A DNA stretch of 64,000 nucleotides from contig NZ_CP010536.1 in the NCBI RefSeq assembly GCF_000832305.1, forward strand, positions 3,162,001-3,226,000, given 5' to 3'. The translations under genes were made by a program, and so were the position numbers. The notes beneath the pieces are model-generated. The model worked only from the letters and a program-made list of their open reading frames with translations, was not told the DNA's origin and ran no database searches. The stretch's first letter is position 1. Each line of letters begins with the position of its first letter. Positions 1-64,000 of this stretch are shown here, piece after piece. This DNA is from Cupriavidus basilensis (GTDB lineage Bacteria > Pseudomonadota > Gammaproteobacteria > Burkholderiales > Burkholderiaceae).

Positions 1-184
1 GGGTGACCATGATCTCGGAACCGTGGCCGCCCAGGGCCTCGTCGGAGGCATTGTCGATCACCTCCTGCACGATGTGCAGGGGATTGTCGGTACGGGTGTA
101 CATGCCGGGTCGTTGCTTGACCGGCTCCAGGCCCTTCAGGACCCGGATGGAGGATTCGCTGTACTGACTGATTTTGCTCGCCAT
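1..184 (-). CDS. parE: DNA topoisomerase IV subunit B, 5' part (ParE)
   Basis: The first 61 codons of a type II topoisomerase B subunit; the gene runs off the left edge. ParE is the ATPase half of topoisomerase IV, which decatenates daughter chromosomes. The visible part is the start of the GHKL ATPase domain. It carries the substrate-positioning segment [11 protein letters not shown] (residues 25-35) and the Bergerat motif, with Glu41 as the likely general base followed by Asp44-Asn45 and Asp48-Glu49. The N-terminus begins [12 protein letters not shown], typical of proteobacterial ParE rather than GyrB, which usually starts differently around the same motif. The start at 184 is the only Met ahead of the conserved block. 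The gene is divergent from the MFS transporter. GyrB is the only serious alternative. Confidence 0.85.
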
Positions 185-489
185 GGAGTCGCTTGCTTAG
201 TGGGATTCTCGGCCAGCCTTGGCGGGGGCGCGGTTGCCGCACGCCAGCCAGGGGGGCCGGGCAGCCTGCATTGTAATGGAAGCGGGTAGCCGTCTTGATG
301 CCAATCGTCACCAGCAACTGCCGTGCGCGATCCGGCACATCCGGTGTCGCGAGCGGCGCCGGAGTGACGTCCGACGTCCTCCCGGGATGCGGGGTACACT
401 CGCTCGCACCGGCGTGGCCAAGGCGGCTCCAGACCGCGCCGACAAAACTAAAACAGCACTACGCACATCCAGCCAGGATGCAGGACGCC
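185..489. other. intergenic region between parE and MFS gene
   Basis: About 305 bp separate two divergent genes. A TACAAT sequence reading on the minus strand (forward 270-275) could be a -10 box for parE, but no good -35 accompanies it. The hexamer GACGTC occurs twice close together near 364-377. I see no convincing gene here; open frames running through the region continue into the MFS gene or are shadows. Confidence 0.4.
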
Positions 490-1722
490 ATGCAGAACAC
501 GATTCCACCCACACCAAGAAAACCACTCTCCCTCACAACCGTATTGATTTGCGGTGGCCTGCTCGTCACCTTGTCGATGGGCATCCGGCACGGCTTCGGT
601 CTGTTCAACCTGCCGATCACGCAGACCCACGGCTGGAGCCGCGAGACCTTTGCCTTCGCGCTGGCGCTGCAAAACCTGATGTGGGGCGTGACCCAGCCGT
701 TCACGGGCGCGCTGGCCGACAAGTTCGGCGGCTTCCGCATCATGCTGGCCGGCATTGCGCTGTACGTGGCGGGCCTGGTCGTGATGGCCATGGCCACCTC
801 CGGCACCGCCTTCGCCTCTGGCGCCGGCATCCTGATCGGCATTGCGCAGTCCGGCACCACCTACAGCGTGGTGTACGGCGTGATTGGCCGCGTGGCCAGC
901 CCCGAGAAGCGCGTGTGGGCCATGGGCATCGCGGCGGCCGCGGGCTCGTTCGGGCAGTTCCTGATGATCCCGGTGGAGCAGACGCTGATCTCGACTGCCG
1001 GCTGGCAGAACGCGTTGTTCATCCTGGCGGTGCTGGCTTGCCTGATGCTGCCGCTGGCCTTCAGCCTGCGCGAGCCGCAGGGCGCGACGCACACGCCCGG
1101 CTTCCAGCAGACCATCGGCCAGGCCGTGCGCGAAGCGTTCGGCAACCGCAACTTCCAGTTGCTCACGCTGGGCTACTTCGTCTGCGGCTTCCAGGTGGTG
1201 TTCATCGGCGTGCATCTGGCGCCCTATCTCAAGGACCGGGGCCTGACCGACCCGAAGATCGCGACCGTGGCACTGGCGCTGATCGGGCTGTTCAATGTGT
1301 TCGGGACCTATAGCGCCGGCGCGCTGGGGCAGCGTGTGCCCAAGCGCTCCTTGCTTTCGCTGATCTACATCACCCGGTCCGTGGTGATTGCCGGCTACCT
1401 GCTGCTGCCGCTCACGGCCACCAGCACCTGGGTGTTCGCCGCGATGATGGGTTTCCTGTGGCTGTCCACGGTGCCGCTGACCAACGGCATCATCGCGCAG
1501 GTGTTTGGCGTGCAGTACCTGTCGATGCTGTCTGGCGTGGTGTTTTTCTCGCACCAGATCGGCAGCTTCCTCGGTGCGTGGCTGGGTGGCTTCCTGTATG
1601 ACCGCACCGGCACCTACAACACGGTCTGGATGATCGCGATCGGGCTGGGCGTAGTAGCCGCCCTGGTCAACCTGCCGATCCGCGAGCACGCGATCGCGCG
1701 GCCACAAGGGGCCGCGGCATGA
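490..1722 (+). CDS. MFS transporter, monocarboxylate/oxalate-formate antiporter-like
   Basis: A 410-residue major facilitator with about twelve hydrophobic helices, expected in the inner membrane. The first helix follows a short polar N-terminus (MQNTIPPTPRKPLS). The loop after helix 2 has the MFS motif A variant GALADKFGGFR. Family resemblance is to bacterial transporters of small carboxylates (OxlT/MCT-like, YbfB-like). The substrate cannot be read from sequence. I chose the ATG at 490 because AGGA lies just upstream; an in-frame ATG at 478 would add four residues, and the frame stays open upstream to 295 without a better signal. The stop codon overlaps the ATG of a tiny membrane-protein ORF, so the two are probably translationally coupled. 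Confidence 0.85.
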   Translation: MQNTIPPTPRKPLSLTTVLICGGLLVTLSMGIRHGFGLFNLPITQTHGWSRETFAFALALQNLMWGVTQPFTGALADKFGGFRIMLAGIALYVAGLVVMAMATSGTAFASGAGILIGIAQSGTTYSVVYGVIGRVASPEKRVWAMGIAAAAGSFGQFLMIPVEQTLISTAGWQNALFILAVLACLMLPLAFSLREPQGATHTPGFQQTIGQAVREAFGNRNFQLLTLGYFVCGFQVVFIGVHLAPYLKDRGLTDPKIATVALALIGLFNVFGTYSAGALGQRVPKRSLLSLIYITRSVVIAGYLLLPLTATSTWVFAAMMGFLWLSTVPLTNGIIAQVFGVQYLSMLSGVVFFSHQIGSFLGAWLGGFLYDRTGTYNTVWMIAIGLGVVAALVNLPIREHAIARPQGAAA

Positions 1723-1865
1723 TCACGGCACGCCCCGCCGGCCTTGCGCTTCGGGCAGCAGGCTTCACGGCGCTGGCCGGGGTGCTGGCGCTGGCCTTCA
1801 TGGCCTACCTGCGGCCGGCTTTCATGGTGGACCTGACGAACATGGTGCTCGCCTGGTGCGGGTGA
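1719..1865 (+). CDS. 48-residue membrane protein overlapping the MFS gene
   Basis: A short frame whose ATG overlaps the MFS stop in the arrangement ATGA, the usual sign of translational coupling. The product starts MITARPAGLALRAAGF and has one hydrophobic stretch (roughly residues 14-31, ALAGVLALAFMAYL), then a short tail ending in Trp-Cys-Gly. A single-pass accessory subunit of the transporter is the natural reading. I recall NCBI-style annotation of 'MFS transporter small subunit' for comparable ORFs behind carboxylate MFS genes in Burkholderiales, but could not check it here. No other function is suggested. At this length it is easily missed by gene callers. Confidence 0.6.
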   Translation: MITARPAGLALRAAGFTALAGVLALAFMAYLRPAFMVDLTNMVLAWCG

Positions 1866-1932
1866 GGGTGCGCGAAAGCCGTCGGCAATGACGACGGCTG
1901 CGGCTCCCCGCCGGGGCACAGCCGCAGCGGCC

Positions 1933-3855
<1,923 letters not shown>

Positions 3856-4411
3856 GGGAGCAATACGAAAGGAGACAGCGAAAAGGAGGCACCGAAAAGG
3901 GGCAGTTCAAGGGGGCAGTTCAAGCGCCTTGAACCCGCGGCCGCGCGCCGGCGTCGGACAGCCACCGGGCGGCGGGGTGCCAGGTAGCCGGCATTGTAGA
4001 CCACCGGCGCCCGCCCTCGCCGCAGGCGGCGCAAACCCCTGGCCTGCGGCCGGCCAAAAAGAAGGGCCCGCGCTCGCGCGGGCCCAAGAGTCTCTCCTCG
4101 GTGCCCTGCTCGCAAGGCACGGAAAGGAGCATAGCAAGCGCCCCGGACTGGCTCTAGTCGTACAAGTCCGTAAGGGAAAGTCCCGTCAACGCCCCTTGCT
4201 GCGCGCCTCTTGCACGTCTGCCTCGCGCCTGTTGCGCGCCGCGCAACACCCCCCGCCGTGACGATTGCCGGGCCGCTTTCCCCCGTGGAACAATGGCCGG
4301 CGGCCGGCAGGCCGCAGCACAACGGCAGCAATACAAGAACCGGTCCGAACCGGTGAGAGGCGACCCAACGCCAATTCCGCTTGATGCCTTCTTCTTTGTA
4401 CGGGGAATTCC
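3856..4411. other. intergenic region between uup and SBP gene
   Basis: About 556 bp between divergent genes, much of it GC-rich and without a credible protein gene. Its notable content is a strong hairpin with a minus-strand U-rich tail at 4056-4085, and just upstream on the same strand a short paired stretch (GTGCC...GGCAC) and an ATG (4132-4130, reading MLLSVPCEQGTEE) that opens a frame through the hairpin. A TTGACG on the minus strand near 4186-4191 could be a -35 element. Nothing else stands out. Confidence 0.4.
4056..4085 (-). terminator. orphan intrinsic terminator facing uup
   Basis: The inverted repeat at 4064-4085 has two perfect 10-bp arms (GGGCCCGCGC) and a 2-base centre. On the minus strand it is followed by TTCTTTTT, so it has the form of a Rho-independent terminator for minus-strand RNA. 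No annotated minus-strand gene lies between here and the divergent plus-strand gene at 4412. It must end an unannotated transcript or attenuate the uup leader. Confidence 0.6.
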
Positions 4412-5338
4412 ATGATCCATCCGTGTGCGCAGCGCTTTGCGCCGCTGCTTGTGCTATCGACCCTGCTTTCGCTTTCGCTCGCCACCGGCGCCATGCCCGC
4501 CGCCGCGCAGTCCGGCGGCACGCCGGTGCTGCAGCGCATCGAACAGACCGGCGTGCTGCGTATCGCCCACCGCGAGAGCTCGGTGCCGTTCTCCTTCGTG
4601 GCCGACGGCAAGCCCTACGGCTATGCCATCGACCTGTGCCTGCGGGTGGCCGACGCGCTGCGCGGCGCACTCCGGCTGCCCGGCCTCAAAGTGGAATTCG
4701 TTCCTGTCACGCCGGCCAGCCGCATCGCCACCATCGTCGACGGCAAGGCCGATCTCGAATGCGGCTCCACCACCAACAACCGCGAGCGGCGCGAGCAGGT
4801 TGCTTTCACCATTCCGCACTACATCGCCGGCAGCCGCATGCTGGTCAAGGCCGACTCCGGCATCCGCAAGCTGGGCGACCTGCGCGGCAAGACAGTCGTC
4901 TCCACGGTGGGCACCACGTCGCTCGCGGTGGTGCGCCAGATCAACGGCTCGGGCGCCATGCAGATCCACGTGGTGCAAGCCAAGGACCACGCCGAGGCCT
5001 TCGCCATGGTCGAGCAAGGCAAGGCCGACGCCTTCGTGATGGACGACGTGCTGCTCTACGGCCTGCGCGCCAATGCGCGCGACCCGGCCCGCTACACCGT
5101 CACCGACGAACTGCTGACGATCGAGCCCTACGCCATCATGCTGTCGAAACAGGACGCCGAGTTCAAGCGGCTGGTGGACAAGGCCCTGATCGCCTCCATC
5201 TATTCGCTCGATACCCAGAAGCTCTACAAGAAATGGTTCCAGTCGCCGATCCCGCCCCATGGGGTCAACCTCGACATCCCGATGAGCTACCTGCTGCGCG
5301 ATTCCTTCAAGTTCCCTAGCGACAAGGTCGCCGACTGA
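4412..5338 (+). CDS. amino-acid ABC transporter periplasmic binding protein
   Basis: A 308-residue family 3 extracellular solute-binding protein (SBP_bac_3, GltI/glutamate-aspartate type). It has a signal peptide of about 33 residues ending in AAAQ. The mature protein opens with the usual LQRIEQTGVLRIAHRESSVP, then shows SFVADGKPYGYAIDLC and the ligand-pocket segment with the Arg-Glu-rich NRERREQVAFT. The product would deliver a polar amino acid to an inner-membrane ABC permease. No permease or ATPase gene is adjacent, so it either works with a system elsewhere or is an orphan. The ATG at 4412 is preceded by GGGGAATTCC, an acceptable Shine-Dalgarno. A benzoate symporter gene follows on the same strand. 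Confidence 0.85.
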   Translation: MIHPCAQRFAPLLVLSTLLSLSLATGAMPAAAQSGGTPVLQRIEQTGVLRIAHRESSVPFSFVADGKPYGYAIDLCLRVADALRGALRLPGLKVEFVPVTPASRIATIVDGKADLECGSTTNNRERREQVAFTIPHYIAGSRMLVKADSGIRKLGDLRGKTVVSTVGTTSLAVVRQINGSGAMQIHVVQAKDHAEAFAMVEQGKADAFVMDDVLLYGLRANARDPARYTVTDELLTIEPYAIMLSKQDAEFKRLVDKALIASIYSLDTQKLYKKWFQSPIPPHGVNLDIPMSYLLRDSFKFPSDKVAD

Positions 5339-5444
5339 GCGCGCGTCCCGGGTGGCGCAACTCGTGCGAAGATGGCGGCCCAGCCGCTTTTTACGCACGC
5401 GTTGCGTCGAGTGCCGCCCCGTGTCCTGCCCCGTGTCGTGCCCC

Positions 5445-6650
5445 ATGCCCAGCCCTATATCCACCACGCCCCTGAAGCTGACCGATCTCTCCGTCTCCGC
5501 CCTGGTCGCCGGGCTGATCGCCATGCTGACCGGCTACACCAGTTCGCTGGTGCTGATGATCCAGGCCGGCCAGGCCGCCCACTTGTCGGACGCGCAAGTC
5601 GCCTCGTGGATCTGGGCGTTGTCCATCGGCATGGGCGTGACTACCATCGGGCTGTCCCTGCTGACGCGCGCGCCCATCGTCGTTGCCTGGTCCACCCCTG
5701 GCGCCGCCCTGCTGATCGCCAGCCTTCCCGGCGTGCCCTACGCGCAGGCCATCGGCGCCTTCGTCATGGCGGCGGTGCTGATGGCCGCCGCCGGCATGAC
5801 CGGCTGGTTCGACAAACTGATGCGCGCGCTGCCGGCCAGCATTGCCTCAGCGCTGCTGGCCGGCATCCTGTTCCGCATCAGCGTCGACGTGTTCGTGCAA
5901 GCCCAGCATCAGACCCTGCTGCTGCTGCTGGTGATGTTCGCGCTGTACCTGCTGGGCAAGCGCTTCTGGCCACGCTATGCAGTGCCGGGCGTGCTGCTGG
6001 CGGGCGTGGCGCTGGCCGGCGCGCTTGGCCAGCTACATTTCGAATCGTTCCATTTCGCGCTGGCCAAGCCGGTGTGGACCACGCCAGCGTTCTCGCTGCA
6101 AGCCTTCGTCAGCATCGCGGTACCGCTGTTCATCGTGGCGCTTGCATCACAGAATATTCCCGGGCTGGCAGTGCTGCGCGCCGACGGCTATCACGTACAG
6201 GCCTCGCCGCTGATCACCGTCACCGGCATCGCCTCCGCCCTGCTCGCCCCGTTTGGCTCGCACGGCATCAACCTGGCGGCCATTACCGCGGCCATCTGCA
6301 CCGGCGCGCAAGCGGATCCCGACCGCAACCGGCGCTATACGGCAGCGGTGGTTTGCGGCATTGGTTATCTGGTTGCGGGGGTGCTGGCAGCCAGCATCGC
6401 CGCGCTGTTCGCGGCGTTCCCCAAAGCGCTGGTCGTGGCGGTGGCCGCGTTTGCCTTGCTCGGCTCGATCGCCAGCGGCCTGACCACGGCCATGCAAACA
6501 CCGGCCGAGCGCGAATCTGCCCTGCTGACGTTCATGATCACCGCCTCAGGCATGACGCTGGCCGGCGTCGGGTCGGCCTTCTGGGGCGTGGTGGGCGGCA
6601 TGCTGGCGCTGATGGTCCTGCGCCCACGCACCGCCGCCAAGGCCGGTTAG
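5445..6650 (+). CDS. benE: benzoate/H+ symporter, BenE family
   Basis: A 401-residue polytopic inner-membrane protein of the BenE family (PF03594). It has about twelve hydrophobic segments and the characteristic opening LSVSALVAGLIAMLTGYTSS. A conserved internal segment reads ASQNIPGLAVLRADGY, followed by FGSHGINLAAITAAICTG, the family's signature half-helix region. It probably imports benzoate or a related aromatic acid with protons. I prefer the ATG at 5445 (MPSPISTTPLK) because the family normally begins just before the first helix; the frame is open back to 5352, but that adds only a Cys/Arg-rich unlikely extension. No benzoate-degradation genes are adjacent in this window, although an aromatic monooxygenase cluster lies 34 kb away. 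Confidence 0.85.
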   Translation: MPSPISTTPLKLTDLSVSALVAGLIAMLTGYTSSLVLMIQAGQAAHLSDAQVASWIWALSIGMGVTTIGLSLLTRAPIVVAWSTPGAALLIASLPGVPYAQAIGAFVMAAVLMAAAGMTGWFDKLMRALPASIASALLAGILFRISVDVFVQAQHQTLLLLLVMFALYLLGKRFWPRYAVPGVLLAGVALAGALGQLHFESFHFALAKPVWTTPAFSLQAFVSIAVPLFIVALASQNIPGLAVLRADGYHVQASPLITVTGIASALLAPFGSHGINLAAITAAICTGAQADPDRNRRYTAAVVCGIGYLVAGVLAASIAALFAAFPKALVVAVAAFALLGSIASGLTTAMQTPAERESALLTFMITASGMTLAGVGSAFWGVVGGMLALMVLRPRTAAKAG

Positions 6651-6658
6651 GCGCGCGC

Positions 6659-7153
6659 TTATAGCAGCAGGAAAGCGATATCCGCGGCGCCGATCCCGGA
6701 GACCGATGCGCCCTTGCGCCGCTGGAACAGGATGTGCTGCAGCACCCGGTCGCGATGCTCGGCAAACGTGGCGGGATCAAAGCGCAGCGCGGTGAGCGCA
6801 TAGTGCTCGGCGAGCAGCTTGTAGACCCGGTGGCGCACCATCAGCATCTCGCTCTCGGCGCGCAGTCGGCTGATCTCGCCAGCGTTATCCTCCTCCAGCT
6901 GACGCATGCCGACCACCACGCGCGCGTGCATGCCACGGTAGCGATCCAGCTCGCCATGCGCCTTGCGCAACTCCTCGCGCAGCGCCCTCACCTCCTGCTG
7001 GAGCTTCAGGTTGTGCTGCACGCCTCGCTGTATGCGCGACGCCTCTTCCAGTGCCACATCCGCTGCGGCAATGGTGTTCTGCCAGAGTCCCTGACCCGTC
7101 GTCTGGCCATCCACCTGCGGCCACACGGTCTGAACCTCATCCTCGCCTTTCAT
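6659..7153 (-). CDS. coiled-coil protein of unknown function
   Basis: A 164-residue protein I do not recognise. It begins MKGEDEVQTVWPQVDG. The middle (about 35-105) is rich in Glu, Leu, Arg and Gln with heptad spacing, for example LKLQQEVRALREELRKAHGE, and should be a coiled coil. The C-terminal third is globular (YKLLAEHYALTALRFDP...) and ends in a hydrophobic tail AFLLL. There is no signal peptide or membrane helix. I chose the ATG at 7153, preceded by GGGGAGCGCC, over an ATG nine codons upstream. It is convergent with benE (8-bp gap). It looks like a conserved Burkholderiales hypothetical, not a shadow frame, because the Shine-Dalgarno and heptad pattern are both clear. Confidence 0.6.
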   Translation of the reverse strand: MKGEDEVQTVWPQVDGQTTGQGLWQNTIAAADVALEEASRIQRGVQHNLKLQQEVRALREELRKAHGELDRYRGMHARVVVGMRQLEEDNAGEISRLRAESEMLMVRHRVYKLLAEHYALTALRFDPATFAEHRDRVLQHILFQRRKGASVSGIGAADIAFLLL

Positions 7154-7442
7154 GGCGCTCCCCCTGCGAACCTGACTCACCCGCCGCTGGCTTTATCACA
7201 ACTGCCTGCTGGTCGGGGCTACCGCGACCACCCCACAACGATGCTCCGGACTACCGGCGCCTGAACAACGCGCTCTACCTCGATTGAAGATGGCATCCCG
7301 GCAAGGGACAACCACCCGAAAGGAGGGATCGTCAGACCGCAAAGCGGCCTCGACCATGCTTTGCACTGTACACCTGGCAAGGCCCGCCGGGCAGCCATGG
7401 GAAAATGTGGCCCCAGCGACAGCCAACGTGAAGGACCCAACA

Positions 7443-7775
7443 ATGAATGCCTATGTACTACTGGCCCTCGCCATCGCGGCCGAAGTCATTGCCACCAGCA
7501 GCCTCAAGACCGCCGAGAATTTCACGCGCCTGTGGCCAAGCGTGCTGGTCGTGGCCGGCTATGCCAGCGCCTTCGTCCTGCTGATGCAGGTCATGAAGAC
7601 CGTGCCCGTAGGCATCGCCTACGCGATCTGGTGCGGCGCGGGGATCGTGCTCGTGACGCTGATCGCCAGCGTGCTGTATCGGCAAGTGCCGGATCTGGCG
7701 GCCTGGGTGGGGATCGGGCTGATTATTGCGGGGGTGGCGGTGATTCAGCTGTTTTCGAAGATGGGGACGCATTGA
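7443..7775 (+). CDS. emrE: small multidrug resistance exporter EmrE
   Basis: A 110-residue, four-helix inner-membrane transporter of the SMR family, the length typical of EmrE. The membrane-embedded Glu14 needed for proton and drug binding is present (LAIAAEVIATSS). The family blocks ENFTRLWPSV and GIAYAIWCGAGIV match E. coli EmrE closely, which separates it from the SugE/Gdx guanidinium exporters. It should work as an antiparallel homodimer exchanging protons for quaternary cations. The ATG at 7443 matches the standard N-terminus MNAYVLL; the same frame is open upstream but without homologous sequence. The tRNA-Arg gene lies downstream in the opposite orientation. Confidence 0.92.
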   Translation: MNAYVLLALAIAAEVIATSSLKTAENFTRLWPSVLVVAGYASAFVLLMQVMKTVPVGIAYAIWCGAGIVLVTLIASVLYRQVPDLAAWVGIGLIIAGVAVIQLFSKMGTH

Positions 7776-7852
7776 GACGTCCGCCGTGCGGCGGCAAGCC
7801 GCTGCATTTCAACTGGGGGAGCTTTTTTGATGGATCGCTGAGACCCGTGGGG

Positions 7853-7927
7853 TGGTCCCGCCGGCAGGAATCGAACCTGCATTTCACGCTTAGGAGGCGC
7901 GTGTTCTATCCATTGAACTACGGCGAG
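7853..7927 (-). tRNA. tRNA-Arg (anticodon CCT)
   Basis: Read on the minus strand this folds as a full cloverleaf of 75 nt with an encoded CCA end. The acceptor stem is CTCGCCG/CGGCGGG with one G-U pair and discriminator A. The D stem is GTTC/GAAC, and the anticodon stem is CGCGC/GCGTG around the loop CTCCTAA. The T arm is GCAGG-TTCGATT-CCTGC. The anticodon CCT reads AGG codons. Confidence 0.95.
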
Positions 7928-8033
7928 ACGCTAGACACTCCCGGATCGGTGAATGCGCCTTGACGGCGCGGATCCCGGAGCAGGCCGGAGTATATCAAAA
8001 TCCTCACCGCCCAAGAAACGCGCCACGCCCTCT

Positions 8034-8429
8034 TCAGCACTCGCCTTTCTTGGCGTGCCCCGGGGGACAGTGATAGCCCTTGTCTTTCTTGCCGTACCCG
8101 CCGTCGCCTCGCCCATCCCAGCGCTCGGGCACCAGCACCCAGCCACCGCTGGCCTGCACCCAGCGCGGCGCCTCGTACACGTAACCAGCACGCTCGCGCT
8201 CCCATTTGCCCTTTTTCCACTTGTGCTTATGGCCGCGATCGTCCCAATCCCAGTAGCCGGGAGCCCAGACGTAGCCGGGACGCGCGACCGGGACAGCTTC
8301 ATAGACGGGGGCCGGCGGCGGAACGCCAATCGCCACATTGATTGACACCTGGGCCAGCGCCGCCGGCGCCACGCCCAACCCACCCGCCAAGCCTGCTACT
8401 GCCGCCGCGCACAACAGAATCTTTCGCAT
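8034..8429 (-). CDS. YXWGXW repeat-containing periplasmic protein
   Basis: A 131-residue secreted protein with a clear signal peptide (MRKILLCAAAVAGLAGG...ALAQ, cleavage near residue 26). The mature part is rich in aromatic residues and repeats the motif Tyr-x-Trp-x-x-Gly-x-Trp (PGYVWAPGYWDWDD, then APRWVQASGGWVLVPERW), the YXWGXW repeat of PF12779. A basic stretch (HKHKWKKGKWERER) separates the copies. The C-terminus is Lys/Cys-containing (CPPGHAKKGEC). Function of the family is unknown; cell-envelope location is expected. GAGAGAA precedes the chosen ATG; the frame remains open far upstream but lacks secretion features there. Confidence 0.8.
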   Translation of the reverse strand: MRKILLCAAAVAGLAGGLGVAPAALAQVSINVAIGVPPPAPVYEAVPVARPGYVWAPGYWDWDDRGHKHKWKKGKWERERAGYVYEAPRWVQASGGWVLVPERWDGRGDGGYGKKDKGYHCPPGHAKKGEC

Positions 8430-8590
8430 ATTGTTCTCTCGCTCGCCTGTGTTGTTCAGGAGCGAGAATAGCCTGACCCGGAGCTTCAGGCTGTTAGCAA
8501 AGGTATCCATGGGTGACTTATGTCGCGCAAAGGAAACGCAGCGGCATGGCGAGGCGCTGTTAGCAGAACCTCCAGCCCCGCAAACGAGAA

Positions 8591-8612
8591 GCCCGCCAGG
8601 AAACTGGCGGGC
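8591..8612 (-). terminator. hairpin with minus-strand U-rich tail
   Basis: Perfect 9-bp arms GCCCGCCAG/CTGGCGGGC around GAAA; on the minus strand the tail is TTCTCGTTTG. It would stop RNA coming from the right, where no firm gene is found. Confidence 0.5.
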
Positions 8613-9020
8613 TGGTTGCGGACGGTCCGGACCTTCCAGGTCAACGCCGGCGCTATCGCGGCAACAGTCGTTGCAAGCAGCGTTTCCCATGATTCCGCCC
8701 ATGACGCGGACGTCCCTCCGGACCACCCGGAGAGCCGAAGGAAAGCTGGCAGTGACGCCGACTGCCGCGATATCAGCGGCTAGCAGCACTTAAAGCAAAG
8801 CGCCGAGGAAGGTCAGCGGGTATTCCAGGTCCGCCACCTTGCCGGGCAACCGTGTGCCCGACGGCTTCAGTATAGGCAGGCGGCCCGCGGATGCAACGTT
8901 GAATGCGGCAGGGGTAAATGCCAAAAAAGTGCGCAATGACACACAAGATCTCGCGCTTCCGCCGCATATCGGGCTCAAAAAGGAATTCCTATCGCAGTGC
9001 AACAAACTTACTTTTGTTTC

Positions 9021-9029
9021 TGCTATAAT
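9021..9029 (+). promoter_or_regulatory. extended -10 promoter for DEAD-box helicase
   Basis: TGCTATAAT is a perfect TATAAT with the upstream TG of an extended -10; the -35 region is weak. It lies in a locally AT-rich patch about 410 bp before the helicase start. RNA would begin near 9036, giving an unusually long 5' leader. Confidence 0.55.
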
Positions 9030-9440
9030 TCGCGCCGTGAGTTCGCACTGTGAGTTGTGCAACACGCCAGCCGGGTTCTTCCGGCAGGCGATACCGCCCC
9101 CGCTCTCAAGCTCTGCTCCCCGGTCCCGCCGACTGGCCTGCTTTATGTTGCCGTGCTGTTTGCTGCATCAAGGCCAAATGGTGATACCCGACAGAACGCA
9201 TTTCTCACCGACGTCGCCTCGTCTCCGATCCTGTTGAATAGCTCTATAGAGCTGTTTGCCTGCCAGGGACTGCCGCCCGGCCTTGTGCCCGGTGTCACCC
9301 TGCCTGCCGCCGTACTGCCAGCTGTGTCTGTCGTAACGGCCTCACCGATTGGCGCCGAAGCCTTTTTAAGACTTTGCACTGCGCCCGCCCCTGTTCGCTA
9401 GTTCGGCATGGGGTGCCATGCATTTAAAGAAAATTACGAC

Positions 9441-11381
9441 ATGACCCAGCACGACATTCGTGCGGAGCAAGATTTTGCCTCCGCCGCCGACGCATCGATC
9501 GAAGCCGCAGCCATCGCCACCCCCGCTATCCAGGAACCGAGCCCGCTCGACAAGCTCGACGCCATCCTCAGCCCGGAAGCCGCCGTGGCGCCTGCCGCTG
9601 TTGCCATCAATGCCGAAAACGGCTTCGCCAAGCTCGGCCTCGAAGAAGCCATTCTTCGCGCCCTGGTTGAACTGAACTACACCACGCCGACCCCGGTGCA
9701 GGCACAAGCGATCCCCGCCTTCCTGGCTGGCCGCGACCTGCTGGTGTCGAGCCAGACCGGCTCGGGCAAGACCGGCGCCTTCATCCTGCCGGCGATCCAA
9801 CGCATCAGCGAGAAGGCTTCGCCGAATCGCCCGCGTTCGGACGATCCGGTCAAGCGCATGAAGGGCAAGCGCCCCCGTCCGTCGCCGGCGCAACCCGCGC
9901 TGCTGGTGCTGACCCCGACCCGCGAACTGGCCCTGCAAGTTACCGAAGCCACCGCCAAGTACGGCCGCCACCTGCGCCGCATCGTCTGCGCCAGCATCCT
10001 GGGCGGCATGCCTTACCCGAAGCAGCTCGCCGCGCTGTCCAAGATGCCTGACATCCTGGTCGCTACCCCGGGCCGCCTGCTGGACCACGTTGAAGCCGGC
10101 CGTATCGACCTGTCCCAACTGGACATGCTGGTGTTCGACGAAGCCGACCGCATGCTCGACATGGGCTTCGCCGACGACATCGATGCCATCGTTGCCGCCA
10201 CCCCGGCCACCCGCCAGACGCTGATGTTCTCGGCCACGCTGGACGGCCGCATCGCCCAGCTGGCTTCGCGTCAGCTGCGCGATCCGCAACGCATCGAAAT
10301 CGCCGCGACCCGCGCCGACCAAAGCAATATCGAACAGCGCCTGCACTTCACCGACGACATGTCGCACAAGGAAAAGCTGCTGGACCACCTGCTGCGCGAC
10401 ACCACGCTCAAGCAAGCCATCGTCTTCACCGCGACCAAGCGCGATGCCGATTCGCTGGCCGAGCGCCTGTCGGACACCGGCTTCGCAGCCGGCGCGCTGC
10501 ACGGCGACATGACCCAGGGCGCGCGCAACCGCACCCTGACCTCGCTGCGCCGCGGCAACCTGCGCATCCTGGTGGCAACCGATGTGGCCGCACGCGGCAT
10601 CGACGTGCCCGATATCACCCACGTGGTCAACTTCGACCTGCCCAAGCAAGCGGAAGACTACGTCCACCGTATTGGCCGTACCGGCCGTGCCGGCCGCTCG
10701 GGCGTCGCCATCAACCTGGTGAACCACGGCGACATGTTCCAGTGGAAGCGCATCGAGCGCTTCACCAACAACCGTGTCGACGCATCGGTGATCGAAGGCC
10801 TGGAGCCGCGTCGCTCGCCGAAGCCGCGTTCGGGCTTCGCCGGCAAGCCGGGTGGCGACCGTGGCGGCTACCGTGGCAACAGCAATGGCGGCGGCTATCG
10901 CGGCGGTGAAAACCGCAGCTTTGGCGACCGCAAGTTCGGCGGCGGCGAAAGCCGCGGCTTCGGCAGCCGTGACGGCGCCCCGCGCCCCGCAGGCGATCGC
11001 CCGTTCGGCGACCGCGACGGCAACCGTGGCTTCGGCGACCGCAGCAGCCTGGGCAACCCCAATGGCAACAGCACCGGCTATCGTGGCCAGGGCGCAGCCG
11101 GCGGCCAGCGCAGCTTCAACAACGAAGGCGGGTACCGTGGCGGCGACAACCGCGGCTTCGGCAATCGTGACGGCGCGGCTCCCCGCAGCTTCGGCGACGG
11201 CAATCGTGGCGGCTTTGGCGGCGGTGCTGCCGGCAATGGCGGTAACGGTGGCTACCGTGGCGGCGAAGGCCGCAGCTTCGGCAACCGCGATGGCAACCGT
11301 GAAGGCGCGCCCCGCAGCTTCGGCGGCGGTCAGCGCAACGGCAACGGCAACACCGGTGGCCGCTCGCGTTTCGAGCGTTGA
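9441..11381 (+). CDS. DEAD-box RNA helicase with long RGG/glycine-rich tail
   Basis: A 646-residue ATP-dependent RNA helicase. After a low-complexity acidic N-terminus come the Q motif and motif I SSQTGSGKTG, motif Ia PTRELALQV, motif II VFDEADRMLDMG, motif III SAT and motif VI HRIGRTGRAGR. A basic insert (SPNRPRSDDPVKRMKGKRPR) sits between motifs I and Ia. The last 200 residues are repeats of Gly, Arg, Asn, Ser and Phe (GYRGG, FGDR, SFGGG), an RGG-like RNA-binding tail. It belongs with the RhlE/SrmB group that acts in ribosome assembly and cold adaptation. The start could also be 9408; neither site has a strong Shine-Dalgarno. A long leader and a strong terminator bracket the gene. Confidence 0.85.
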   Translation: MTQHDIRAEQDFASAADASIEAAAIATPAIQEPSPLDKLDAILSPEAAVAPAAVAINAENGFAKLGLEEAILRALVELNYTTPTPVQAQAIPAFLAGRDLLVSSQTGSGKTGAFILPAIQRISEKASPNRPRSDDPVKRMKGKRPRPSPAQPALLVLTPTRELALQVTEATAKYGRHLRRIVCASILGGMPYPKQLAALSKMPDILVATPGRLLDHVEAGRIDLSQLDMLVFDEADRMLDMGFADDIDAIVAATPATRQTLMFSATLDGRIAQLASRQLRDPQRIEIAATRADQSNIEQRLHFTDDMSHKEKLLDHLLRDTTLKQAIVFTATKRDADSLAERLSDTGFAAGALHGDMTQGARNRTLTSLRRGNLRILVATDVAARGIDVPDITHVVNFDLPKQAEDYVHRIGRTGRAGRSGVAINLVNHGDMFQWKRIERFTNNRVDASVIEGLEPRRSPKPRSGFAGKPGGDRGGYRGNSNGGGYRGGENRSFGDRKFGGGESRGFGSRDGAPRPAGDRPFGDRDGNRGFGDRSSLGNPNGNSTGYRGQGAAGGQRSFNNEGGYRGGDNRGFGNRDGAAPRSFGDGNRGGFGGGAAGNGGNGGYRGGEGRSFGNRDGNREGAPRSFGGGQRNGNGNTGGRSRFER

Positions 11382-11397
11382 TTCGCCAGGCTGAACA

Positions 11398-11421
11398 GGA
11401 TCACCGCTTAGGCGGTGATCC
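11398..11421 (+). terminator. first hairpin after helicase gene
   Basis: Perfect 10-bp arms GGATCACCGC/GCGGTGATCC with a TTAG loop, 16 bp after the helicase stop. It lacks a U tract of its own and stands 10 bp before a full terminator, so it may protect the mRNA end or assist termination. Confidence 0.5.
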
Positions 11422-11430
11422 CTCGCAAAG

Positions 11431-11468
11431 CTAAAGAAAAAGGCACCTTCGGGTGCCTTTTTCTTTAG
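11431..11468. terminator. bidirectional Rho-independent terminator
   Basis: Perfect 17-bp inverted repeat with a TTCG loop; the arms include GGCACC/GGTGCC flanked by an A tract on one side and a T tract on the other. It serves the helicase gene on the plus strand and egtB on the minus strand. Confidence 0.9.
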
Positions 11469-11521
11469 CCTTCCTTGGCCGCCTCAACCAACGGCGCTCG
11501 CCACAGGCGGCCAGCGCCCCG

Positions 11522-12781
11522 CTACATCGAACAACTGCGAAAGCCGACGAACGCGAAATCGTCCTCGGGCAGCAGCGCCATGCGCGCGCGTGCATGACGC
11601 TGGCGCGCCGGGCTGGCGAAAGACGTGCTCCGTACCGCCTGGTGGCTGGCAAAACAGTGCACGTATTCCATATCGGCAGGGTCCGCCTCGAATCCCGCGT
11701 AGGGCTCGTACGGCGTCGCCGTCCACTCGCGCACCATGCCCCAGCGCAGGCCGCCCCGATCCTGGACCGCCGCCAGCTCCCATTCCGTTTCCGTCGGCAG
11801 GCGCCGGCCTGCCCAGGCGCACCAGGCTTGCGCCTCGAACAAGCTGACGTGACGTACCGCCTCGTCAGGGTTCAACGTACGCAAACTGCCGAAGCGCAAG
11901 GCCATCCAGGCCCGTGACTCAGGATGGCGGGCCCAGTAGCGTGGCGCCGAGCGATCCTGCATCATCAGCCACTGGCGACCCGCCGCCGACCACCACGACG
12001 CGCGCTCGTAGCCGCCGTCCTCTACGAAATCGAGGAACTGCGCGTTGCTGACCGGCGCGGCATCCATCTCGAAAGCGGGCACATAGGTAGGCTGCGCTGG
12101 CAACTCGTCGGGCAGCGCGAAGCCATCCGGCGCGGTCCAGCCCTGGATGAAACGCCCGCCGGGAAACTGCAAGGTGCCGCCGTGCGGCACCGATACCGAC
12201 GGCAGGACGACCGCGGGCTCCACGGGGGCAACGCCCAGCGCCTGCAGCAGCGCGGCGATGGCCTCGCCCTGGCGATCCTCGTGAAACAGCGCGCGGCGCC
12301 AGGCGTAGAGCGTGACATCGCCATCGTCGGGTTGCGCCGCCAGCCGGCGCAGGACGGCATCGAGCACGTCGGCGGCGTAGCGCTTGACCACGGCCACGTC
12401 GGGCAGCGTGACCTCCCAGCGGGCATCGGGATCAATGCGATCGGGATCGAACCACTCGTCCGCGCCGGTCAGCAGCGACGGCACACTGGCCACCTGCAGC
12501 CAGGCGCCATCGCGCTCGAGCGTGCGCACGTCGCGCAGGCACCACCATTCGGCATGCCAGGCCACATGCCCGAGCGTCCACAGTGGCGGGTCGGCAAAAT
12601 CCTGGCGAGGCACCTCCCAGCCGCGCCGGGTCTGGCCAAAAGCGGCCAGCCAGGCCAGGGTGCGGTTGCGCGCTTCCACCAGCGCCTGCGCCAGGCCTTC
12701 GCGCGGCAGCCGCCGGGCATCGGCCCAGACGGCCTTGCCGCCGTTGAAATGAAGGTCGGGAAGCATGGAAAAGCCGCTCAT
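11522..12781 (-). CDS. egtB: EgtB-family sulfoxide synthase (possible SenA-like variant)
   Basis: A 419-residue non-haem iron enzyme of the EgtB family: an N-terminal DinB-like helical domain and a C-terminal formylglycine-generating-enzyme-like domain. It should join a sulfur (or selenium) donor to trimethylhistidine made by the neighbouring EgtD. The first iron-ligand region WTLGHVAWHAEWW is present. In the second, the usual HExxHxE-type motif reads HEDRQGE, so the second histidine is glutamine. The C-terminus has the family blocks REWTATPYEPYAGF and RSTSFASPARQRHARAR. It follows egtD on the same strand after 143 bp and ends at a strong terminator. The EgtB-related selenoneine synthase SenA is an alternative, but no senB- or senC-like gene is adjacent. 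Confidence 0.8.
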   Translation of the reverse strand: MSGFSMLPDLHFNGGKAVWADARRLPREGLAQALVEARNRTLAWLAAFGQTRRGWEVPRQDFADPPLWTLGHVAWHAEWWCLRDVRTLERDGAWLQVASVPSLLTGADEWFDPDRIDPDARWEVTLPDVAVVKRYAADVLDAVLRRLAAQPDDGDVTLYAWRRALFHEDRQGEAIAALLQALGVAPVEPAVVLPSVSVPHGGTLQFPGGRFIQGWTAPDGFALPDELPAQPTYVPAFEMDAAPVSNAQFLDFVEDGGYERASWWSAAGRQWLMMQDRSAPRYWARHPESRAWMALRFGSLRTLNPDEAVRHVSLFEAQAWCAWAGRRLPTETEWELAAVQDRGGLRWGMVREWTATPYEPYAGFEADPADMEYVHCFASHQAVRSTSFASPARQRHARARMALLPEDDFAFVGFRSCSM

Positions 12782-12924
12782 CGAACACCCTGCCGAAGAA
12801 TCGGGTTGGCACCCGGTTGCGTGATCCGGCGAGCCGCGTGCGTCATGCGTCGCACCTTTCGCCGAAGAGATGCGGGCATTATGACACCAGCCCCACCTGC
12901 CCCCTCACAGGGTGCCCGGTGGCT

Positions 12925-14025
12925 TCAGGCCCGAGCGTGGAACACCGCAAACCATCCGCGCGGATCGCTCCACCAGAGCGGATCGACGAAACCCGCAGCT
13001 TCGAGCAAGGCAGCGAAGTCGTCCGGCCGGTATTTATACGAGTCCTCCGTATGAATCTGCTCGCCCGCGTGGAAGCCGCGGCTACCCTGCGCCCAGCGCA
13101 CGGTGACCTCGCGCTCGGCTTGCAGGTGCATCTGGATGCGCGCCCCCTCGCGGTCGAAGCTGGCCACATGGCGCCAGTCCTCCAGTTGGAAGTCGCTGCC
13201 CACGATGCGATTCAGGTTGCGCAGCACATTGCGATTGAAGGCGGCGGTCACGCCCAGCGGGTCATCGTAGGCGGCCACCAGCGCCTGCTCGTCCTTGAGC
13301 AGGTCCACGCCGATCAGCACACCATCCCCCCTGCCCGCCGCGGCCCGCAGCCGCTGCAGCAAGGCCTGCGCCTGGGCTGGTGCGAAATTGCCGATGCTCG
13401 ATCCTGGATAAAAAAACAGACGGCGCCCGCTCCTGACCTCGGGCGGCAGATCGAGCGGCACGCACAGGTCGGCGCCCAGGCCAAGCATGGGAATCTGCGG
13501 ATGCTGCTGCTGCAGGCAGAACAGCGTGCCGCGCAGGAACTCCACCGAGATATCCAGCGCCACGTATTGCGCCGGCTGCAGGCTGCCGAAGAGCCGGGCC
13601 GCTTTCTGGCAGTTACCCGCGCCAAGGTCGATCAGCACGCAGCCACTGCCGGCGCGCGCGGCCATGGCGGGAGCAAATGCCGAAAAGACCGAGGCCTCGG
13701 TGCGCGTGGGGTAGTACTCGGGCAGGTCGGTGATGGCCTCGAACAAGCGCGAGCCGAGCACGTCATAGAAGAACTTGGGGCTGATGCTGGCGGCGCCGGC
13801 CAGCAGGCCCCGCGTGATCTCGCCGCGCAGCGCGCCGCTGTCCTCGTGGTACTGCTGGATGAAGTCCAGCCGGGGCACCGGGTTGGGCTGTGCATGGCCG
13901 TTGCCGACGACGACGCTGCTGGCGGGGGAGCCGTTGGGTTTCAGGGCGGAGGTGCCGTTGTGATTGGCCTGGGCGTGATTGAGGCGTACGTTCAGTGGAT
14001 TCAGCGGGGTCGGGACTGCCGGCAT
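12925..14025 (-). CDS. egtD: L-histidine N-alpha-methyltransferase EgtD
   Basis: A 366-residue SAM-dependent methyltransferase that trimethylates histidine to hercynine, the first step of ergothioneine synthesis. The family core begins about residue 70 with LAGAASISPKFFYDVLGSRL and the fold-specific LPEYYPTRTE. It continues with the SAM-binding DLGAGNCQKA and FFYPGSSIGNFAP, and ends with EDSYKYRPDDF. The first 55 residues are a Pro/Asn-rich extension. I chose the ATG at 14025 because AAGGAA lies five bases upstream; another ATG nine codons earlier lacks such a site. egtB lies downstream in the same direction, giving a two-gene ergothioneine unit. Divergent from it is the riboswitch-controlled TerC gene. 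Confidence 0.92.
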   Translation of the reverse strand: MPAVPTPLNPLNVRLNHAQANHNGTSALKPNGSPASSVVVGNGHAQPNPVPRLDFIQQYHEDSGALRGEITRGLLAGAASISPKFFYDVLGSRLFEAITDLPEYYPTRTEASVFSAFAPAMAARAGSGCVLIDLGAGNCQKAARLFGSLQPAQYVALDISVEFLRGTLFCLQQQHPQIPMLGLGADLCVPLDLPPEVRSGRRLFFYPGSSIGNFAPAQAQALLQRLRAAAGRGDGVLIGVDLLKDEQALVAAYDDPLGVTAAFNRNVLRNLNRIVGSDFQLEDWRHVASFDREGARIQMHLQAEREVTVRWAQGSRGFHAGEQIHTEDSYKYRPDDFAALLEAAGFVDPLWWSDPRGWFAVFHARA

Positions 14026-14311
14026 GACGTTTCCTTGATGGTCGATGGGCACTGCATAAAACCCCCAGGGGCCCGCACGTCACGGCATGCGCGGGAGTTG
14101 CAAGGGATCCGCCTCCGGTGACGTCTGGGGCGCATCAGCCGATGCAAGTCTTCTCAGGATAGCTGGCGAGCGCGGAGTGTGCTTACCGCATTGCACAAAA
14201 CCCACAATGCAATGAAAACCAGAAAGTGCGCCTTGTTCAACAGCATTTTTGCCGCCGCGATGCCACCCCAATGCCGCCACAGCGCCCCCACAAAAAATAC
14301 GCAGCATCGTT

Positions 14312-14317
14312 TATAAT
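14312..14317 (+). promoter_or_regulatory. -10 box for the terC riboswitch transcript
   Basis: A perfect TATAAT in an otherwise GC-rich region, about 50 bp ahead of the riboswitch. No strong -35 is seen; the upstream 17 bp spacer leads to CACAAA. Confidence 0.5.
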
Positions 14318-14360
14318 CCGCCTCAGCGTATCTGCTTCGGGCTCGCCCGGATTGGATCGC

Positions 14361-14492
14361 CCCTCAAAGGGGAGTAGCTCCGGGGCCATGCCCTTAGCAC
14401 AATCGTCATTCCGGGACTGACAGTCTCCGGTTGTGCTGACCGCGCCAAGTACCATCGGCGGTCGAGCAAGACCTTTGCAACCTGGTTTCATG
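14361..14492 (+). promoter_or_regulatory. yybP-ykoY-type manganese riboswitch
   Basis: The aptamer is recognised from its two conserved ends: AAAGGGGAGTAGC at 14366-14378 and GCAAGACCTTTG at 14466-14477. They pair to close the structure, with variable helices between. This is the yybP-ykoY family, which senses Mn2+ and commonly precedes TerC-like and P-type Mn exporter genes, matching the gene here. Directly after it, CTTTGCA...GGTTTGCAAAG (about 14473-14502) can pair. Its left arm overlaps the 3' side of the aptamer, so it looks like a competing expression-platform hairpin. High Mn2+ should raise downstream expression. The leader continues about 90 nt to the start codon. Confidence 0.88.
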
Positions 14493-14589
14493 GTTTGCAA
14501 AGGCGCCCCCAAGCTCCCACACATCATGTCTCCAGGCCAAACCGGTGCGTATGCACGGCTCTTAGCTATTCGTTGTCCGAGGAGATTTC

Positions 14590-15288
14590 ATGGAATGGTT
14601 TACCGATTTGTTCACGATGCAGTTCCTGACGGCACTGCTATCCATCGTCGTCATTGACCTGGTGCTGGCCGGCGACAATGCGATCGTGATCGCCCTGGCG
14701 GCGCGTAACCTGCCGCCCCACCTGCAGAAGAAGGCCATCATCTGGGGCACTGTCGGCGCGGTCGTGGTCCGTTCGGCCATGACGGTCGGCGTGGTGTGGC
14801 TGCTCAAGATCCCTGGCTTGCTGCTGATCGGCGGCGCGGCCCTGGTGTGGATCGCCTACAAGCTGCTGTCCGATGACGGCAACGGCGACGAACATGGCGC
14901 GGGCGCAACCACCCTGGTGGGCGCGATGAAGACAATCATCATCGCCGATGCGGTGATGGGCGTGGACAACGTGCTGGCTGTGGCCGGCGCTGCGCACGGC
15001 AGCTTCCTGCTGGTGGTGCTGGGCCTGCTCATCAGCATCCCCATCGTGGTGTGGGGCTCGAGCCTGGTGCTCAAGCTGATGTCGCGCTTCCCCTCGATCA
15101 TCTTCGCGGGTGCCGGCGTGCTGGCCTTCACGGCAGTCAAGATGATCGTGAGCGAGCCGCTGGTGAAGGCGTTCTTCGACAGCAACGCACTGGCCTACTA
15201 CGGCTTGTTCGTGGTGGTCGTCGGCGGCGTGCTGGGCGCTGGCTACCTGGTGCAAAAGCGCCGGGCTCCGGCTACGGCTGCGCAGTAA
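14590..15288 (+). CDS. TerC family integral membrane protein, likely Mn2+ exporter
   Basis: A 232-residue inner-membrane protein with about seven hydrophobic helices, of the TerC family (PF03741). Two inverted acidic motifs carry the expected metal-site aspartates: DLVLAGDNAIVIALA near the N-terminus and DAVMGVDNVLAVAG mid-protein. A short charged loop (SDDGNGDEHGAG) separates the halves. Related proteins such as E. coli Alx and Bacillus YceF/YkoY export manganese and may help metalate secreted enzymes. The manganese-type riboswitch upstream supports this role. A clear GAGGAG Shine-Dalgarno precedes the ATG, and a stem with a T-rich tail follows the gene, so it is probably monocistronic. Confidence 0.9.
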   Translation: MEWFTDLFTMQFLTALLSIVVIDLVLAGDNAIVIALAARNLPPHLQKKAIIWGTVGAVVVRSAMTVGVVWLLKIPGLLLIGGAALVWIAYKLLSDDGNGDEHGAGATTLVGAMKTIIIADAVMGVDNVLAVAGAAHGSFLLVVLGLLISIPIVVWGSSLVLKLMSRFPSIIFAGAGVLAFTAVKMIVSEPLVKAFFDSNALAYYGLFVVVVGGVLGAGYLVQKRRAPATAAQ

Positions 15289-15343
15289 CGCGCGACGGCG
15301 CCAGCGCCGCCGAGCTAGCTGGAACCTGAAAACGGGTCGCCAC

Positions 15344-15373
15344 GGGTCGCCACAAGGCGGCCCGTTTTGCTTT
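15344..15373 (+). terminator. terminator after terC-like gene
   Basis: Stem GGGTCGCC/GGCGGCCC (one G-U pair) with an ACAA loop, followed by GTTTTGCTTT. It lies 55 bp after the stop and about 100 bp before thyA. Confidence 0.75.
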
Positions 15374-15475
15374 GCGATAAAATGCTAACTCTTTAGCAAG
15401 TTGCTATCCGGTTAGCAGATTGCCTGCCATACGCGCACACCGCTGTCGCGTCACTTTTCCCCAACACCCGCGCCG

Positions 15476-16270
15476 ATGAAACAGTACCTCGACTTCATGC
15501 GCCATGTGCAAGAGCATGGCACCGAAAAGGCCGACCGCACCGGCACCGGCACGCGCTCGGTGTTTGGCTACCAGATGCGCTTCGACCTGCGCGAGGGCTT
15601 CCCGGTGGTGACCACCAAGAAGCTGCACATGAAGTCGATCATTCACGAACTGCTGTGGTTCCTGAAGGGCTCGACCAACATCCAGTACCTGAAGGACAAC
15701 GGCGTCAGCATCTGGGACGAATGGGCCGACGCGAACGGCGAGCTCGGGCCGGTCTATGGCTCGCAGTGGCGCGCGTGGCCCACGCCGGATGGCCGCCACA
15801 TCGACCAGATCACCGACCTGATGGCGCAGATCCGCAGCAATCCCGATTCGCGCCGGCTGATCGTATCTGCCTGGAACGTGGGCGAGATCGCGCAGATGAA
15901 GCTGCCGCCCTGCCATGCATTTTTCCAGTTCTACGTGGCCGATGGCCGCCTGTCCTGCCAGCTGTACCAGCGCAGCGCCGACATCTTCCTTGGCGTGCCG
16001 TTCAATATCGCCAGCTATGCACTGCTGACGCACATGATCGCGCAGCAGACCGGGTTGGAGGTGGGCGACTTCATCTGGACCGGCGGCGACTGCCACATTT
16101 ACAGCAACCATGCCGAGCAGGTGGCAACCCAGCTCGCGCGCACGCCGATGGCGTTGCCGCAACTGAAGATCCTGCGCAAGCCGGACAGCATCTTCGACTA
16201 CAAATACGAGGACTTCGAACTGGTGGGCTACGAATCGCATCCGGCCATCAAGGCACCGGTGGCCGTATGA
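15476..16270 (+). CDS. thyA: thymidylate synthase
   Basis: A 264-residue ThyA, the standard length. It methylates dUMP to dTMP with methylenetetrahydrofolate, which becomes dihydrofolate. The catalytic cysteine lies in [12 protein letters not shown]; the dUMP phosphate-binding [10 protein letters not shown], the [17 protein letters not shown] block and the C-terminal substrate-closing residues IKAPVAV are all intact. The stop codon overlaps the ATG of folA by four bases, the classical thyA-folA coupling that puts dihydrofolate production and recycling together. The N-terminus [11 protein letters not shown] is standard, fixing the start. Confidence 0.98.
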
Positions 16271-16767
16271 CGCTGCTGACCCTGATCGTGGCGAAAGCCC
16301 GCAACGGCGTGATCGGCCGCGACAACACCCTGCCCTGGCGCCTGCCCGAGGACCTGGCGCACTTCAAGCGCACCACCATGGGCGCGCCCATCGTGATGGG
16401 CCGCAAGACGTGGGAGTCGATCGGCCGGCCGCTGCCGGGCCGGCGCAATATTGTGGTGAGCCGCAACCGCGACCTGCGCATCGAAGGCTGCGACGTGGCG
16501 AACTCGCTGGAAGAAGCGCAGCGGCTATGCGTGGGCGTTGAGCAGATCTTCCTGATCGGCGGCGCGCAGCTGTATGCCGAGGCCCTGCCCAGCGCGGACC
16601 GGCTGGTGGTGACGGAAATCGATGCGGATGTGGAAGGCGACGCGGTGTTTCCGGCCATTGACGCGCGGCAGTGGATCGCGACGCAGCGCGAGCGGCATCA
16701 TTCGGAGGCGAATGGTTTCGACTATGCGTTCGTGACGTACGAGCGCCCGCCCTCGGGCGAGGAATAA
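16267..16767 (+). CDS. folA: dihydrofolate reductase
   Basis: A 166-residue chromosomal-type dihydrofolate reductase that reduces the dihydrofolate made by ThyA with NADPH. The family pattern is complete: [19 protein letters not shown] with the substrate loop tryptophan, the acidic residue in [22 protein letters not shown] for NADPH binding, [11 protein letters not shown] and [13 protein letters not shown]. It starts within the thyA stop codon (ATGA overlap). A strong terminator follows 46 bp later, so the operon has two genes. Confidence 0.97.
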
Positions 16768-16813
16768 CGGTCGCCTCAAACGGTAAGTTTCAAGCGACGC
16801 TGACGTTTTACGC

Positions 16814-16849
16814 GCGGCGGCCTGTCTTCAGGCCGCCGCTGTCGTTTTA
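16814..16849 (+). terminator. thyA-folA terminator
   Basis: Perfect 11-bp arms GCGGCGGCCTG/CAGGCCGCCGC with a TCTT loop, then TGTCGTTTTA. It abuts the left end of the 113-bp inverted-repeat element. Confidence 0.85.
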
Positions 16850-16962
16850 GAGGCCATTTCAAAAAGATTCTGGCGTCGTTGCGCGACCTTGGCCGATCCG
16901 CTTGTACTGTCTGCGGCCGCGCGCCTAGCCAGAACCGCTTCGCTTCATTTTGAAACAGCCTC
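16850..16962. mobile_element. 113-bp MITE-like element with terminal inverted repeats
   Basis: The left end GAGGCCATTTCAAAA and the reverse complement of the right end GAGGCTGTTTCAAAA match at 13 of 15 positions; a further inner match, TTCTGGC, continues both arms. The element is flanked by TTA on each side (16847-16849 and 16963-16965), consistent with a 3-bp target duplication. The right TTA is also the complement of the pmbA stop codon. It has no coding capacity. Such ends resemble those of IS5-related elements, but I cannot name a parent. A long imperfect hairpin acting as an mRNA 3' end is the alternative. Confidence 0.5.
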
Positions 16963-18348
16963 TTAGTTGCCGCCGGCGATGGTCATCTGCTCGATCAGGA
17001 CCGAGCCGGTTTCCTTGGTGCCGCGCACCAGCGCATCGGCGCCAATGGCCACGATCTGCAGGAACATCTCCTTCATGTTGCCGGCGATGGTGATTTCTTC
17101 CACCGGGTACTGGATCACGCCGTTCTCGACCCAATAGCCCGACGCGCCGCGCGAGTAATCGCCCGTCACATAGTTCACGCCCTGCCCCATCAGCTCGGTC
17201 ACCAGCAGGCCGGTGCCCAGCTTGCGCAGCATGCCGGCGAAGTCGTCTGCCGGCGTGGTCAGCTTGCTGGAGAGCGTCAGGTTGTGCGAGCCGCCGGCAT
17301 TGCCGGTGGTCGTCATGCCCAGCTTGCGCGCCGAATAGGTGGAGAGGAAATAGCCTTCTACCACCCCGCCGCGCACCACATCGCGCGCGTGGGTCTTCAC
17401 GCCTTCTTCGTCAAAGGGTGCGCTGCCCATGGCGCCCGGCAGGTGGGGTTGCTCGTGGATATGGATATGTGGCGCAAACACCGCCTTGCCCAATGTGTCG
17501 TAGAGGAAGGTCGACTTGCGGTACAGCGCGCCGCCGGACACGGCCTGCACGAAGGCGCCGAGCAGACCGGCGGCCAGAGGTGCCTCGAACAGCACCGGGC
17601 AGCGGCGCGTCGACAACTGGCGTGCATTCAGGCGGGCCAGCGAGCGCTCGGCGGCATAGCGACCGATGTCCTCGGGCGCAGCCAGCGCGCCGGGTGCGCG
17701 CTTGGACGAGTACCAGTCGTCGCGCTGCATGCCGCTGCCGGTGCCGGCGATCGGCGCGCAGGAAATAAAGTGGCGGGAATACGGATAGCCGCCCGTGAAG
17801 CCGCGCGAAGTGGCCAGCACGAACTGCGAATGCTGGGCCGACACACTAGCGCCATCGCTGTTGCGAATGCGCGGCGAGACCGCAAAGGCGGCCGCCTCGG
17901 CGCGCCGCGCGAGCTCGATGGCTTGCTCGGCGTCGATATTCCAGGGGTGGAACAGGTCGAGGTCCAGCGGGTTGCGCTCGAGCAGCGCTTCTTCAGCCAG
18001 GCCGGCGCAATCGTCTTCCGCGGTGAAGCGAGCGATGTTGTAAGCCGCCTCGGCCGTGGCGCGCAGGGCCGCCGGCGAGAAATCCGAGGTGCTGGCGTTG
18101 CCGCGCCGCTGGCCGATCATGACCGTGACGCCCACTACCTTGTCGCGGTTTTGCTCGATGGTTTCCACCTGGCCCTTGCGCACCGACACCGACAGGCCGC
18201 TGCCCTCGGAGATCTCGGTAGCCGCGTCGGTGGCGCCCAGCTCGCGTGCCACCCGCAGCACATCGGCGGCCATCTCGCTGAGCTGGGCCTGGGTATAAGT
18301 GAAGTGGGTGGTCTGGTCTGCGGATTGATCCATTGTGGGCGCGGTCAT
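16963..18348 (-). CDS. pmbA: metalloprotease PmbA/TldE
   Basis: A 461-residue PmbA (TldE) protein of the U62 family (PF01523), partner of the TldD protease. The TldD/TldE pair degrades unfolded peptides and matures some modified peptides such as microcin B17; the TldE subunit itself carries no metal-binding HExxxH, and none is seen here. Recognisable blocks are SVRKGQVETIEQNRDKVVGV near the N-terminus, then GSGMQRDDWYSSKR, FDEEGVKTHARDVVRGG and GNAGGSHNLTLSSK, and the C-terminal MGQGVNYVTGDYSRGASG. The start at 18348 (MTAPTMDQ) is preceded by GGA; a Met five codons earlier is less likely. Its stop codon is shared with the edge of the inverted-repeat element. It is divergent from yjgA, as in many beta- and gamma-proteobacteria. 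Confidence 0.93.
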   Translation of the reverse strand: MTAPTMDQSADQTTHFTYTQAQLSEMAADVLRVARELGATDAATEISEGSGLSVSVRKGQVETIEQNRDKVVGVTVMIGQRRGNASTSDFSPAALRATAEAAYNIARFTAEDDCAGLAEEALLERNPLDLDLFHPWNIDAEQAIELARRAEAAAFAVSPRIRNSDGASVSAQHSQFVLATSRGFTGGYPYSRHFISCAPIAGTGSGMQRDDWYSSKRAPGALAAPEDIGRYAAERSLARLNARQLSTRRCPVLFEAPLAAGLLGAFVQAVSGGALYRKSTFLYDTLGKAVFAPHIHIHEQPHLPGAMGSAPFDEEGVKTHARDVVRGGVVEGYFLSTYSARKLGMTTTGNAGGSHNLTLSSKLTTPADDFAGMLRKLGTGLLVTELMGQGVNYVTGDYSRGASGYWVENGVIQYPVEEITIAGNMKEMFLQIVAIGADALVRGTKETGSVLIEQMTIAGGN

Positions 18349-18381
18349 CAAAAGTCCAAACAAGAATCATAGCAAGATAAA

Positions 18382-19008
18382 ATGCCAACCATGACGCGAA
18401 ACACCCGCCCCTCCCCCCGGAACGCCTCCGGCTTCCCCGACCCGTTCACCCCTGAGCCGGCCGACGACGACGACATGCTCAAGAGCAAGTCGCAGAAAAA
18501 GCGCGATATGCTCGCCCTGCAGGACCTGGGCGTGGAACTTGAAGCCCTGCCCAAGGACCGCCTGGCGCGCGTGCCCATGCCCGAAGCGCTGGCCGACGCC
18601 ATCCGCGACGCGCGGCGCATCACCAACCACGAAGGCAAGCGCCGCCAGATGCAGTATGTCGGCAAGGTCATGCGCAGGCTGGACGATGACGAAGTGGCCG
18701 CCATCCAGCGCGTGCTGGAAGGCTTCAAGGGCACCAGCAAGGCCGAGACGGCCAAGCTGCACCTGGTCGAGCGCTGGCGCGAGCTGCTGCTGGCGGACGA
18801 CGCCGCGCTGACGAAATTCCTGGCCGAGCATCCGGCCAGCGACGTCCAGGCGCTGCGCAACATCATCCGCAACGCGCGCAAAGAGCACGAGATGAACAAG
18901 CCGCCGCGCTACTTCCGCGAGCTGTTCCAGGCTATCAAGACCGCGCTGGAAAGCAAGCAGGCCACGGCCGCCGGCGAGCAGGAACCCGAGCCGGAAGCCG
19001 GCGAGTAA
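18382..19008 (+). CDS. yjgA: ribosome-associated protein YjgA/DarP (DUF615)
   Basis: A 208-residue DUF615 protein (PF04751). YjgA, also called DarP, binds late 50S ribosomal intermediates and promotes assembly in E. coli. The core runs from [20 protein letters not shown] to the helical C-terminal bundle [23 protein letters not shown]. The N-terminal 30 residues and the last 15 (Glu/Pro/Ala-rich) are variable. Start codons at 18382 and 18391 are both possible; neither has a strong ribosome-binding site. The sequence GATAAAAT just ahead of the start could be a -10 element. The 33-bp gap to divergent pmbA means both promoters must overlap. mog follows 47 bp later on the same strand. Confidence 0.92.
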
Positions 19009-19055
19009 CCGATAACCGGCATCCCGAACGCAACAACCAAGGAAATGGGGACAAG

Positions 19056-19709
19056 ATGATGCAAACCACAACGCCCGCGCTGGTCCATCCCGTTGCCCGC
19101 AGGCACCCGGACGAACTGCTGGTAGGCTTTGTCTCGATCTCCGACCGTGCCTCGACGGGCACCTACCAGGATGAGGGCATCCCGGCGCTGCGCGACTGGT
19201 TCGGGCGCGCCCTTAGCTCGCCCTGGCAGGCCGTTGAGCGCCTCATCCCTGACGAGCAGGCGCTGATCTCGCGCACGCTGATCGAGCTGGTCGACGTGGC
19301 CGGCTGCGACCTGGTGCTGACCACCGGCGGCACCGGCCCGGCCCGCCGCGACGTCACCCCCGAGGCCACGCTGGCGGTAGGCACCAAGGAAATGCCCGGC
19401 TTTGGCGAGCAGATGCGCCAGGTCAGCCTGCACTTCGTGCCCACGGCCATCCTGTCGCGGCAGGTAGCGGTGATTCGCGAGACCGCCAGCCGCGCCGCCC
19501 TCATCATCAACCTGCCGGGCCAGCCGCGCGCCATCCGTGAAACCTTGGAAGGCCTGCGCGGCAAGGACGGCGAATCCATCGTGCAAGGCATCTTTGCCGC
19601 CGTGCCCTATTGCATCGACCTGATCGGCGGGCCTTACATCGAGACTGACGAAGCCGTGGCCAAGGTGTGGCGCCCCAAGCACGCGATCCGCGCCAGGCCC
19701 GCCGCGTGA
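19056..19709 (+). CDS. mog: molybdopterin adenylyltransferase Mog
   Basis: A 217-residue MogA-type protein (MoCF_biosynth, PF00994) that adenylates molybdopterin before molybdenum insertion. Family features are GFVSISDRASTGTYQDEGIP, the substrate-binding loop LTTGGTGPARRDVTPEAT (DVTPEAT is diagnostic for Mog), the acidic MPGFGEQMRQ and NLPGQPRAIRETLEGL. The length exceeds E. coli MogA by a 20-residue N-terminal extension. The ATG at 19056 is followed directly by a second ATG; GGGGACAAG precedes it. It is convergent with the AEC carrier gene, and no other molybdopterin genes are nearby. Confidence 0.92.
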   Translation: MMQTTTPALVHPVARRHPDELLVGFVSISDRASTGTYQDEGIPALRDWFGRALSSPWQAVERLIPDEQALISRTLIELVDVAGCDLVLTTGGTGPARRDVTPEATLAVGTKEMPGFGEQMRQVSLHFVPTAILSRQVAVIRETASRAALIINLPGQPRAIRETLEGLRGKDGESIVQGIFAAVPYCIDLIGGPYIETDEAVAKVWRPKHAIRARPAA

Positions 19710-19728
19710 GCCTCAGGGGGCTGCCACG

Positions 19729-20610
19729 CTATCGCAGCCCCAGATACAGCCCCACCGGCACGAACACCACGGCAGCCACATTGCCCAGCAGCACGATCGA
19801 CGCCACCTGATCCGGCTCCTGCCGGAAATGATCGGCCACCAGGAAGTTGAGCACGGCCGGCGGCAGCGACGCGAACACGAACAGCAGCCCGCGCTGGAGC
19901 TGGGTCAGCGGCACCACCTGCGCCAGCAGCAAGGCGCAGGCGATGCCGGTCAGCGGACAGACCACGGCGCCGATCGCGCCCATGCCCCAGTTGCGCAGGC
20001 TCACGTCCTTCATGCGCACGCCGAGCGCGAACAACATCAAGGGCACCGTGGCGTCGCCCAGCAGCTTGATCGACTGGAACACCGGCTCCGGCAGCGAGAA
20101 CCACGGCCGCGCCAGCGACAATCCCACCCCCGCCACCGTTGCCAGCACCATCGGATTGCGCGCGATCTGCGTGATCGACGCGTGCCGGTTGACGATCTTC
20201 ATGCCGATGGTGAAGTGCATCAGGTTGGACGCGGCGAACAGCGCCACCGCGGGCGCCAGCCCGACCGGCCCGAACGCGAACACCGATAGCGGCAAGCCCA
20301 TGTTGCCGCAGTTGTTGAACATCATCGGCGGCACAAAGGTGCGCGGATCCGCCCCCAGCAGCCGCGCGCCAAGCCACGCCAGCAAGCCCGAGCCCAGCAC
20401 CACGGCGACCGCGCAACCCAGCAGCACAAGCTGGTCGGCCAGCACGAACTCCTTGCTGACAAAGGCCGACACCACCAGCAGCGGCGCGATCACATCGAGC
20501 GTGGCGCGGTTGATCCCGGACATGTCGGGATGCGCGCGCCGCCCGTAGAGCCAGCCGACCAGGATGATCAGGATGACCGGCGTGATGATCGAGACGATGC
20601 GCGCAAGCAT
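19729..20610 (-). CDS. AEC family transporter (auxin efflux carrier fold)
   Basis: A 293-residue inner-membrane protein of the AEC family (PF03547) with about ten hydrophobic helices in two inverted halves. Recognisable pieces are the N-terminal ITPVILIILVGWLYGRR, the helix-break region PPMMFNNCGNMGLPLSVFAFG (the NCGNMGLP crossover, as in MdcF/YfdV relatives) and the C-terminal LPPAVLNFLVADHF. Bacterial relatives carry malonate or other organic acids; the substrate is not evident here. It starts after a hairpin that separates it from orn upstream and ends convergently with mog. Confidence 0.85.
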   Translation of the reverse strand: MLARIVSIITPVILIILVGWLYGRRAHPDMSGINRATLDVIAPLLVVSAFVSKEFVLADQLVLLGCAVAVVLGSGLLAWLGARLLGADPRTFVPPMMFNNCGNMGLPLSVFAFGPVGLAPAVALFAASNLMHFTIGMKIVNRHASITQIARNPMVLATVAGVGLSLARPWFSLPEPVFQSIKLLGDATVPLMLFALGVRMKDVSLRNWGMGAIGAVVCPLTGIACALLLAQVVPLTQLQRGLLFVFASLPPAVLNFLVADHFRQEPDQVASIVLLGNVAAVVFVPVGLYLGLR

Positions 20611-20627
20611 GGGTGGGCTGCAGTTAA

Positions 20628-20655
20628 GCCAAGGCGCCCCGCAGGGCGCCTTGGC
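20628..20655 (-). terminator. hairpin between orn and AEC gene
   Basis: Perfect 12-bp arms GCCAAGGCGCCC/GGGCGCCTTGGC with a CGCA loop. It follows the orn stop by 23 bp on the minus strand; the downstream U tract is poor (TTAACT). Confidence 0.6.
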
Positions 20656-20677
20656 AGTGACATGGGAGGAGAAAAAA

Positions 20678-21328
20678 TCAGGCGGCCGGGGTATCCGGCG
20701 TCGCGCTCGCCTCGGCTGCGGCTGCAGGTGCTGCCGCCGGTGCCGACTGGCGGATGAAGTGGGTGCGGTAGTAGCGCAGTTCTTCCACGGATTCCAGGAT
20801 ATCGGCCAGCGCGGTGTGCAGCTGGCGCTTGATGAAGCCCTTGTGGATGGCCGGCTCCCAGCGCTTGCACAGTTCCTTGAGCGTGGAGACGTCGAGGTTG
20901 CGATAGTGGAAGAACGCCTCCAGCTTGGGCATGTAGCGCGCCATGAAGCGGCGGTCCTGGCAGATCGAGTTGCCGCACATGGGCGACTTGCCGGCCGGCA
21001 CCCAGCGCTTGAGGAAGGCCAGCAGCTCGACCTCGGCCTGCGCTTCGGTCAGGGTCGAGGCCTTGACCTTGTCGATCAGGCCCGAGCGGCCGTGGGTGCC
21101 CTTGTTCCAGTTGTCCATGCCATCGAGCACGGCGTCTTCCTGGTGGATCACCAGCACCGGGCCCTCGGCCAGGATGTTGAGTTCGGAGTCCGTCACGACG
21201 ATGGCGATCTCGATGATGCGGTCCGTGTCGGGCATCAGGCCGGTCATCTCCATGTCCAGCCAGATCAGGTTGTTTTCGCTCTTGACGGATTTGACGCCGC
21301 TGGGGACGTGGGTATTTTGGCTGGTCAT
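20678..21328 (-). CDS. orn: oligoribonuclease
   Basis: A 216-residue DEDDh-type 3'-5' exonuclease that finishes RNA decay and degrades pGpG from c-di-GMP turnover. The catalytic motif [10 protein letters not shown] gives Asp25 and Glu27; motif II lies in [16 protein letters not shown] (Asp in QDRRF) and motif III in [10 protein letters not shown] (His and Asp). The substrate-capping leucine region is intact. The protein is longer than E. coli Orn because of an 18-residue N-terminal extension and an Ala/Pro-rich tail ([19 protein letters not shown]). It is divergent from the M48 protease gene, a usual arrangement in Burkholderiales. Confidence 0.95.
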
Positions 21329-21523
21329 CTGGACTGCAATCGAAAGAGAAGCAAAAAGGGGGCGCGCCCGCGCTCCGGATCAGGAACACGGGGCAGCAGG
21401 CACGAACAACTTATAATTCTCGCATATCCGCCGCCGCAGCCGGTTCCAACGCGCTCGGAAACCGCTTCGGCGGTCCGGCCGCCACCGCGTACGCCAAGGC
21501 TTCACACGACAAGGCTCTGCCCG

Positions 21524-22771
21524 ATGTTCACGTTTCTGTTCCTAGCCGCCCTGATGCTGATGGTGCTGACCAAGCTCTGGCTGGCCGCCCGCCAGGTGCG
21601 CCATGTGGCGCAACACCGTCATGCGGTGCCTGCCCGCTTTGCCGACACCATTACACTGTCCGCCCACCAGAAGGCGGCCGACTACACCATCGCCCGCACC
21701 CGGCTGTCGATGCTGGAAGTGCTGGCTGGCGCCGCGCTGCTGATCGTGCTGACCATGCTGGGCGGGCTGCAATGGATCAACCAGTTCTGGATCGGCACCT
21801 TCGGCCCGGGCTACGCCTACAGCGTGGCGCTGATCGCCAGCGTGGCCGTGATCGGGGGCCTGGTCGACCTGCCCTTCTCGCTCTACGGGCAGTTCGGCAT
21901 CGAGCAGCGCTTTGGCTTCAACCGCATGGGCTGGAAGCTCTACCTGGCCGATATGCTCAAGATGACCGCCGTTGGCTGCGCGCTCGGCCTGCCCTTGCTG
22001 CTCGCCGTGCTGTGGCTGATGGCACATATGGGCGAGTACTGGTGGGCGTGGACCTGGCTGACGTGGATCGCCTTCACGATCTTTGTGCAGATGATTGCTC
22101 CGTCGGTGATCATGCCGCTGTTCAACCGATTCGAGCCGTTGGCCAATGCCTCGCTGGAAGCCCGCATCACGCGCCTGCTGCAGAAATGCGGCTTCCGCAG
22201 CCGCGGCCTGTTCGTCATGGACGGCAGCAAGCGCAGCGCACACGGCAATGCCTACTTCACGGGTTTCGGTGCGGCCAAGCGCATCGTTTTCTTCGACACG
22301 CTGATGGAGCGCCTTGCCGATGACGAGATCGAAGCGGTGCTGGCGCATGAGCTTGGCCACTTCAAGCGGCGCCACATCCTCAAGGGCATGCTGGTCAGCT
22401 TTGCGCTGAGCCTGGTGTTTCTCGCCGCGCTGGGCTGGCTTTCCAGCCGCACGTGGTTCTACACCGGGCTGGGCGTGCTGCCCAACCTCGGCACCACCAA
22501 TCACGCCCTTGCGCTCGTGCTGTTCTTCCTGACCTTGCCGGTATTCACCTTCCTGCTCGGCCCCCTGGCCAGCCAGACCTCGCGCCGCCATGAATTCGAA
22601 GCGGATGCCTTTGCCGCCGGCCAGACCGATGCCGGCCACCTGGTCTCGGCCCTCGTCAAGCTCTACAAGGACAATGCCTCTACCTTGACCCCCGACCCGA
22701 TCTACAGCGCCTTCTACTACTCGCACCCACCGGCGGCACAGCGGATCGACCGCCTGCTGGCGCACGCATGA
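21524..22771 (+). CDS. M48 family membrane metalloprotease (Ste24/CAAX-protease type)
   Basis: A 415-residue integral-membrane zinc protease. The catalytic motif is HELGH at 275-279 and the third ligand lies in [11 protein letters not shown]. Six or seven hydrophobic helices surround it. An N-terminal CAAX-protease region (PF16491) is recognised by [20 protein letters not shown], then [14 protein letters not shown] and [16 protein letters not shown], as in yeast Ste24. Bacterial members probably clear misfolded or stalled membrane proteins. A TATAAT at 21412-21417 may serve as its promoter. The stop overlaps the ATG of rsgA by four bases, so these two genes are translationally coupled. Confidence 0.92.
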
Positions 22772-23796
22772 GCCGCGCCGCCAGCCGGGGAGGCCCGCAG
22801 CGCGCCCCAAGCCCTGCCAAAGCCAATGCCAATGGCGCCGCCGCCGAGGAGGCGCTGATCGTCGCCGCGCACGGCCGCCACTATGTGATCGAGCTGGACG
22901 ACGGCAGCCGCCTGCACGGCTTCCCGCGCGGCAAGCGCAGCGAATGCGCGGTCGGCGACCGCGTCACCATCGAGCGCGCCGCGTCCGACCAGTGCGTGAT
23001 CACCGGCTTCAAGCCGCGCAAGAACCTGCTGCATCGCTCGGACCAGTTCAAGTCCAAGCTGCTGGCCGCCAACATCGACCAGGTAGTGATCGTGCTGGCG
23101 ACCGAGCCGGGCTTCTCGGAAGACCTGCTGGGCCGCGCGCTGGTGTCCGCCGAGGCACTGGGCATCCGCCCGCTGATCATCCTCAACAAGATCGACCTGA
23201 CCGAGCGGCTGGAAGAAGCGCGTGGCCGCCTGGCGCTGTACCGCGGGCTTGGCTACGAGACGCTGTTCCTGTCGGTGCACGGATCGCCGGACGATACGCT
23301 GGCGCAGCTGCGCCCGCAGCTGGCGCACCGCGCCAGCATCCTGATCGGCCAGTCGGGCATGGGCAAGTCCTCGCTGCTGAACCTGCTGATCCCGGGCGTG
23401 GAAGCGCAAACGCGGGAAATCTCCGCCAAGCTGGATTCGGGCAAGCACACCACCACCTTCACCCGCCTCTACCACTTGCCCGCCAGCGTGGATGGCGAGG
23501 CCGATGGCGTGGATAGCGCGGATGGCGCGGATCCTCAAGCGCGCCAGCGTGGCTGCCTGATCGATTCGCCGGGTTTCCAGGAGTTCGGCCTGCACCACCT
23601 GAGCGAAGGCATGCTGGAGCGCGCGTTCCCTGAATTCCGCCCACGCCTGACCGAGTGCCGCTTCTACAATTGCCACCACATCAACGAGCCCGGCTGCGGC
23701 GTGCTAGCGTCGATGAAGGCCGGTGAGATCTCCGGCCGGCGCCACCAGCTCTACACGCAGCTGCTGCACGAATCCCGCCAGCAAAAGCCGTGGTAA
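22768..23796 (+). CDS. rsgA: ribosome small-subunit GTPase RsgA
   Basis: A 342-residue circularly permuted GTPase that helps mature the 30S subunit. An OB-fold comes first (about 30-85), then the G domain in permuted order: NKID (140-143), Walker A GQSGMGKS (194-201) and DSPG (266-269). The C-terminal zinc finger has Cys297, Cys302, His304 and Cys310. Between Walker A and DSPG there is an Asp/Gly-rich insertion (about 241-260, [13 protein letters not shown]) absent from E. coli RsgA as I recall it. The first 28 residues are Ala/Pro-rich and variable. Expression is coupled to the M48 protease gene by an ATGA overlap. Confidence 0.95.
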
Positions 23797-23850
23797 GGTA
23801 ATCGGGCGCGCCGCCTGCGGGCAAACGGGCATGCGGCGCGCCCGATCCCG

Positions 23851-24159
23851 ATGAAACTACTGCTATCGACCCCTTCCCTCGTCCATGCCGCGCACTGCCA
23901 GAACGTGCTGGAAGCCGCTGGCATCCGTGCCGACTTGCGCAATACCTGGCTGGCGGGCGCCATGGGTGACATCCCGTTTCGCGAGAGCGCCCCCCAGGTC
24001 TGGCTGATCGACGATGAACGGGAGGCCGAGGCCTGGGAGGTATTGCACGCCGCCGCCAATCCGGCGCCGGGGCCGCGATGGGCCTGCGCGTCCTGCGGGG
24101 AATGGCACGATGCGCAGTTCGGCTCGTGCTGGCAATGCGGCGCGCCGCGGCAACCCTGA
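23851..24159 (+). CDS. DUF2007 protein with C-terminal zinc ribbon
   Basis: A 102-residue cytoplasmic protein. Residues 1-67 match the DUF2007 'putative signal transducing' domain (PF09413): MKLLLSTPSLVHAAHCQNVL, then the GIRADLRNTWL strand and the QVWLIDDEREAEAWEVL helix. The C-terminal 30 residues hold two CxxC pairs (CASC and CWQC), a zinc-ribbon-like addition. The molecular role is unknown. It follows rsgA by 54 bp on the same strand and may be the last gene of the M48-rsgA unit; a hairpin lies just downstream. Confidence 0.8.
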   Translation: MKLLLSTPSLVHAAHCQNVLEAAGIRADLRNTWLAGAMGDIPFRESAPQVWLIDDEREAEAWEVLHAAANPAPGPRWACASCGEWHDAQFGSCWQCGAPRQP

Positions 24160-24167
24160 AAGCAAAG

Positions 24168-24188
24168 CGCCCGCGGCAAGCGCGGGCG
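24168..24188. terminator. hairpin between convergent genes
   Basis: Perfect 8-bp arms CGCCCGCG/CGCGGGCG with a GCAAG loop, nine bases after the DUF2007 stop and before the cobD-like gene end. No U tract, so termination strength is uncertain. Confidence 0.45.
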
Positions 24189-24225
24189 TCGATGGTCAAC
24201 GGCCAACGGGTACGGCGGAGTTGGC

Positions 24226-25218
24226 TCAGCCCACCCAGAGCGCCAGCGACAACATCGCCAGCAGCAGCATCCACAGCACGACGGCACGCCACACCAGGCC
24301 GATGGCCGATTGCAGCGTACGCACGTTGGGCTCCACCCCGAATTCCGGCGCGACCGCCTCCGGCTCGCTATCGTCTTCCATGCCCGGTGCATAGTCCACC
24401 GCCGGGCCGGCCAGGCTGGTGCGCAGCACCACGGCAGTGCTCTCTTCCGCCAGCGGCACCCCCAGGCGCACGCCAAGCGCACCACCGCCGCTGGCAAGCA
24501 GGATGCCGTTGACGGCATCGTTCCACTTGCGCGCATGGTTACGCCACGCATAGACCGCGTCCTCGAAATTGCCGACGATGGCAAAGCCGACCGAGGTCAG
24601 CCGCGAGGGAATCCAGTCCAGCAGGTAGAAGGCACGCGCGGCAAAGCGGCCCAGCGCGGGGCTGCGGTCCGTGGAGGGGATATTCCAGTGGCGCGCAAGG
24701 TACTCGGCGATGCGGTACAGGACCACGCCGCCCGGGCCGATCGGCACCAGGAACCAGAAAAACACCCCGAACACATGCCGGTGCACGGCCACAATGGCGG
24801 CTTCCAGGGTATGCCGGACGATTTCCGTGACCGGCATTTCAATGGTTTCGAGACCGGTCCACTGGTGCAGCAGCGCGCGGGCGCGCGGCAGGTCGTCGCG
24901 GTTGAGCGCCTCGTGGATATCGGTGAAGAAGTGGCTGAACTGCCGGAAACCCAGGGTGAGGTAGAGCAGCAGGACATTCCACGCCAGCGTGAGCGCCACG
25001 CTGATGGAGGCCAGCAGGTAATGCACCACCATGGCGGTCAGCGTGAGCGGCAGCACCACCGTGAACCAGGCCAGCGCGGTATCGCGCGGGCGCCCGGTGT
25101 CAAAGGCATGCTCGGCGCGCTCGGCAAGAACGCGCACGATGTCGTAGATCGGATTGTTGCGGCCCAGGGCGCGGAACTGCTCGGCGATCAGCGCGAGGAG
25201 AACGGATACAAATGTCAT
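24226..25218 (-). CDS. CobD/CbiB family membrane protein
   Basis: A 330-residue inner-membrane protein resembling CobD/CbiB, the cobinamide-phosphate synthase family (PF03186). Recognisable blocks are GFRQFSHFFTDIHEALNRDD, PVTEIVRHTLEAAIVAVHRH with FGVFFWFLVPIGPGGVVLYR, and WIPSRLTSVGFAIVGNFEDA. Several hydrophobic helices and a C-terminal membrane anchor (VLWMLLLAMLSLALWV) are present. No cobalamin biosynthesis genes surround it. This solo CobD-like protein near orn/rsgA is common in Burkholderiales and may not act in B12 synthesis at all. The Shine-Dalgarno for the ATG at 25218 is weak. Confidence 0.8.
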   Translation of the reverse strand: MTFVSVLLALIAEQFRALGRNNPIYDIVRVLAERAEHAFDTGRPRDTALAWFTVVLPLTLTAMVVHYLLASISVALTLAWNVLLLYLTLGFRQFSHFFTDIHEALNRDDLPRARALLHQWTGLETIEMPVTEIVRHTLEAAIVAVHRHVFGVFFWFLVPIGPGGVVLYRIAEYLARHWNIPSTDRSPALGRFAARAFYLLDWIPSRLTSVGFAIVGNFEDAVYAWRNHARKWNDAVNGILLASGGGALGVRLGVPLAEESTAVVLRTSLAGPAVDYAPGMEDDSEPEAVAPEFGVEPNVRTLQSAIGLVWRAVVLWMLLLAMLSLALWVG

Positions 25219-25329
25219 CTCTGGTCTGGGTGTCGATGGCCAGGGCGCATCAGGCGGCGCGTGTGCCGGGCTGATCGCTTATCTATAACGAGACGATAGC
25301 ATACGGCAAACCCGCCCAGACAAAGCACC

Positions 25330-25358
25330 GCAGCCCGCCGGCAAAGCGGGCGGGCTGC
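25330..25358 (-). terminator. hairpin after pirin gene
   Basis: Perfect 10-bp arms GCAGCCCGCC/GGCGGGCTGC around a 9-base loop, 20 bp after the pirin stop on the minus strand. The downstream tail is only mildly U-rich (CGGTGCTTTGTC). Confidence 0.6.
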
Positions 25359-25377
25359 GGGCTGCCGAAGCAACGCC

Positions 25378-26076
25378 TCAGGGCAGGTCAAACACCAGCA
25401 CTTCGGCACCATCGCCGTGCGCCAGGGTCACGGCCTCGGCGCCTTCCAGCTGTGCGGCATCGCCCGCTTCCAGCGCCTTGCCATTGACGGTGACGCGGCC
25501 ACGCGCCACATGCACGTAGGCGCGGCGCCCGGGCGCCAGCGCCAGCGTGGCGGACTCGTCTGCGTCAAACAAGCCGGCATACAGGCGCATGTCCTGATGG
25601 ATCACCACCGAGCCCTCGGCGCCGTCGCGGCTGCCCACCAGGCGCAGCCGGCCGCGCTTGTCGGCCGCCGGAAAGTGCTTTTCCTCGTAGCCGGGTTCAA
25701 GGTCGGACTTCTCCGGCAGGATCCAGATCTGCAGGAAGTGCGTGGTGTCGTGTGCGGCGTGGTTGTACTCCGAGTGCCGCACGCCAGTGCCCGCGCTCAT
25801 GCGCTGCACGTCGCCGGGGCGGATCACGCTGCCGTTGCCCATGCTGTCCTTGTGGGCCAATTCGCCTTCCAGCACATAGCTGATGATCTCCATGTCGCGG
25901 TGGCCATGGGTGCCAAAACCCATGCCCGGCGCTACACGGTCTTCGTTGATGACGCGCAGCGGGCCGAACTGGACGTGCTTGGGATCGTAGTAGTCCGCGA
26001 AGGAAAACGTATGGTACGACTTGAGCCAGCCATGATCGGCATAACCACGTTCACCCGCCTTTCTGATTTCAATCAT
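25378..26076 (-). CDS. pirin family protein
   Basis: A 232-residue bicupin of the pirin family (PF02678). The N-terminal cupin carries the metal ligands expected for pirins: His57 and His59 (FGTHGHRDMEII), then His101 and Glu103 (TGVRHSEYN). The family signature GDVQRMSAGTGVRHSE is complete. Members such as E. coli YhaK and YhhW include quercetin 2,3-dioxygenases and redox-responsive proteins; the substrate here is unknown. The C-terminal cupin (VARGRVTVNGKALEAGDAAQLEG) lacks obvious ligands. It is divergently transcribed from a LysR regulator 150 bp away, the standard layout in which the regulator controls the pirin. Confidence 0.9.
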   Translation of the reverse strand: MIEIRKAGERGYADHGWLKSYHTFSFADYYDPKHVQFGPLRVINEDRVAPGMGFGTHGHRDMEIISYVLEGELAHKDSMGNGSVIRPGDVQRMSAGTGVRHSEYNHAAHDTTHFLQIWILPEKSDLEPGYEEKHFPAADKRGRLRLVGSRDGAEGSVVIHQDMRLYAGLFDADESATLALAPGRRAYVHVARGRVTVNGKALEAGDAAQLEGAEAVTLAHGDGAEVLVFDLP

Positions 26077-26210
26077 TTTGACGGCCCTCCTTCAGGCCAC
26101 ATCGGCGCAGGAGCTGGGTTAATCCTAGTCCTGGCCTTGCGCAACGTTTCGATGCTAGGCAGTTTAGGGGGGCAGGCGTATATTTGGCGGACCGATCTTA
26201 GAAGCATTCA

Positions 26211-26225
26211 TTCAGAAATTCTGAA
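26211..26225 (+). promoter_or_regulatory. palindrome at the LysR start
   Basis: TTCAGAAATTCTGAA has perfect 7-bp arms around one central base and ends one base before the LysR ATG, where the ribosome-binding site should be. It contains a T-N(n)-A type symmetry that fits an autoregulatory LysR site. Confidence 0.4.
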
Positions 26226-26226
26226 C

Positions 26227-27150
26227 ATGGCACTCTCTCTCGAATCCCTGGAAGTTCTTGACGCCATCGAGCGCAAGGGCAGCTTTGCCGCCGCTGCGCA
26301 CGAGATGGGCAAAGTGCCCTCCGCACTCACCTATGTGGTGCGCAAGCTGGAGGAAGACCTGGACGTGCTGCTGTTCGACCGACGCCGCCACCGCGCCGAA
26401 CTCACGCCCGCCGGGCGCGCCTTGCTGGACGAAGGCCGCCACCTGCTGCACGCCGCCGACGACCTGGCCCGCCGCGTCAAGCGGCTGGCCACCGGCTGGG
26501 AAGCCACGCTGACCATCGTGGTCGACGACCTGATCAATTTCCGCGCCCTGCTGCCGGTCATCCAGGACTTCTATGCCGAGAACAATGCCACCCGACTGCG
26601 CTTTGCCAAGGAAGTGCTGGGTGGCGCATGGGATGCGCTGGTCAGCAGCCGCGCCGACCTGGTGATCGGCGGCGCCTACGATGCGCCGAGCACCCAGGGC
26701 TTCCAGGTGCGCCCGCTGGGTTCCATGCCCTTTGTCTTCGCGGTGGCCGCGCATCATCCGCTGGCGACCGAGCCCGGCCCGCTGACCACCCTGCAGATCG
26801 CCAAGCACCGCATCGTGGCCGTCGGCGATACCTCGCGCAACCTGCCGGCCCGCACCCATGGCGTGCTCGCCGGGCAGGACGTGCTGGTGGTGCCCACCAT
26901 GCGCGACAAGCTCGAAGCCCAGATCCGCGGCCTGGGCTGCGGCTGGCTGCCGGCGCCCATGGCGCAGCCCTTTATCGAAAGCGGCGTGCTGCAGGCACGC
27001 GAGACCCTGGAGGTGCGCGCCCCCGGCAATTTCAAGGTGGCCTGGCGCACCAGCACGCGCGGCAAGGCGCTGCAATGGTGGGCCAACAAGCTGGATGACC
27101 CGCGCCTGGCGCAAGCCCTGCTCCAGCAGCAGCCGGGCCAGCCCGACTAA
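26227..27150 (+). CDS. LysR-type transcriptional regulator
   Basis: A 307-residue LysR regulator. The winged helix-turn-helix occupies residues 1-62 ([20 protein letters not shown], then [16 protein letters not shown] and [14 protein letters not shown]). The effector-binding domain follows from about residue 90 ([18 protein letters not shown]). It most likely controls the divergent pirin gene. The ATG at 26227 gives the normal LysR N-terminus; there is no clear Shine-Dalgarno, and a palindrome occupies that position, which may mean autoregulation or initiation on a very short leader. gluQ follows 49 bp later but is functionally unrelated. Confidence 0.9.
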
Positions 27151-27199
27151 GCACCAGACCAATCGCCGGACCCATCACCGTCTAACACCTGCTTTTGCC

Positions 27200-28141
27200 A
27201 TGCCTACCCGCCCGAGCCTGGCGCCCAGCTACCGGGGCCGCTTTGCGCCCTCCCCCACCGGCCCGTTGCACATGGGCTCGCTGGTCACCGCGCTGGCCAG
27301 CTGGCTCGACGCACGCGCCCATCTTGGCAGCTGGCTGGTGCGCATCGAGGACATCGACTATCCACGCTGCGTGCGCGGCGCGGACCAGCAGATCCTGCGG
27401 GCCCTGGCGCGGCTCGGCCTGCATCCGGACGAGCCGCCGCAATGGCAGAGCCGGCGCGAAGCGCTGTACGCCGAGGCGCTGCGCCAGCTCGATGCCGACC
27501 ACTGGACTTATCCCTGCGGATGCTCACGCAAGGAAATCGCCGACTCGCTGCTGCATGCGCGCGAGCGCCACCAGACGCTCGGGTATCCCGGCACCTGCCG
27601 CGACGGCCTGCATGGCAAGCCGCCCCGCGCCTGGCGGGTGCGGGTTCCAGACGGCGACGCCGCGCTGATCTGCTTCGACGACCGCTGGCAAGGCCGGCAA
27701 TGCCAGGACCTCGCAACCGAGCTCGGCGACTTCGTGCTGCGCCGTGCCGATGGCTTGTGGGCCTACCAGCTGGCAGTCGTGGTCGACGATGGGCACCAGG
27801 GCATCACGCATATCGTGCGTGGCGCCGACCTGCTCGACTCCACGCCGCGGCAGATCCACCTGCAACATCTGCTGGGGCTGCCCACGCCGTCGTACCTGCA
27901 TGTGCCGGTGGTGACCAACGCGCTGGGCGAGAAGCTCAGCAAGCAAAGCGGCGCGCAGGCCATCGACGACCTCGATCCGCTGGCGGCGCTGCGCACGGCC
28001 GGCGCGCACCTGGGACTGGCGAGCGCGGCGCAATCGGTGCAGAGCTGGCTGAGCGACGCCACGGCCGGCTGGGCGGCCTTGCTGGAACGCCTGCCCGCCC
28101 AGGCGCACCGCGAAGCGACGACGCCCCCCAGAATGGCATGA
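27200..28141 (+). CDS. gluQ: glutamyl-Q tRNA(Asp) synthetase
   Basis: A 313-residue truncated glutamyl-tRNA synthetase (GluQRS) that attaches glutamate to queuosine at position 34 of tRNA-Asp. It has the class I catalytic core but no C-terminal anticodon-binding domain, which sets its length. The HIGH-like motif is [12 protein letters not shown] and the KMSKS-like motif is EKLSKQSG. Zinc ligands appear in YPCGCSRKE (two Cys) and YPGTCRDG (Tyr, Cys). The [18 protein letters not shown] block is typical. The ATG at 27200 matches the family start [12 protein letters not shown] bidirectional terminator lies downstream. Confidence 0.94.
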
Positions 28142-28151
28142 AGCCCAAAGC

Positions 28152-28179
28152 AAGAGAGGCGCCCGAAGGCGCCTCTCTT
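28152..28179. terminator. bidirectional terminator between gluQ and rhlE
   Basis: Perfect 12-bp arms AAGAGAGGCGCC/GGCGCCTCTCTT with a CGAA loop; it is followed by GTTG on the plus strand and by TTGCTTTGGG on the minus strand. Confidence 0.8.
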
Positions 28180-28229
28180 GTTGACTGCGGCGGCAGCGAT
28201 CCGCTACACGCGGTGCCGCGCCGCGGCGC

Positions 28230-29720
28230 TCAGGACTTGCGCGGCACGCCGCCCAGCAGCGCCGCCAGCTGCCGCTTGGGCGCCGGACGGCCGCGGCCAA
28301 AGGCGGCGGCACCGTTGTCCGTCACGTCGGGCTGTGCGGCAATCGCCGCGGCGCTCGGCTCGTAAGGACGCGAGAAGAAGGAATCGTCGGACGCTCGGAA
28401 CGCGTTGCGCGAGCTGGCCGGATCGTTGCGGCGCGCACGCGGCTCGTCGCCGTCGCCATTGGCGCGCGGGCGGCGCACTTCGGTGCGGGCACGGCGACGG
28501 TCGTTCTCGTCAGCGCGGGCGCCGGCGCCGGTGGGGTCGAAGCCGTCCAGCGGCGTACGCGGCAGGCTGCGCTTGAGCAGCTTTTCGATATCGACCAGCA
28601 GGCGCTCATCGGCCGGCACGTAGATCGACAGGGCATCGCCGCTGGCGCCGGCTCGGCCGGTACGGCCGATGCGGTGGACGTAGTCTTCGGCACTGAACGG
28701 CAGGTCGAAGTTGATCACGCAGGGCATGTCGGGAATGTCGAGGCCGCGCGCCGCCACGTCGGTGGCGACCAGCGCGTCGATATTGCCTTGCTTGAAGCCA
28801 TCCAGCGTCTGCATGCGCTCGGTCTGGGTCTTGTCACCGTGGATGGCGGCGGCGTTGATGCCCTCGCGCTCCAGGTGGCGCGCCAGGCGCGAGCAGCCGA
28901 TCTTGCTGTTGACGAAGACGATGCACTGGCGCGACAGGCCTTCGGCCGCGCGCTTCTTCAGCAGGTGCACCACGGCGGCCTGCTTGTGGCCGTCTTCGAC
29001 CTGGAACACGGTCTGGCGCACGTTTTCGTTGGCCGAGTTGCTGCGCGCCACTTCGATGGTGACCGGCTGGCGCAGGTAGCTGGCGGCCAGCCGCTTGATT
29101 TCACTCGAGAAGGTGGCCGAGAACAGCAGCGTCTGGCGCTGTGCCGGCAGCAGGTTGATGATGCGCTGCAGGTCGGGCAGGAAACCCATGTCGAGCATGC
29201 GGTCGGCCTCGTCCAGCACCAGCATCTGCACTTGCGACAGGTTCACCGATTTTTGCTGCACGTGATCGAGCAGCCGGCCCGGGGTCGCCACCAGGATTTC
29301 CACGCCGCGGCGCAGGGCCTCGGTCTGCGGGTTCATGTCCACCCCACCGAACACCACCGTGCTGCGCAGGTCCGTGAAGCGCGCGTAGCGGGCCACGTTG
29401 TCGTAGACCTGGTCGGCCAGTTCGCGGGTGGGGGTGAGCATCAGGGCGCGCACCGGATGGCGCGCCGGCGAGGCGCTGGCGCTGGCCAGCGGCAAGAGGC
29501 GCTGGATGATCGGCAACGCAAAGCCGGCGGTCTTGCCGGTGCCGGTCTGGGCGGCGCCCATCACGTCCTTGCCCAGCAGCACCACGGGAATCGCCTGCTC
29601 CTGGATGGGAGTGGGCTTGGTGTAGCCCTGCTCGGACAGCGCGCGCTGGATGCGCGCATCCAGCCCGAAGCTGTCGAAGGTGATCTCGGGGGTGGTCTGG
29701 TCAGTGGTCGTAGTCGTCAT
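28230..29720 (-). CDS. rhlE: ATP-dependent RNA helicase RhlE
   Basis: A 496-residue DEAD-box helicase, the second in this window and a canonical RhlE. Motifs in order: F-x7 and Q motif (FDSFGLDARIQRALSEQGYTKPT), motif I AAQTGTGKTAG, PTRELADQV, motif II VLDEADRMLDMG, motif III SAT, motif V DVAARGLDIPD and motif VI HRIGRTGRAG. The C-terminal 110 residues are basic and disordered (RARTEVRRPRANGDGDEPR) and end in the Burkholderiales-type GRPAPKRQLAALLGG. RhlE remodels RNA in ribosome assembly and decay. A minus-strand TACAAT (forward 29923-29928) is a candidate -10, implying a leader near 195 nt. Confidence 0.93.
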   Translation of the reverse strand: MTTTTTDQTTPEITFDSFGLDARIQRALSEQGYTKPTPIQEQAIPVVLLGKDVMGAAQTGTGKTAGFALPIIQRLLPLASASASPARHPVRALMLTPTRELADQVYDNVARYARFTDLRSTVVFGGVDMNPQTEALRRGVEILVATPGRLLDHVQQKSVNLSQVQMLVLDEADRMLDMGFLPDLQRIINLLPAQRQTLLFSATFSSEIKRLAASYLRQPVTIEVARSNSANENVRQTVFQVEDGHKQAAVVHLLKKRAAEGLSRQCIVFVNSKIGCSRLARHLEREGINAAAIHGDKTQTERMQTLDGFKQGNIDALVATDVAARGLDIPDMPCVINFDLPFSAEDYVHRIGRTGRAGASGDALSIYVPADERLLVDIEKLLKRSLPRTPLDGFDPTGAGARADENDRRRARTEVRRPRANGDGDEPRARRNDPASSRNAFRASDDSFFSRPYEPSAAAIAAQPDVTDNGAAAFGRGRPAPKRQLAALLGGVPRKS

Positions 29721-30260
29721 GGTTTCCGTGTCTTGCAGGAGGCGAACCCGGCGCCAACGGACACGCGTCTTGAACCGAGCGGGGGAGATCTGCGCATGGA
29801 TTTAGGGGCCGGCCGCATGGGGCGCGCTGTGTTGCCGCACGCCACCGCAAGCCGTCGTCTGTCCGTGCCTCTGCGGGCAATTCCGCCGCGCGATCAATAG
29901 CTCATGTAAATCAAAGACTTAGATTGTAGCATCAGCGGCCCGTTTAAGGGTAGTGCGGGTGTGGCGGCTACGCCAGTTTCGGCGCGGCGGATTTCAACTT
30001 CATGTCACCGCGAGCTGGAGCCGCGCATCACCGCCCGTGCCATGCGCGTGCCGCCGGGCCAGTTGCGCCCGGGGGTCACCCGACGCGCGCCGCCCTACGC
30101 CCCCGCCTCACCGACCGCCCGCACACCGCTAGCGTTAAATTAGTGTTAAAAATGACAAAAACGATCATTAGTGGACAAAAAACCACCTAAGATCGAGATT
30201 TCCTGTGTTACGCCATCGCCGCCCAGGCGGCGTCTTATCGATGCACCAAGGAAACACACC
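29721..30260. other. divergent promoter region, rhlE and pspA
   Basis: About 540 bp. The rhlE side has a TACAAT box (minus strand, 29923-29928). The pspA side has a distinctly AT-rich patch at 30130-30190 that contains GTTAAATTAGTGTTAAAAATG and a short GTGG/CCAC hairpin around an A tract (30172-30187). I looked for the GG-N10-GC spacing of a sigma-54 promoter, as in E. coli psp, and did not find a good one. No gene is evident. Confidence 0.4.
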
Positions 30261-30947
30261 ATGACGACAGAAGGCTTGGGTAACCGTGTGAAACGACTGC
30301 TGACCGCCAATGTGCACGCATTGGTCAGCTCGCTGGAGGCGCGCGCGCCGCAAGCCGTGCTGGAGCAGTACCTGCGCGAGTTTGACGAGGTGATCGCGCA
30401 GGCGCGGGTCGGGCTGGGCCAGCACGAGGCGGCCAGGCACCAGGCCGCCAAGGCCATCGCACGGCTCGACAACGAGATCGAGCGGCTCGACGAACAAGTC
30501 ATGGTGGCGCTCAGCCACGGCGACGACGCCGCGGCGCGCGCGGGCACCGAGCGCCAGATCGACCTCGAGGACCAGCTCGGCACGCTCAACGGCAGCCTGC
30601 GCGAAGCCGTTGAAAAGTCCGCCGCAACCGAGGCCGACCTGCTTGGCCTGCGCACCAAGCGCGCCGAGATGGAGCAGGCGCTGGCCGGCATGGTGGCCGC
30701 GCGGGGTGCCGCCGAGCGCGCTAGCGCCAGCGTTGGCGCCGCGCCAGGCGCCGGCGTGCGTGCCGAACAACTCGAGCAAGGCTTCAACCGCGCCATGACC
30801 AGCGCCACCGGCGTGGCCGGACTCAGCGCCGGCAGCTCCGGCGCCGATGCCTCCTTGCTCAAGCGGCTGGAGACGCTGCACAAGGAACAGCGCATTAACG
30901 AACGCCTCGAGCGCCTGAAGGCCGCACGTGGCGCGACGCGCTCCTGA
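30261..30947 (+). CDS. PspA/IM30 family membrane-stress protein
   Basis: A 228-residue PspA/IM30 (PF04012) protein, almost entirely helical coiled coil: VHALVSSLEARAPQAVLEQY, KAIARLDNEIERLDEQVMVA, DLEDQLGTLNGSLREAVEKS. Members oligomerise on the inner membrane and limit damage from envelope stress. The N-terminus (MTTEGLGNRVKRLLTANVHALV) lacks the long amphipathic helix of E. coli PspA but keeps its positive charge. The ATG at 30261 is preceded by AAGGAAAC. It heads an operon with a YqiJ-type protein (64 bp later) and a flotillin, a combination that links PspA to membrane microdomains. Confidence 0.88.
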   Translation: MTTEGLGNRVKRLLTANVHALVSSLEARAPQAVLEQYLREFDEVIAQARVGLGQHEAARHQAAKAIARLDNEIERLDEQVMVALSHGDDAAARAGTERQIDLEDQLGTLNGSLREAVEKSAATEADLLGLRTKRAEMEQALAGMVAARGAAERASASVGAAPGAGVRAEQLEQGFNRAMTSATGVAGLSAGSSGADASLLKRLETLHKEQRINERLERLKAARGATRS

Positions 30948-31010
30948 GCGGCGCACGCCAAACACCGGCTCTGCCGATCCCGACCGCTTCAGCACAACAA
31001 GAAAGCCGAA

Positions 31011-31670
31011 ATGAATCAGCTGTTATTGCCGGGCAATGCCCCGTTCGTGGTGGCGATTGGCTTGATGGTAGTCATCGGCGTGCTGGAGGCGCTGGCCCTG
31101 CTGCTTGGCCTCGCCCTGTCGCAGCAGGCCGACAGCTTCCTGGTCACGCATTTCGCGCTGGACCACACCGACGCCAGCGCGGCCGATGCCAGCGCCATCG
31201 GCCAGTTCCTCGGCTGGCTGCACGTGGGCCGCGTGCCGCTGCTGATGCTGGTGGTGCTGTTCCTGACGGGCTTCGCCATCGTCGGCCTGGCGCTCCAATG
31301 GGTGATCGCTGCCGTGGCCGGCCACCTGCTGCCCACGGCGCTCGCGCTGGTGCTCGCCACGCTGGGCGCACTGCCCTTCGTGCGCGCCACCGGCGGCGTG
31401 GTGGCTCGCTATTTTCCGCAGGATGAATCCTCCGCCATCTCCGAGCTCGACTTCGTCGGGCGCGTTGCCCAGGTCACGCTCGGCGAGGCCTCGGCCGGCA
31501 ATCCGGCGCAAGCGCGCCTGGTCGATGAACACGGCCAGGCCCACTACCTGCGCGTCGAGCCGGACGAGCCGGGCCAGCGTTTTCCGCGCGGCGAAGCCGT
31601 ACTGATCGTCGCGCGCATCTCGGGCACCTTGTATCGCGCCATCGTCAACCCACGGCCCGACCTGCTGTAG
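31011..31670 (+). CDS. yqiJ: YqiJ family membrane protein with OB-fold
   Basis: A 219-residue inner-membrane protein of the OB-fold/DUF1449 YqiJ type, the NfeD-like partner of flotillins. Helices are seen near residues 11-35 (VVAIGLMVVIGVLEALALLL) and 75-125. A soluble C-terminal OB-like domain follows (ELDFVGRVAQVTLGEASAGN to YLRVEPDEPGQRFPRGEAVL). YqiJ and YqiK are linked in E. coli and many bacteria, where the OB domain is thought to help anchor or regulate the flotillin. It sits between the PspA gene and the flotillin gene with short gaps, indicating one operon. Confidence 0.85.
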   Translation: MNQLLLPGNAPFVVAIGLMVVIGVLEALALLLGLALSQQADSFLVTHFALDHTDASAADASAIGQFLGWLHVGRVPLLMLVVLFLTGFAIVGLALQWVIAAVAGHLLPTALALVLATLGALPFVRATGGVVARYFPQDESSAISELDFVGRVAQVTLGEASAGNPAQARLVDEHGQAHYLRVEPDEPGQRFPRGEAVLIVARISGTLYRAIVNPRPDLL

Positions 31671-31735
31671 GCCACTCGCGCACGCAAGCCGTCCGCGGTA
31701 TTTCTTTCAAATTCCAACGGAGTATCAGAACCAAT

Positions 31736-33541
31736 ATGGATTCCATCATCTTCTGGGGTGTCATCGGCCTGGCCGGCGTGCTCGGCCTGTGCATCATCGG
31801 CCTGATCTTCTCGCGCCTGTACACGCGCGCATCGGCCGAGCGCGCCTTCGTGCGTACCGGGCTGGGCGGGCAAAAGGTGATCATGAGCGGCGGCGCCATC
31901 GTGCTGCCGGTGTTCCATGAAATCATCCCGATCAACATGAACACGCTCAAGCTGGAGGTCAGCCGCGCCTCACGCGACAGCCTGATCACCAAGGACCGCA
32001 TGCGGGTGGATGTGGTGGTGGCGTTCTTCGTGCGCGTCAAGCCTACCGTGGAAGGCGTCTCCACCGCGGCGCAAACGCTGGGCCAGCGCACGCTGGCGCC
32101 GGAGAGCCTGCGCGCGCTGGTGGACGACAAATTCGTCGATGCGCTGCGCTCCACCGCGGCGCAGATGAGCATGCAGGACCTGCAGGACGCGCGCGAGCAG
32201 TTCGTGCAGGGCGTGCAGAACACCGTGGCCGAAGACCTGACCAAGAACGGGCTGGAGCTGGAAAGCGTGTCGCTCACCAACTTCAACCAGACCTCGAAGG
32301 AGTTCTTCGACCCCAACAACGCCTTCGATGCCGAGGGCCTGACCAAGCTCACGCAGGAAACCGAGCGCCGCCGCAAGGAACGCAACGAAGTCGAGCAGGA
32401 CACCGAGGTCTCCGTGCGCGAGAAGAACCGCGACGCGCTGGCCAAGAAGCTGGAGATCGAGCAGCAGGAATCGTTCATGAAGCTTGAGCAGGAACAGCAG
32501 GTGAAGACCCGCACCGCCGAGCAGAACGCGCGCATCGCGTCCTACGAGGCCGAGCGCAGGCAGGAGGCCGAGCAAAGCCGCATCACCGCCGAGCGCCAGG
32601 TGCAGGAGTCCGAGATCCAGCGCGAGCAGGCCGTGCGCACGCGCAAGGTCGAAGCCGAGCGCGACGTGCGGGTCAAGGAAATCGAGCAGCAGCGCGTCAC
32701 CCAGATGGCGGCCATCGAGCAGGCCAAGGTGACGGAAATCGCCGAGCAGGAAAAGGCCATCGTGATCGCCGCCAAATCGGAAGCGCAGTCGCAGGCGCAA
32801 GGGCGCGCCAACGAGGCGCTGGCTGAAGCGGTCAAGGCCGAGCAGATGGTGGAAACCACACGGCACACGGCGCAAGCCGACCGGGCCAAGCAGGTGGCCC
32901 TGATCGAGGCCGCGCAAGAGGCCGAGACCCAGGCGGTGCACGTCACCACGCAGGCGCGCGCCGAGCGCGAGGCAGCACAGATGCAGGCCACCGCCATCGT
33001 CGAACTGGCCGAGGCCGCACGCAAGAAGGGCCTGGCCGAAGCCGAGGCGCAGCGCGCGCTCAACGACGCCATCAACGCGCTGTCGTCGGACCAGACCAGC
33101 CTGAAGTTCAAGCTGGCGCTGCTGCAGGCGCTGCCGGGCGTGATCCAGCAGAGCGTGGAGCCGATGAAGGCGATCGACGGCATCAAGATCATCCAGGTCG
33201 ACGGCCTCAACCGCGGCGGCACGGCGGCAACCGGCGACGCAGGCACCGGTGGCGGCAATGGACATGGCAACGGCAATCTCGCCGAGCAGGCGATGTCCGC
33301 CGCGCTGTCCTACCGCGCACATGCGCCGTTGATCGATTCGTTGCTCAAGGAAGTCGGCTTGGCCGGCGGCTCGCTGCAGGGCCTGGTGCCCGGCCTGGCG
33401 GTCGGCCCGGCTCCCGGTCACGCGCCGACGGCATCGCACGCCGAGCACGGCAACGACGACGCCCAGGTCTTGCCCCTGAAGCACGCCAACCATGCCGGCA
33501 ACACGTCGAAGATCGAACCAGCCAGCGGCACAGGCAACTGA
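31736..33541 (+). CDS. yqiK: flotillin family protein YqiK
   Basis: A 601-residue bacterial flotillin. An N-terminal membrane helix (MDSIIFWGVIGLAGVLGLCI) is followed by the SPFH/Band 7 domain (about 35-210, GGQKVIMSGGAIVLPVFHEI, KDRMRVDVVVAFFVRVKPT). A very long Glu/Arg/Gln-rich coiled coil comes next (about 215-455, e.g. QQESFMKLEQEQQVKTRTAE) and then the flotillin tail ending in a Gly/His-rich region. Flotillins scaffold membrane microdomains; with PspA and YqiJ this forms a membrane-integrity operon. The start lies 65 bp after yqiJ. A strong terminator ends the operon 60 bp downstream. Confidence 0.92.
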   Translation: MDSIIFWGVIGLAGVLGLCIIGLIFSRLYTRASAERAFVRTGLGGQKVIMSGGAIVLPVFHEIIPINMNTLKLEVSRASRDSLITKDRMRVDVVVAFFVRVKPTVEGVSTAAQTLGQRTLAPESLRALVDDKFVDALRSTAAQMSMQDLQDAREQFVQGVQNTVAEDLTKNGLELESVSLTNFNQTSKEFFDPNNAFDAEGLTKLTQETERRRKERNEVEQDTEVSVREKNRDALAKKLEIEQQESFMKLEQEQQVKTRTAEQNARIASYEAERRQEAEQSRITAERQVQESEIQREQAVRTRKVEAERDVRVKEIEQQRVTQMAAIEQAKVTEIAEQEKAIVIAAKSEAQSQAQGRANEALAEAVKAEQMVETTRHTAQADRAKQVALIEAAQEAETQAVHVTTQARAEREAAQMQATAIVELAEAARKKGLAEAEAQRALNDAINALSSDQTSLKFKLALLQALPGVIQQSVEPMKAIDGIKIIQVDGLNRGGTAATGDAGTGGGNGHGNGNLAEQAMSAALSYRAHAPLIDSLLKEVGLAGGSLQGLVPGLAVGPAPGHAPTASHAEHGNDDAQVLPLKHANHAGNTSKIEPASGTGN

Positions 33542-33560
33542 CCGCAGACTCACCGCCCGA

Positions 33561-33588
33561 CGGCTAACGGCTTACGGCTTACGGCTAA
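33561..33588 (+). repeat. four tandem 7-bp repeats
   Basis: CGGCTAA, CGGCTTA, CGGCTTA, CGGCTAA in immediate succession between the flotillin stop and its terminator. Non-coding and short; possibly slippage-derived. Confidence 0.7.
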
Positions 33589-33600
33589 CCCGCGAAAGAA

Positions 33601-33635
33601 CGGGCCGCATGCATCGACTGCATGCGGCCCGTTTT
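33601..33635 (+). terminator. terminator of the pspA-yqiJ-yqiK operon
   Basis: Perfect 13-bp arms CGGGCCGCATGCA/TGCATGCGGCCCG with a TCGAC loop, followed by TTTTGCTTG. Confidence 0.9.
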
Positions 33636-33748
33636 GCTTGCTCTTCCTGGCTGGCTCCGGCACTCGATCCAGCTTCGCGTCCGGCTCAGCCACCAGCGTC
33701 TGGACCAGCCCGCGCTGACCGAAAAGCTGCCGGTGCCCGGCCTCGATC

Positions 33749-34747
33749 TCAGTCGCTCTTGATGCCGTTGTCCTGGATCACCTTGCCCCACTTCTTGTAG
33801 TCGTTGCGCATGCGCGATGCCAGTTGTTCAGGCGGCTGGTAGGCAGCGACCGTGCCCGCGCCCAGCATCTTTTCCTGCACCACGGGATCAGCCAGCGCCG
33901 CCTTCAGTTCGGCCGACAACCTGGCGATCACATCCTTGGGCGTGCCGGCGGGGGCCAGCAGGCCGCCCCAGGCGGTGGCCTCGAAACCGGGGAATCCCTG
34001 CTCCGCCACCGTCTTCACATCGGGCGTGAAGCTCACGCGCCTGGCCGAGCCCACGGCGATGGGGCGCAGCTTGCCGGCCTTGATGTGCGGCAACGCCGCG
34101 ATCATGTCGGAGAACATCATCGGCACCTGGCCGGCCAGCAGATCGGCGATCGCCGGCGCGCTGCCTTTGTAGGGCACGTGCTGCACGTCGAAATGCCCGG
34201 TGCTCTTGAGTAGTTCAGTCGACAGATGGCCAAAGCTGCCGTTGCCGGCGCTGGTGTAGTTAAGCGCGCCGGGCTTGGCCTTGGCGCGGGCGATGTATTG
34301 CTGCAAGTCGGTCACGTCGGGCATGGCCTGCGGGTTGACCACCATGACGATGGGCAGGTCGTAGGCGGAACCGATCGGCGTGAAATCCTTGAAGATGTCA
34401 TAGCCTTTGCGGCTGATCAGGTGCGGCGCCAGCAGCGTGGGCGTGGCCAGCACCATCAGCGTGTAGCCATCCGGCGCGCTCTTGGCGACCGCTTCCGCGC
34501 CTATCGTGCCGGAAGCGCCCGGGCGGTTGTCCACCACCACCGTCTGCTTGAGCGATTCGCCCATCTTCTGGCCGATGATGCGCGCGGCGGTATCGGTCGG
34601 GCCGCCCGGCGGGAACGGCACCACCAGGCGGATGGGCTTGGACGGATAGGCTTGCGCGAAGGCTTGCGGCGCGCACAGCGGCAACGAAACGCCCAGGATG
34701 GCCGCACCCAGGCGGCGCGAGAAAATACGACGGCTTGTCTTCTGCAT
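33749..34747 (-). CDS. Bug/TctC family tripartite carboxylate binding protein
   Basis: A 332-residue periplasmic binding protein of the Bug (TctC, PF03401) family, greatly expanded in Cupriavidus and Bordetella. The signal peptide has paired arginines (SRRIFSRRLGAAILG) and ends at AFAQ, so Tat export is possible. Family blocks are YPSKPIRLVVPFPPGGPTDT at the mature N-terminus, VDNRPGASGTIGAEAVAKS, and the ligand-loop HVPYKGSAPAIADLLAGQV. It probably binds an organic acid. Upstream on the same strand (175-bp gap) is a CoA-transferase gene, suggesting uptake and CoA activation of the same acid. No TctA/TctB membrane genes are present. Confidence 0.9.
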   Translation of the reverse strand: MQKTSRRIFSRRLGAAILGVSLPLCAPQAFAQAYPSKPIRLVVPFPPGGPTDTAARIIGQKMGESLKQTVVVDNRPGASGTIGAEAVAKSAPDGYTLMVLATPTLLAPHLISRKGYDIFKDFTPIGSAYDLPIVMVVNPQAMPDVTDLQQYIARAKAKPGALNYTSAGNGSFGHLSTELLKSTGHFDVQHVPYKGSAPAIADLLAGQVPMMFSDMIAALPHIKAGKLRPIAVGSARRVSFTPDVKTVAEQGFPGFEATAWGGLLAPAGTPKDVIARLSAELKAALADPVVQEKMLGAGTVAAYQPPEQLASRMRNDYKKWGKVIQDNGIKSD

Positions 34748-34922
34748 GATAAGTATGAAACGTAATCCAGCAATGACGCGTGCCGGCTTGACAGCCCGCG
34801 CGCGCGTCGGCGATCCGGAAAAACTAACGGGAAAGACAGGACAAAGCTTCGATGGCCTCCTCCATGACCGGTCATGGCCGGTCGTTTGTTATCGGGCTGC
34901 TGCGCAGCAGCGCCTCAGCGCT

Positions 34923-36569
34923 TCAGAGCGTCAGCGGACCTGCGCGGAACAATCGCGCATCCATGGTGCGCAGGTCGGGCGCCACGGTGACCGCGGTGGC
35001 GCACTGGTCCAGCACATCGCGCTGCAGGTCGATGCCCGGCGCGATCTCGATCAGGGTCAGGTGCTCCGCGCCGATGGCGTCGGGGCGCATCTCAAAGACC
35101 GCACGCTCGGTGATGTAGAGCACGGGGATGCCGAGCGAAGCCACATAAGGGCCGTTGAAACTCAGGTGCGAGACCTGCGGCACGATCTTTTTCACGCGGC
35201 CTTCGCGCGCGATGCGCAGGGTGCCGTGCTCGGCGCGCACCTCCAGGCCACCGGCGGTGAGCGTGCCGACGAAGACCACGGCCTTGGCGCTCTGCGTGAT
35301 ATTGATGAAGCCGCCGACACCGGCGATCAGCGCTTCGGCGCCTTCGCCAAACTTGCTGACGTTGACGTTGCCGTGCCCGTCCAGCTCGGCCAGCCCGAGG
35401 ATGGCGAGATCGATGCCGCCGCCCTCATAGAAATCGAACTGCGCCGGCTGGTCGACGATCGCTTCCGGATAGGCAGACGCGCCAAAGCTGAGGCCATCCG
35501 CGGGCGTGCCGCCGATCGGGCCGGCTTCCACCGTGAGCGTGAAGCCGTCAACGCCGGCCTGCACCGCCAGCATGCCGACGGCGGCGGGCATGCCAACCCC
35601 GAGGTTGACCACGCGTGGCTGCCTGCGCGCCAGTTCCAGCACCGCGCGCCGCTGCACGATGGTGCGGGCATCAAGCTCGGGGGGCACGGCCGGCACCGCT
35701 GGCGCCGGTGCGCTGGTGGCGCTGGCCGTGCTGGCAGCTTCCCCTTGCCACGGCGTCACGTAGGCTGGATTGAACGGCTCCGCGAACGTCATCTGGTGAT
35801 GCACCGGGTTCTCGCTCACCACCACGTAGTCGACCAGGATGCCGGGCACGTGGATGGCCTGCAGGTTGTCATGGTGATCCACCAGCGACTCCACCTGCGC
35901 GATCACGATGCCGCCGGAGTTGTGCGCCGCCTGCGCCATCGCCAGCAGTTCGTGGTGAAAGGCCTCGCGGTGCGTGCTCAGGTTGCCGCGCGTATCGGCG
36001 GCGGTGCAGCGAATCAGCGCGCAGTGGATCGGGAAGCTCGGATAGAACAGGTATTCGTCACCGCGAAAATCGACCGCCTCGACCCAGTTCGCGCGGCCCT
36101 CGGCGATCGCCGCCTGCGCGCTGCGGTTGATGGCGCCGCCGTGGTAGCGGCTGTCCTGCGCCGTGCGCGGATCCACGAACGTGTGCAGGCCGATCTTGGT
36201 CAGCACGCCGGGCTTGCCGCCGGCGATGGCACGATACAGGTGCGTCAGCACGCCCTGCGGCAGGTTGTAGCCCTCGCACGCCTCGGCCATGGCAAGCGCG
36301 GCCAGGCGCGTGGCGGAGCGCCAGTGCCCGCCGACGATGCGCCCGGTCATGCCCGCATTGCCGAAGTGGTTCACCCCGCGCGCGCCGCGGTCGCCCTGCC
36401 CCGCCGAATACACCAGCGTCAGGTCGCGCGGCATGCCGGCGTCCTGGAAACGGCGCTCGAGCGCGTCCGTCACCGCCTCGGCATGGCCGGCGCCCACGAA
36501 ACCGGCGCTGGCCACGGTCCACCGGGATTGCACGAGCGCAGCAGCCTGCTGCGCGCTGATGACCTTCAT
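34923..36569 (-). CDS. acyl-CoA:acetate/3-ketoacid CoA-transferase (YdiF type)
   Basis: A 548-residue fused family I CoA-transferase with both alpha and beta halves in one chain, as in E. coli YdiF. The alpha half begins MKVISAQQAAALVQSRWTVA and includes GLHTFVDPRTAQDSRYHGG. The beta half has VVNLGVGMPAAVGML, then EAGPIGGTPADG, where the glutamate is the likely catalytic residue, and VNVSKFGEGAEALIAGVGGF. A Ser/Ala/Pro-rich linker (about 320-345) joins the halves. It moves CoA between acyl groups of short carboxylic acids. The start at 36569 has GGAG upstream; 36581 is an alternative. It is transcribed away from the IclR gene across a palindromic operator and followed by the Bug gene. Confidence 0.88.
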   Translation of the reverse strand: MKVISAQQAAALVQSRWTVASAGFVGAGHAEAVTDALERRFQDAGMPRDLTLVYSAGQGDRGARGVNHFGNAGMTGRIVGGHWRSATRLAALAMAEACEGYNLPQGVLTHLYRAIAGGKPGVLTKIGLHTFVDPRTAQDSRYHGGAINRSAQAAIAEGRANWVEAVDFRGDEYLFYPSFPIHCALIRCTAADTRGNLSTHREAFHHELLAMAQAAHNSGGIVIAQVESLVDHHDNLQAIHVPGILVDYVVVSENPVHHQMTFAEPFNPAYVTPWQGEAASTASATSAPAPAVPAVPPELDARTIVQRRAVLELARRQPRVVNLGVGMPAAVGMLAVQAGVDGFTLTVEAGPIGGTPADGLSFGASAYPEAIVDQPAQFDFYEGGGIDLAILGLAELDGHGNVNVSKFGEGAEALIAGVGGFINITQSAKAVVFVGTLTAGGLEVRAEHGTLRIAREGRVKKIVPQVSHLSFNGPYVASLGIPVLYITERAVFEMRPDAIGAEHLTLIEIAPGIDLQRDVLDQCATAVTVAPDLRTMDARLFRAGPLTL

Positions 36570-36649
36570 GGCTGTCTCCATCGTGTTCTTCTCGGCGCGA
36601 CGTGCAGCCTGCACGCGCTGCGCCGGACCGCACTCCGCACCACACATTC

Positions 36650-36667
36650 TGCGAACATTTGTTCGCA
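36650..36667. promoter_or_regulatory. IclR-type operator palindrome
   Basis: TGCGAACATTTGTTCGCA has perfect 8-bp arms around TT. It lies between the divergent CoA-transferase and iclR-type genes, 81 bp and 85 bp from their starts, and is the obvious binding site for the regulator encoded next to it. Confidence 0.7.
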
Positions 36668-36751
36668 AACCGCCTATCATACGTAGTCATGCCGGCATCG
36701 CGCAAGTGCGTTCAGCGCACTAAAATCACCCTATTTCCGTCTCCTCTCGCT

Positions 36752-37546
36752 ATGAACAGCCCCGAAACGCCCCCGGCCAACCCGCAAAAAAAGGAAGAGC
36801 TGCTCGATTCGCTGACCAATGGCCTGGCACTGCTGCGCCTGTTCGCCTCCGGCGCGGGGAGCCTTACCATGCAGGACGTGGCGGAGCAGCTCGACGTGAC
36901 CCGTGCCGCGGCGCGGCGGCTGCTGCTGACCCTGCAGCACAACGGCTATGTGGCGCAGGACGGCCGGGACTTTTCCATCACCCCGCGCGTGATGGACCTG
37001 GGCTACGCGTACTTTGCGTCGATGAACCTGCCGCAATTGGCCGCGCCCTACCTCAAGGCCCTCTCCGAGCAGACGGGGGAAACCTGCTCGCTGGGCGTGC
37101 TGGACGGTGAATCGGTGGCGCTGGTGGCGCGCGAGGAGCCGCCGCAGATCCTGCGTGTCGACATGGGCGTGGGGCGGCGCATGCCAGCCTACGCCCACTC
37201 GCTCGGCCGCGTGCTGCTGGCCGGGCTGGACGACAAGGCGCTCGAGGCTTACCTTGCCACCGCGCAGCTGCGCAAGCTCACCCCGTTCACGGTCAGCTCG
37301 CGCACGGCGCTGGCGCGCACGCTCAAGCAAGTGCGCAGCGACGGCTACTGCACGTTGATCAGCGAACTGGTGGACGGCTTCGCCGGCATCTCGGTGCCGG
37401 TGCGCGCCGAGTCCGGCAAGGTGGTGGCGGGACTCGGCTTGAGCATGGTGCTGGGCAGCCGGGATGCGGCGCACCTGGCGCAGCACTACCTGCCGGCGCT
37501 CAAGCACGCCGCCGGAGAGCTCGAGGCGCTGCTGCGCCGGCGTTGA
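36752..37546 (+). CDS. IclR family transcriptional regulator
   Basis: A 264-residue IclR regulator. The N-terminal winged helix (about 20-80) includes LTNGLALLRLFASGAGSLTM and DVTRAAARRLLLTLQHNGYV. The C-terminal effector domain has YLKALSEQTGETCSLGVLDG and GRRMPAYAHSLGRVLLAGL, and ends with the IclR signature region FAGISVPVRAESGKVVAGL. These PcaR/PobR-like regulators often control aromatic or organic acid catabolism. It most likely controls the divergent CoA-transferase and Bug genes through the palindrome between them. The ATG at 36752 places the helix-turn-helix at the normal distance from the N-terminus. Confidence 0.9.
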   Translation: MNSPETPPANPQKKEELLDSLTNGLALLRLFASGAGSLTMQDVAEQLDVTRAAARRLLLTLQHNGYVAQDGRDFSITPRVMDLGYAYFASMNLPQLAAPYLKALSEQTGETCSLGVLDGESVALVAREEPPQILRVDMGVGRRMPAYAHSLGRVLLAGLDDKALEAYLATAQLRKLTPFTVSSRTALARTLKQVRSDGYCTLISELVDGFAGISVPVRAESGKVVAGLGLSMVLGSRDAAHLAQHYLPALKHAAGELEALLRRR

Positions 37547-37706
37547 GGGCATCGGCGGCGCCCGAGCGGCGCATCGGCAATGCACATCCAAGGCGAGACG
37601 CCTGGCACGGGAAACGGGGCAAGGCCGGCTACTTGCCCTGCGCGAGAAGCGTGATCCAAAATCGCGTTGCCAAGCCGCGTGTGGTTAGCCCCTTTTTCAC
37701 GCTGAA

Positions 37707-38153
37707 TCACGCCCGCGCATGTGAGACCAAGCGCTCAAGCAGATGATCGAATTGCCGCTGCTCATCGGAATCGAGACACGACACGATTTCGGCATTGCGG
37801 CGCTCGATCAGGGCCATCGTGCGCAGCCACATGCGCTCTCCCTTGGCCGTCGGCGTCAGGACGACGCCGCGACCGTCGGTTGCACTCGCCTCCTTGCGTA
37901 CTAGCCCTTGGTCGACCAGCGACTGTGCCGCACGGCTCGCCTGCCCCTTGTCAAGGTTTGCGCGACGCGCCAGATCGTTCACCGATAACGGGCTGAACGA
38001 GCCGATCGCGGCCAGACACCGTCCCTCGTGCATGGGAATACCGACTTCTGCTTCGTAAGCCAATTGCGTTACCCGGTCGGTGAGCTTGGCAAGTTCGTGC
38101 AAGCGGTGTGTCAAGGTGCGGTCGAGCGCAACAGGCGTGTATCGGGCAGTCAC
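37707..38153 (-). CDS. MarR family transcriptional regulator
   Basis: A 148-residue MarR-type winged-helix regulator. The DNA-binding core is ALDRTLTHRLHELAKLTDRV followed by SPLSVNDLARRANLDKGQAS (recognition helix), then LVDQGLVRKEASATDGRGVV, where DGRGVVLTPTAKGERMW is the wing with its conserved Asp-x-Arg. It is divergent from an MFS transporter, FAD monooxygenase and DUF2783 gene set, which it presumably represses until an aromatic ligand binds. Three near-identical inverted repeats in the upstream region are good operator candidates, one of them 54 bp from its start. Confidence 0.9.
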   Translation of the reverse strand: MTARYTPVALDRTLTHRLHELAKLTDRVTQLAYEAEVGIPMHEGRCLAAIGSFSPLSVNDLARRANLDKGQASRAAQSLVDQGLVRKEASATDGRGVVLTPTAKGERMWLRTMALIERRNAEIVSCLDSDEQRQFDHLLERLVSHARA

Positions 38154-38206
38154 AAACAGGTACCTCTCAAGGCAAAAAATGTGATGAAGGAACTATACGG
38201 CCGCGT

Positions 38207-38222
38207 GGTTGCGGACACAACC
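38207..38222. promoter_or_regulatory. MarR operator candidate, site 1
   Basis: GGTTGCGGACACAACC: 5-bp arms GGTTG/CAACC. First of three sites fitting RGTTGCGNNCACAACY in the marR-MFS intergenic region. Confidence 0.6.
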
Positions 38223-38281
38223 AACGGGGGTGGCATGGCTTATCAGGACGAACCCGACGCCATCTGATGCTTCTGGTGACT

Positions 38282-38297
38282 AGTTGCGCGCACAACC
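38282..38297. promoter_or_regulatory. MarR operator candidate, site 2
   Basis: AGTTGCGCGCACAACC, preceded by GACT like site 3; 75 bp from site 1. A TATAAA follows directly (38300-38305). Confidence 0.65.
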
Positions 38298-38340
38298 AGT
38301 ATAAACCCGGATATTACTTAGGGTTTCGATAGCGCAGACT

Positions 38341-38356
38341 AGTTGCGTGCACAACT
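38341..38356. promoter_or_regulatory. MarR operator candidate, site 3
   Basis: AGTTGCGTGCACAACT with symmetric 5-bp arms; 59 bp from site 2 and 128 bp before the MFS start. Confidence 0.65.
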
Positions 38357-38483
38357 AATACATAAGACGCCACGGTTAGCCGTTGCACCAAAAGCAGCTT
38401 ATGTCGACCAGACGCCATGTCATGCGCGGTCGTCGTTTTCGTTATTTATCCAGCCGACGGCGGCGCCGTAGGAGACAAGTCCC

Positions 38484-39854
38484 GTGAGATCGCCCATCGT
38501 TATCCCCCAGCCCACAGACAAGGCTGCGGCATCGGCCGCCAGTCACTCCGCTGCCGATGCCAGGCTCGTCATCGCCAAGGTGTCGCGCCATCTGCTTTGG
38601 TTCCTGTTTCTCTTGTTCGTGGTGTCTTTCCTGGATCGCATCAACATCGGCTTCGCCGGCCTGACGATGATGAAGGACCTCGGTCTTACCGGCACCCAGT
38701 TCGGCTTGGCCACTACCCTGTTCTATCTGGCCTACATCGCCTGTGGCGTACCGAGCAATGCCATCCTGGCACGCGTCGGCGCGCGACGCTGGATCGCAAC
38801 GATCATGGTCGCCTGGGGCTTGGCTTCCACCGCCACCTTGTTCGCCACGGATGCGCACAGCCTGTACTGGCTTCGCGTGCTGGTTGGCATCACCGAGGCG
38901 GGCTTTCTCCCGGGCATGCTGCTGTACCTGACCTTCTGGTTCCCGGCGGCTTACCGCGCCCGCGCCAATGCGCTGTTCATGATCGCCATGCCGGTCACGG
39001 CCGCTTTTGGTTCGGCAATCTCCGGCGTGGTCCTTGGCATGGACGGGCTGTACGGGTTGAAGGGATGGCAGTGGCTGTTCCTGCTTGAAGGCCTGCCGGC
39101 CGCGGTGCTTGGCCTGATCGTTTACTTTTATCTCAATGACACGCCGGAACAAGCGCGCTGGCTCTCGCCGGGCGAGAAGCAAACGCTAGCGCAGATGCTG
39201 GCTGCCGAGCACCGGACTGACCCGCGGGCGCAGGCGCGCGGCGACGCGCCACGCAGCCTGTGGTCGGAGCTGACCTCGGCCACGGTGCTGAAATTTTCGC
39301 TGGCCTATTTCTGCCTGGTCAACAGCCTTGCCATGGTGGCGGTATGGACGCCACTGATCGTCAAGAGCTTCGCCAACGGTGCCAGCAATACGACCGTTGG
39401 ACTGCTGGCGGCGATTCCCCAGGTATGCACGGTCATCGGCATGATCTGGTGGGGCCGCCGCTCCGATCGCGCGCAGGAGCGCCGCTGGCACACCGTGCTG
39501 CCAATGCTGTGCGCGGCGGGAGGCTGGCTGCTGACGGCATACTCTTCGGAGCCGGCGGTGCAATTGCTGGGCGTGTGCCTGGCCTCGACCGGCGCCTATA
39601 CCGCAATGTCGATCTTCTGGACCACGCCGGACCATGCGTTGAGCTTTGGCGCGCGCGCCTTGGGCATCGCGGTGATCAACGCTACCGGCAACCTCGGCTC
39701 CGCCCTCAATCCGCTGGTCGTGGGCTGGCTGAAGGACGTCACGCACAGCTTCACTATGGGCCTGCTCTATGCGGCAGCCCTTCTGGTCGCAGGCGGTTTG
39801 ATTTTCCTGGTCTTGCCGATCCCGCGCACGCTGAGAACAACGGCCCGACCGTGA
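38484..39854 (+). CDS. MFS transporter, anion:cation symporter family
   Basis: A 456-residue major facilitator of the ACS family (phthalate/4-hydroxyphenylacetate/galactonate type), with about twelve helices. The first helix leads into the diagnostic SFLDRINIGFAGLTMMKDLG, then FYLAYIACGVPSNAILARVGARRW (motif A region) and GITEAGFLPGMLLYLTFWFP, all typical of ACS aromatic acid importers. The start is a GTG at 38484 with GGAG nine bases upstream; it gives a 25-residue polar N-terminus. Downstream is an aromatic-ring monooxygenase, so it likely imports that enzyme's substrate. Expression should be controlled by the divergent MarR protein. Confidence 0.88.
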   Translation: MRSPIVIPQPTDKAAASAASHSAADARLVIAKVSRHLLWFLFLLFVVSFLDRINIGFAGLTMMKDLGLTGTQFGLATTLFYLAYIACGVPSNAILARVGARRWIATIMVAWGLASTATLFATDAHSLYWLRVLVGITEAGFLPGMLLYLTFWFPAAYRARANALFMIAMPVTAAFGSAISGVVLGMDGLYGLKGWQWLFLLEGLPAAVLGLIVYFYLNDTPEQARWLSPGEKQTLAQMLAAEHRTDPRAQARGDAPRSLWSELTSATVLKFSLAYFCLVNSLAMVAVWTPLIVKSFANGASNTTVGLLAAIPQVCTVIGMIWWGRRSDRAQERRWHTVLPMLCAAGGWLLTAYSSEPAVQLLGVCLASTGAYTAMSIFWTTPDHALSFGARALGIAVINATGNLGSALNPLVVGWLKDVTHSFTMGLLYAAALLVAGGLIFLVLPIPRTLRTTARP

Positions 39855-39961
39855 ATCCCATTGCCCACTGCCCGCTGTCCGCTGCCCACCCGGAACGCTG
39901 CCTGGCTGCCGACATGGACGCGCCACGCCACACCTCAATCCATTGAACTGGAGTCAAATCC

Positions 39962-41653
39962 ATGCATCAGCCCACCACCGAAGCCCGCCCTTCAATCTAC
40001 TACGACTACCAGGTATTCACGCCGTGGCTGCCCTCGGCTCATCCGAAGCAGGAACGCAAGACGGTGGTCGTCACTGGCTCCGGTCCGGCGGGCATGGTCG
40101 CCGCCCTGGAACTGGCCCGCCATGGCGTACCCAGCGTAGTGCTCACCTCGGAGCTGCAGGTGTCCCAGGGCAGCCGCGCCATCGTCTTCACGCGCCGGTC
40201 GATGGAAATTCTGCAGCAGGTCGGCGTGGCCGACCGCATGACCGAGAACGGCCTGCCCTGGCGCTTCGGAAATTCGTATTACCGCGGCCAGCACGTCTTC
40301 CGGATGGAGGCCCCGCACGACGGAGACGACCGATTCTTCCCGATGCTGAACATCCAGCAGCAGTACATGGAGGAGTACCTGCTCGATGCCTGCGCGGCGA
40401 ACCCGCTGATCGACCTTCGCTGGGGCAACAAGGTGATCAAGGTCGAGCAGGAGGCCGATTTCGCGCGCGTCGAGGTGGACACGCCCGAAGGCGCCTATTC
40501 GCTGGAGACCGAGTGGCTGGTCGCGGCTGACGGCGGACGTTCCGGCATCCGGACCGCGATGGAACTGCAGATGGAAGGGGCTTCCTACGAGGGCTTTTTC
40601 GTGATCGCCGACATCAAGATCGACCTGCCACTGCCGACAGAGCGCCTGGCCTACTTCGACCCGGACTGGAACCCAGGCAACACCATTCTGATGCACCGTG
40701 AGCCGCACGGCATCTGGCGCGTCGACTATCAGCTGCCGGCTGGCGAAACGCCCGAAGAAGCGCTCAAGCCGGAGTCGCTCAAGACGCGCATCGACGCCCA
40801 GCTAGCGATGATCGGCCACGCCGGCGTCCCCTGGGAAATGGACTGGTGCTCGGTCTACTCCGCCCGTACGCTGACGCTGCCCGACTATGTGCACGGGCGC
40901 GTGATCTTTACCGGCGATGCCGCCCACCTGCTGCCGATCTTCGGCGTGCGCGGCGCCAACACCGCTTTTCAGGACGCGCAGTCCCTGGCCTGGCACCTCG
41001 CGTTCGTGGTCAAGGGCTTGGCCGGCAGGGCGCTACTGGCCAACCACAGTGCCGAGCGTGTCGGCGCGGCGCGCGAGATCATCGACGAGGCGGGCAAGAG
41101 CACGCGCTTCATGGCGCCGCCGAGCGAGGGCTTCCGACTATTGCGTGATGCCGTGCTGTCGCTCTCGCTAACTGAGAAGTTTGTGCGTCCGCTCTACCAC
41201 TGGCGCACCTCGCGACCCCATGAGTACACCGATTCGGCCCTCAATTGCCCCGGTGACGACAACGCGCTGTTCGTGCACGGCCCCGCCCACGGCGCCCCGC
41301 CGCAGAACATCCGCCTGGCGGCCAACGACTACTTGCTCGACCATCTGGGAGGCGGCTTCGATCTCTTGTACTTCACCGAGGCAGAGGCCATTCCCGATGC
41401 GTTGCAGCGCGTGTTTGCCGCTACCCGCAAGCGTGGCGTGCCCTTGCGCGTCGTCGCCGTCGGGGCTACCGGGCCGGTTGCCGGCGCCGACCTGACGTTC
41501 GCCGACGCCGATGGTCACTTCCGCCGTCGTTACGGGGTACAGGCCAGCGGCGCGGGCTATCTGCTGCGCCCCGACCAGCATGTGTGCGCGCGCTGGCTGA
41601 CGCTGGACGCCACGCGCCTGCAAGCCGCCCTGACCAACGCCCTGCCTCAGTAA
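39962..41653 (+). CDS. FAD-dependent aromatic monooxygenase (MhpA-like)
   Basis: A 563-residue class A flavoprotein monooxygenase (PF01494), which hydroxylates phenolic rings with NAD(P)H and oxygen. The FAD-binding Rossmann motif GSGPAG lies at 39-44 in VVVTGSGPAGMVAALELARHG; the second FAD motif is FTGDAAHLLPIFGVRGANTA, and an EYLLDACAANPLIDLRWG block is typical of the MhpA/PheA branch. The C-terminal thioredoxin-like domain (about 430-560) ends the chain. The N-terminal 34 residues are a short extension. GGAGT precedes the ATG. The DUF2783 gene that follows 22 bp later is a usual companion of this subfamily. The exact substrate is not clear; hydroxyphenyl-propionate or hydroxybenzoate-like compounds are candidates. 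Confidence 0.88.
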   Translation: MHQPTTEARPSIYYDYQVFTPWLPSAHPKQERKTVVVTGSGPAGMVAALELARHGVPSVVLTSELQVSQGSRAIVFTRRSMEILQQVGVADRMTENGLPWRFGNSYYRGQHVFRMEAPHDGDDRFFPMLNIQQQYMEEYLLDACAANPLIDLRWGNKVIKVEQEADFARVEVDTPEGAYSLETEWLVAADGGRSGIRTAMELQMEGASYEGFFVIADIKIDLPLPTERLAYFDPDWNPGNTILMHREPHGIWRVDYQLPAGETPEEALKPESLKTRIDAQLAMIGHAGVPWEMDWCSVYSARTLTLPDYVHGRVIFTGDAAHLLPIFGVRGANTAFQDAQSLAWHLAFVVKGLAGRALLANHSAERVGAAREIIDEAGKSTRFMAPPSEGFRLLRDAVLSLSLTEKFVRPLYHWRTSRPHEYTDSALNCPGDDNALFVHGPAHGAPPQNIRLAANDYLLDHLGGGFDLLYFTEAEAIPDALQRVFAATRKRGVPLRVVAVGATGPVAGADLTFADADGHFRRRYGVQASGAGYLLRPDQHVCARWLTLDATRLQAALTNALPQ

Positions 41654-41675
41654 AGATCCATTAGGAGAGAGTCCC

Positions 41676-41870
41676 ATGACTGCCCCCCACAAGACCCTAA
41701 GCATCCCCGGCCTGGAAGCCGTCTACGACACCTTGGCCACGGCCATCGACCAGGCCGGCGCGGACAAAGCGCAGTTGTTCCTGGTCAAGCTGGCGCTGCT
41801 CAACGCCAATGCGTTGGGAACCCCGGAGCAGTTCGAGCAGCACGTGCGGGTAGCGCTTAAGAACCTGTAA
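41676..41870 (+). CDS. DUF2783 protein
   Basis: A 64-residue helical protein of the DUF2783 family (PF10932), beginning MTAPHKTLSIPGLEAVYDTL and ending in a helix LGTPEQFEQHVRVALKNL. The family is typically encoded next to FAD-dependent aromatic monooxygenases, as here, and may be an accessory subunit; its function is unknown. AGGAGAG lies before the ATG, a strong ribosome-binding site. It is translated directly after the monooxygenase gene. Confidence 0.85.
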   Translation: MTAPHKTLSIPGLEAVYDTLATAIDQAGADKAQLFLVKLALLNANALGTPEQFEQHVRVALKNL

Positions 41871-41951
41871 AAGGCCGAGGCCTCCGCTTTCACGACCCGG
41901 GTCTTGCGCGGCGGTCGAGACCCCCTCGTCCAAAATCAAGGCTTGTTTCCC

Positions 41952-42083
41952 ATGTTGATCAACAAGAGCCACCACGTCGCCTACCGCTGCATCGACGCCA
42001 AGCAAACCGTGGAGTGGCACCAGAAGCACCTGGACATGAAGTTCGTGCATGACACATCCAATTTCGATGATTCCATGGACTAG
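41952..42083 (+). pseudogene. truncated VOC-superfamily (glyoxalase/dioxygenase-like) gene
   Basis: The first 35 or so codons (MLINKSHHVAYRCIDAKQ, then a helix ending KHLDMKFV) look like the N-terminus of a VOC-fold protein of the glyoxalase/extradiol dioxygenase type, with the first metal-ligand histidine of the beta strand present. A complete member would be about 150 or more residues. Here the frame passes into unrelated sequence (HDTSNFDDSMD) and stops after 43 codons, where the convergent gene of the exoprotein locus begins. A metal-binding VOC enzyme is a sensible last member of the MarR-MFS-monooxygenase operon, so this looks like a gene cut by a rearrangement. Confidence 0.65.
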
Positions 42084-42574
42084 CCAGACCGCTCCTGCGC
42101 ATGGCAAAACCCGATCCACGCATGCAGCACGCCGGCATGCGCGAAAGAGCCAACGCCGAACACCACGGCAATCGCCGCGCTCCACGGCGCCGTCGCCACC
42201 GCGGGCGCGTCGGCCATGCCCGCCATCGGCGCCACCATCTCCGGCAGCACGCCAGTGCCCCAGCCCAGGACCAGGAACATGGCGCAGCCCGCCGACATGC
42301 CGGCGCACGAAAACCGCAGCGCCAGTGCCGCGCGCCCGGTGAAGGCGGCATGCCGGTGCAGGTGGTTGATGCGCAGGATCGCCACGGCATTGGCTGCCGC
42401 CACGATCCCCATCAGCGACGCCCAGAAGAACGGATGATCGCTGCGCGCGTCCTGCATCAGCAGCACGCCGATGGTGAGGAAGGTGGGCGCAGCCAATGTC
42501 GCCACGCTCCATGACAACACTTGCCACGCCCACCATGGGTGGCGCCATCGTAGCCGGCGCGCGCGCGGGAGCAC
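42080..42574 (-). CDS. four-helix membrane protein, unknown function
   Basis: A 164-residue protein with four likely membrane helices (LSWSVATLAAPTFLTIGVLL, FWASLMGIVAAANAVAILRI, FSCAGMSAGCAMFLVLGW, APWSAAIAVVFGVGSFAHAG) and an arginine-rich start. The start is a GTG at 42574, 13 bp after the stop of the giant exoprotein gene, so it is probably translated from the same mRNA. I do not recognise the family. It could be an accessory to the exoprotein locus or an unrelated gene at the end of the operon. Its end overlaps the truncated VOC fragment by four bases on the opposite strand. Confidence 0.6.
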   Translation of the reverse strand: MLPRARRLRWRHPWWAWQVLSWSVATLAAPTFLTIGVLLMQDARSDHPFFWASLMGIVAAANAVAILRINHLHRHAAFTGRAALALRFSCAGMSAGCAMFLVLGWGTGVLPEMVAPMAGMADAPAVATAPWSAAIAVVFGVGSFAHAGVLHAWIGFCHAQERSG

Positions 42575-42587
42575 CCCCGCCAGGGGC

Positions 42588-45500
42588 TCAGCGCTGGAGA
42601 TTGCGGCGCTCCGTGGCGCTCAGCTGGCTGAGCTGCGACTCGCTCAGCTCCATCTGGCCCAGCACCTGCACCACCCCGTTGGGGTCGTAGCCGGCCGGCG
42701 CGGCCCTGGCCCCTTCCCTCGCCTTGGGCGCGGCCTCGTCCGCATCCGTGCCAAAGCCGAGCACCCGCACCGTGAAGATCGACGGCAAGCCCTGGCGCGC
42801 CGCGGTGCGCTCGCGCTGCAGCGCGTCCTGCGCCGCGCTCACCGCCTGCGAAGCCGCCGCGCTGGCATTGGTCAGCGCGCCGACGTTCACCGCGGCCAGC
42901 ACGGGGATGCCAGTGGCCTTGCCCTGCACCTGGATGTTCTCGGCGTTGACCACCCGCAGCGCGGCCAGGTTGACGTTGCCGGACACGCGGATGCCGGCTT
43001 CGCCCGCGTCGATGGTGCCCAGCGGCGCGATCAGGTCGATGTCGCCCGGCGGTACCTCGGGAACCGGGTTGAGCGTGGCGATGCCCGCGCCGGTGTTGGG
43101 CGTGGTGGGCGACAGGGTGACCAGGCCGATGTTGTCGTACAAGCGCCGCTGCGGTGTGTAGACCACGGTGGACTTGGAGCCGCGCCCGGCATTGATGTCG
43201 CCCTGCGCCGACCACGCCAGGATGTTGCCGCCGAAGGTGGTGAAGATGCGGCTCTGCCCCAGCAGGATGCTGTCCCTGGCGTAGATCTGGACCTCGCCCG
43301 CGCCCTGCGTCAGCACGCCCGACCCCTCGCCCGGGATGAAGCCGCCGTCCACGCCGACCAGCGTGCGCCCGCCCGGCGTCATGATGTCGACGTCGCCGCC
43401 GAAGTCGGTATGGATGCCGGCGTCCAGCAGGTCGTACACCCCGATGTTGTATGGGTTGCCGGCCGCCTTGTACTCATCGCGCCGCAGATAGGTGACGCCC
43501 TTGAGCGGCCGCTTGGTGGCGAGCGCCCCGGAGACCGGGGCATAGTAGTTGGCGCTGCTGAACATGGTCAGGTCGCCCTGGTAGGCCAGCGCGTTGCCCT
43601 GTGCGTCATGCGTGGGGAACAGCGTAGCGATGGCCTCGCGCCCGCGCAGGTAGCTGCCCTCGCGCGGGCCGCCCGCCTGGTTGTACTCGCGCCCGGCGGC
43701 CTTGAGCTCGGCGTAGTACACGTTGCGCAGGTAGGCCCGCTGCTGCTCGGGCGGCAACGCGGCGAAGAACTGCCGCGCGTCCATGCTGGCCGCGTCGAAG
43801 TGCAGGCCCAGGCCGTTATGCCCGCCAAAGCGGCCGCTCAGCCAGTTGACCAGGTGCAGCTGGCTGGCCAGCCCGTACTCGCGCCGCAGGTCGCGGTTGG
43901 CGGCGGCCGCGCCGGCCGCCAAGGCTTGCTGGCGCGCGCTGTCGAGTTCCGCCTGCTTGCCTTGCAGGTAAGCCGGCGCGCCGGCCTCGTCGCCCGCGTA
44001 GCCGAACTGGGCGCGCAGCCAGTCGGCCAGCTTCAGCTCGCCACCATAGACGGCCACCACCTTGCCCGGCTGGTCCGCAAGGGCGCGCCCTGCATCGGCC
44101 TGGTTAGCGGGATCCAGGTAGCGCCTGGCGAAGGCGTTGAAGTCCAGCCCGTTGCGGCCCACGCCTGCCGCCACCGCGATGCTGGCGCCGCTGCCGCGGT
44201 CGCCCGGGGTCACGTTGGCCACCGGCCCGATGCTCTTGAGCTCGGCCCGGTCGGCCATGTACAGGTCGCGCCCGGCGGTGACTTCCAGCAAGCCGGGACC
44301 GGCCACGTAGAAGTTGCTGAAACGGATGTCGCGGCCGGCCGAGACCACGGACACATCGTCCGCGTTGTTGTGCACGATCAGGTTGCCACGCGCGGTGGCA
44401 TTCAGGACCGAAGTGGGCTTCTCGGCAAGGGTGCCGTCGCCGCGGCGCGGAGGAAGGTACCAGCCGTGGCCATCGACGGGCAGGTCCTCGGACTCGCCCA
44501 GCGCCGTGCCCGCGTTGACAAGGTCGCGCCCCGCGCGGATCGCCACCGGTCCGCCACCTTCATACCAGTTACCGAAGGTGAGGGCCGAACCAACGCCATT
44601 GGCACGGGAAATGATCGAACCCGTGCGCAGGCCGACGATATCGCCATCGACCGCATAGAAGCGCGCCGGCTGGCTGCCGGGGACCGCGTAGCCCGAGGCC
44701 GTGGGCGGTGTGAAACTGAACAGCGGGTAGGCCTGGTACGACCCTGCGCCGCCGTTGTTCGCCAGGAACACGCCGGCTGCCAGTCCGTCCGGGCTGATAT
44801 TGCTCAGCTTCAGCGTGCCGTAGTTGATCTTCACCGTGCTGCCGCTGAACGCGGCGTTGAACGGATTTGGCAGGGCCGTGGCATCGGCGCCCGATTGCGT
44901 GATGCCGTAGCCGCCGGCGTAGATCGAATCGCCCGCCAGCAGTTCCAGCTGGCCCGGGCCCGTGTGGGCATACTGCGGCCCCACCGGTGACGGCGCCAGC
45001 ATCAGCGTGGCGTTGTACTGGACTGGCCGGTTCGTTCCGTCCACCGCGCCGGTGCTGGAATTGCCGTAGTAGAAACTGCCGCTGGGCGCCACCGCGCGCA
45101 GCACCGACGGCATCATGAAACGCCCGTCGGTCGCCGCGTGGTTGCCGCCGGTACCTGAATCCGCCGCCGCCATGGATGGCGTCAGGTTGCCGCCCGCGCT
45201 GAACAGGTCGATGGCGGTGCCCGGCGTCCACAACGAGAACCAGGTCCAGCCATCACCGGTGTAGCTGGCGCCGTTGGCCCGGAACGGCGTGCCGTTGTTG
45301 ACCAGCGCCACGCGCCCCGGGTCGCCGACGCCGCCGAGCACCAGGTCGCCGCGCGCGTCGATGCGCACGCCGGCATCCCCGGGCACCAGCACCGGCCCGC
45401 CGCCCGCGATGGAGGACGTGGCCTTGTACACGTCGTAGGCACGCGATTCGGCGGGATCAGCGCGGTCGAAACGCAACTCGATGCCGCCCACCGAACCGGC

Positions 45501-48500
45501 CTCCACACGCAACGCCCCGCGCAGGTTGACAAAGGTGCTATTGAGTTCGCCGTAGCCTCCTGAGTAGCGCGTCGCCGGTGTGGCATCACCGGTCTGCGAA
45601 GCGAACGAGCGCACTTCCGCCACCGGGTTGAGCCCGCCGCCGATGCGGATATCGAGGTCGCCGCCGCCGGCCAGGGTGAGCTGCTTGCCATCGGCCGAGA
45701 CGCGGCCTGTGCTCGCCACCGCCAGGTTCAGGCCCTGGCTGCGGGCCATATAGCTGCTGGTTGCCGTCATGCGCGACGACAGCATGCCGGCGTCGCCGCC
45801 GGCCTCCAGCACCAGGTTGCCGCCGCCCAGGGTGCCGATACCGGTGAACCCGGTCAGGAACGGCGCGCCCGAGAACAACGCGTAGCCATCCTTCGGGCCG
45901 GCCACATAGCTGCCGAAGTTGACCCACCAGGCGGTGGGCACGCCCTCGGCGCCCGTCACCGCGCTGCCGGTGCCCTGGCGCCACAGCCAGTTGCCGACGG
46001 CGGTGGCGCCGAGGTGAGGGCGTATGGTGCCGATCGCGTCGACCCGGCCCTGGTTGCCACCGGCACCGATCAGGTCGCCCTTCACGTCGCCCTGGGCGCG
46101 TACCAGCACATTGCCACCGTGCTCCGGGTACCAGGCGCGGTACAGGCTCTGGCTGCCGCCGTCGATATATGGCACAAACGTCGTGCCATCCGGGCCCAGC
46201 AGCGTGCCGTCGAAGGCGGTGGCACGCGGCAGGTTGTACGCCGCGCCCACGCCAGCGGACTGCGTACCGGCGGTGTAGACGCCGAACGGCGAGGTCATGG
46301 TGAAATCGCCGCCCGAGATCAGGTCCAGGTCGCCGGTGCCGGTGCGCAGCACGCTGAAGAGCTGCTGGCGGGCCGGCTGCATCTGCGCCCGATACACCGG
46401 AGGCGTGCCGTCCTTGACCTTGACGACCACCAGGCCATACCCTAGGTCGTTGAACTTCTTGACCTCTTCCTCGCCGCCCCACTCGTCCAGGTTGATCGGC
46501 GTGCCGGGCTCGATGCCCGAGAATTCCAGCGAATCCCCTCCCCACACGTATTCACCCGGCAAGCCGGTGCCCGGCAACACCACATTCACCGAGACCAGGC
46601 CGTAGTGAGTGTCGGCCAGCAGCATGGACGCCTGCTTGCTGCGCGTTTGCAAGGCGCGCGTGTCGGCAGCCTGCGTATCCGCGCCGCTCACCAGCCGCAC
46701 CGACCACGATTGCGAGCCCTCGGGCAGCATCGGCGCCAGCGCCCAGTTGCGGCCCTGGTTGCCGCTGGCGTCTCCTGGGCGCAGTGACACCATGACCGCA
46801 TCGTCCGGCAGCTTGACCACCGTCTCGCTCGGGATCACCGCCCCCTTGCGCAAGACAAGCGCGTTCGCCAGGTAGACGCCTGGCGCGGTATCCACGCTCG
46901 TGCCGGTCTGCGGCAGCGGCACGCCGGCCGGCCAGGTCATGGCCGCCACGCTGGCCCCGCCGGCAAGCCGATTGCCGGCGTCGAGCTGCATGCCGCTGGC
47001 CAGCGTCAGCGGCTGCGACAGTACCGTGCCCGCCGCCTGCACCACCTTGCCTTGCGCGTCGCGCACCGCGCCGCCCAGTACCGTACCGGCCGGCAGCACC
47101 AGGTCCGACGCCAGCGTGGCGCGCGCCGGCAGCACCGTGCCGGGACGCAGGTTCACGGCCTTGATCGGCAGGTCGTAGTTGAGCGTGCGGCCGGACAGGA
47201 AGAAGGTGTCTTCCGCCAGCGTGACCATCTGGCCCTGCGGGATGACGACGTCGCCGCCCCAGGGCACCCTGCCCTTGACCAGCACCCAGCCCTGGTCGTC
47301 CGGCGTGACTGGCAGCGCCGAAGCGTCGAAGCCATCGGTCAGGCTGCCGTAGACATTCAGGTTGCCGCCCGCGCGCAGCACCAGCGCGCCGGCTTCGCCG
47401 GAGCCATAGACGCCGGTTTGCTGCGTGCGCGGGTTGACGCTGGCATAGCGGTAGCGCGACAGGTCGATGTCGCCATCGATGTGCAGGTCGCCGTCCGGCG
47501 TGGCGCTGACGATCTCCACGCCCGGGCGCAAGTGGAAAGCGTCGGCATAGCCGCGCAGCCCGGCGAGCTTGCGGTTCATCAGGTCGCCGTTGGCCAGCGC
47601 GTTGCCCATGAACACCAGGCTATCTGCGTGCTTGGCGTCCAGGTAGGCCTGGTTGATGACCTGGTAGGGACGGCCGTCGGCCATCGGGTCGGTGCCCCAG
47701 GCCGCGTCCTTGTAAGACCAGAAGCCGTTGACCGCGATGGAGCGCGCACCGTCGATGCGCAGCGCGCCGCTGGCGTCGATATCGATATCGGTGCCGGTGG
47801 CGCCGCCCAGGCGCGGGGCGTTGAGCTCGACCGTGCCGAGCGACTGCGCGCCTGCGCCGGTGCCGGCGCGCAGGTCCATGCGCGCGCCGCTCTCCAGCGT
47901 GAGCCGGCCCGTGCCGGCATTGATCTCGATGGTGGCGCGGTTGGGCGCCTCGATGACCTGGCCGTAGCTGTCCACGCGCAGCACCGTGCCATGCGCGTCG
48001 AGCAGCGCGCCGCCGCCGATGGTGACGCCGTTGCGCGCGGCCAGGCGGATGCTGCCGACCTGCTCGCCGCTGGCGTCGATGGTGCCGGTCACGGTGAGCT
48101 TGCCGCCGTCCACCGACACGCTGATCTCGCGCGCCTTGAGTTCATCGCCGATGGCCAGGTCGCCCTGCTTGAGCTGGAAGCTGCGGATGCCGGAGAGCTT
48201 GCCCTCGTTGAGGCGCTGGTTCAGTCCCGTGAAATCGGCGATCTGCTGCGCGCGGATGTCCGACCCACCGGCCGCGTACGGCACCAGGGTGCCGCCGGCA
48301 TCGTAGTGGCCGCTGCTGCCGCCCAGCACGCTGCCGCGCAGGTCGATGGTGCCCGCGCCCGCGCCCAGCGCGAGCACGGTGAGCTTGCCCGCGCGGTTCT
48401 CCTTGGCGGAAACGTCGATCAGCGCGCCGGCGGCCTGGCGCACATCGCCAGCGCGGCTTTCCAGCACCACGTCGCCGCCCCAGCTGTACTTGCTGACGTC

Positions 48501-51500
48501 ATAGAAATCGAGCTTGCGCCCGGCCAGGTCGAGCCGCGCGCCGTCGCGCAACACCACGTCGCGCTCGGCGGACACGGTGAGCTTGCCACTGGGCAGCACT
48601 ACGGTGCTATCCAGCGCCACGCTATTGCCGTTGAGCGCGATCTCCGCGCCCAGGGCCTCGGCCAGGGCCTTGCCGGACAAGGCCGGCGCGGCGGCACCGG
48701 CAGGCGCCGTCAAGCGGATGTCGCCGCCGGCGGTGATCTTGTTGACCGAGCCCGCCTGGCCGGTCAGCAGCGGCGTGTTGAGATTCAGGTTGCCGCCGCT
48801 GTAGGCATAGCCCTTGGTGGCGTCATCCCAGGCGCCTTGCGACTGGTAGACCGCGAGCGACCCCTTCTGGTTGGCGGTGATGCGCTCGCTGGCGTTGAGG
48901 TCGACCTGAGCGAAGCCGAGCACCATCCGGTCCATGGCGTGGATGGTGTCGGGGCGGCTGTTGGGGCCATAGCCGAACTCGATCTGCTTCGCGTCGACCT
49001 GCAGGCGGCCACTGCCCGTGCCGGCGCCGCCGGTTGCCACCAGCCCCGGCGCATTGGTTGCGCCGTTCCACACCAGGATGTCGGTGTGGATGCGGGCCAG
49101 CGCATCCGCATTGCCATAGCCCTGGATGGCCGGCGTGCCCAGCACCAAGCGCGCGAGCGAGGACTTGCCGGTGGCCGGGTCGATGGTGGACAGCGCCACC
49201 GAATCATAAAAGCGCAGCGCGTCGCGTGCGGTCAGCGCCAGGTTCTCCAGTGCCGGCGCGCCGGTGCTGGTGTCGCCCTTCAGGAGCCGGTCCAGCACGT
49301 CCTGGTTCAACGTCAGGCCCGGCGGCAGCGCATTGCGCGCGGCCAGGTCCGCCAGCGTCGCTTGGTTGCCCGCGTTGATGCCGCCGACCGACAGCAGCAG
49401 GTTGCGCGTGCCGTAGCGTGCCGCATCGCGCAGGTTGAAGCTCTGGTCGGTCGAGGCGGCGATGGTGCCCTCGGAATAGAGCGGCGTGGTGCCATGGCAG
49501 ACCGTGCCCGCCCCGCAGCCGCCGATGTCGATGCGGCCCGCGCCGCGCATGGGGTCCGCGCTGTAGCCCGGCGCCAGCATGTCCAGCCAGCCGTTGGAGA
49601 CCGCCAGCACGCTGACAGCGCCCGGATCGTAGACATAACCGCTGGTGGAATCCCAGGCGGCCTTGCCCTGCCCCAGCGTGTTGATGCCGCCGCCCTGCTC
49701 GACGAAGATGCCGCCCGATTTGGCATTGGTCACCAGGTACACCTCGGCGGCCTTGAGCACCGCGCCTTCGCGCAGGAAGATGCTCCCCGCCCCGCCATCG
49801 AACGTGGCGATGTTGGCGCGTTGCCTGCTGCCGTAGAAGTCGACATAGCGCACCGCTGGCAGAGCGCCGATGCCGATGCGCGAGGCGCCGATGGCATTGA
49901 TATCCGCGGCGTACAGCGAGGTGCCGCCAAAGCCCGGCGTCGGCGCCGCGCCGGCGGCCAGGATTTCGTAGCTGGTACCGCCCATCATCAGCGCACTGCC
50001 GCCAAACCCGCCCACGGCGGGCGCGTACAAGGTGCGCCCCGCGAAGCGCAGGACGGGCTCATCGCCAGCGGCGCGCGGCGCAGACGGCGCGAAGGAAAAA
50101 CGCAGTGTCTTGGCGTCGCGCTCCAGCTGGGCGCGCGGCACGCCTTCGCGTGCGGCCTGGGCCAGCGCAAAATCCGCGTAGCTTGTCTCGTTGTACTGCG
50201 AATAGCTGCGCAACACGTCGGCAGGCGTCAGGAAGACCTGGGTGGGCACGGCATTGCGGATGCCGGTGTTGGCCACGCCCAGTTGCGCCGCGGCCGCATA
50301 CGAGCCATTGCGCATGGCCATGGCGCCAGCGCCCGCCAGCGTGCCATTGCCCAGTCCGTTGAGCTCGACGCGGAACGCGCCGGGCAACAAGGCGAAGGTG
50401 GAAGGCAACAGCGTGTAGGTGCCGGCGGGCAGGCCCGGCACGCCGGCGCCGATGGTGATCTGGCGGCCGATGGCCGGATCGCTGGCCCCTTTCTCGGCCA
50501 CCACCGGCGCGTAGCCGGGCTGCACGCCCGGCACGATCGCATAGACCGGGTTGGTCGACAGGCCCGGCAAGGTGAAACCGCCGCGGGCGCCGACCTGCAC
50601 CAGCGGATTCATGCGCGCGTCCACCGAGCCACCGCGCCCGGCGAGGAAGGCCGCGCCGGTGAGCGTGCCGCCACCGCTCAGGTCCAGCACCGCGTCCTGC
50701 CGCACGTCGATCGTCTTCCCGGCCAGGGTGATGGCCGGGCCATTGCCCACGCCGCTGAACACCACGTCGTTGCCGTCGTGCATGTAGCTGAGCCCGTCGA
50801 GCGAGCCGCCATAGGGCATGACCAGGCCGTTGGCGCTGATCGAGCTCACGCTGCCCGGCAGCAGGTTCAGGCGCTCCGTCACAGCGCCGTAGCCCGTCGA
50901 TCCCAGCTCGAGGTTGCCCAGCGGCGCCCGCACCACGCCGCCCTGGTTGATGGTCGGGGCGCCGAAGCTCAGGCGGCCGAAGACGGAATAGGGCATGGCC
51001 GGCAGCTCGTCGCCAACGCGCTCGATGTCGAGGTGGCGCGCGGGGTCGAATTCACGCTGGATATTGCCGTAGTTGTCGATAAAGCTGCGCTGTCCGACGA
51101 TCACCGAGCCGCTGTCGCCCATGCCCGGATAGATCTGCGCGGCGGCCAGCGTGAGGTTGCCGGGTACGCTCAGCGAGGCGGTACGGTACATACGCAGGTC
51201 GCCGCGGCTGCGCAGGGTCGTGGCATCGAAGGCACCGCGCTCTACCGCCAGCGAGCTGTCGGCGTTGCGCTTGATGACGCCGCGCACGCCGATCTGCGTG
51301 GTACCCACCAGGTCCAGCAGATCCGCCTCGACCTGCAGCCGGGTGCCTTGCGACACCAGCGGCACGCTCGCCGTGCTCCGCGCCGGGTTGGGCATGTAGT
51401 AGAAGTCGGGCGCAACGCGGGTCGTGCCGGCCAGGCGCACATAGGGCGCGGCCAGGCTGACCTGGCTGCCGGCAGCGGCATGCTCCGCCAGCGCGATCGC

Positions 51501-54500
51501 GCTGGTGGTCAGGCGCAGGCTCTGCCCCAGGGCCAGGTTGACGTTGCCATCGAAGCTGATCATGCCGTTGGCCAGCAATGCGACGTTGTCGAACCCGCCG
51601 GCCCCGATGCGGTCCACGCCGATGCGCCCGGCGCCATAGGCCAGGGCGGCATCGCGCGCGCCGGGCCGCAATCCGGCCGCCAGCGCGGTGGCGCCCTGCG
51701 TTTGCGCCAGCACCAGCTCGCGCGCGGCGCGCACCGCGTCGTCGACGCTGGGGCTCTTCTGGGTGTAGTTGTCCACCGGGCCGTAGGCCGGGGTCTCCAG
51801 GTTCAGCGCCAGCGTGCCGCCGGCGGCGCCCTGGCCGCCGGCGGCCGCGCGCAGGCTGCCGTCCAGGAACAGGCCGCGCAAGGAACTCAGCGCGATGACG
51901 CCACCGTCGCTGGCCACCTGCGTGGCGCCCAGCCCCGGCAGGTCCAGCCGCGCGGAAGCGCCGGAGGCATCAATGCGCGCGCCGGGCCGAACCACGACGA
52001 AGGCGTCGGCGGCGTCGACCTGGGTAGCGTCCGGGTTGTGGCGCGCACCGATCTCGATCGTGCCGCCCTGGCCGACCTTGCCATAGGCATTCCCGCGCGC
52101 ATCGATGGCGGTGGCTGCGCGGCCGGCGGCGTCGAGCACGGCATTGCTGCCGATCCAGATCGACATGGCATCCGCGGTACCGTTGGGCCGGTCGGCCTGG
52201 TTGCCGGTGCCGAGCTTGCCGGGCAGCAATGCGATATTGCCGCCCCAGGCATTCAGCGTGCCCTCGACGGTGATCTGGCCATTGCCCTGCAGGGTCAGCG
52301 CACGGCCCGGATCCACGGTGACGGTGGCGCCCTCCCCGACTACCAGCGGCGCCTGGGTGTAGACCGAACCGGCCGACAATGCCAGGTCGGCGCCGCCGCG
52401 CTGGGCCAGCGTGGCCTTGCGCGGATCTTCCTGCCATAGCGGCGGCAGCCACCGTTCCAGGACTTGCGCCGGATCGGCGCCGCTCGCCACCGCGTGGCCC
52501 ACTGCGGCGTCAAAGCGCAGCACCGGCATCGCTACCGCCACGCTGGCATCCCGCGCCACCTGCACGCCTTGCTGGGCGGCCACGGCGTAGCGCGAGAAGC
52601 CGCTCTGGAACACCTCGTTGCCGATCACCAGCAGCGGCTTGACCGCGACCGCGCCCGGCAGCTTCGTGCCGGCCAGCAGCCTGGCGCCCTCGGCCAGCAC
52701 CACGTCCTTGGGCAACGGCGTGCCGGCCAGCAGGGTGCTATTGAAATCAGGCACGGGGATGCCGTTGGGAAAGACGTCCGCCGGCACCACATAGCCCGGC
52801 GCCAGGTCGCCCGATGAGGCTACCAGCACGGTGCCGGCGGGGGCGATGTTGCCGTTCGAATAAAAGCGGCCCTTGTCGTCGATGACCGCGAAGTTCCAGG
52901 TCGTGCCGCGCGGCACCAGCCACGGTGCTTGCAGCGTGACCTTGCGCGTCGCGCTGAACAGCGGGTTGCCTTGCATCGCCTGGCCCGGCGCGACGGTGTC
53001 CGCCGTGTACGTGAAATCACTGGCCAGCACCGTGCCGGCCGGCAGCGTGACCGACTGCGCCAGCGTCAGGTTGACCGATACCGACTGGCCCGCCGGCAAC
53101 AAACCGCTGTCGGCCAGCAAGCCACCGCCGATGGCAATGCCCACGCCAGTGTCGATGGTGAGCGTCCCCCCGCCCTTGGCACCATAGCCGCGCAGCTCGC
53201 CGTTCATCCGCAAGGCGCCGGAGCCGTTGCCGGCGACGTCGTTCTGGTTGGACAACAGCGTGATATTGCCGCCCCGCCCGCCCTGCACCTTGTTGCCGGC
53301 GAGCAGCGCCGCCCCCGACGACACATCCAGCACGCTGCCCGTGCCAAGGGTGACGTCGCCAGTGCTGCTGATGCTGATCGCGCCACCGTTGACGTAGGGC
53401 AGCCCGCCGATCCGGGTGAAGTCCAGCTCAAGGTTGGACCACAGCCCCCGCCCATCCAGCGTGACACCTTGCCCCACCGAAACGCCGGGCGTATAACCCT
53501 TGGCGGGTACCGCCGCCACCGGCACGTCCAGCCAGGCGCCACCGGCGCTGCTGGTGTACTGATTGATCATGTTGCCCAGCGCGATGCGGCCGCCGCGCGC
53601 CGCGAGGTCCGCCCGCGCATCCACCTGCGTGGCATGCAGCGCGAGGTCGCCGCCCGCGGCCACTTGCACGGCCGCACCAACGTCGATGCCGTCCCTGGCG
53701 TAGACCCTCAAGGCGCCCAGGCCAAGCCCGTTGATCCAGCCGGCATCCAGGCGCAGCTTGCCCTTGCGCTCGTCGGGCAGCGCGTCCGTCATGGCCAGGC
53801 CATCCGCGATGCCTTGCACGACGCCGATATCCACCTGTTTCACCAGTGCCTGCGGGCTGTCGCGCAGCATGCCGGTCTTGCTGTCGTAGATCGGCGTAAG
53901 TTGCCCGACGATCAGCTGGCCGGCACGTGGCGCGGCGATCTGCGATTGCCTGTAGCCGTCCAGGCTGCCATCGCGCGCCTCGCGCTGGCGATCGCCCTGG
54001 AATACCGTGGTATCGATATTGCCTTCAAGCACCGCGGACTGCGTGCCAACGACCACGCGCCCGGCATCGCGCCCGAGCGTGTAGCCGTTCTCCAGCCGCT
54101 CGCCCGGCGCGATCAGCGGGCTGAGGAAGTACTCCGTGGTGTTCTTGCCCCAGCGCGCGTGCGCGTTCTCGAAGCCGCGATACAGCCCGGTGTAGAGGTT
54201 GTCCGCAGGCGCGGTAGCCAGGTTGTACAAGCCCCCGTCGGCTCCCCTGAGCCAGGTCTGCTTGATGATGCCGCTCTGCACGTTCAGCGAACCGCCTGAG
54301 ACGTTGATGCGGGACCCGGCCTGCGTGACCAGCTCGCCGCCACTGAAGCCCACGGTGCCGCCCTGCGCGGCCCATTCGCCGATGCTGTGGCCACCAGTGC
54401 TCAGGTAGCCGCTGACTTCCAGCAGGCCGCCGCCCGTGTACATGCGCTCGGTGGCATAGCCATTGGTGCCCGCGGCGACGCGCACCAGGGTGCGGCGGTC

Positions 54501-56192
54501 GATCCAGATATTGGCGTTGTTGAGCAGCTTGCTGTCGCGGTTGAGCGGGGCGTCGCGCTGCTCGTTGCCCTGCACGTTGATCATGACGTTGTTGGATTCC
54601 ATCGCCACGCTGACGCCAACCGCGCCGGCCACGTCGATCGCGGCGCGCTCGGCCACCCGCGTGCGGCGCGCGGCGCCCACCATCACCTGGCCGCCGGTGG
54701 CAAGCGTCATGGAGTCGGACTGGAAATCGACGTCGCCGCTGGAATCGATCTTCACCAGAGACTGGTCGCGCCGGTTGTAGGCGCCGTCACTTGGCCGGGC
54801 CGAGTCCTTGATCAGCATGTCGCGCTGCGCATCCAAGGCTGTTGCGTTGCTGTTGTCGAGCAGGATGGCGCTGACGCTGCCGGGCGCCAGGATCACCCGG
54901 CTCTCGGCGTCACCGACGGCGTTCAGGTGCAGCGTGCCGCGCGTGTTGACCGAGGTGCTGGACAGCGCCACGCCGGACTGCTGCACGCTGCGGCCAACCA
55001 GCGTGATGTCGCCGGTCGCCGCCTGGAGAAAGCCGCTGTTGCTCACGCGGCCTGCCAGGCTCCCGGCATTGCGCTGCACGCTGACCTCGTTGCCACGCGT
55101 GCTCGAATCCTGGTTGGCATCGGTGCCAACGCCCTTGCGGATGATGAAGCTATCGCCGGCAGCCAGGGTGACCTGCCCGCCAGGCGTGGAGATGGAGCCG
55201 TGGTTGTGCGCTTCGCGCCCGGCCAGGAGTACATAGCCGCCACCTTCGGTCACCGACTGCGGCTTGCGCGTTTCGATGCGCGCGCCGGCCTGGACGATCA
55301 CGTCGCCCGTGGCATTGCCGTTCGATGACGTGCTCGGGGTGCTGACCAGGTCGTTGGCAAAGGTCGGCACATAGCCGACACCCAGCGCATCGCTGTACAG
55401 ACCCTTGCGCAATTGCGAATCCGTCATGCCCGCTGCCGCCGCCACCAGGTTGCGCGTGTCGACCTGGCTGCTGCCCGAGAACACGATGCCGTTGCGGTTG
55501 ACGATCATCACTGTGCCGTCGGCCTTGATCTGCCCCTGGATCTGGCTGGGCCGCGCCTGCGGATCGTTAACGCGGTTGAGCACCGCCCAGCTCGGCTGCT
55601 GGTCGAACTGCACCGTCGTGTTACGGCCGACATTGAAGGTCTCCCAGTTCAGGATGGCCTTGTCCGCGGTCTGCCGCACGGTAACCTGCGTCCTGCCGTC
55701 GACGATCTTCTGCCCGGTGTCCTTGTCCAGCGGCCTCGCATTGATCCAGCCCGCGGTGAGGCTGTTGGTATCCACCTTCAGGCCGCCTTCGGCCAGGCCA
55801 TCGGGCACCGACGCATCGTTCATCGCGGCCTGCCGCGCAGCGGCCTGCGCGGCCTGCATGGCAGCGATGCCGCGCGCGGCCACGTTGAGGTTGTCGATGG
55901 AGCGTTGCAGTTGTTCGTTAGCGCGTTGCTGTTGCGCCTGCGGGTTGGTAAGCGATGCGGCGGGCTGGCCGTTGGGCAGGCGGCCGGTTGCCGCCGCCGT
56001 GTCCTGCATCAGGTTCTTTTGCGCCATCCAGGCGCGGCTGAAGGCTTGTTGCGCATGCGCGCTGTGCATGCTGCCACCGGCTGCCACGAGCAACGCGATG
56101 GCGTGGGCCAGGGGTCGGATCGTGAGTACCGTTCTGCTGAATCGCGTTGTCTGTCGCGAGGGCATCTTCTTGTAGTGAACGCGCATGTTCAT
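42588..56192 (-). CDS. giant filamentous haemagglutinin-family exoprotein (DUF3739)
   Basis: A 4534-residue, roughly 460-kDa surface or secreted protein. A long N-terminal signal region (MNMRVHYKKMPSRQTTRFSR, then a hydrophobic core) ends near residue 47 at SAHA. The two-partner secretion domain (Haemagg_act, PF05860) follows at about 140-330 with NWETFNVG, the asparagine-rich VLNRVNDP and NRNGIVFSG. The rest is low-complexity beta-helix-type repeat sequence, Gly/Ala/Asp-rich, and the last 600 or so residues carry the DUF3739 region typical of this exoprotein class. Cysteine is almost absent. Such proteins cross the outer membrane through a TpsB porin, which is not in this window. The start at 56192 has GGAAG upstream; 56204 does not. 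FecR and sigma genes lie upstream on the same strand. Confidence 0.9.
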   Translation of the reverse strand: MNMRVHYKKMPSRQTTRFSRTVLTIRPLAHAIALLVAAGGSMHSAHAQQAFSRAWMAQKNLMQDTAAATGRLPNGQPAASLTNPQAQQQRANEQLQRSIDNLNVAARGIAAMQAAQAAARQAAMNDASVPDGLAEGGLKVDTNSLTAGWINARPLDKDTGQKIVDGRTQVTVRQTADKAILNWETFNVGRNTTVQFDQQPSWAVLNRVNDPQARPSQIQGQIKADGTVMIVNRNGIVFSGSSQVDTRNLVAAAAGMTDSQLRKGLYSDALGVGYVPTFANDLVSTPSTSSNGNATGDVIVQAGARIETRKPQSVTEGGGYVLLAGREAHNHGSISTPGGQVTLAAGDSFIIRKGVGTDANQDSSTRGNEVSVQRNAGSLAGRVSNSGFLQAATGDITLVGRSVQQSGVALSSTSVNTRGTLHLNAVGDAESRVILAPGSVSAILLDNSNATALDAQRDMLIKDSARPSDGAYNRRDQSLVKIDSSGDVDFQSDSMTLATGGQVMVGAARRTRVAERAAIDVAGAVGVSVAMESNNVMINVQGNEQRDAPLNRDSKLLNNANIWIDRRTLVRVAAGTNGYATERMYTGGGLLEVSGYLSTGGHSIGEWAAQGGTVGFSGGELVTQAGSRINVSGGSLNVQSGIIKQTWLRGADGGLYNLATAPADNLYTGLYRGFENAHARWGKNTTEYFLSPLIAPGERLENGYTLGRDAGRVVVGTQSAVLEGNIDTTVFQGDRQREARDGSLDGYRQSQIAAPRAGQLIVGQLTPIYDSKTGMLRDSPQALVKQVDIGVVQGIADGLAMTDALPDERKGKLRLDAGWINGLGLGALRVYARDGIDVGAAVQVAAGGDLALHATQVDARADLAARGGRIALGNMINQYTSSAGGAWLDVPVAAVPAKGYTPGVSVGQGVTLDGRGLWSNLELDFTRIGGLPYVNGGAISISSTGDVTLGTGSVLDVSSGAALLAGNKVQGGRGGNITLLSNQNDVAGNGSGALRMNGELRGYGAKGGGTLTIDTGVGIAIGGGLLADSGLLPAGQSVSVNLTLAQSVTLPAGTVLASDFTYTADTVAPGQAMQGNPLFSATRKVTLQAPWLVPRGTTWNFAVIDDKGRFYSNGNIAPAGTVLVASSGDLAPGYVVPADVFPNGIPVPDFNSTLLAGTPLPKDVVLAEGARLLAGTKLPGAVAVKPLLVIGNEVFQSGFSRYAVAAQQGVQVARDASVAVAMPVLRFDAAVGHAVASGADPAQVLERWLPPLWQEDPRKATLAQRGGADLALSAGSVYTQAPLVVGEGATVTVDPGRALTLQGNGQITVEGTLNAWGGNIALLPGKLGTGNQADRPNGTADAMSIWIGSNAVLDAAGRAATAIDARGNAYGKVGQGGTIEIGARHNPDATQVDAADAFVVVRPGARIDASGASARLDLPGLGATQVASDGGVIALSSLRGLFLDGSLRAAAGGQGAAGGTLALNLETPAYGPVDNYTQKSPSVDDAVRAARELVLAQTQGATALAAGLRPGARDAALAYGAGRIGVDRIGAGGFDNVALLANGMISFDGNVNLALGQSLRLTTSAIALAEHAAAGSQVSLAAPYVRLAGTTRVAPDFYYMPNPARSTASVPLVSQGTRLQVEADLLDLVGTTQIGVRGVIKRNADSSLAVERGAFDATTLRSRGDLRMYRTASLSVPGNLTLAAAQIYPGMGDSGSVIVGQRSFIDNYGNIQREFDPARHLDIERVGDELPAMPYSVFGRLSFGAPTINQGGVVRAPLGNLELGSTGYGAVTERLNLLPGSVSSISANGLVMPYGGSLDGLSYMHDGNDVVFSGVGNGPAITLAGKTIDVRQDAVLDLSGGGTLTGAAFLAGRGGSVDARMNPLVQVGARGGFTLPGLSTNPVYAIVPGVQPGYAPVVAEKGASDPAIGRQITIGAGVPGLPAGTYTLLPSTFALLPGAFRVELNGLGNGTLAGAGAMAMRNGSYAAAAQLGVANTGIRNAVPTQVFLTPADVLRSYSQYNETSYADFALAQAAREGVPRAQLERDAKTLRFSFAPSAPRAAGDEPVLRFAGRTLYAPAVGGFGGSALMMGGTSYEILAAGAAPTPGFGGTSLYAADINAIGASRIGIGALPAVRYVDFYGSRQRANIATFDGGAGSIFLREGAVLKAAEVYLVTNAKSGGIFVEQGGGINTLGQGKAAWDSTSGYVYDPGAVSVLAVSNGWLDMLAPGYSADPMRGAGRIDIGGCGAGTVCHGTTPLYSEGTIAASTDQSFNLRDAARYGTRNLLLSVGGINAGNQATLADLAARNALPPGLTLNQDVLDRLLKGDTSTGAPALENLALTARDALRFYDSVALSTIDPATGKSSLARLVLGTPAIQGYGNADALARIHTDILVWNGATNAPGLVATGGAGTGSGRLQVDAKQIEFGYGPNSRPDTIHAMDRMVLGFAQVDLNASERITANQKGSLAVYQSQGAWDDATKGYAYSGGNLNLNTPLLTGQAGSVNKITAGGDIRLTAPAGAAAPALSGKALAEALGAEIALNGNSVALDSTVVLPSGKLTVSAERDVVLRDGARLDLAGRKLDFYDVSKYSWGGDVVLESRAGDVRQAAGALIDVSAKENRAGKLTVLALGAGAGTIDLRGSVLGGSSGHYDAGGTLVPYAAGGSDIRAQQIADFTGLNQRLNEGKLSGIRSFQLKQGDLAIGDELKAREISVSVDGGKLTVTGTIDASGEQVGSIRLAARNGVTIGGGALLDAHGTVLRVDSYGQVIEAPNRATIEINAGTGRLTLESGARMDLRAGTGAGAQSLGTVELNAPRLGGATGTDIDIDASGALRIDGARSIAVNGFWSYKDAAWGTDPMADGRPYQVINQAYLDAKHADSLVFMGNALANGDLMNRKLAGLRGYADAFHLRPGVEIVSATPDGDLHIDGDIDLSRYRYASVNPRTQQTGVYGSGEAGALVLRAGGNLNVYGSLTDGFDASALPVTPDDQGWVLVKGRVPWGGDVVIPQGQMVTLAEDTFFLSGRTLNYDLPIKAVNLRPGTVLPARATLASDLVLPAGTVLGGAVRDAQGKVVQAAGTVLSQPLTLASGMQLDAGNRLAGGASVAAMTWPAGVPLPQTGTSVDTAPGVYLANALVLRKGAVIPSETVVKLPDDAVMVSLRPGDASGNQGRNWALAPMLPEGSQSWSVRLVSGADTQAADTRALQTRSKQASMLLADTHYGLVSVNVVLPGTGLPGEYVWGGDSLEFSGIEPGTPINLDEWGGEEEVKKFNDLGYGLVVVKVKDGTPPVYRAQMQPARQQLFSVLRTGTGDLDLISGGDFTMTSPFGVYTAGTQSAGVGAAYNLPRATAFDGTLLGPDGTTFVPYIDGGSQSLYRAWYPEHGGNVLVRAQGDVKGDLIGAGGNQGRVDAIGTIRPHLGATAVGNWLWRQGTGSAVTGAEGVPTAWWVNFGSYVAGPKDGYALFSGAPFLTGFTGIGTLGGGNLVLEAGGDAGMLSSRMTATSSYMARSQGLNLAVASTGRVSADGKQLTLAGGGDLDIRIGGGLNPVAEVRSFASQTGDATPATRYSGGYGELNSTFVNLRGALRVEAGSVGGIELRFDRADPAESRAYDVYKATSSIAGGGPVLVPGDAGVRIDARGDLVLGGVGDPGRVALVNNGTPFRANGASYTGDGWTWFSLWTPGTAIDLFSAGGNLTPSMAAADSGTGGNHAATDGRFMMPSVLRAVAPSGSFYYGNSSTGAVDGTNRPVQYNATLMLAPSPVGPQYAHTGPGQLELLAGDSIYAGGYGITQSGADATALPNPFNAAFSGSTVKINYGTLKLSNISPDGLAAGVFLANNGGAGSYQAYPLFSFTPPTASGYAVPGSQPARFYAVDGDIVGLRTGSIISRANGVGSALTFGNWYEGGGPVAIRAGRDLVNAGTALGESEDLPVDGHGWYLPPRRGDGTLAEKPTSVLNATARGNLIVHNNADDVSVVSAGRDIRFSNFYVAGPGLLEVTAGRDLYMADRAELKSIGPVANVTPGDRGSGASIAVAAGVGRNGLDFNAFARRYLDPANQADAGRALADQPGKVVAVYGGELKLADWLRAQFGYAGDEAGAPAYLQGKQAELDSARQQALAAGAAAANRDLRREYGLASQLHLVNWLSGRFGGHNGLGLHFDAASMDARQFFAALPPEQQRAYLRNVYYAELKAAGREYNQAGGPREGSYLRGREAIATLFPTHDAQGNALAYQGDLTMFSSANYYAPVSGALATKRPLKGVTYLRRDEYKAAGNPYNIGVYDLLDAGIHTDFGGDVDIMTPGGRTLVGVDGGFIPGEGSGVLTQGAGEVQIYARDSILLGQSRIFTTFGGNILAWSAQGDINAGRGSKSTVVYTPQRRLYDNIGLVTLSPTTPNTGAGIATLNPVPEVPPGDIDLIAPLGTIDAGEAGIRVSGNVNLAALRVVNAENIQVQGKATGIPVLAAVNVGALTNASAAASQAVSAAQDALQRERTAARQGLPSIFTVRVLGFGTDADEAAPKAREGARAAPAGYDPNGVVQVLGQMELSESQLSQLSATERRNLQR

Positions 56193-56556
56193 TCTGGCTT
56201 CCATTCCCGTCTAGCTCATTCGGCGTGGCCCGCTCGCCCGGCATTGCTTGGCATTGCTCGGCGAACGGGCACTGCGATCATGTCCATCGATGGCAAGCGC
56301 CGTCGATGCTCCTGGGATCTAGACCGTTGGGCGCGGGGGAATCGGCAAGGTTTTATTTGAAGATTTCGTGACAGGGGGATGGGGGAAGGGGTCGTTAAGC
56401 GGGCTTCCGGTTACTGCCGACGTGGGTGGGGCGGAATTTTGTTGCTTTCAGCTGCTGACGCGGCTGCTCGGTGGCGGCATCCCTGCTCATTCACACATCT
56501 GCCGGTACCGGTCCGAATCACCACGATATATCACGTCATGATGTTTTTGTGATGGG

Positions 56557-56610
56557 GTGGGCGCGGTGGTGAATCCCTCAGAACAATTCCGGCGGTGCCA
56601 CCGCGCCCAC
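56557..56610. repeat. 13-bp perfect inverted repeat
   Basis: Arms GTGGGCGCGGTGG (56557-56569) and CCACCGCGCCCAC (56598-56610) around a 28-nt loop, between the exoprotein and fecR-like genes. It has no U tract, so it looks more like an RNA structure or regulatory site than a terminator. Confidence 0.6.
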
Positions 56611-56757
56611 GACGAAAACGGGACGCCCGCAGATTCGTGGCCGGTCAAGCCGGTACCGGCAGATGCCCGCCAACACTCCGGTCCGTACGACGAAACCAAC
56701 GAGGCTGACAAGCCCGATTGCTCTGCCCCCGGCAGGGTCGACTTTCTTCTCGTTAGT

Positions 56758-56836
56758 CTTCTTTGCCGACGCAAAGAAGAGTGACCGGCAGCCCCCGCAG
56801 GGGGATGTCGTATGGCTGTTGGTTCCAAAAACCAAC
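56758..56836. repeat. three-hairpin repeat-like cluster
   Basis: Three perfect hairpins in 79 bp: CTTCTTTGC/GCAAAGAAG with a CGAC loop, CCCCC/GGGGG with a GCA loop, and GTTGGTT/AACCAAC. I recall very similar intergenic strings (CTTCTTTGCGTCGGCAAAGAAG and a nearby AACCAAC stretch) in other beta-proteobacterial genomes, so this is probably a copy of a dispersed non-coding repeat. That recollection was not checked. Confidence 0.5.
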
Positions 56837-57004
56837 GCCGCCAAGAGAAACGAAACCGCGACCAACCCTGCGGCACGATGTCTTCACGCTCACCGCAACA
56901 CCAACCCCAAGCCCTTCATCGGGACCAAGAGCGCTCGCACGCATCCTGCTGAAGCGCATGCGCGCCAATCGCCAATCAAGTTCCAAACGGCATGGAACGC
57001 CGCA

Positions 57005-58006
57005 CTAACCAAGCAACACGATCCCCCCCGGCAACGACCGCACCTCCAGCCCAAGCGAGCGCTGCATCTGCGCAATCGCCTTATCCAGCGACCGAATCTG
57101 AAACCGCCCCGTCACATGCCTGCCCGCCACCCGCGTATCCAGCAGCACCACCCTACCCGGCCGATAGCGATTGATCTCCTCAACCACCTCACGCAACGGC
57201 GCATCGGCAAACCGCAGGTAGCCATCCCGCCACGCCGGCATCCCTGTCGGATCGACACGCAGGATGCGCCCGAGCGCAGCACGATCGTAGCTGAGTTGCT
57301 GCTTGCCGCTCAGCGTCGCGATGCCTGTGGCATGCGCCACCTGCACGGTCCCCTCGACGCAAGTCACGCATGCGCCGGCAGGCGTGAGCCGCACTTCGAA
57401 CCGGGCGCTCTGCGCAAACGCGCGTCCCGGCCCGGCGACGACCGCGAACGGCCGCGGCGCATTCAGGGTATCGACGGCGGCTTCGCCGGCGATCAGGTCG
57501 ATGCCCTGCACACGCCCCGCTCCGGAGCGCACGGCAATACTGGTGCGCGTATTGAGCTCGACGGTGACATCCTCGGCCAGCGCCAGCCGGCGTTGCTCGC
57601 CGGTCGCGGTGCGGTAGTCCGCGCGCATCTCCTCCACGGAAGGCCACAAGCCCAGCGGCGGCCGCATGACGGCCACCGTCGCCGCGGCGGCCGCCGCGCT
57701 CATGGCGCCGCCGAGAAATGCACGCCGCTGCCAGTTCGGCGCGCGCGGCGTCCCGGCAAAACGCAGGCTGGCCGGGTTGCGGGCCACCACCAGCCGGCTG
57801 GCCTCGCCCAGTTGCGCCCATCGCTGCCGTGCCACGGACAAAGCCGCCTGGTTGGCGGGATCCGCCATGCACCAGCGCCGCAGCGCGGCGCCGTCGGCCT
57901 GCGTCATCTCGCCCGCCGCCACGCGGCGCACCCAGGCGAGCGCCTGCCGCTCGATCGCGTCAAGCGTGCGTTCCGGTTGTAGCGCAGGATTCATCATTCG
58001 TATCAT
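57005..58006 (-). CDS. FecR family anti-sigma factor
   Basis: A 333-residue FecR-type regulator. The N-terminal cytoplasmic domain (DUF4880, residues 17-66) has WVRRVAAGEMTQADGAALRRW and PANQAALSVARQRWAQL and should hold the sigma factor. A twin-arginine motif QRRAFLGG (93-100) runs directly into a membrane helix (97-114), as in FecR proteins inserted by the Tat pathway. The periplasmic part has a FecR domain (about 128-225, LALAEDVTVELNTRTSIAVRSG) and a C-terminal domain (260-333) that receives the STN signal. It lies 81 bp after the ECF sigma gene on the same strand. The likely signal partner is the STN-containing protein two genes upstream. Confidence 0.9.
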   Translation of the reverse strand: MIRMMNPALQPERTLDAIERQALAWVRRVAAGEMTQADGAALRRWCMADPANQAALSVARQRWAQLGEASRLVVARNPASLRFAGTPRAPNWQRRAFLGGAMSAAAAAATVAVMRPPLGLWPSVEEMRADYRTATGEQRRLALAEDVTVELNTRTSIAVRSGAGRVQGIDLIAGEAAVDTLNAPRPFAVVAGPGRAFAQSARFEVRLTPAGACVTCVEGTVQVAHATGIATLSGKQQLSYDRAALGRILRVDPTGMPAWRDGYLRFADAPLREVVEEINRYRPGRVVLLDTRVAGRHVTGRFQIRSLDKAIAQMQRSLGLEVRSLPGGIVLLG

Positions 58007-58087
58007 GGCATCAAGCGAGCCGCCACCGTGGTTTGCCCGTGGACATAGACAAGACGGTTGGGAAGCGACAGATCGGCATGCTTTTTT

Positions 58088-58612
58088 TCATCCATGCTTG
58101 GGGCTATGGGCCATGCAGTATTCATGAGCACGCTTGAGCTCCAGGCCGATCAGGCGCGGCGACACGCCGAAGCGCACCGCGGCCTCCTGGTTCGACAGTT
58201 CATCGACCCGCACCGCGAGAAAGATCGCCCGTCGGCGTGGCGGCATGCTTTCGATGAGGCGTGCAACGGCCTCGACCTCGTCACGCGCCGCAACCGTTTG
58301 CGCGGGGCCGGGCGCAGGGTCGGCAATCTCGGCCATGAGCGTCTCCATCTCTTCGGCGCTCATGTAACGGCGCTCGCGCTGCAGCCGGTCCAGCGCCAGG
58401 TTGGTGGCCATGCGCATCAGGTAGGCAGCCGGGCTCTTGACCGGATCGCCCTGCTCCTTGCGGTCTTCCAGGTGCACCCAGGTATCGTGCAGCGCATCGC
58501 TGGCGAGTTCGGCCGAGCCCAGGCGCCATGTCAGGCGGCGCTTGAGGTCGTCGTAGCGTTGCGCGAGCAACTCGCGCAGGCTGGAGCGGCTGGAGCGGCT
58601 GGAGTCGCTCAT
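58088..58612 (-). CDS. ECF-type RNA polymerase sigma factor (FecI-like)
   Basis: A 174-residue extracytoplasmic-function sigma factor. Region 2 is present (LKRRLTWRLGSAELASDALHD, then the -10 recognition segment SPAAYLMRMATNLALDRLQR) and region 4 (LIESMPPRRRAIFLAVRVDE, SNQEAAVRFGVSPRLIGLEL) completes the protein. It belongs to the iron-starvation/FecI group by region 4 pattern and by pairing with the FecR gene just downstream. The ATG directly follows the stop of the STN-TonB gene (TAGATG), so translation is coupled. The N-terminus has a Ser-rich repeat from three copies of GGAGCGGCT. It probably transcribes the exoprotein gene. Confidence 0.92.
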   Translation of the reverse strand: MSDSSRSSRSSLRELLAQRYDDLKRRLTWRLGSAELASDALHDTWVHLEDRKEQGDPVKSPAAYLMRMATNLALDRLQRERRYMSAEEMETLMAEIADPAPGPAQTVAARDEVEAVARLIESMPPRRRAIFLAVRVDELSNQEAAVRFGVSPRLIGLELKRAHEYCMAHSPKHG

Positions 58613-59329
58613 CTATCGGCTCGCCTGCCGGCCGCAGGGCGGCTGGCACGAGCCGGAGCGGGCCGCCGCCGCATCACAGCGCACCGGCTTGACCAGCAGC
58701 ACGAATGCCTTGGCCGGATCCCCGGGCGGCTGGCCCACATCGACGTGCTCCACGGTCTCGATGATGGCTGCATCGCGTGCCTTGTCGCCGGTGGTGTCCA
58801 GCAGGCGCGCGTGCGCAACGTGGCCGGCCGCGTTGAGCTGCACATAGAGCGCAAGGCGATATTCCCCGAGCGCGAGTGCGGGCCGCGCGCAGAGCGCCTG
58901 ATAAACCTGCGACTGCACAGCGCCGTCATATTGCCGCGCCGCGCTGGCCGGGGGCTGCGCGACGGCCGTGTCCGCGTAGCGCGGCGCGGGCACCAGCACA
59001 AAGGCGTCGGCCGCGGTTGCCTGCACGTTCAGCCCAGTGCCCTCGAGCATCTTGCGCAGGGCGTTTTCCGGGCTGAAGGTGCCATGGACGGCAGTCGAGG
59101 TTCGCCCCGCTGCCAGCTCGGAAGAAAAGAAGACGGACAGGCTGGTCTGCGCGTCGTATTGCGCCAACGCTTGCTTGAGCGGCTGGGCCGGCAGGTCGAA
59201 TGCCATCTCGCCCCCGGCGCGGTTGGCGGGCTGCTGGGCGCGGGTCTGCTGGCAGGCCAGGCATAGGGCCAGGACCGCCATATAGACAACCAGTGCGCGC
59301 GCACCGGGGGATGCGGCCAAACGTGCCAT
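58613..59329 (-). CDS. STN domain-TonB C-terminal-like fusion protein (VreA-like)
   Basis: A 238-residue periplasmic protein. A signal peptide (MARLAASPGARALVVYMAVLA) ends near TRAQ. Residues 43-113 form an STN domain, with FDLPAQPLKQALAQYDAQTS, SVFFSSELAAGR, GTFSPENALRKMLEGTGL and AFVLVP. Residues 140-216 resemble the TonB C-terminal domain (YQALCARPALALGEYRLALY, QLNAAGHVAHARLLDTTGD). There is no beta-barrel, so it is not a TonB-dependent receptor. This layout matches VreA of the P. aeruginosa PUMA3 signalling system, which sits beside sigma VreI and anti-sigma VreR. Its STN domain should signal to the FecR protein. Start choice is uncertain; 59404 is an in-frame alternative. The sigma gene begins immediately after its stop. 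Confidence 0.8.
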   Translation of the reverse strand: MARLAASPGARALVVYMAVLALCLACQQTRAQQPANRAGGEMAFDLPAQPLKQALAQYDAQTSLSVFFSSELAAGRTSTAVHGTFSPENALRKMLEGTGLNVQATAADAFVLVPAPRYADTAVAQPPASAARQYDGAVQSQVYQALCARPALALGEYRLALYVQLNAAGHVAHARLLDTTGDKARDAAIIETVEHVDVGQPPGDPAKAFVLLVKPVRCDAAAARSGSCQPPCGRQASR

Positions 59330-59462
59330 CACGATCCAATGCCATGTGCGTTGAGGAGTCCTTGCCGCATCGGGCGCTCGGCCCAAGTGCATATCCGTGC
59401 GCATCGTAGGGATCCAATGTGACGCCGCCGTGAATGCGTGGCGCCCACTGCCGTGACATGGC

Positions 59463-60857
59463 TCACTCCTCCTGCGCGGGACCCGCCGGCTGCCGCGTCT
59501 CGATCGCGACAAACAGCCGTGCGTTGCCGCGCTGGACCAGCAGCGCCACGGCACCGTCCGCAGCGCTGGCCTCGTCGGCCAGCGCCTCGATGCTGTCGAC
59601 CGGCTGGCCGTTGACGGCGAGAATCACGTCGCCAGCGTTCATGCCGGCGCGCGACGCGGCCGCGTTCACGCGCTGCACCAGCAGGCCGCCGTCGATACGC
59701 AGCACCTGCCGCTCTTGCGCCCACAGCGGCCTGACCATCATGCCCAGCGGCGCGTGCCCGGGCGCGGCCGGGCGCGCCACCCGTGGCGCGTCGAAGCGAT
59801 CGGGCCGCACCGCCAGCACGAGCGCGGCGCGGTCCCGCCAGAGGCGCAGCGGTACGGCAACGCCGGGGGCCAGGTCCGCGATGAAGATCAGCGCATCGGC
59901 GGACTGCACGACGTCGCACTCGCCCACCTGCAGGATCACGTCGCCCGGCTTCATGCCGGCCCGGCCGGCGGCCCCGCCGGGCTGCACATAGCTCACCAGC
60001 GCGCCCGCGGGCCGGGGCAAGCGGAACGAATCGGCCAGGGCCTGCGAAACCTCCTGCACCGCCACGCCGATACGCCCGCGTGTCACCGCGCCCTGGCGCA
60101 GCAACTGGTCCTTGATGCGCATGGCCACATCGATGGGGATGGCGAACGACAAGCCCTGATAGCCGCCGCTGCGGCTGTAGATGCGGGAATTGATGCCGAT
60201 CACCTCACCCTTGAGGTTGAACAGCGGGCCACCGGAGTTGCCGGGATTGACCGGCACGTCGGTCTGCAGGAAGGGCATGTACTCGGCGCCGGGCAGCACC
60301 CTGCCCTTGGCGCTGACGATGCCGGCCGTGACCGAGTGGCTGAAACCGTAGGGTGAGCCGATGGCCAGGGCCCAGCTGCCCACTTCCACGCTCGCCGCGT
60401 CGCCGATCTTCACCGTCGGCAAGCCGGTGGCGTCGATCTTGAGCAGCGCGACGTCGGCAACGGCATCCAGCCCGATCAGCCTGGCCTTGAACTCGCGCCG
60501 GTCGGTCAGCTTCACGCTGACCAGGGACCCGCGCGCGACCACGTGCGCGTTGGTGAGGATATAGCCGTCGCCGCTGAGGATGAAGCCCGAGCCCAGGCTG
60601 GTCTCGTCGACATTGTCCTGGCCCTGCGCACGCCCGCGCAGCGGATCGGGCGATGCCTCGCGGGCTACACCGATGTTGACCACCGCCGGGCCATTCTCGC
60701 GGACCAGCCGCGAGAAATCGGGCGCGGCTCGCCATGACGCCGCCTGCAGCGGCGCGCATCCGGCCGTGCCTGCCGCCAGCGCAAAGAGCAGCGCCATGGC
60801 GGCAAGAGCCAGCGAGCGCCGCGCGAATCCGCTGCGGCGGCCCAGGTCGAAAGCCAT
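59463..60857 (-). CDS. S1C-family serine protease, DegP/HtrA-like
   Basis: A 464-residue secreted trypsin-fold protease. After an N-terminal membrane/signal segment (LALAAMALLFALAAGTAGCAP) the catalytic triad is His105 (NAHVV), Asp135 (ADVALLKID) and Ser208 (GNSGGPL). Two PDZ domains follow (about 265-345 and 375-455, with RAGMKPGDVI and RAGMNAGDVI). DegP-like proteases act as periplasmic quality-control factors. The CDS starts 7 bp after the TonB-like gene's stop with GAGGTGG upstream, so both are in one operon. It may trim or degrade stalled exoprotein. The Ser residue and both PDZs are intact, so an active enzyme is expected. Confidence 0.88.
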   Translation of the reverse strand: MAFDLGRRSGFARRSLALAAMALLFALAAGTAGCAPLQAASWRAAPDFSRLVRENGPAVVNIGVAREASPDPLRGRAQGQDNVDETSLGSGFILSGDGYILTNAHVVARGSLVSVKLTDRREFKARLIGLDAVADVALLKIDATGLPTVKIGDAASVEVGSWALAIGSPYGFSHSVTAGIVSAKGRVLPGAEYMPFLQTDVPVNPGNSGGPLFNLKGEVIGINSRIYSRSGGYQGLSFAIPIDVAMRIKDQLLRQGAVTRGRIGVAVQEVSQALADSFRLPRPAGALVSYVQPGGAAGRAGMKPGDVILQVGECDVVQSADALIFIADLAPGVAVPLRLWRDRAALVLAVRPDRFDAPRVARPAAPGHAPLGMMVRPLWAQERQVLRIDGGLLVQRVNAAASRAGMNAGDVILAVNGQPVDSIEALADEASAADGAVALLVQRGNARLFVAIETRQPAGPAQEE

Positions 60858-60864
60858 CGCCACC

Positions 60865-61335
60865 TCAGCTCGCTTGCGCGCCATCCAGCCCCAGCCCCAG
60901 CACCATGGGCTGGCGCATATCCGGTGGCGGCGGCTCGGGCAGCGCCTTCGTCATCAGCACCGCGCGCAGGTCCGCGTCGGCCTGCGGATTGCCCAGCGAG
61001 TCGAACTCCATGCGCGCCACGCGGCCATCGGGAGCAAGCCACACGCGCATCACCAACGACGCGCCCGGCAGCGCGCGGGCCTGCATCCAATCCTGCATGC
61101 GCAGGGCGCTCGCGTCGGCCGGGTCGCCCAGCCGCGCCTGGAACTCCGCGCTGGCCAGTTGCGCATAGCGCATCCAGTGCTGCGGGAACGGCTGCGCCGG
61201 GGCGGCGGCGGAAGACGCCGCGCCCAGGCCCACCAGCCCCAGCGTACGGAGCAAACGCCGCCACATCTTCTGTGGCACGGCCAGCTTGCGCGCGGCAGGA
61301 CTGGCCTGCCGGCTTGGCTCAATCGGGGAATGCAT
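60865..61335 (-). CDS. small TonB C-terminal-like protein
   Basis: A 156-residue exported protein. The N-terminus is polar to residue 25, then a hydrophobic segment (LLRTLGLVGLGAASSAAAPAQ) acts as signal peptide or anchor. The rest resembles a TonB C-terminal domain (RMQDWMQARALPGASLVMRV, WLAPDGRVARMEFDSLGNPQ, PPPPDMRQPMVLGLGLDG). It is close in pattern to the TonB-like half of the STN fusion two genes downstream, so this locus encodes two such domains. Proline-rich linker and obvious ExbB/ExbD contacts are lacking, and no exbB or exbD gene is in the window. Its role may be structural rather than energy transduction. Confidence 0.7.
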   Translation of the reverse strand: MHSPIEPSRQASPAARKLAVPQKMWRRLLRTLGLVGLGAASSAAAPAQPFPQHWMRYAQLASAEFQARLGDPADASALRMQDWMQARALPGASLVMRVWLAPDGRVARMEFDSLGNPQADADLRAVLMTKALPEPPPPDMRQPMVLGLGLDGAQAS

Positions 61336-61566
61336 CGAAGTTCCTGTCTTTCGTCATGGCGCAACCGGCCACGAAGGCCCGCAACGTAGTCATACAAAGA
61401 CGGAACTCACCGTCGGGATATGCTGTTTGTCATGGAAGCTTCATACACCGTGCGCATCGAGACCGGGGCGTCACCATTTGCCTCGCTCCAACGGCACGGT
61501 GATCCAGGCCCTGGCGCCGCGGCCGCCCTGCTACGAAATGCCTGCTGATTGGCGGTGCGTTGGTCA

Positions 61567-62106
61567 CTACGCGGCGGCGGCCTCTTCCTGCGCAGGGGCA
61601 TCCGCAGTTGCATCGCCAGTTGCATCGGCACCTGCAACCGCATCCGATACCGCCGGCTGGAAGTTGCGCAGATGCAGGAAGAACTGGCCCATCATCTGCG
61701 TCCACAGCTGCAGTGCCACGGTGAGATAGTCGGGGCCCACGCCGCCGGAGATCACCACGTCCATCTCAAGCACCAGGAATTCGCCGTGCTGCGCGACGCG
61801 CGCGAAGCGCTTGGCGCGATGCCAGTCGCCCAGCACACACTCGGGCAACGCGCCGCCTTGCACCCGCAGCGGGCAGCTCAGCGTGAAATCCAGGTACGCA
61901 TCCGGCGCAAGCGAGTTGCCCCAGAGGACCTGGAAGCCAACGCCGTGGCTGGCGCTGTGCAGGCGCAGCACGCCGTCCTGCTCGATGGCCGTCACGGCGC
62001 AGCCGGCGGCCTTGATGGCATCGCCGACCTGCTCCGAAGTCACTGCCATCAGCAGTGCGGGCTGGCTGTCTGCCGAGGTGTCGATCTGGGTTGCGGTGGT
62101 GTTCAT
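61567..62106 (-). CDS. YbjN-like domain protein
   Basis: A 179-residue cytoplasmic protein with the YbjN/type III secretion chaperone-like fold (PF10722) as judged by the pattern MAVTSEQVGDAIKAAGCAVT, GVLRLHSASHGVGFQVLW, DAYLDFTLSCPLRVQG, WHRAKRFARVAQHGEFLVLE and VALQLWTQMMGQFFLHLRNF. YbjN members behave as type III chaperone-like regulators in some bacteria. An Ala/Asp-rich tail (about 150-179) has no clear function. No signal peptide is present. In this operon it could bind the exoprotein or a partner in the cytoplasm. I am confident of the fold family but not of the function. Confidence 0.65.
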   Translation of the reverse strand: MNTTATQIDTSADSQPALLMAVTSEQVGDAIKAAGCAVTAIEQDGVLRLHSASHGVGFQVLWGNSLAPDAYLDFTLSCPLRVQGGALPECVLGDWHRAKRFARVAQHGEFLVLEMDVVISGGVGPDYLTVALQLWTQMMGQFFLHLRNFQPAVSDAVAGADATGDATADAPAQEEAAAA

Positions 62107-62204
62107 GGGTATCTTGGTGATTAAAAGATTGGGACTTGGATTGAAGCTTGGATCGGGATTGAGGCTTGCGTGACCGGGCGCCGCAATCCGCACCCGCGTC
62201 CTGT

Positions 62205-63155
62205 TCAGTTCGCCTTGTGCAGCACGGCATCCAGCGCGGCGGTGTCGATGCTGGCCGCGCCAGGCGCAACCAGCCTTGCCATATAGGCCTGCACGAGCTG
62301 CTGCTGGCGTTGCTGGCGCATGGCCGCCACCAGCTGCGGCTTGATCTCGTCGAGCGTGGCAATGCGGCCAGCCTGCGTGTCCAGCAGCTTCATCACATGA
62401 AAGCCCGCGGCCGATTGCACCGGGTCGCTCACCTGGCCAACCTTGAGCCTGGCAACGGTGTCGCGCACTTCCGGCAGCATCTGTGCCAGCGGCAGCGCGC
62501 CGACCTCCCCGCCGCGTTCGGCACCGCGGGGATCCTGCGAGCGGCTCTTGGCGAGCGCCGCGAAATCGCCCTGCCGTGCCTGCGTGGCAAGCTTGCGGGC
62601 TTCATCGCGTACCTTGGCCGTGGCCGCGGCATCGCTGCCCTGGGTGGCCAGGAAGATCTGCGCGACGCGGTAGCTGGCGGGCACCTGGAAGTTCGCCTTG
62701 CCGCCTTCATAGGCTGCGTTCACCTCGGGCTCGGACGGATAGCCCGCCGGCAGCTGCGCGACCGACTCCAGGTAGGTCGAGGCGACGATCCGCGCGGAGA
62801 TCTCGCGCATGGCGGCATCGACGCGCGCCTTTACCTCGGGCCGTTCCGCCCAGCCCTTGCCCTGTGCCTCGCGCAGCAGCGCTTCACTGGCCAGGCGCTG
62901 GCGCAGCCAGTTCTCGATGCCCGCGCGGTTGCTCCTGGCCGCGGCGCGGTCCGCTTCCGGCAGGCCCTGCAGCAGCCGCTCCACGTCATCCTGGCCAACG
63001 GTGACCGAGCCGGCGCGCGCCACCACCGGACCGCTTGCCGTGGCGGGCTCCGCGGCCTGCACCGGCGCTGCGCTCAGCCACGAGGCCAGCAGGACGCCGA
63101 TGGCCGCGCGCACGGGCGGCAGCATGGACTGGGCATGTGATTTCATTCGAATCAT
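62205..63155 (-). CDS. PpiC-type peptidyl-prolyl cis-trans isomerase (parvulin)
   Basis: A 316-residue periplasmic parvulin. A signal peptide (MIRMKSHAQSMLPPVRAAIG, then VLLASWLSAAPVQA) is cleaved near residue 31. A helical SurA/PrsA-type region follows (about 40-160), then a rotamase domain (about 165-265, YRVAQIFLATQGSDAAATAK, QDPRGAERGGEVGALPLAQM, VGQVSDPVQSAAGFHVMKLL) and a C-terminal helix. Such proteins fold exported polypeptides. Placed in the exoprotein operon with a DegP-like protease, it probably keeps the 460-kDa substrate secretion-competent. The start at 63155 has AAGGTAAG upstream. The frame is open upstream but without signal-peptide logic. Confidence 0.85.
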   Translation of the reverse strand: MIRMKSHAQSMLPPVRAAIGVLLASWLSAAPVQAAEPATASGPVVARAGSVTVGQDDVERLLQGLPEADRAAARSNRAGIENWLRQRLASEALLREAQGKGWAERPEVKARVDAAMREISARIVASTYLESVAQLPAGYPSEPEVNAAYEGGKANFQVPASYRVAQIFLATQGSDAAATAKVRDEARKLATQARQGDFAALAKSRSQDPRGAERGGEVGALPLAQMLPEVRDTVARLKVGQVSDPVQSAAGFHVMKLLDTQAGRIATLDEIKPQLVAAMRQQRQQQLVQAYMARLVAPGAASIDTAALDAVLHKAN

Positions 63156-63337
63156 CTGTGTCTTACCTTTTTTCTCCGGGAGCGCGGGCGAACGCCTGCG
63201 CGGGCCGGCGGCATCGCCTTGCCCGCGCGCAGGCCCGCGCGCCTCATGACATCGCAGCAACATGACAAAACACTCACGCCCCAGCAACAGCAGGCTCGGC
63301 GCCACCGCCATGCGCGGTCCGTTGCTGGCGTTGCGCG

Positions 63338-64000
63338 TCATGGGCGTGGCGCCTCTGCCGCGCCCGTGGTGCTCGTGGTGCTCGTGGTGCTCGCCGCAGC
63401 ATTGACATCGGCAGCCGCCTGCGCGGGTGCGTCGGCGGCTGCCGCGGCGCCGGCCGCGAAGCGCCCTTCATACAGCTTGTCGCCATACTCCTGCGCGATC
63501 TGCTCGAACTTCACCCGGCTCTGCGCCGCGAAGGGCTGGCGCGCGATCATCACCGTGCCCAGGTCCACCGTCTCGTAGGCGCGCAGGATCTCCTGGCCCA
63601 CTGCGTAGAGCTTCGCGTTCTTGGCCTCGCACTGCGCCACGGTGGCATGCTGGGCCTTGGCCTCCAGGGCCAGGCGCTGGCGGTCCGCCTCGGCCGCGCG
63701 CGCGAGCTTGAGCAGTTCGTCATAGGCGTTGCGGTACTGTGCAATCTGCGTGCTCGCCTTCTCGGCAACCGCCTGTGCCTGCTGTTGCGCCTGCTGGTTC
63801 CTGTCACTCAGCCGCTCGCGCTCCTGGCGCTCGGCAGCGAGTTGGGCACGGGCGCGCTCCAGTTCCTTCTTCGCGTCGGCGTCCGCGCCGGATGGCGCGG
63901 CGCCGACATGTGGCGCGCCGGCCTTGAGCGCGGCCAGTTCGTTCTGCGCCTGTTGCAGCTGCGTGGTGGTAACGCGCAACTGGGCGCGCAGGCGCTCTTC
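63338..64000 (-). CDS. coiled-coil protein, 5' end beyond the window
   Basis: At least 221 residues of a protein that continues past the right edge. The visible part has long Ala/Gln/Glu-rich coiled-coil stretches (RARAQLAAERQERERLSDRN, QAQAVAEKASTQIAQYRNAY), then a conserved-looking compact module (QCEAKNAKLYAVGQEILRAY, then VMIARQPFAAQSRVKFEQIA and QEYGDKLYEGRF) and an Ala/Thr-rich tail (ASTTSTTSTTGAAEAPRP). It is the first gene of the visible locus, upstream of ppiC. I do not recognise the family; I recall similar sequences next to large TPS exoprotein genes in Burkholderiales but cannot check. The true start lies outside the window. Confidence 0.7.
   Translation of the reverse strand, partial: EERLRAQLRVTTTQLQQAQNELAALKAGAPHVGAAPSGADADAKKELERARAQLAAERQERERLSDRNQQAQQQAQAVAEKASTQIAQYRNAYDELLKLARAAEADRQRLALEAKAQHATVAQCEAKNAKLYAVGQEILRAYETVDLGTVMIARQPFAAQSRVKFEQIAQEYGDKLYEGRFAAGAAAAADAPAQAAADVNAAASTTSTTSTTGAAEAPRP

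Follow-up and report, generated by a model that had tools for sequence, protein, structure and literature searches.

The gene set surrounding a giant exoprotein of Cupriavidus basilensis is, judging from its genes and domains, a PUMA3/Pdt-type locus in a Cupriavidus-type genome. It is thus of a known kind and not new, and the preliminary description, which had read it as one signalling, folding and secretion system, was largely right. The weightier point is that exoproteins of this class co-occur strictly with an ExbBD-TonB motor of their own and a single family of porins. In a survey of 396 genomes of Pseudomonadota, one identical set of 21 contained the DUF3739 exoprotein, the ExbB subunit with a DUF2341 head and full-length Porin_5, whereas TpsB-type proteins occurred in 194. 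This co-occurrence was without exception, while a full-length VreA was found in 13 of the 21 genomes and the DegP-like protease in two; hence the core of the system is two-partner secretion (TPS) with a dedicated proton motor and a porin, and signalling is an add-on.

The genes lie on a single strand of the window (the whole 64,000-nucleotide stretch analysed) and beyond its edge (Table 1). The open reading frame (ORF) list confirmed the strand, gene order and overlaps described previously, and Pfam confirmed the FecR, sigma70, STN, Trypsin_2/PDZ, YbjN (24.9 bits against a cut-off of 22) and rotamase domains. Both TonB_2 matches, in the small TonB-C protein (20.3 bits) and in VreA (18.2 bits), were under the Pfam cut-off of 22, and the coiled-coil and membrane proteins had no Pfam match. 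The preliminary description also had to be corrected in that the window holds ten genes, as its own listing names, and not eleven, and that the locus does not end at position 64000 but continues on the same strand for 6.7 kb. When the sequence was extended past this position, as had been proposed, TpsB, exbB, exbD and tonB were all found, together with Porin_5; the porin reported as missing, TpsB, was located 5 kb beyond the window on the same strand. Toward higher coordinates the order is Porin_5, TonB, ExbD, the ExbB fusion with its N-terminal DUF2341-LamG head and TpsB, followed by a gap and then rpoD, and the five genes stand immediately ahead of the coiled-coil gene.

Table 1. Features of the C. 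basilensis locus in window numbering; the last five genes lie beyond the window edge.
Feature	Position	Strand	Description
small membrane-protein gene	42080..42574	-	downstream of tpsA, accessory; hydrophobic stretches
tpsA	42588..56204	-	4538-aa (466 kDa) two-partner-secretion exoprotein, PdtA type
fecR-tpsA gap	56205..57004	.	800 bp; possible separate tpsA promoter, by analogy with the pdtA promoter
vreR/fecR	57005..58006	-	anti-sigma factor, DUF4880 + FecR + weak FecR_C
vreI	58088..58612	-	ECF sigma factor, sigma70 r2 + r4
vreA	58613..59404	-	STN + TonB-type C-terminal domain, without beta-barrel; start 59404 chosen
DegP-like serine protease gene	59463..60884	-	Trypsin_2 + PDZ, accessory
small TonB-type C-terminal-domain (TonB-C) protein gene	60865..61335	-	that domain alone, accessory
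YbjN-family gene (PA0698-like)	61567..62193	-	Pfam YbjN
PpiC-type peptidyl-prolyl isomerase gene (PA0699-like)	62205..63341	-	three rotamase models
coiled-coil protein gene (PA0697-like)	63338..64000, on to ~64171	-	no Pfam match
Porin_5 gene	64116-65969	same strand	
TonB gene	65966-66676	same strand	
ExbD gene	66687-67097	same strand	
DUF2341-LamG-ExbB gene	67113-68912	same strand	
TpsB gene	68980-70731	same strand	

The mass computed for TpsA agreed with the approximately 460 kDa given previously. Pfam detected a TPS domain (PF05860, residues 163-397, E 6.8e-23) and, at the C-terminus, DUF3739 (residues 4325-4435, E 3.3e-39), and the whole protein has 2 Cys in its 4538 residues. TpsB (583 aa) carries POTRA_2 and ShlB and looks ordinary; the two proteins have the features of a type Vb exoprotein and its partner. 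The predicted structure of DUF3739 consists of the final coils of a beta-helix, then a helix and then a conserved flexible tail. The mean pLDDT of this model was 59, too low for a structural comparison; a sequence search of the solved structures with DUF3739 gave no match. The alignment of the DUF3739 ends omitted 22 of 80.

The locus was compared with that of Pseudomonas aeruginosa using strain PA7. PUMA3 (VreA-VreI-VreR), Pdt and exbB2-exbD2-tonB4-PA0696-PA0699 matched gene for gene, including the putative porin, with PA0697 corresponding to the coiled-coil, PA0698 to the YbjN and PA0699 to the PpiC protein; as in PUMA3/Pdt loci, tpsA, tpsB, exbBD and the PA0696 homologue are associated with the relay. 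The identities were 63% (TpsA-DUF3739), 58% (TpsB), 57% (ExbB head), 75% (ExbD), 43% (TonB), 54% (Porin_5), 44% (coiled-coil), 42% (YbjN), 45% (PpiC), 37% over 185 aa (VreA), 38% (sigma) and 37% (FecR), and the order vreA-vreI-vreR was the same. C. basilensis differs in having three accessory genes (the DegP-like protease, the small TonB-C protein and the membrane protein) and in the swapped positions of YbjN and PpiC. Furthermore, its genes form an uninterrupted run on one strand, in which the relay separates the helpers from tpsA, so that neither Hxc type II genes nor phdA are found among them.

The claim that the locus forms one regulon was partly supported by work on the orthologous system, in which the available sections of PMC2729926 and PMC7035377 show experimentally that a sigma/anti-sigma/STN module beside TPS and PpiC genes forms a single regulon with them. 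As far as these sections report, VreI overexpression raised pdtA, pdtB, exbB2D2 and PA0696-PA0699 (PMC2729926), and a vreR mutant raised PA0692-PA0699 (PMC7035377). By analogy, the sigma factor would control the locus in C. basilensis. Because of the 800-bp gap between them, fecR and tpsA need not share a transcript.

Phosphate control of the system is known in Pseudomonas. Pho-box-like sites were scored upstream of tpsA, tpsB and vreA, and 27 of 66 regions reached at least 11 of 14 positions. The corresponding share was 6.6% for shuffles, which keep single-base content only, and 9.8% for a control set of 800 upstream regions, which includes those of unverified ORFs. The 66 regions contain some near-copies and leave out those too near stretch ends. 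The three regions of C. basilensis itself scored 11, 10 and 10. A common motif upstream of tpsA and tpsB of the locus was rejected, since the best 30-base match was 19 and shuffles reached 20.

The neighbours of the exoprotein were counted in the 21 genomes, and for the single-system reading the outcome was divided. The ExbB fusion, ExbD, TonB and Porin_5 were found in all 21 and TpsB in 20, the exception being G215, whose motor contig starts inside ExbB; PpiC was found in nine, YbjN in seven and the small TonB-C gene in five. These counts cover the fetched DNA, with the window genes of C. basilensis entered by hand, and are lower bounds because contigs end. G215 was counted with the ExbB fusion on the basis of 48 head residues (E 1.7e-11). 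Weak ExbB-head matches from eight genomes (E 4.8e-7 or weaker, frames of 360-11725 aa) were set aside, as were partial Porin_5 matches from eight genomes (best E 2.9e-37, 446-618-aa frames), which do pass the Pfam cut-off. Per genome, up to 11 DUF3739, 5 ExbB-head, 5 TpsB and 3 Porin_5 first-look candidates were scored. In 80 named loci the ExbB fusion was seen in 31; these loci extend at most 10 kb beyond DUF3739, and therefore absence there is uninformative.

In the signalling relay, VreA (about 263 aa with the chosen start) carries an STN domain (E 1.9e-10) and a TonB-type C-terminal end without a beta-barrel, as a receptor-like VreA does. The C-terminal profiles of VreA and the locus TonB matched with an hhalign probability of 99.7, and the VreA profile scored 44.0 bits with the locus TonB against 16.6-21.1 bits with three further TonBs encoded in this genome; a fourth, weak candidate scored 4.3 bits. 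These scores no more than hint that the C-terminal end of VreA derives from the locus TonB. A tree of TonB-type C-terminal domains did not resolve such an origin, the remaining TonBs of C. basilensis falling on the side of VreA with weak support. When the VreA alignment was used in a second protein search, none of the proteins returned was named as Pseudomonas. In P. aeruginosa under low phosphate, vreA deletion left pdtA/phdA promoter activity unchanged (PMC4971064), and the available part of PMC7035377 reports unchanged virulence; since VreA is dispensable there for regulon expression and virulence, its role as a sensor stays a proposal. The relay resembles FecI-FecR-FecA signalling in its ECF sigma factor, FecR and STN domain, but the STN domain is on a small STN-TonB fusion and not on a receptor barrel.

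In the motor, the ExbD aspartate is invariant in 26 copies and the ExbB glycine-threonine positions in 24. In 18 of the 21 genomes the ExbB fusion gene is no more than 470 bp from tpsA or tpsB, and in 20 a distance of 0-63 bp separates the TonB gene from that of Porin_5. Porin_5, modelled on a 98%-identical protein, is predicted to form a barrel of 16 strands, with helices in its N-terminal part and no apparent plug. The best solved-structure match of the model was the attachment porin OmpM1, not a TonB-dependent receptor; a sequence search of solved structures gave no match. Near the N-terminus, each of the 20 survey proteins in the alignment carries the extended box xVx[YF][VI][PS]; of the 22 copies, two near-identical ones (G094, G233) were omitted. 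Model confidence is low where the box lies. In the genomes G094 and G233, an STN protein of receptor size, accompanied by a separate sigma factor and FecR, is encoded close to the motor genes, so that in these two the motor might act for such a receptor. The motor genes were apart from tpsA/tpsB in G363 and G204.

Taken together, these findings are probably best explained by a PUMA3/Pdt-type locus in which a relay, a type Vb exoprotein, its helpers and a motor acting on an outer-membrane partner form one set. The giant exoprotein would be exported by its own TpsB, while PpiC, the YbjN-like and coiled-coil proteins and, in this locus, the DegP-like protease probably handle the long unfolded chain in the periplasm. 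The ExbB-ExbD-TonB motor, with the large periplasmic DUF2341-LamG head on ExbB, is expected to act on an outer-membrane partner of the same set, most likely Porin_5 with its conserved box, perhaps TpsB. The VreA-VreI-VreR relay would switch the set on, with the STN end of VreA presumably contacting the anti-sigma factor and the TonB-like end an outer-membrane partner.

What the motor does admits several explanations. Powered by the proton gradient, the motor may drive the export of the exoprotein through TpsB, gate it or bring about release, directly or via Porin_5, with the conserved C-terminal tail staying in the periplasm as a docking or release signal; we consider this possible but doubtful. 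It would account for motor head, full-length Porin_5 and cargo not being found apart in the 396 genomes, and for the cargo frames of 3295-5122 aa, and the modelled end of DUF3739 is consistent with such a tail. Since eight of the 21 genomes are without a full-length VreA match, the motor does not serve the relay alone, and the gene set common to all 21, taken by itself, contains no TonB-dependent receptor. Against powered export stand the description of type Vb secretion as needing no electrochemical gradient in the available part of PMC5422565, the ordinary TpsB, and the separated motor genes and receptor-sized STN proteins noted above. In a broader, rather unlikely version, DUF3739 exoproteins would be a distinct proton-motor-coupled TPS class, the motor driving export, gating or release via Porin_5 and/or TpsB, and VreA would be a second reader of the same partner, reporting the machine status to the sigma factor. 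Type Vb is the textbook case of energy-free export, a rule that gene deletion could test directly in a class that had a proton motor of its own in every genome surveyed. Powered export, if true, would also assign a role to exbB2-exbD2-tonB4-PA0696-PA0697 of P. aeruginosa, genes that are uncharacterised. The available part of PMC2729926 offers no mutant phenotype linking motor to cargo: in zebrafish, single mutants in tpsA, tpsB, the tonB homologue or PA0696 matched the wild type in virulence.

Capture and uptake is a tentative alternative, in which the exoprotein would be a long surface catcher and Porin_5 a TonB-driven import channel, as HxuA/HxuC for haem. The close TonB and Porin_5 genes and the box, such as a TonB client would carry, are in line with this, as is the HxuA-HxuB-HxuC precedent (PMC5422565, available part); the predicted plugless, OmpM1-like porin is not. 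The Haemophilus influenzae HxuCBA likewise ties a two-partner exoprotein to an outer-membrane channel perhaps energised by TonB, but HxuC is a TonB-dependent receptor, whereas the C. basilensis channel is Porin_5, no receptor with a plug domain is in the operon and motor genes belong to the set. Phosphate-rich ligands would fit the Pseudomonas phosphate control and the enriched pho-box-like sites, but the three regions of C. basilensis itself scored only 11, 10 and 10. The modelled likeness to OmpM1, the periplasmic helices and the coiled-coil partner would instead suit an envelope tether of the Tol-Pal or OmpM kind, in which motor, Porin_5 and coiled-coil protein join the cell wall to the outer membrane and either hold the giant protein or give it space, without powered transport. 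This seems improbable: a passive tether would not need the invariant motor residues, and in the scanned proteins of the set Pfam turned up neither an SLH nor an OmpA-like domain for wall binding. A chance neighbourhood of the genes for signalling, folding and two-partner secretion fits the patchy counts of VreA, PpiC, YbjN and the DegP-like protease, but is highly improbable given the nearly identical order and the co-regulation in P. aeruginosa and the exceptionless core.

The DegP-like protease, with its His, Asp and Ser motifs in place, had a relative in one of the other 20 exoprotein genomes (G255, fetched DNA) and in four of the 80 named loci. The membrane-protein gene was found in two of the 21 genomes, C. 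basilensis counted. Both were accordingly ruled out as core parts; the DegP-like and small TonB-C genes may be chance neighbours. In G019 and G324, PpiC lies more than 10 kb from motor or relay genes. The available text of the Herbaspirillum seropedicae genome paper (PMC3093359) describes adhesins with FhaC and mentions no motor genes.

The single cargo proposed previously holds for C. basilensis, whose whole genome has one DUF3739 match and one relay, but not throughout the class: G310 and G159 each have three DUF3739 exoproteins and a single motor set. Further described systems, in which the relay adjoins tpsA and tpsB with exbBD and PA0696, are much like these: they carry several copies of the relay, a tpsA accompanying most of them, and a single tpsB/exbBD set. 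A single motor set may thus serve several cargos.

Reading the open reading frames of the window (bases 3162001-3226000 of contig C1; genome 8.42 Mb, two contigs) gave 10 minus-strand genes from 64000 down to 42080. In order, these encode a coiled-coil protein, PpiC, YbjN, a small TonB-C protein, a DegP-like protease, the STN-TonB protein (VreA), an ECF sigma factor (VreI), the anti-sigma factor FecR, the exoprotein, and a membrane protein. The preliminary description had placed eleven genes on a single strand; the strand was borne out, whereas the count is ten, as in its own list. Pfam backed the domains it had named, except that both TonB-type matches fell marginally below the curated cut-off, and the Pfam search gave no match for the coiled-coil protein or the membrane protein. 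The exoprotein was computed to have 4538 aa, 466 kDa, and two cysteines. The best database match of the STN protein was a Cupriavidus basilensis protein with 95% identity, which places the genome in Cupriavidus or very near it. The 800-bp gap between fecR and tpsA held no clear gene, just short unlikely-looking ORFs.

The TpsB porin had been called missing from view, and exbB, exbD, and tonB had been named as genes to look for; all of them were found past 64000 in the 20 kb spanning the window's end. On the same strand, with short gaps or overlaps, lie Porin_5, a TonB-like protein, ExbD, an ExbB fusion whose N-terminal half is DUF2341 and LamG, and TpsB (POTRA_2 and ShlB). The locus ends 6.7 kb past the window and is followed by a gap and then rpoD.

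Coordinates of individual features (L numbers are fetched DNA stretches; G numbers are survey genomes)
Feature	Stretch	Position	Strand	Basis
Porin_5 gene	L009	2116-3969 (window numbering 64116-65969)	minus	domain match
fecR/tpsA gap	window	56205-57004		
Sigma-FecR set with receptor-sized STN protein	L048	G094:C85:41556-46507		
Sigma-FecR set with receptor-sized STN protein	L043	G233:C2:325500-330138		
Second motor set	L087	G365:C3:154050-156894		
Second motor set	L113	G363:C1:2983018-2986142		

Gene order and protein identity indicate that the set corresponds to the PUMA3/Pdt region of Pseudomonas aeruginosa. When named genomes were scanned with the DUF3739 end, at least 560 relatives were obtained among 598 candidate stretches, and the best 80, including P. 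aeruginosa PA7, were kept. From the DUF3739 exoprotein onward, the PA7 order is TpsB, ExbB fusion, ExbD, TonB, Porin_5, coiled-coil protein, YbjN, and PpiC, and the proteins of that run are 42-75% identical to those of the window and its neighbouring DNA. The PA7 genome also has a single match covering both parts of the STN-TonB alignment, followed by a sigma factor and FecR, each of the three being 37-38% identical to its counterpart in our genome. According to passages of the PUMA3 papers (PMC2729926, PMC4971064, PMC7035377), VreI overexpression in P. aeruginosa induces tpsA, tpsB, exbB2, exbD2, and PA0696-PA0699, of which PA0696 is a putative porin, PA0697 is unknown, PA0698 is YbjN, and PA0699 is PpiC; exbB2-exbD2-tonB4 is described there as a putative TonB system, still uncharacterised, and B. 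vietnamiensis, R. palustris, and Janthinobacterium are said to have homologous clusters. Because this VreI-dependent induction is published, the earlier one-regulon idea is not new but was already established for the orthologous locus. The locus is thus real and of a well described, known kind, as had been correctly sensed.

DUF3739 was found in 21 of 396 evenly drawn Pseudomonadota genomes (17 of 231 genera), our own included. Profiles built on the proteins of the window were used to search the DNA around DUF3739 in each of these genomes; the resulting counts include our own genome and are lower bounds, since contigs end. The ExbB fusion, ExbD, TonB, and Porin_5 were present in all 21 genomes and TpsB in 20. 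The exception, G215, has a motor contig that starts inside exbB, and the genome-wide survey, scoring at most five best candidates per genome, gave no TpsB there either. The coiled-coil protein was observed in 17 of the 21, VreA with sigma and FecR in 12, PpiC in 9, YbjN in 7, the small TonB-C protein in 5, and the DegP-like protease and the membrane protein in 2 each. When the nine genomes lacking VreA in the fetched DNA were searched in full, one more full-length VreA turned up (G383), giving 13 of 21, and none was found in the remaining eight. In 18 genomes, less than 470 bp or at most that distance separates the ExbB fusion gene from tpsA or tpsB; the gene is 17.9 kb off in G363 and on a separate contig in G204 and G215.

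The converse search, in which at most 11 (DUF3739), 5 (DUF2341-LamG head), 5 (TpsB), and 3 (Porin_5) best candidates were scored per genome, returned the same genomes. The DUF2341-LamG head matched in 29 of 396; the strong matches, together with the partial one of G215, fell in exactly the 21 DUF3739 genomes, and those in the other eight were weak and in different frames. Porin_5 also matched in 29, full-length in exactly those 21 and partial, yet above the Pfam cut-off, in the other eight. TpsB-type proteins occurred in 194 genomes. DUF3739, the head, and full-length Porin_5 therefore share one presence pattern with zero exceptions; there are about 10^34.6 computed choices of 21 from 396, related genomes being non-independent draws. 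This strict motor-porin-cargo association, which is the added value of the analysis, suggests a possible powered class of two-partner secretion. Neither the association nor any mention of DUF3739 was found in the literature searched, a search with most subscription papers outside it. For two-partner secretion with ExbB, DUF2341, TonB4, proton motive force, FhaC, or VreA, titles and abstract openings among the papers listed pointed to the PUMA3 papers alone as relevant; a passage of a 2025 paper (PMC12505986) counts DUF2341 as one of several additional domains, with no function known, that subunits of this kind carry. DUF3739-TpsB-ExbB-ExbD-TonB-Porin_5, in the order of a Stenotrophomonas locus (L153), also appears in a record under the title Bacillus subtilis SK7B5 (L155), whose assembly is probably misnamed or contaminated.

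An active motor is expected, since residues whose role is known from E. coli are invariant: the aspartate of the N-x-x-P-x-x-D stretch in ExbD (26 copies) and the G-T-V and T-x-x-G stretches of ExbB (24 copies). The eight genomes with a motor and no full-length VreA argue that its purpose goes beyond signalling. It may drive or gate export of the exoprotein, whose DUF3739 model runs from the last beta-helix coils through a helix to a flexible conserved tail (mean pLDDT 59), or it may energise Porin_5, which would then be an uptake channel served by the exoprotein. The Porin_5 model, for which a 98%-identical relative was used, is a 16-strand barrel after helices (mean pLDDT 67), and its top solved-structure match was OmpM1, an attachment porin (13% identity; TM-score 0.41, normalised by query length). 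TonB clients carry a conserved extended box in the periplasm. An unstructured, conserved box, xVx[YF][VI][PS], stands between the Porin_5 helices in 20 of 20 aligned survey proteins (22 copies in total); the pattern caught 17, and the other three, which differ at the first positions, were read by eye. This likeness would make Porin_5 the likeliest direct TonB partner. In our own Porin_5 protein, the candidate TonB box (VRVPYI/V type) lies in the unstructured N-terminal part. The C-terminal domain of VreA is homologous to that of the locus TonB (hhalign probability 99.7), by which both may read the same partner; a tree of TonB-type C-terminal domains did not settle their relation. Another possible motor client is present in G094 and G233, where an STN protein of receptor size, accompanied by a separate sigma factor and FecR, is encoded a few kb past the motor genes.

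The single cargo proposed earlier holds for our genome, which has 1 DUF3739 match, 1 full-length STN-TonB match, and 7 TpsB-type matches, but not in general. G310 has 3 exoproteins and 3 VreA with 1 motor set, G159 has 3 exoproteins and 4 VreA with 1 motor set, and G135 has 2 of both exoproteins and motor sets. In G310 and G159, each with 3 TpsB-type matches genome-wide, one TpsB likely serves all cargos. These two genomes agree with R. palustris and Janthinobacterium, where, in a passage of PMC2729926, the relay accompanies the cargo and the motor set is single. Second DUF2341-ExbB, ExbD, and TonB sets were observed in G365 and G363, with no adjoining Porin_5 match in the fetched DNA.

A passage of PMC4971064 states that PhoB is required for these promoters in P. 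aeruginosa. The 21 survey genomes gave 66 regions upstream of tpsA, tpsB, or vreA, some of them near-copies, and 27 of these matched the pho box at 11 or more of 14 positions; as background, 6.6% of shuffles and 9.8% of 800 upstream regions of other genes reached 11/14. This over-representation suggests that phosphate control reaches beyond Pseudomonas. The window's own three regions matched at 11, 10, and 10 of the 14 positions.
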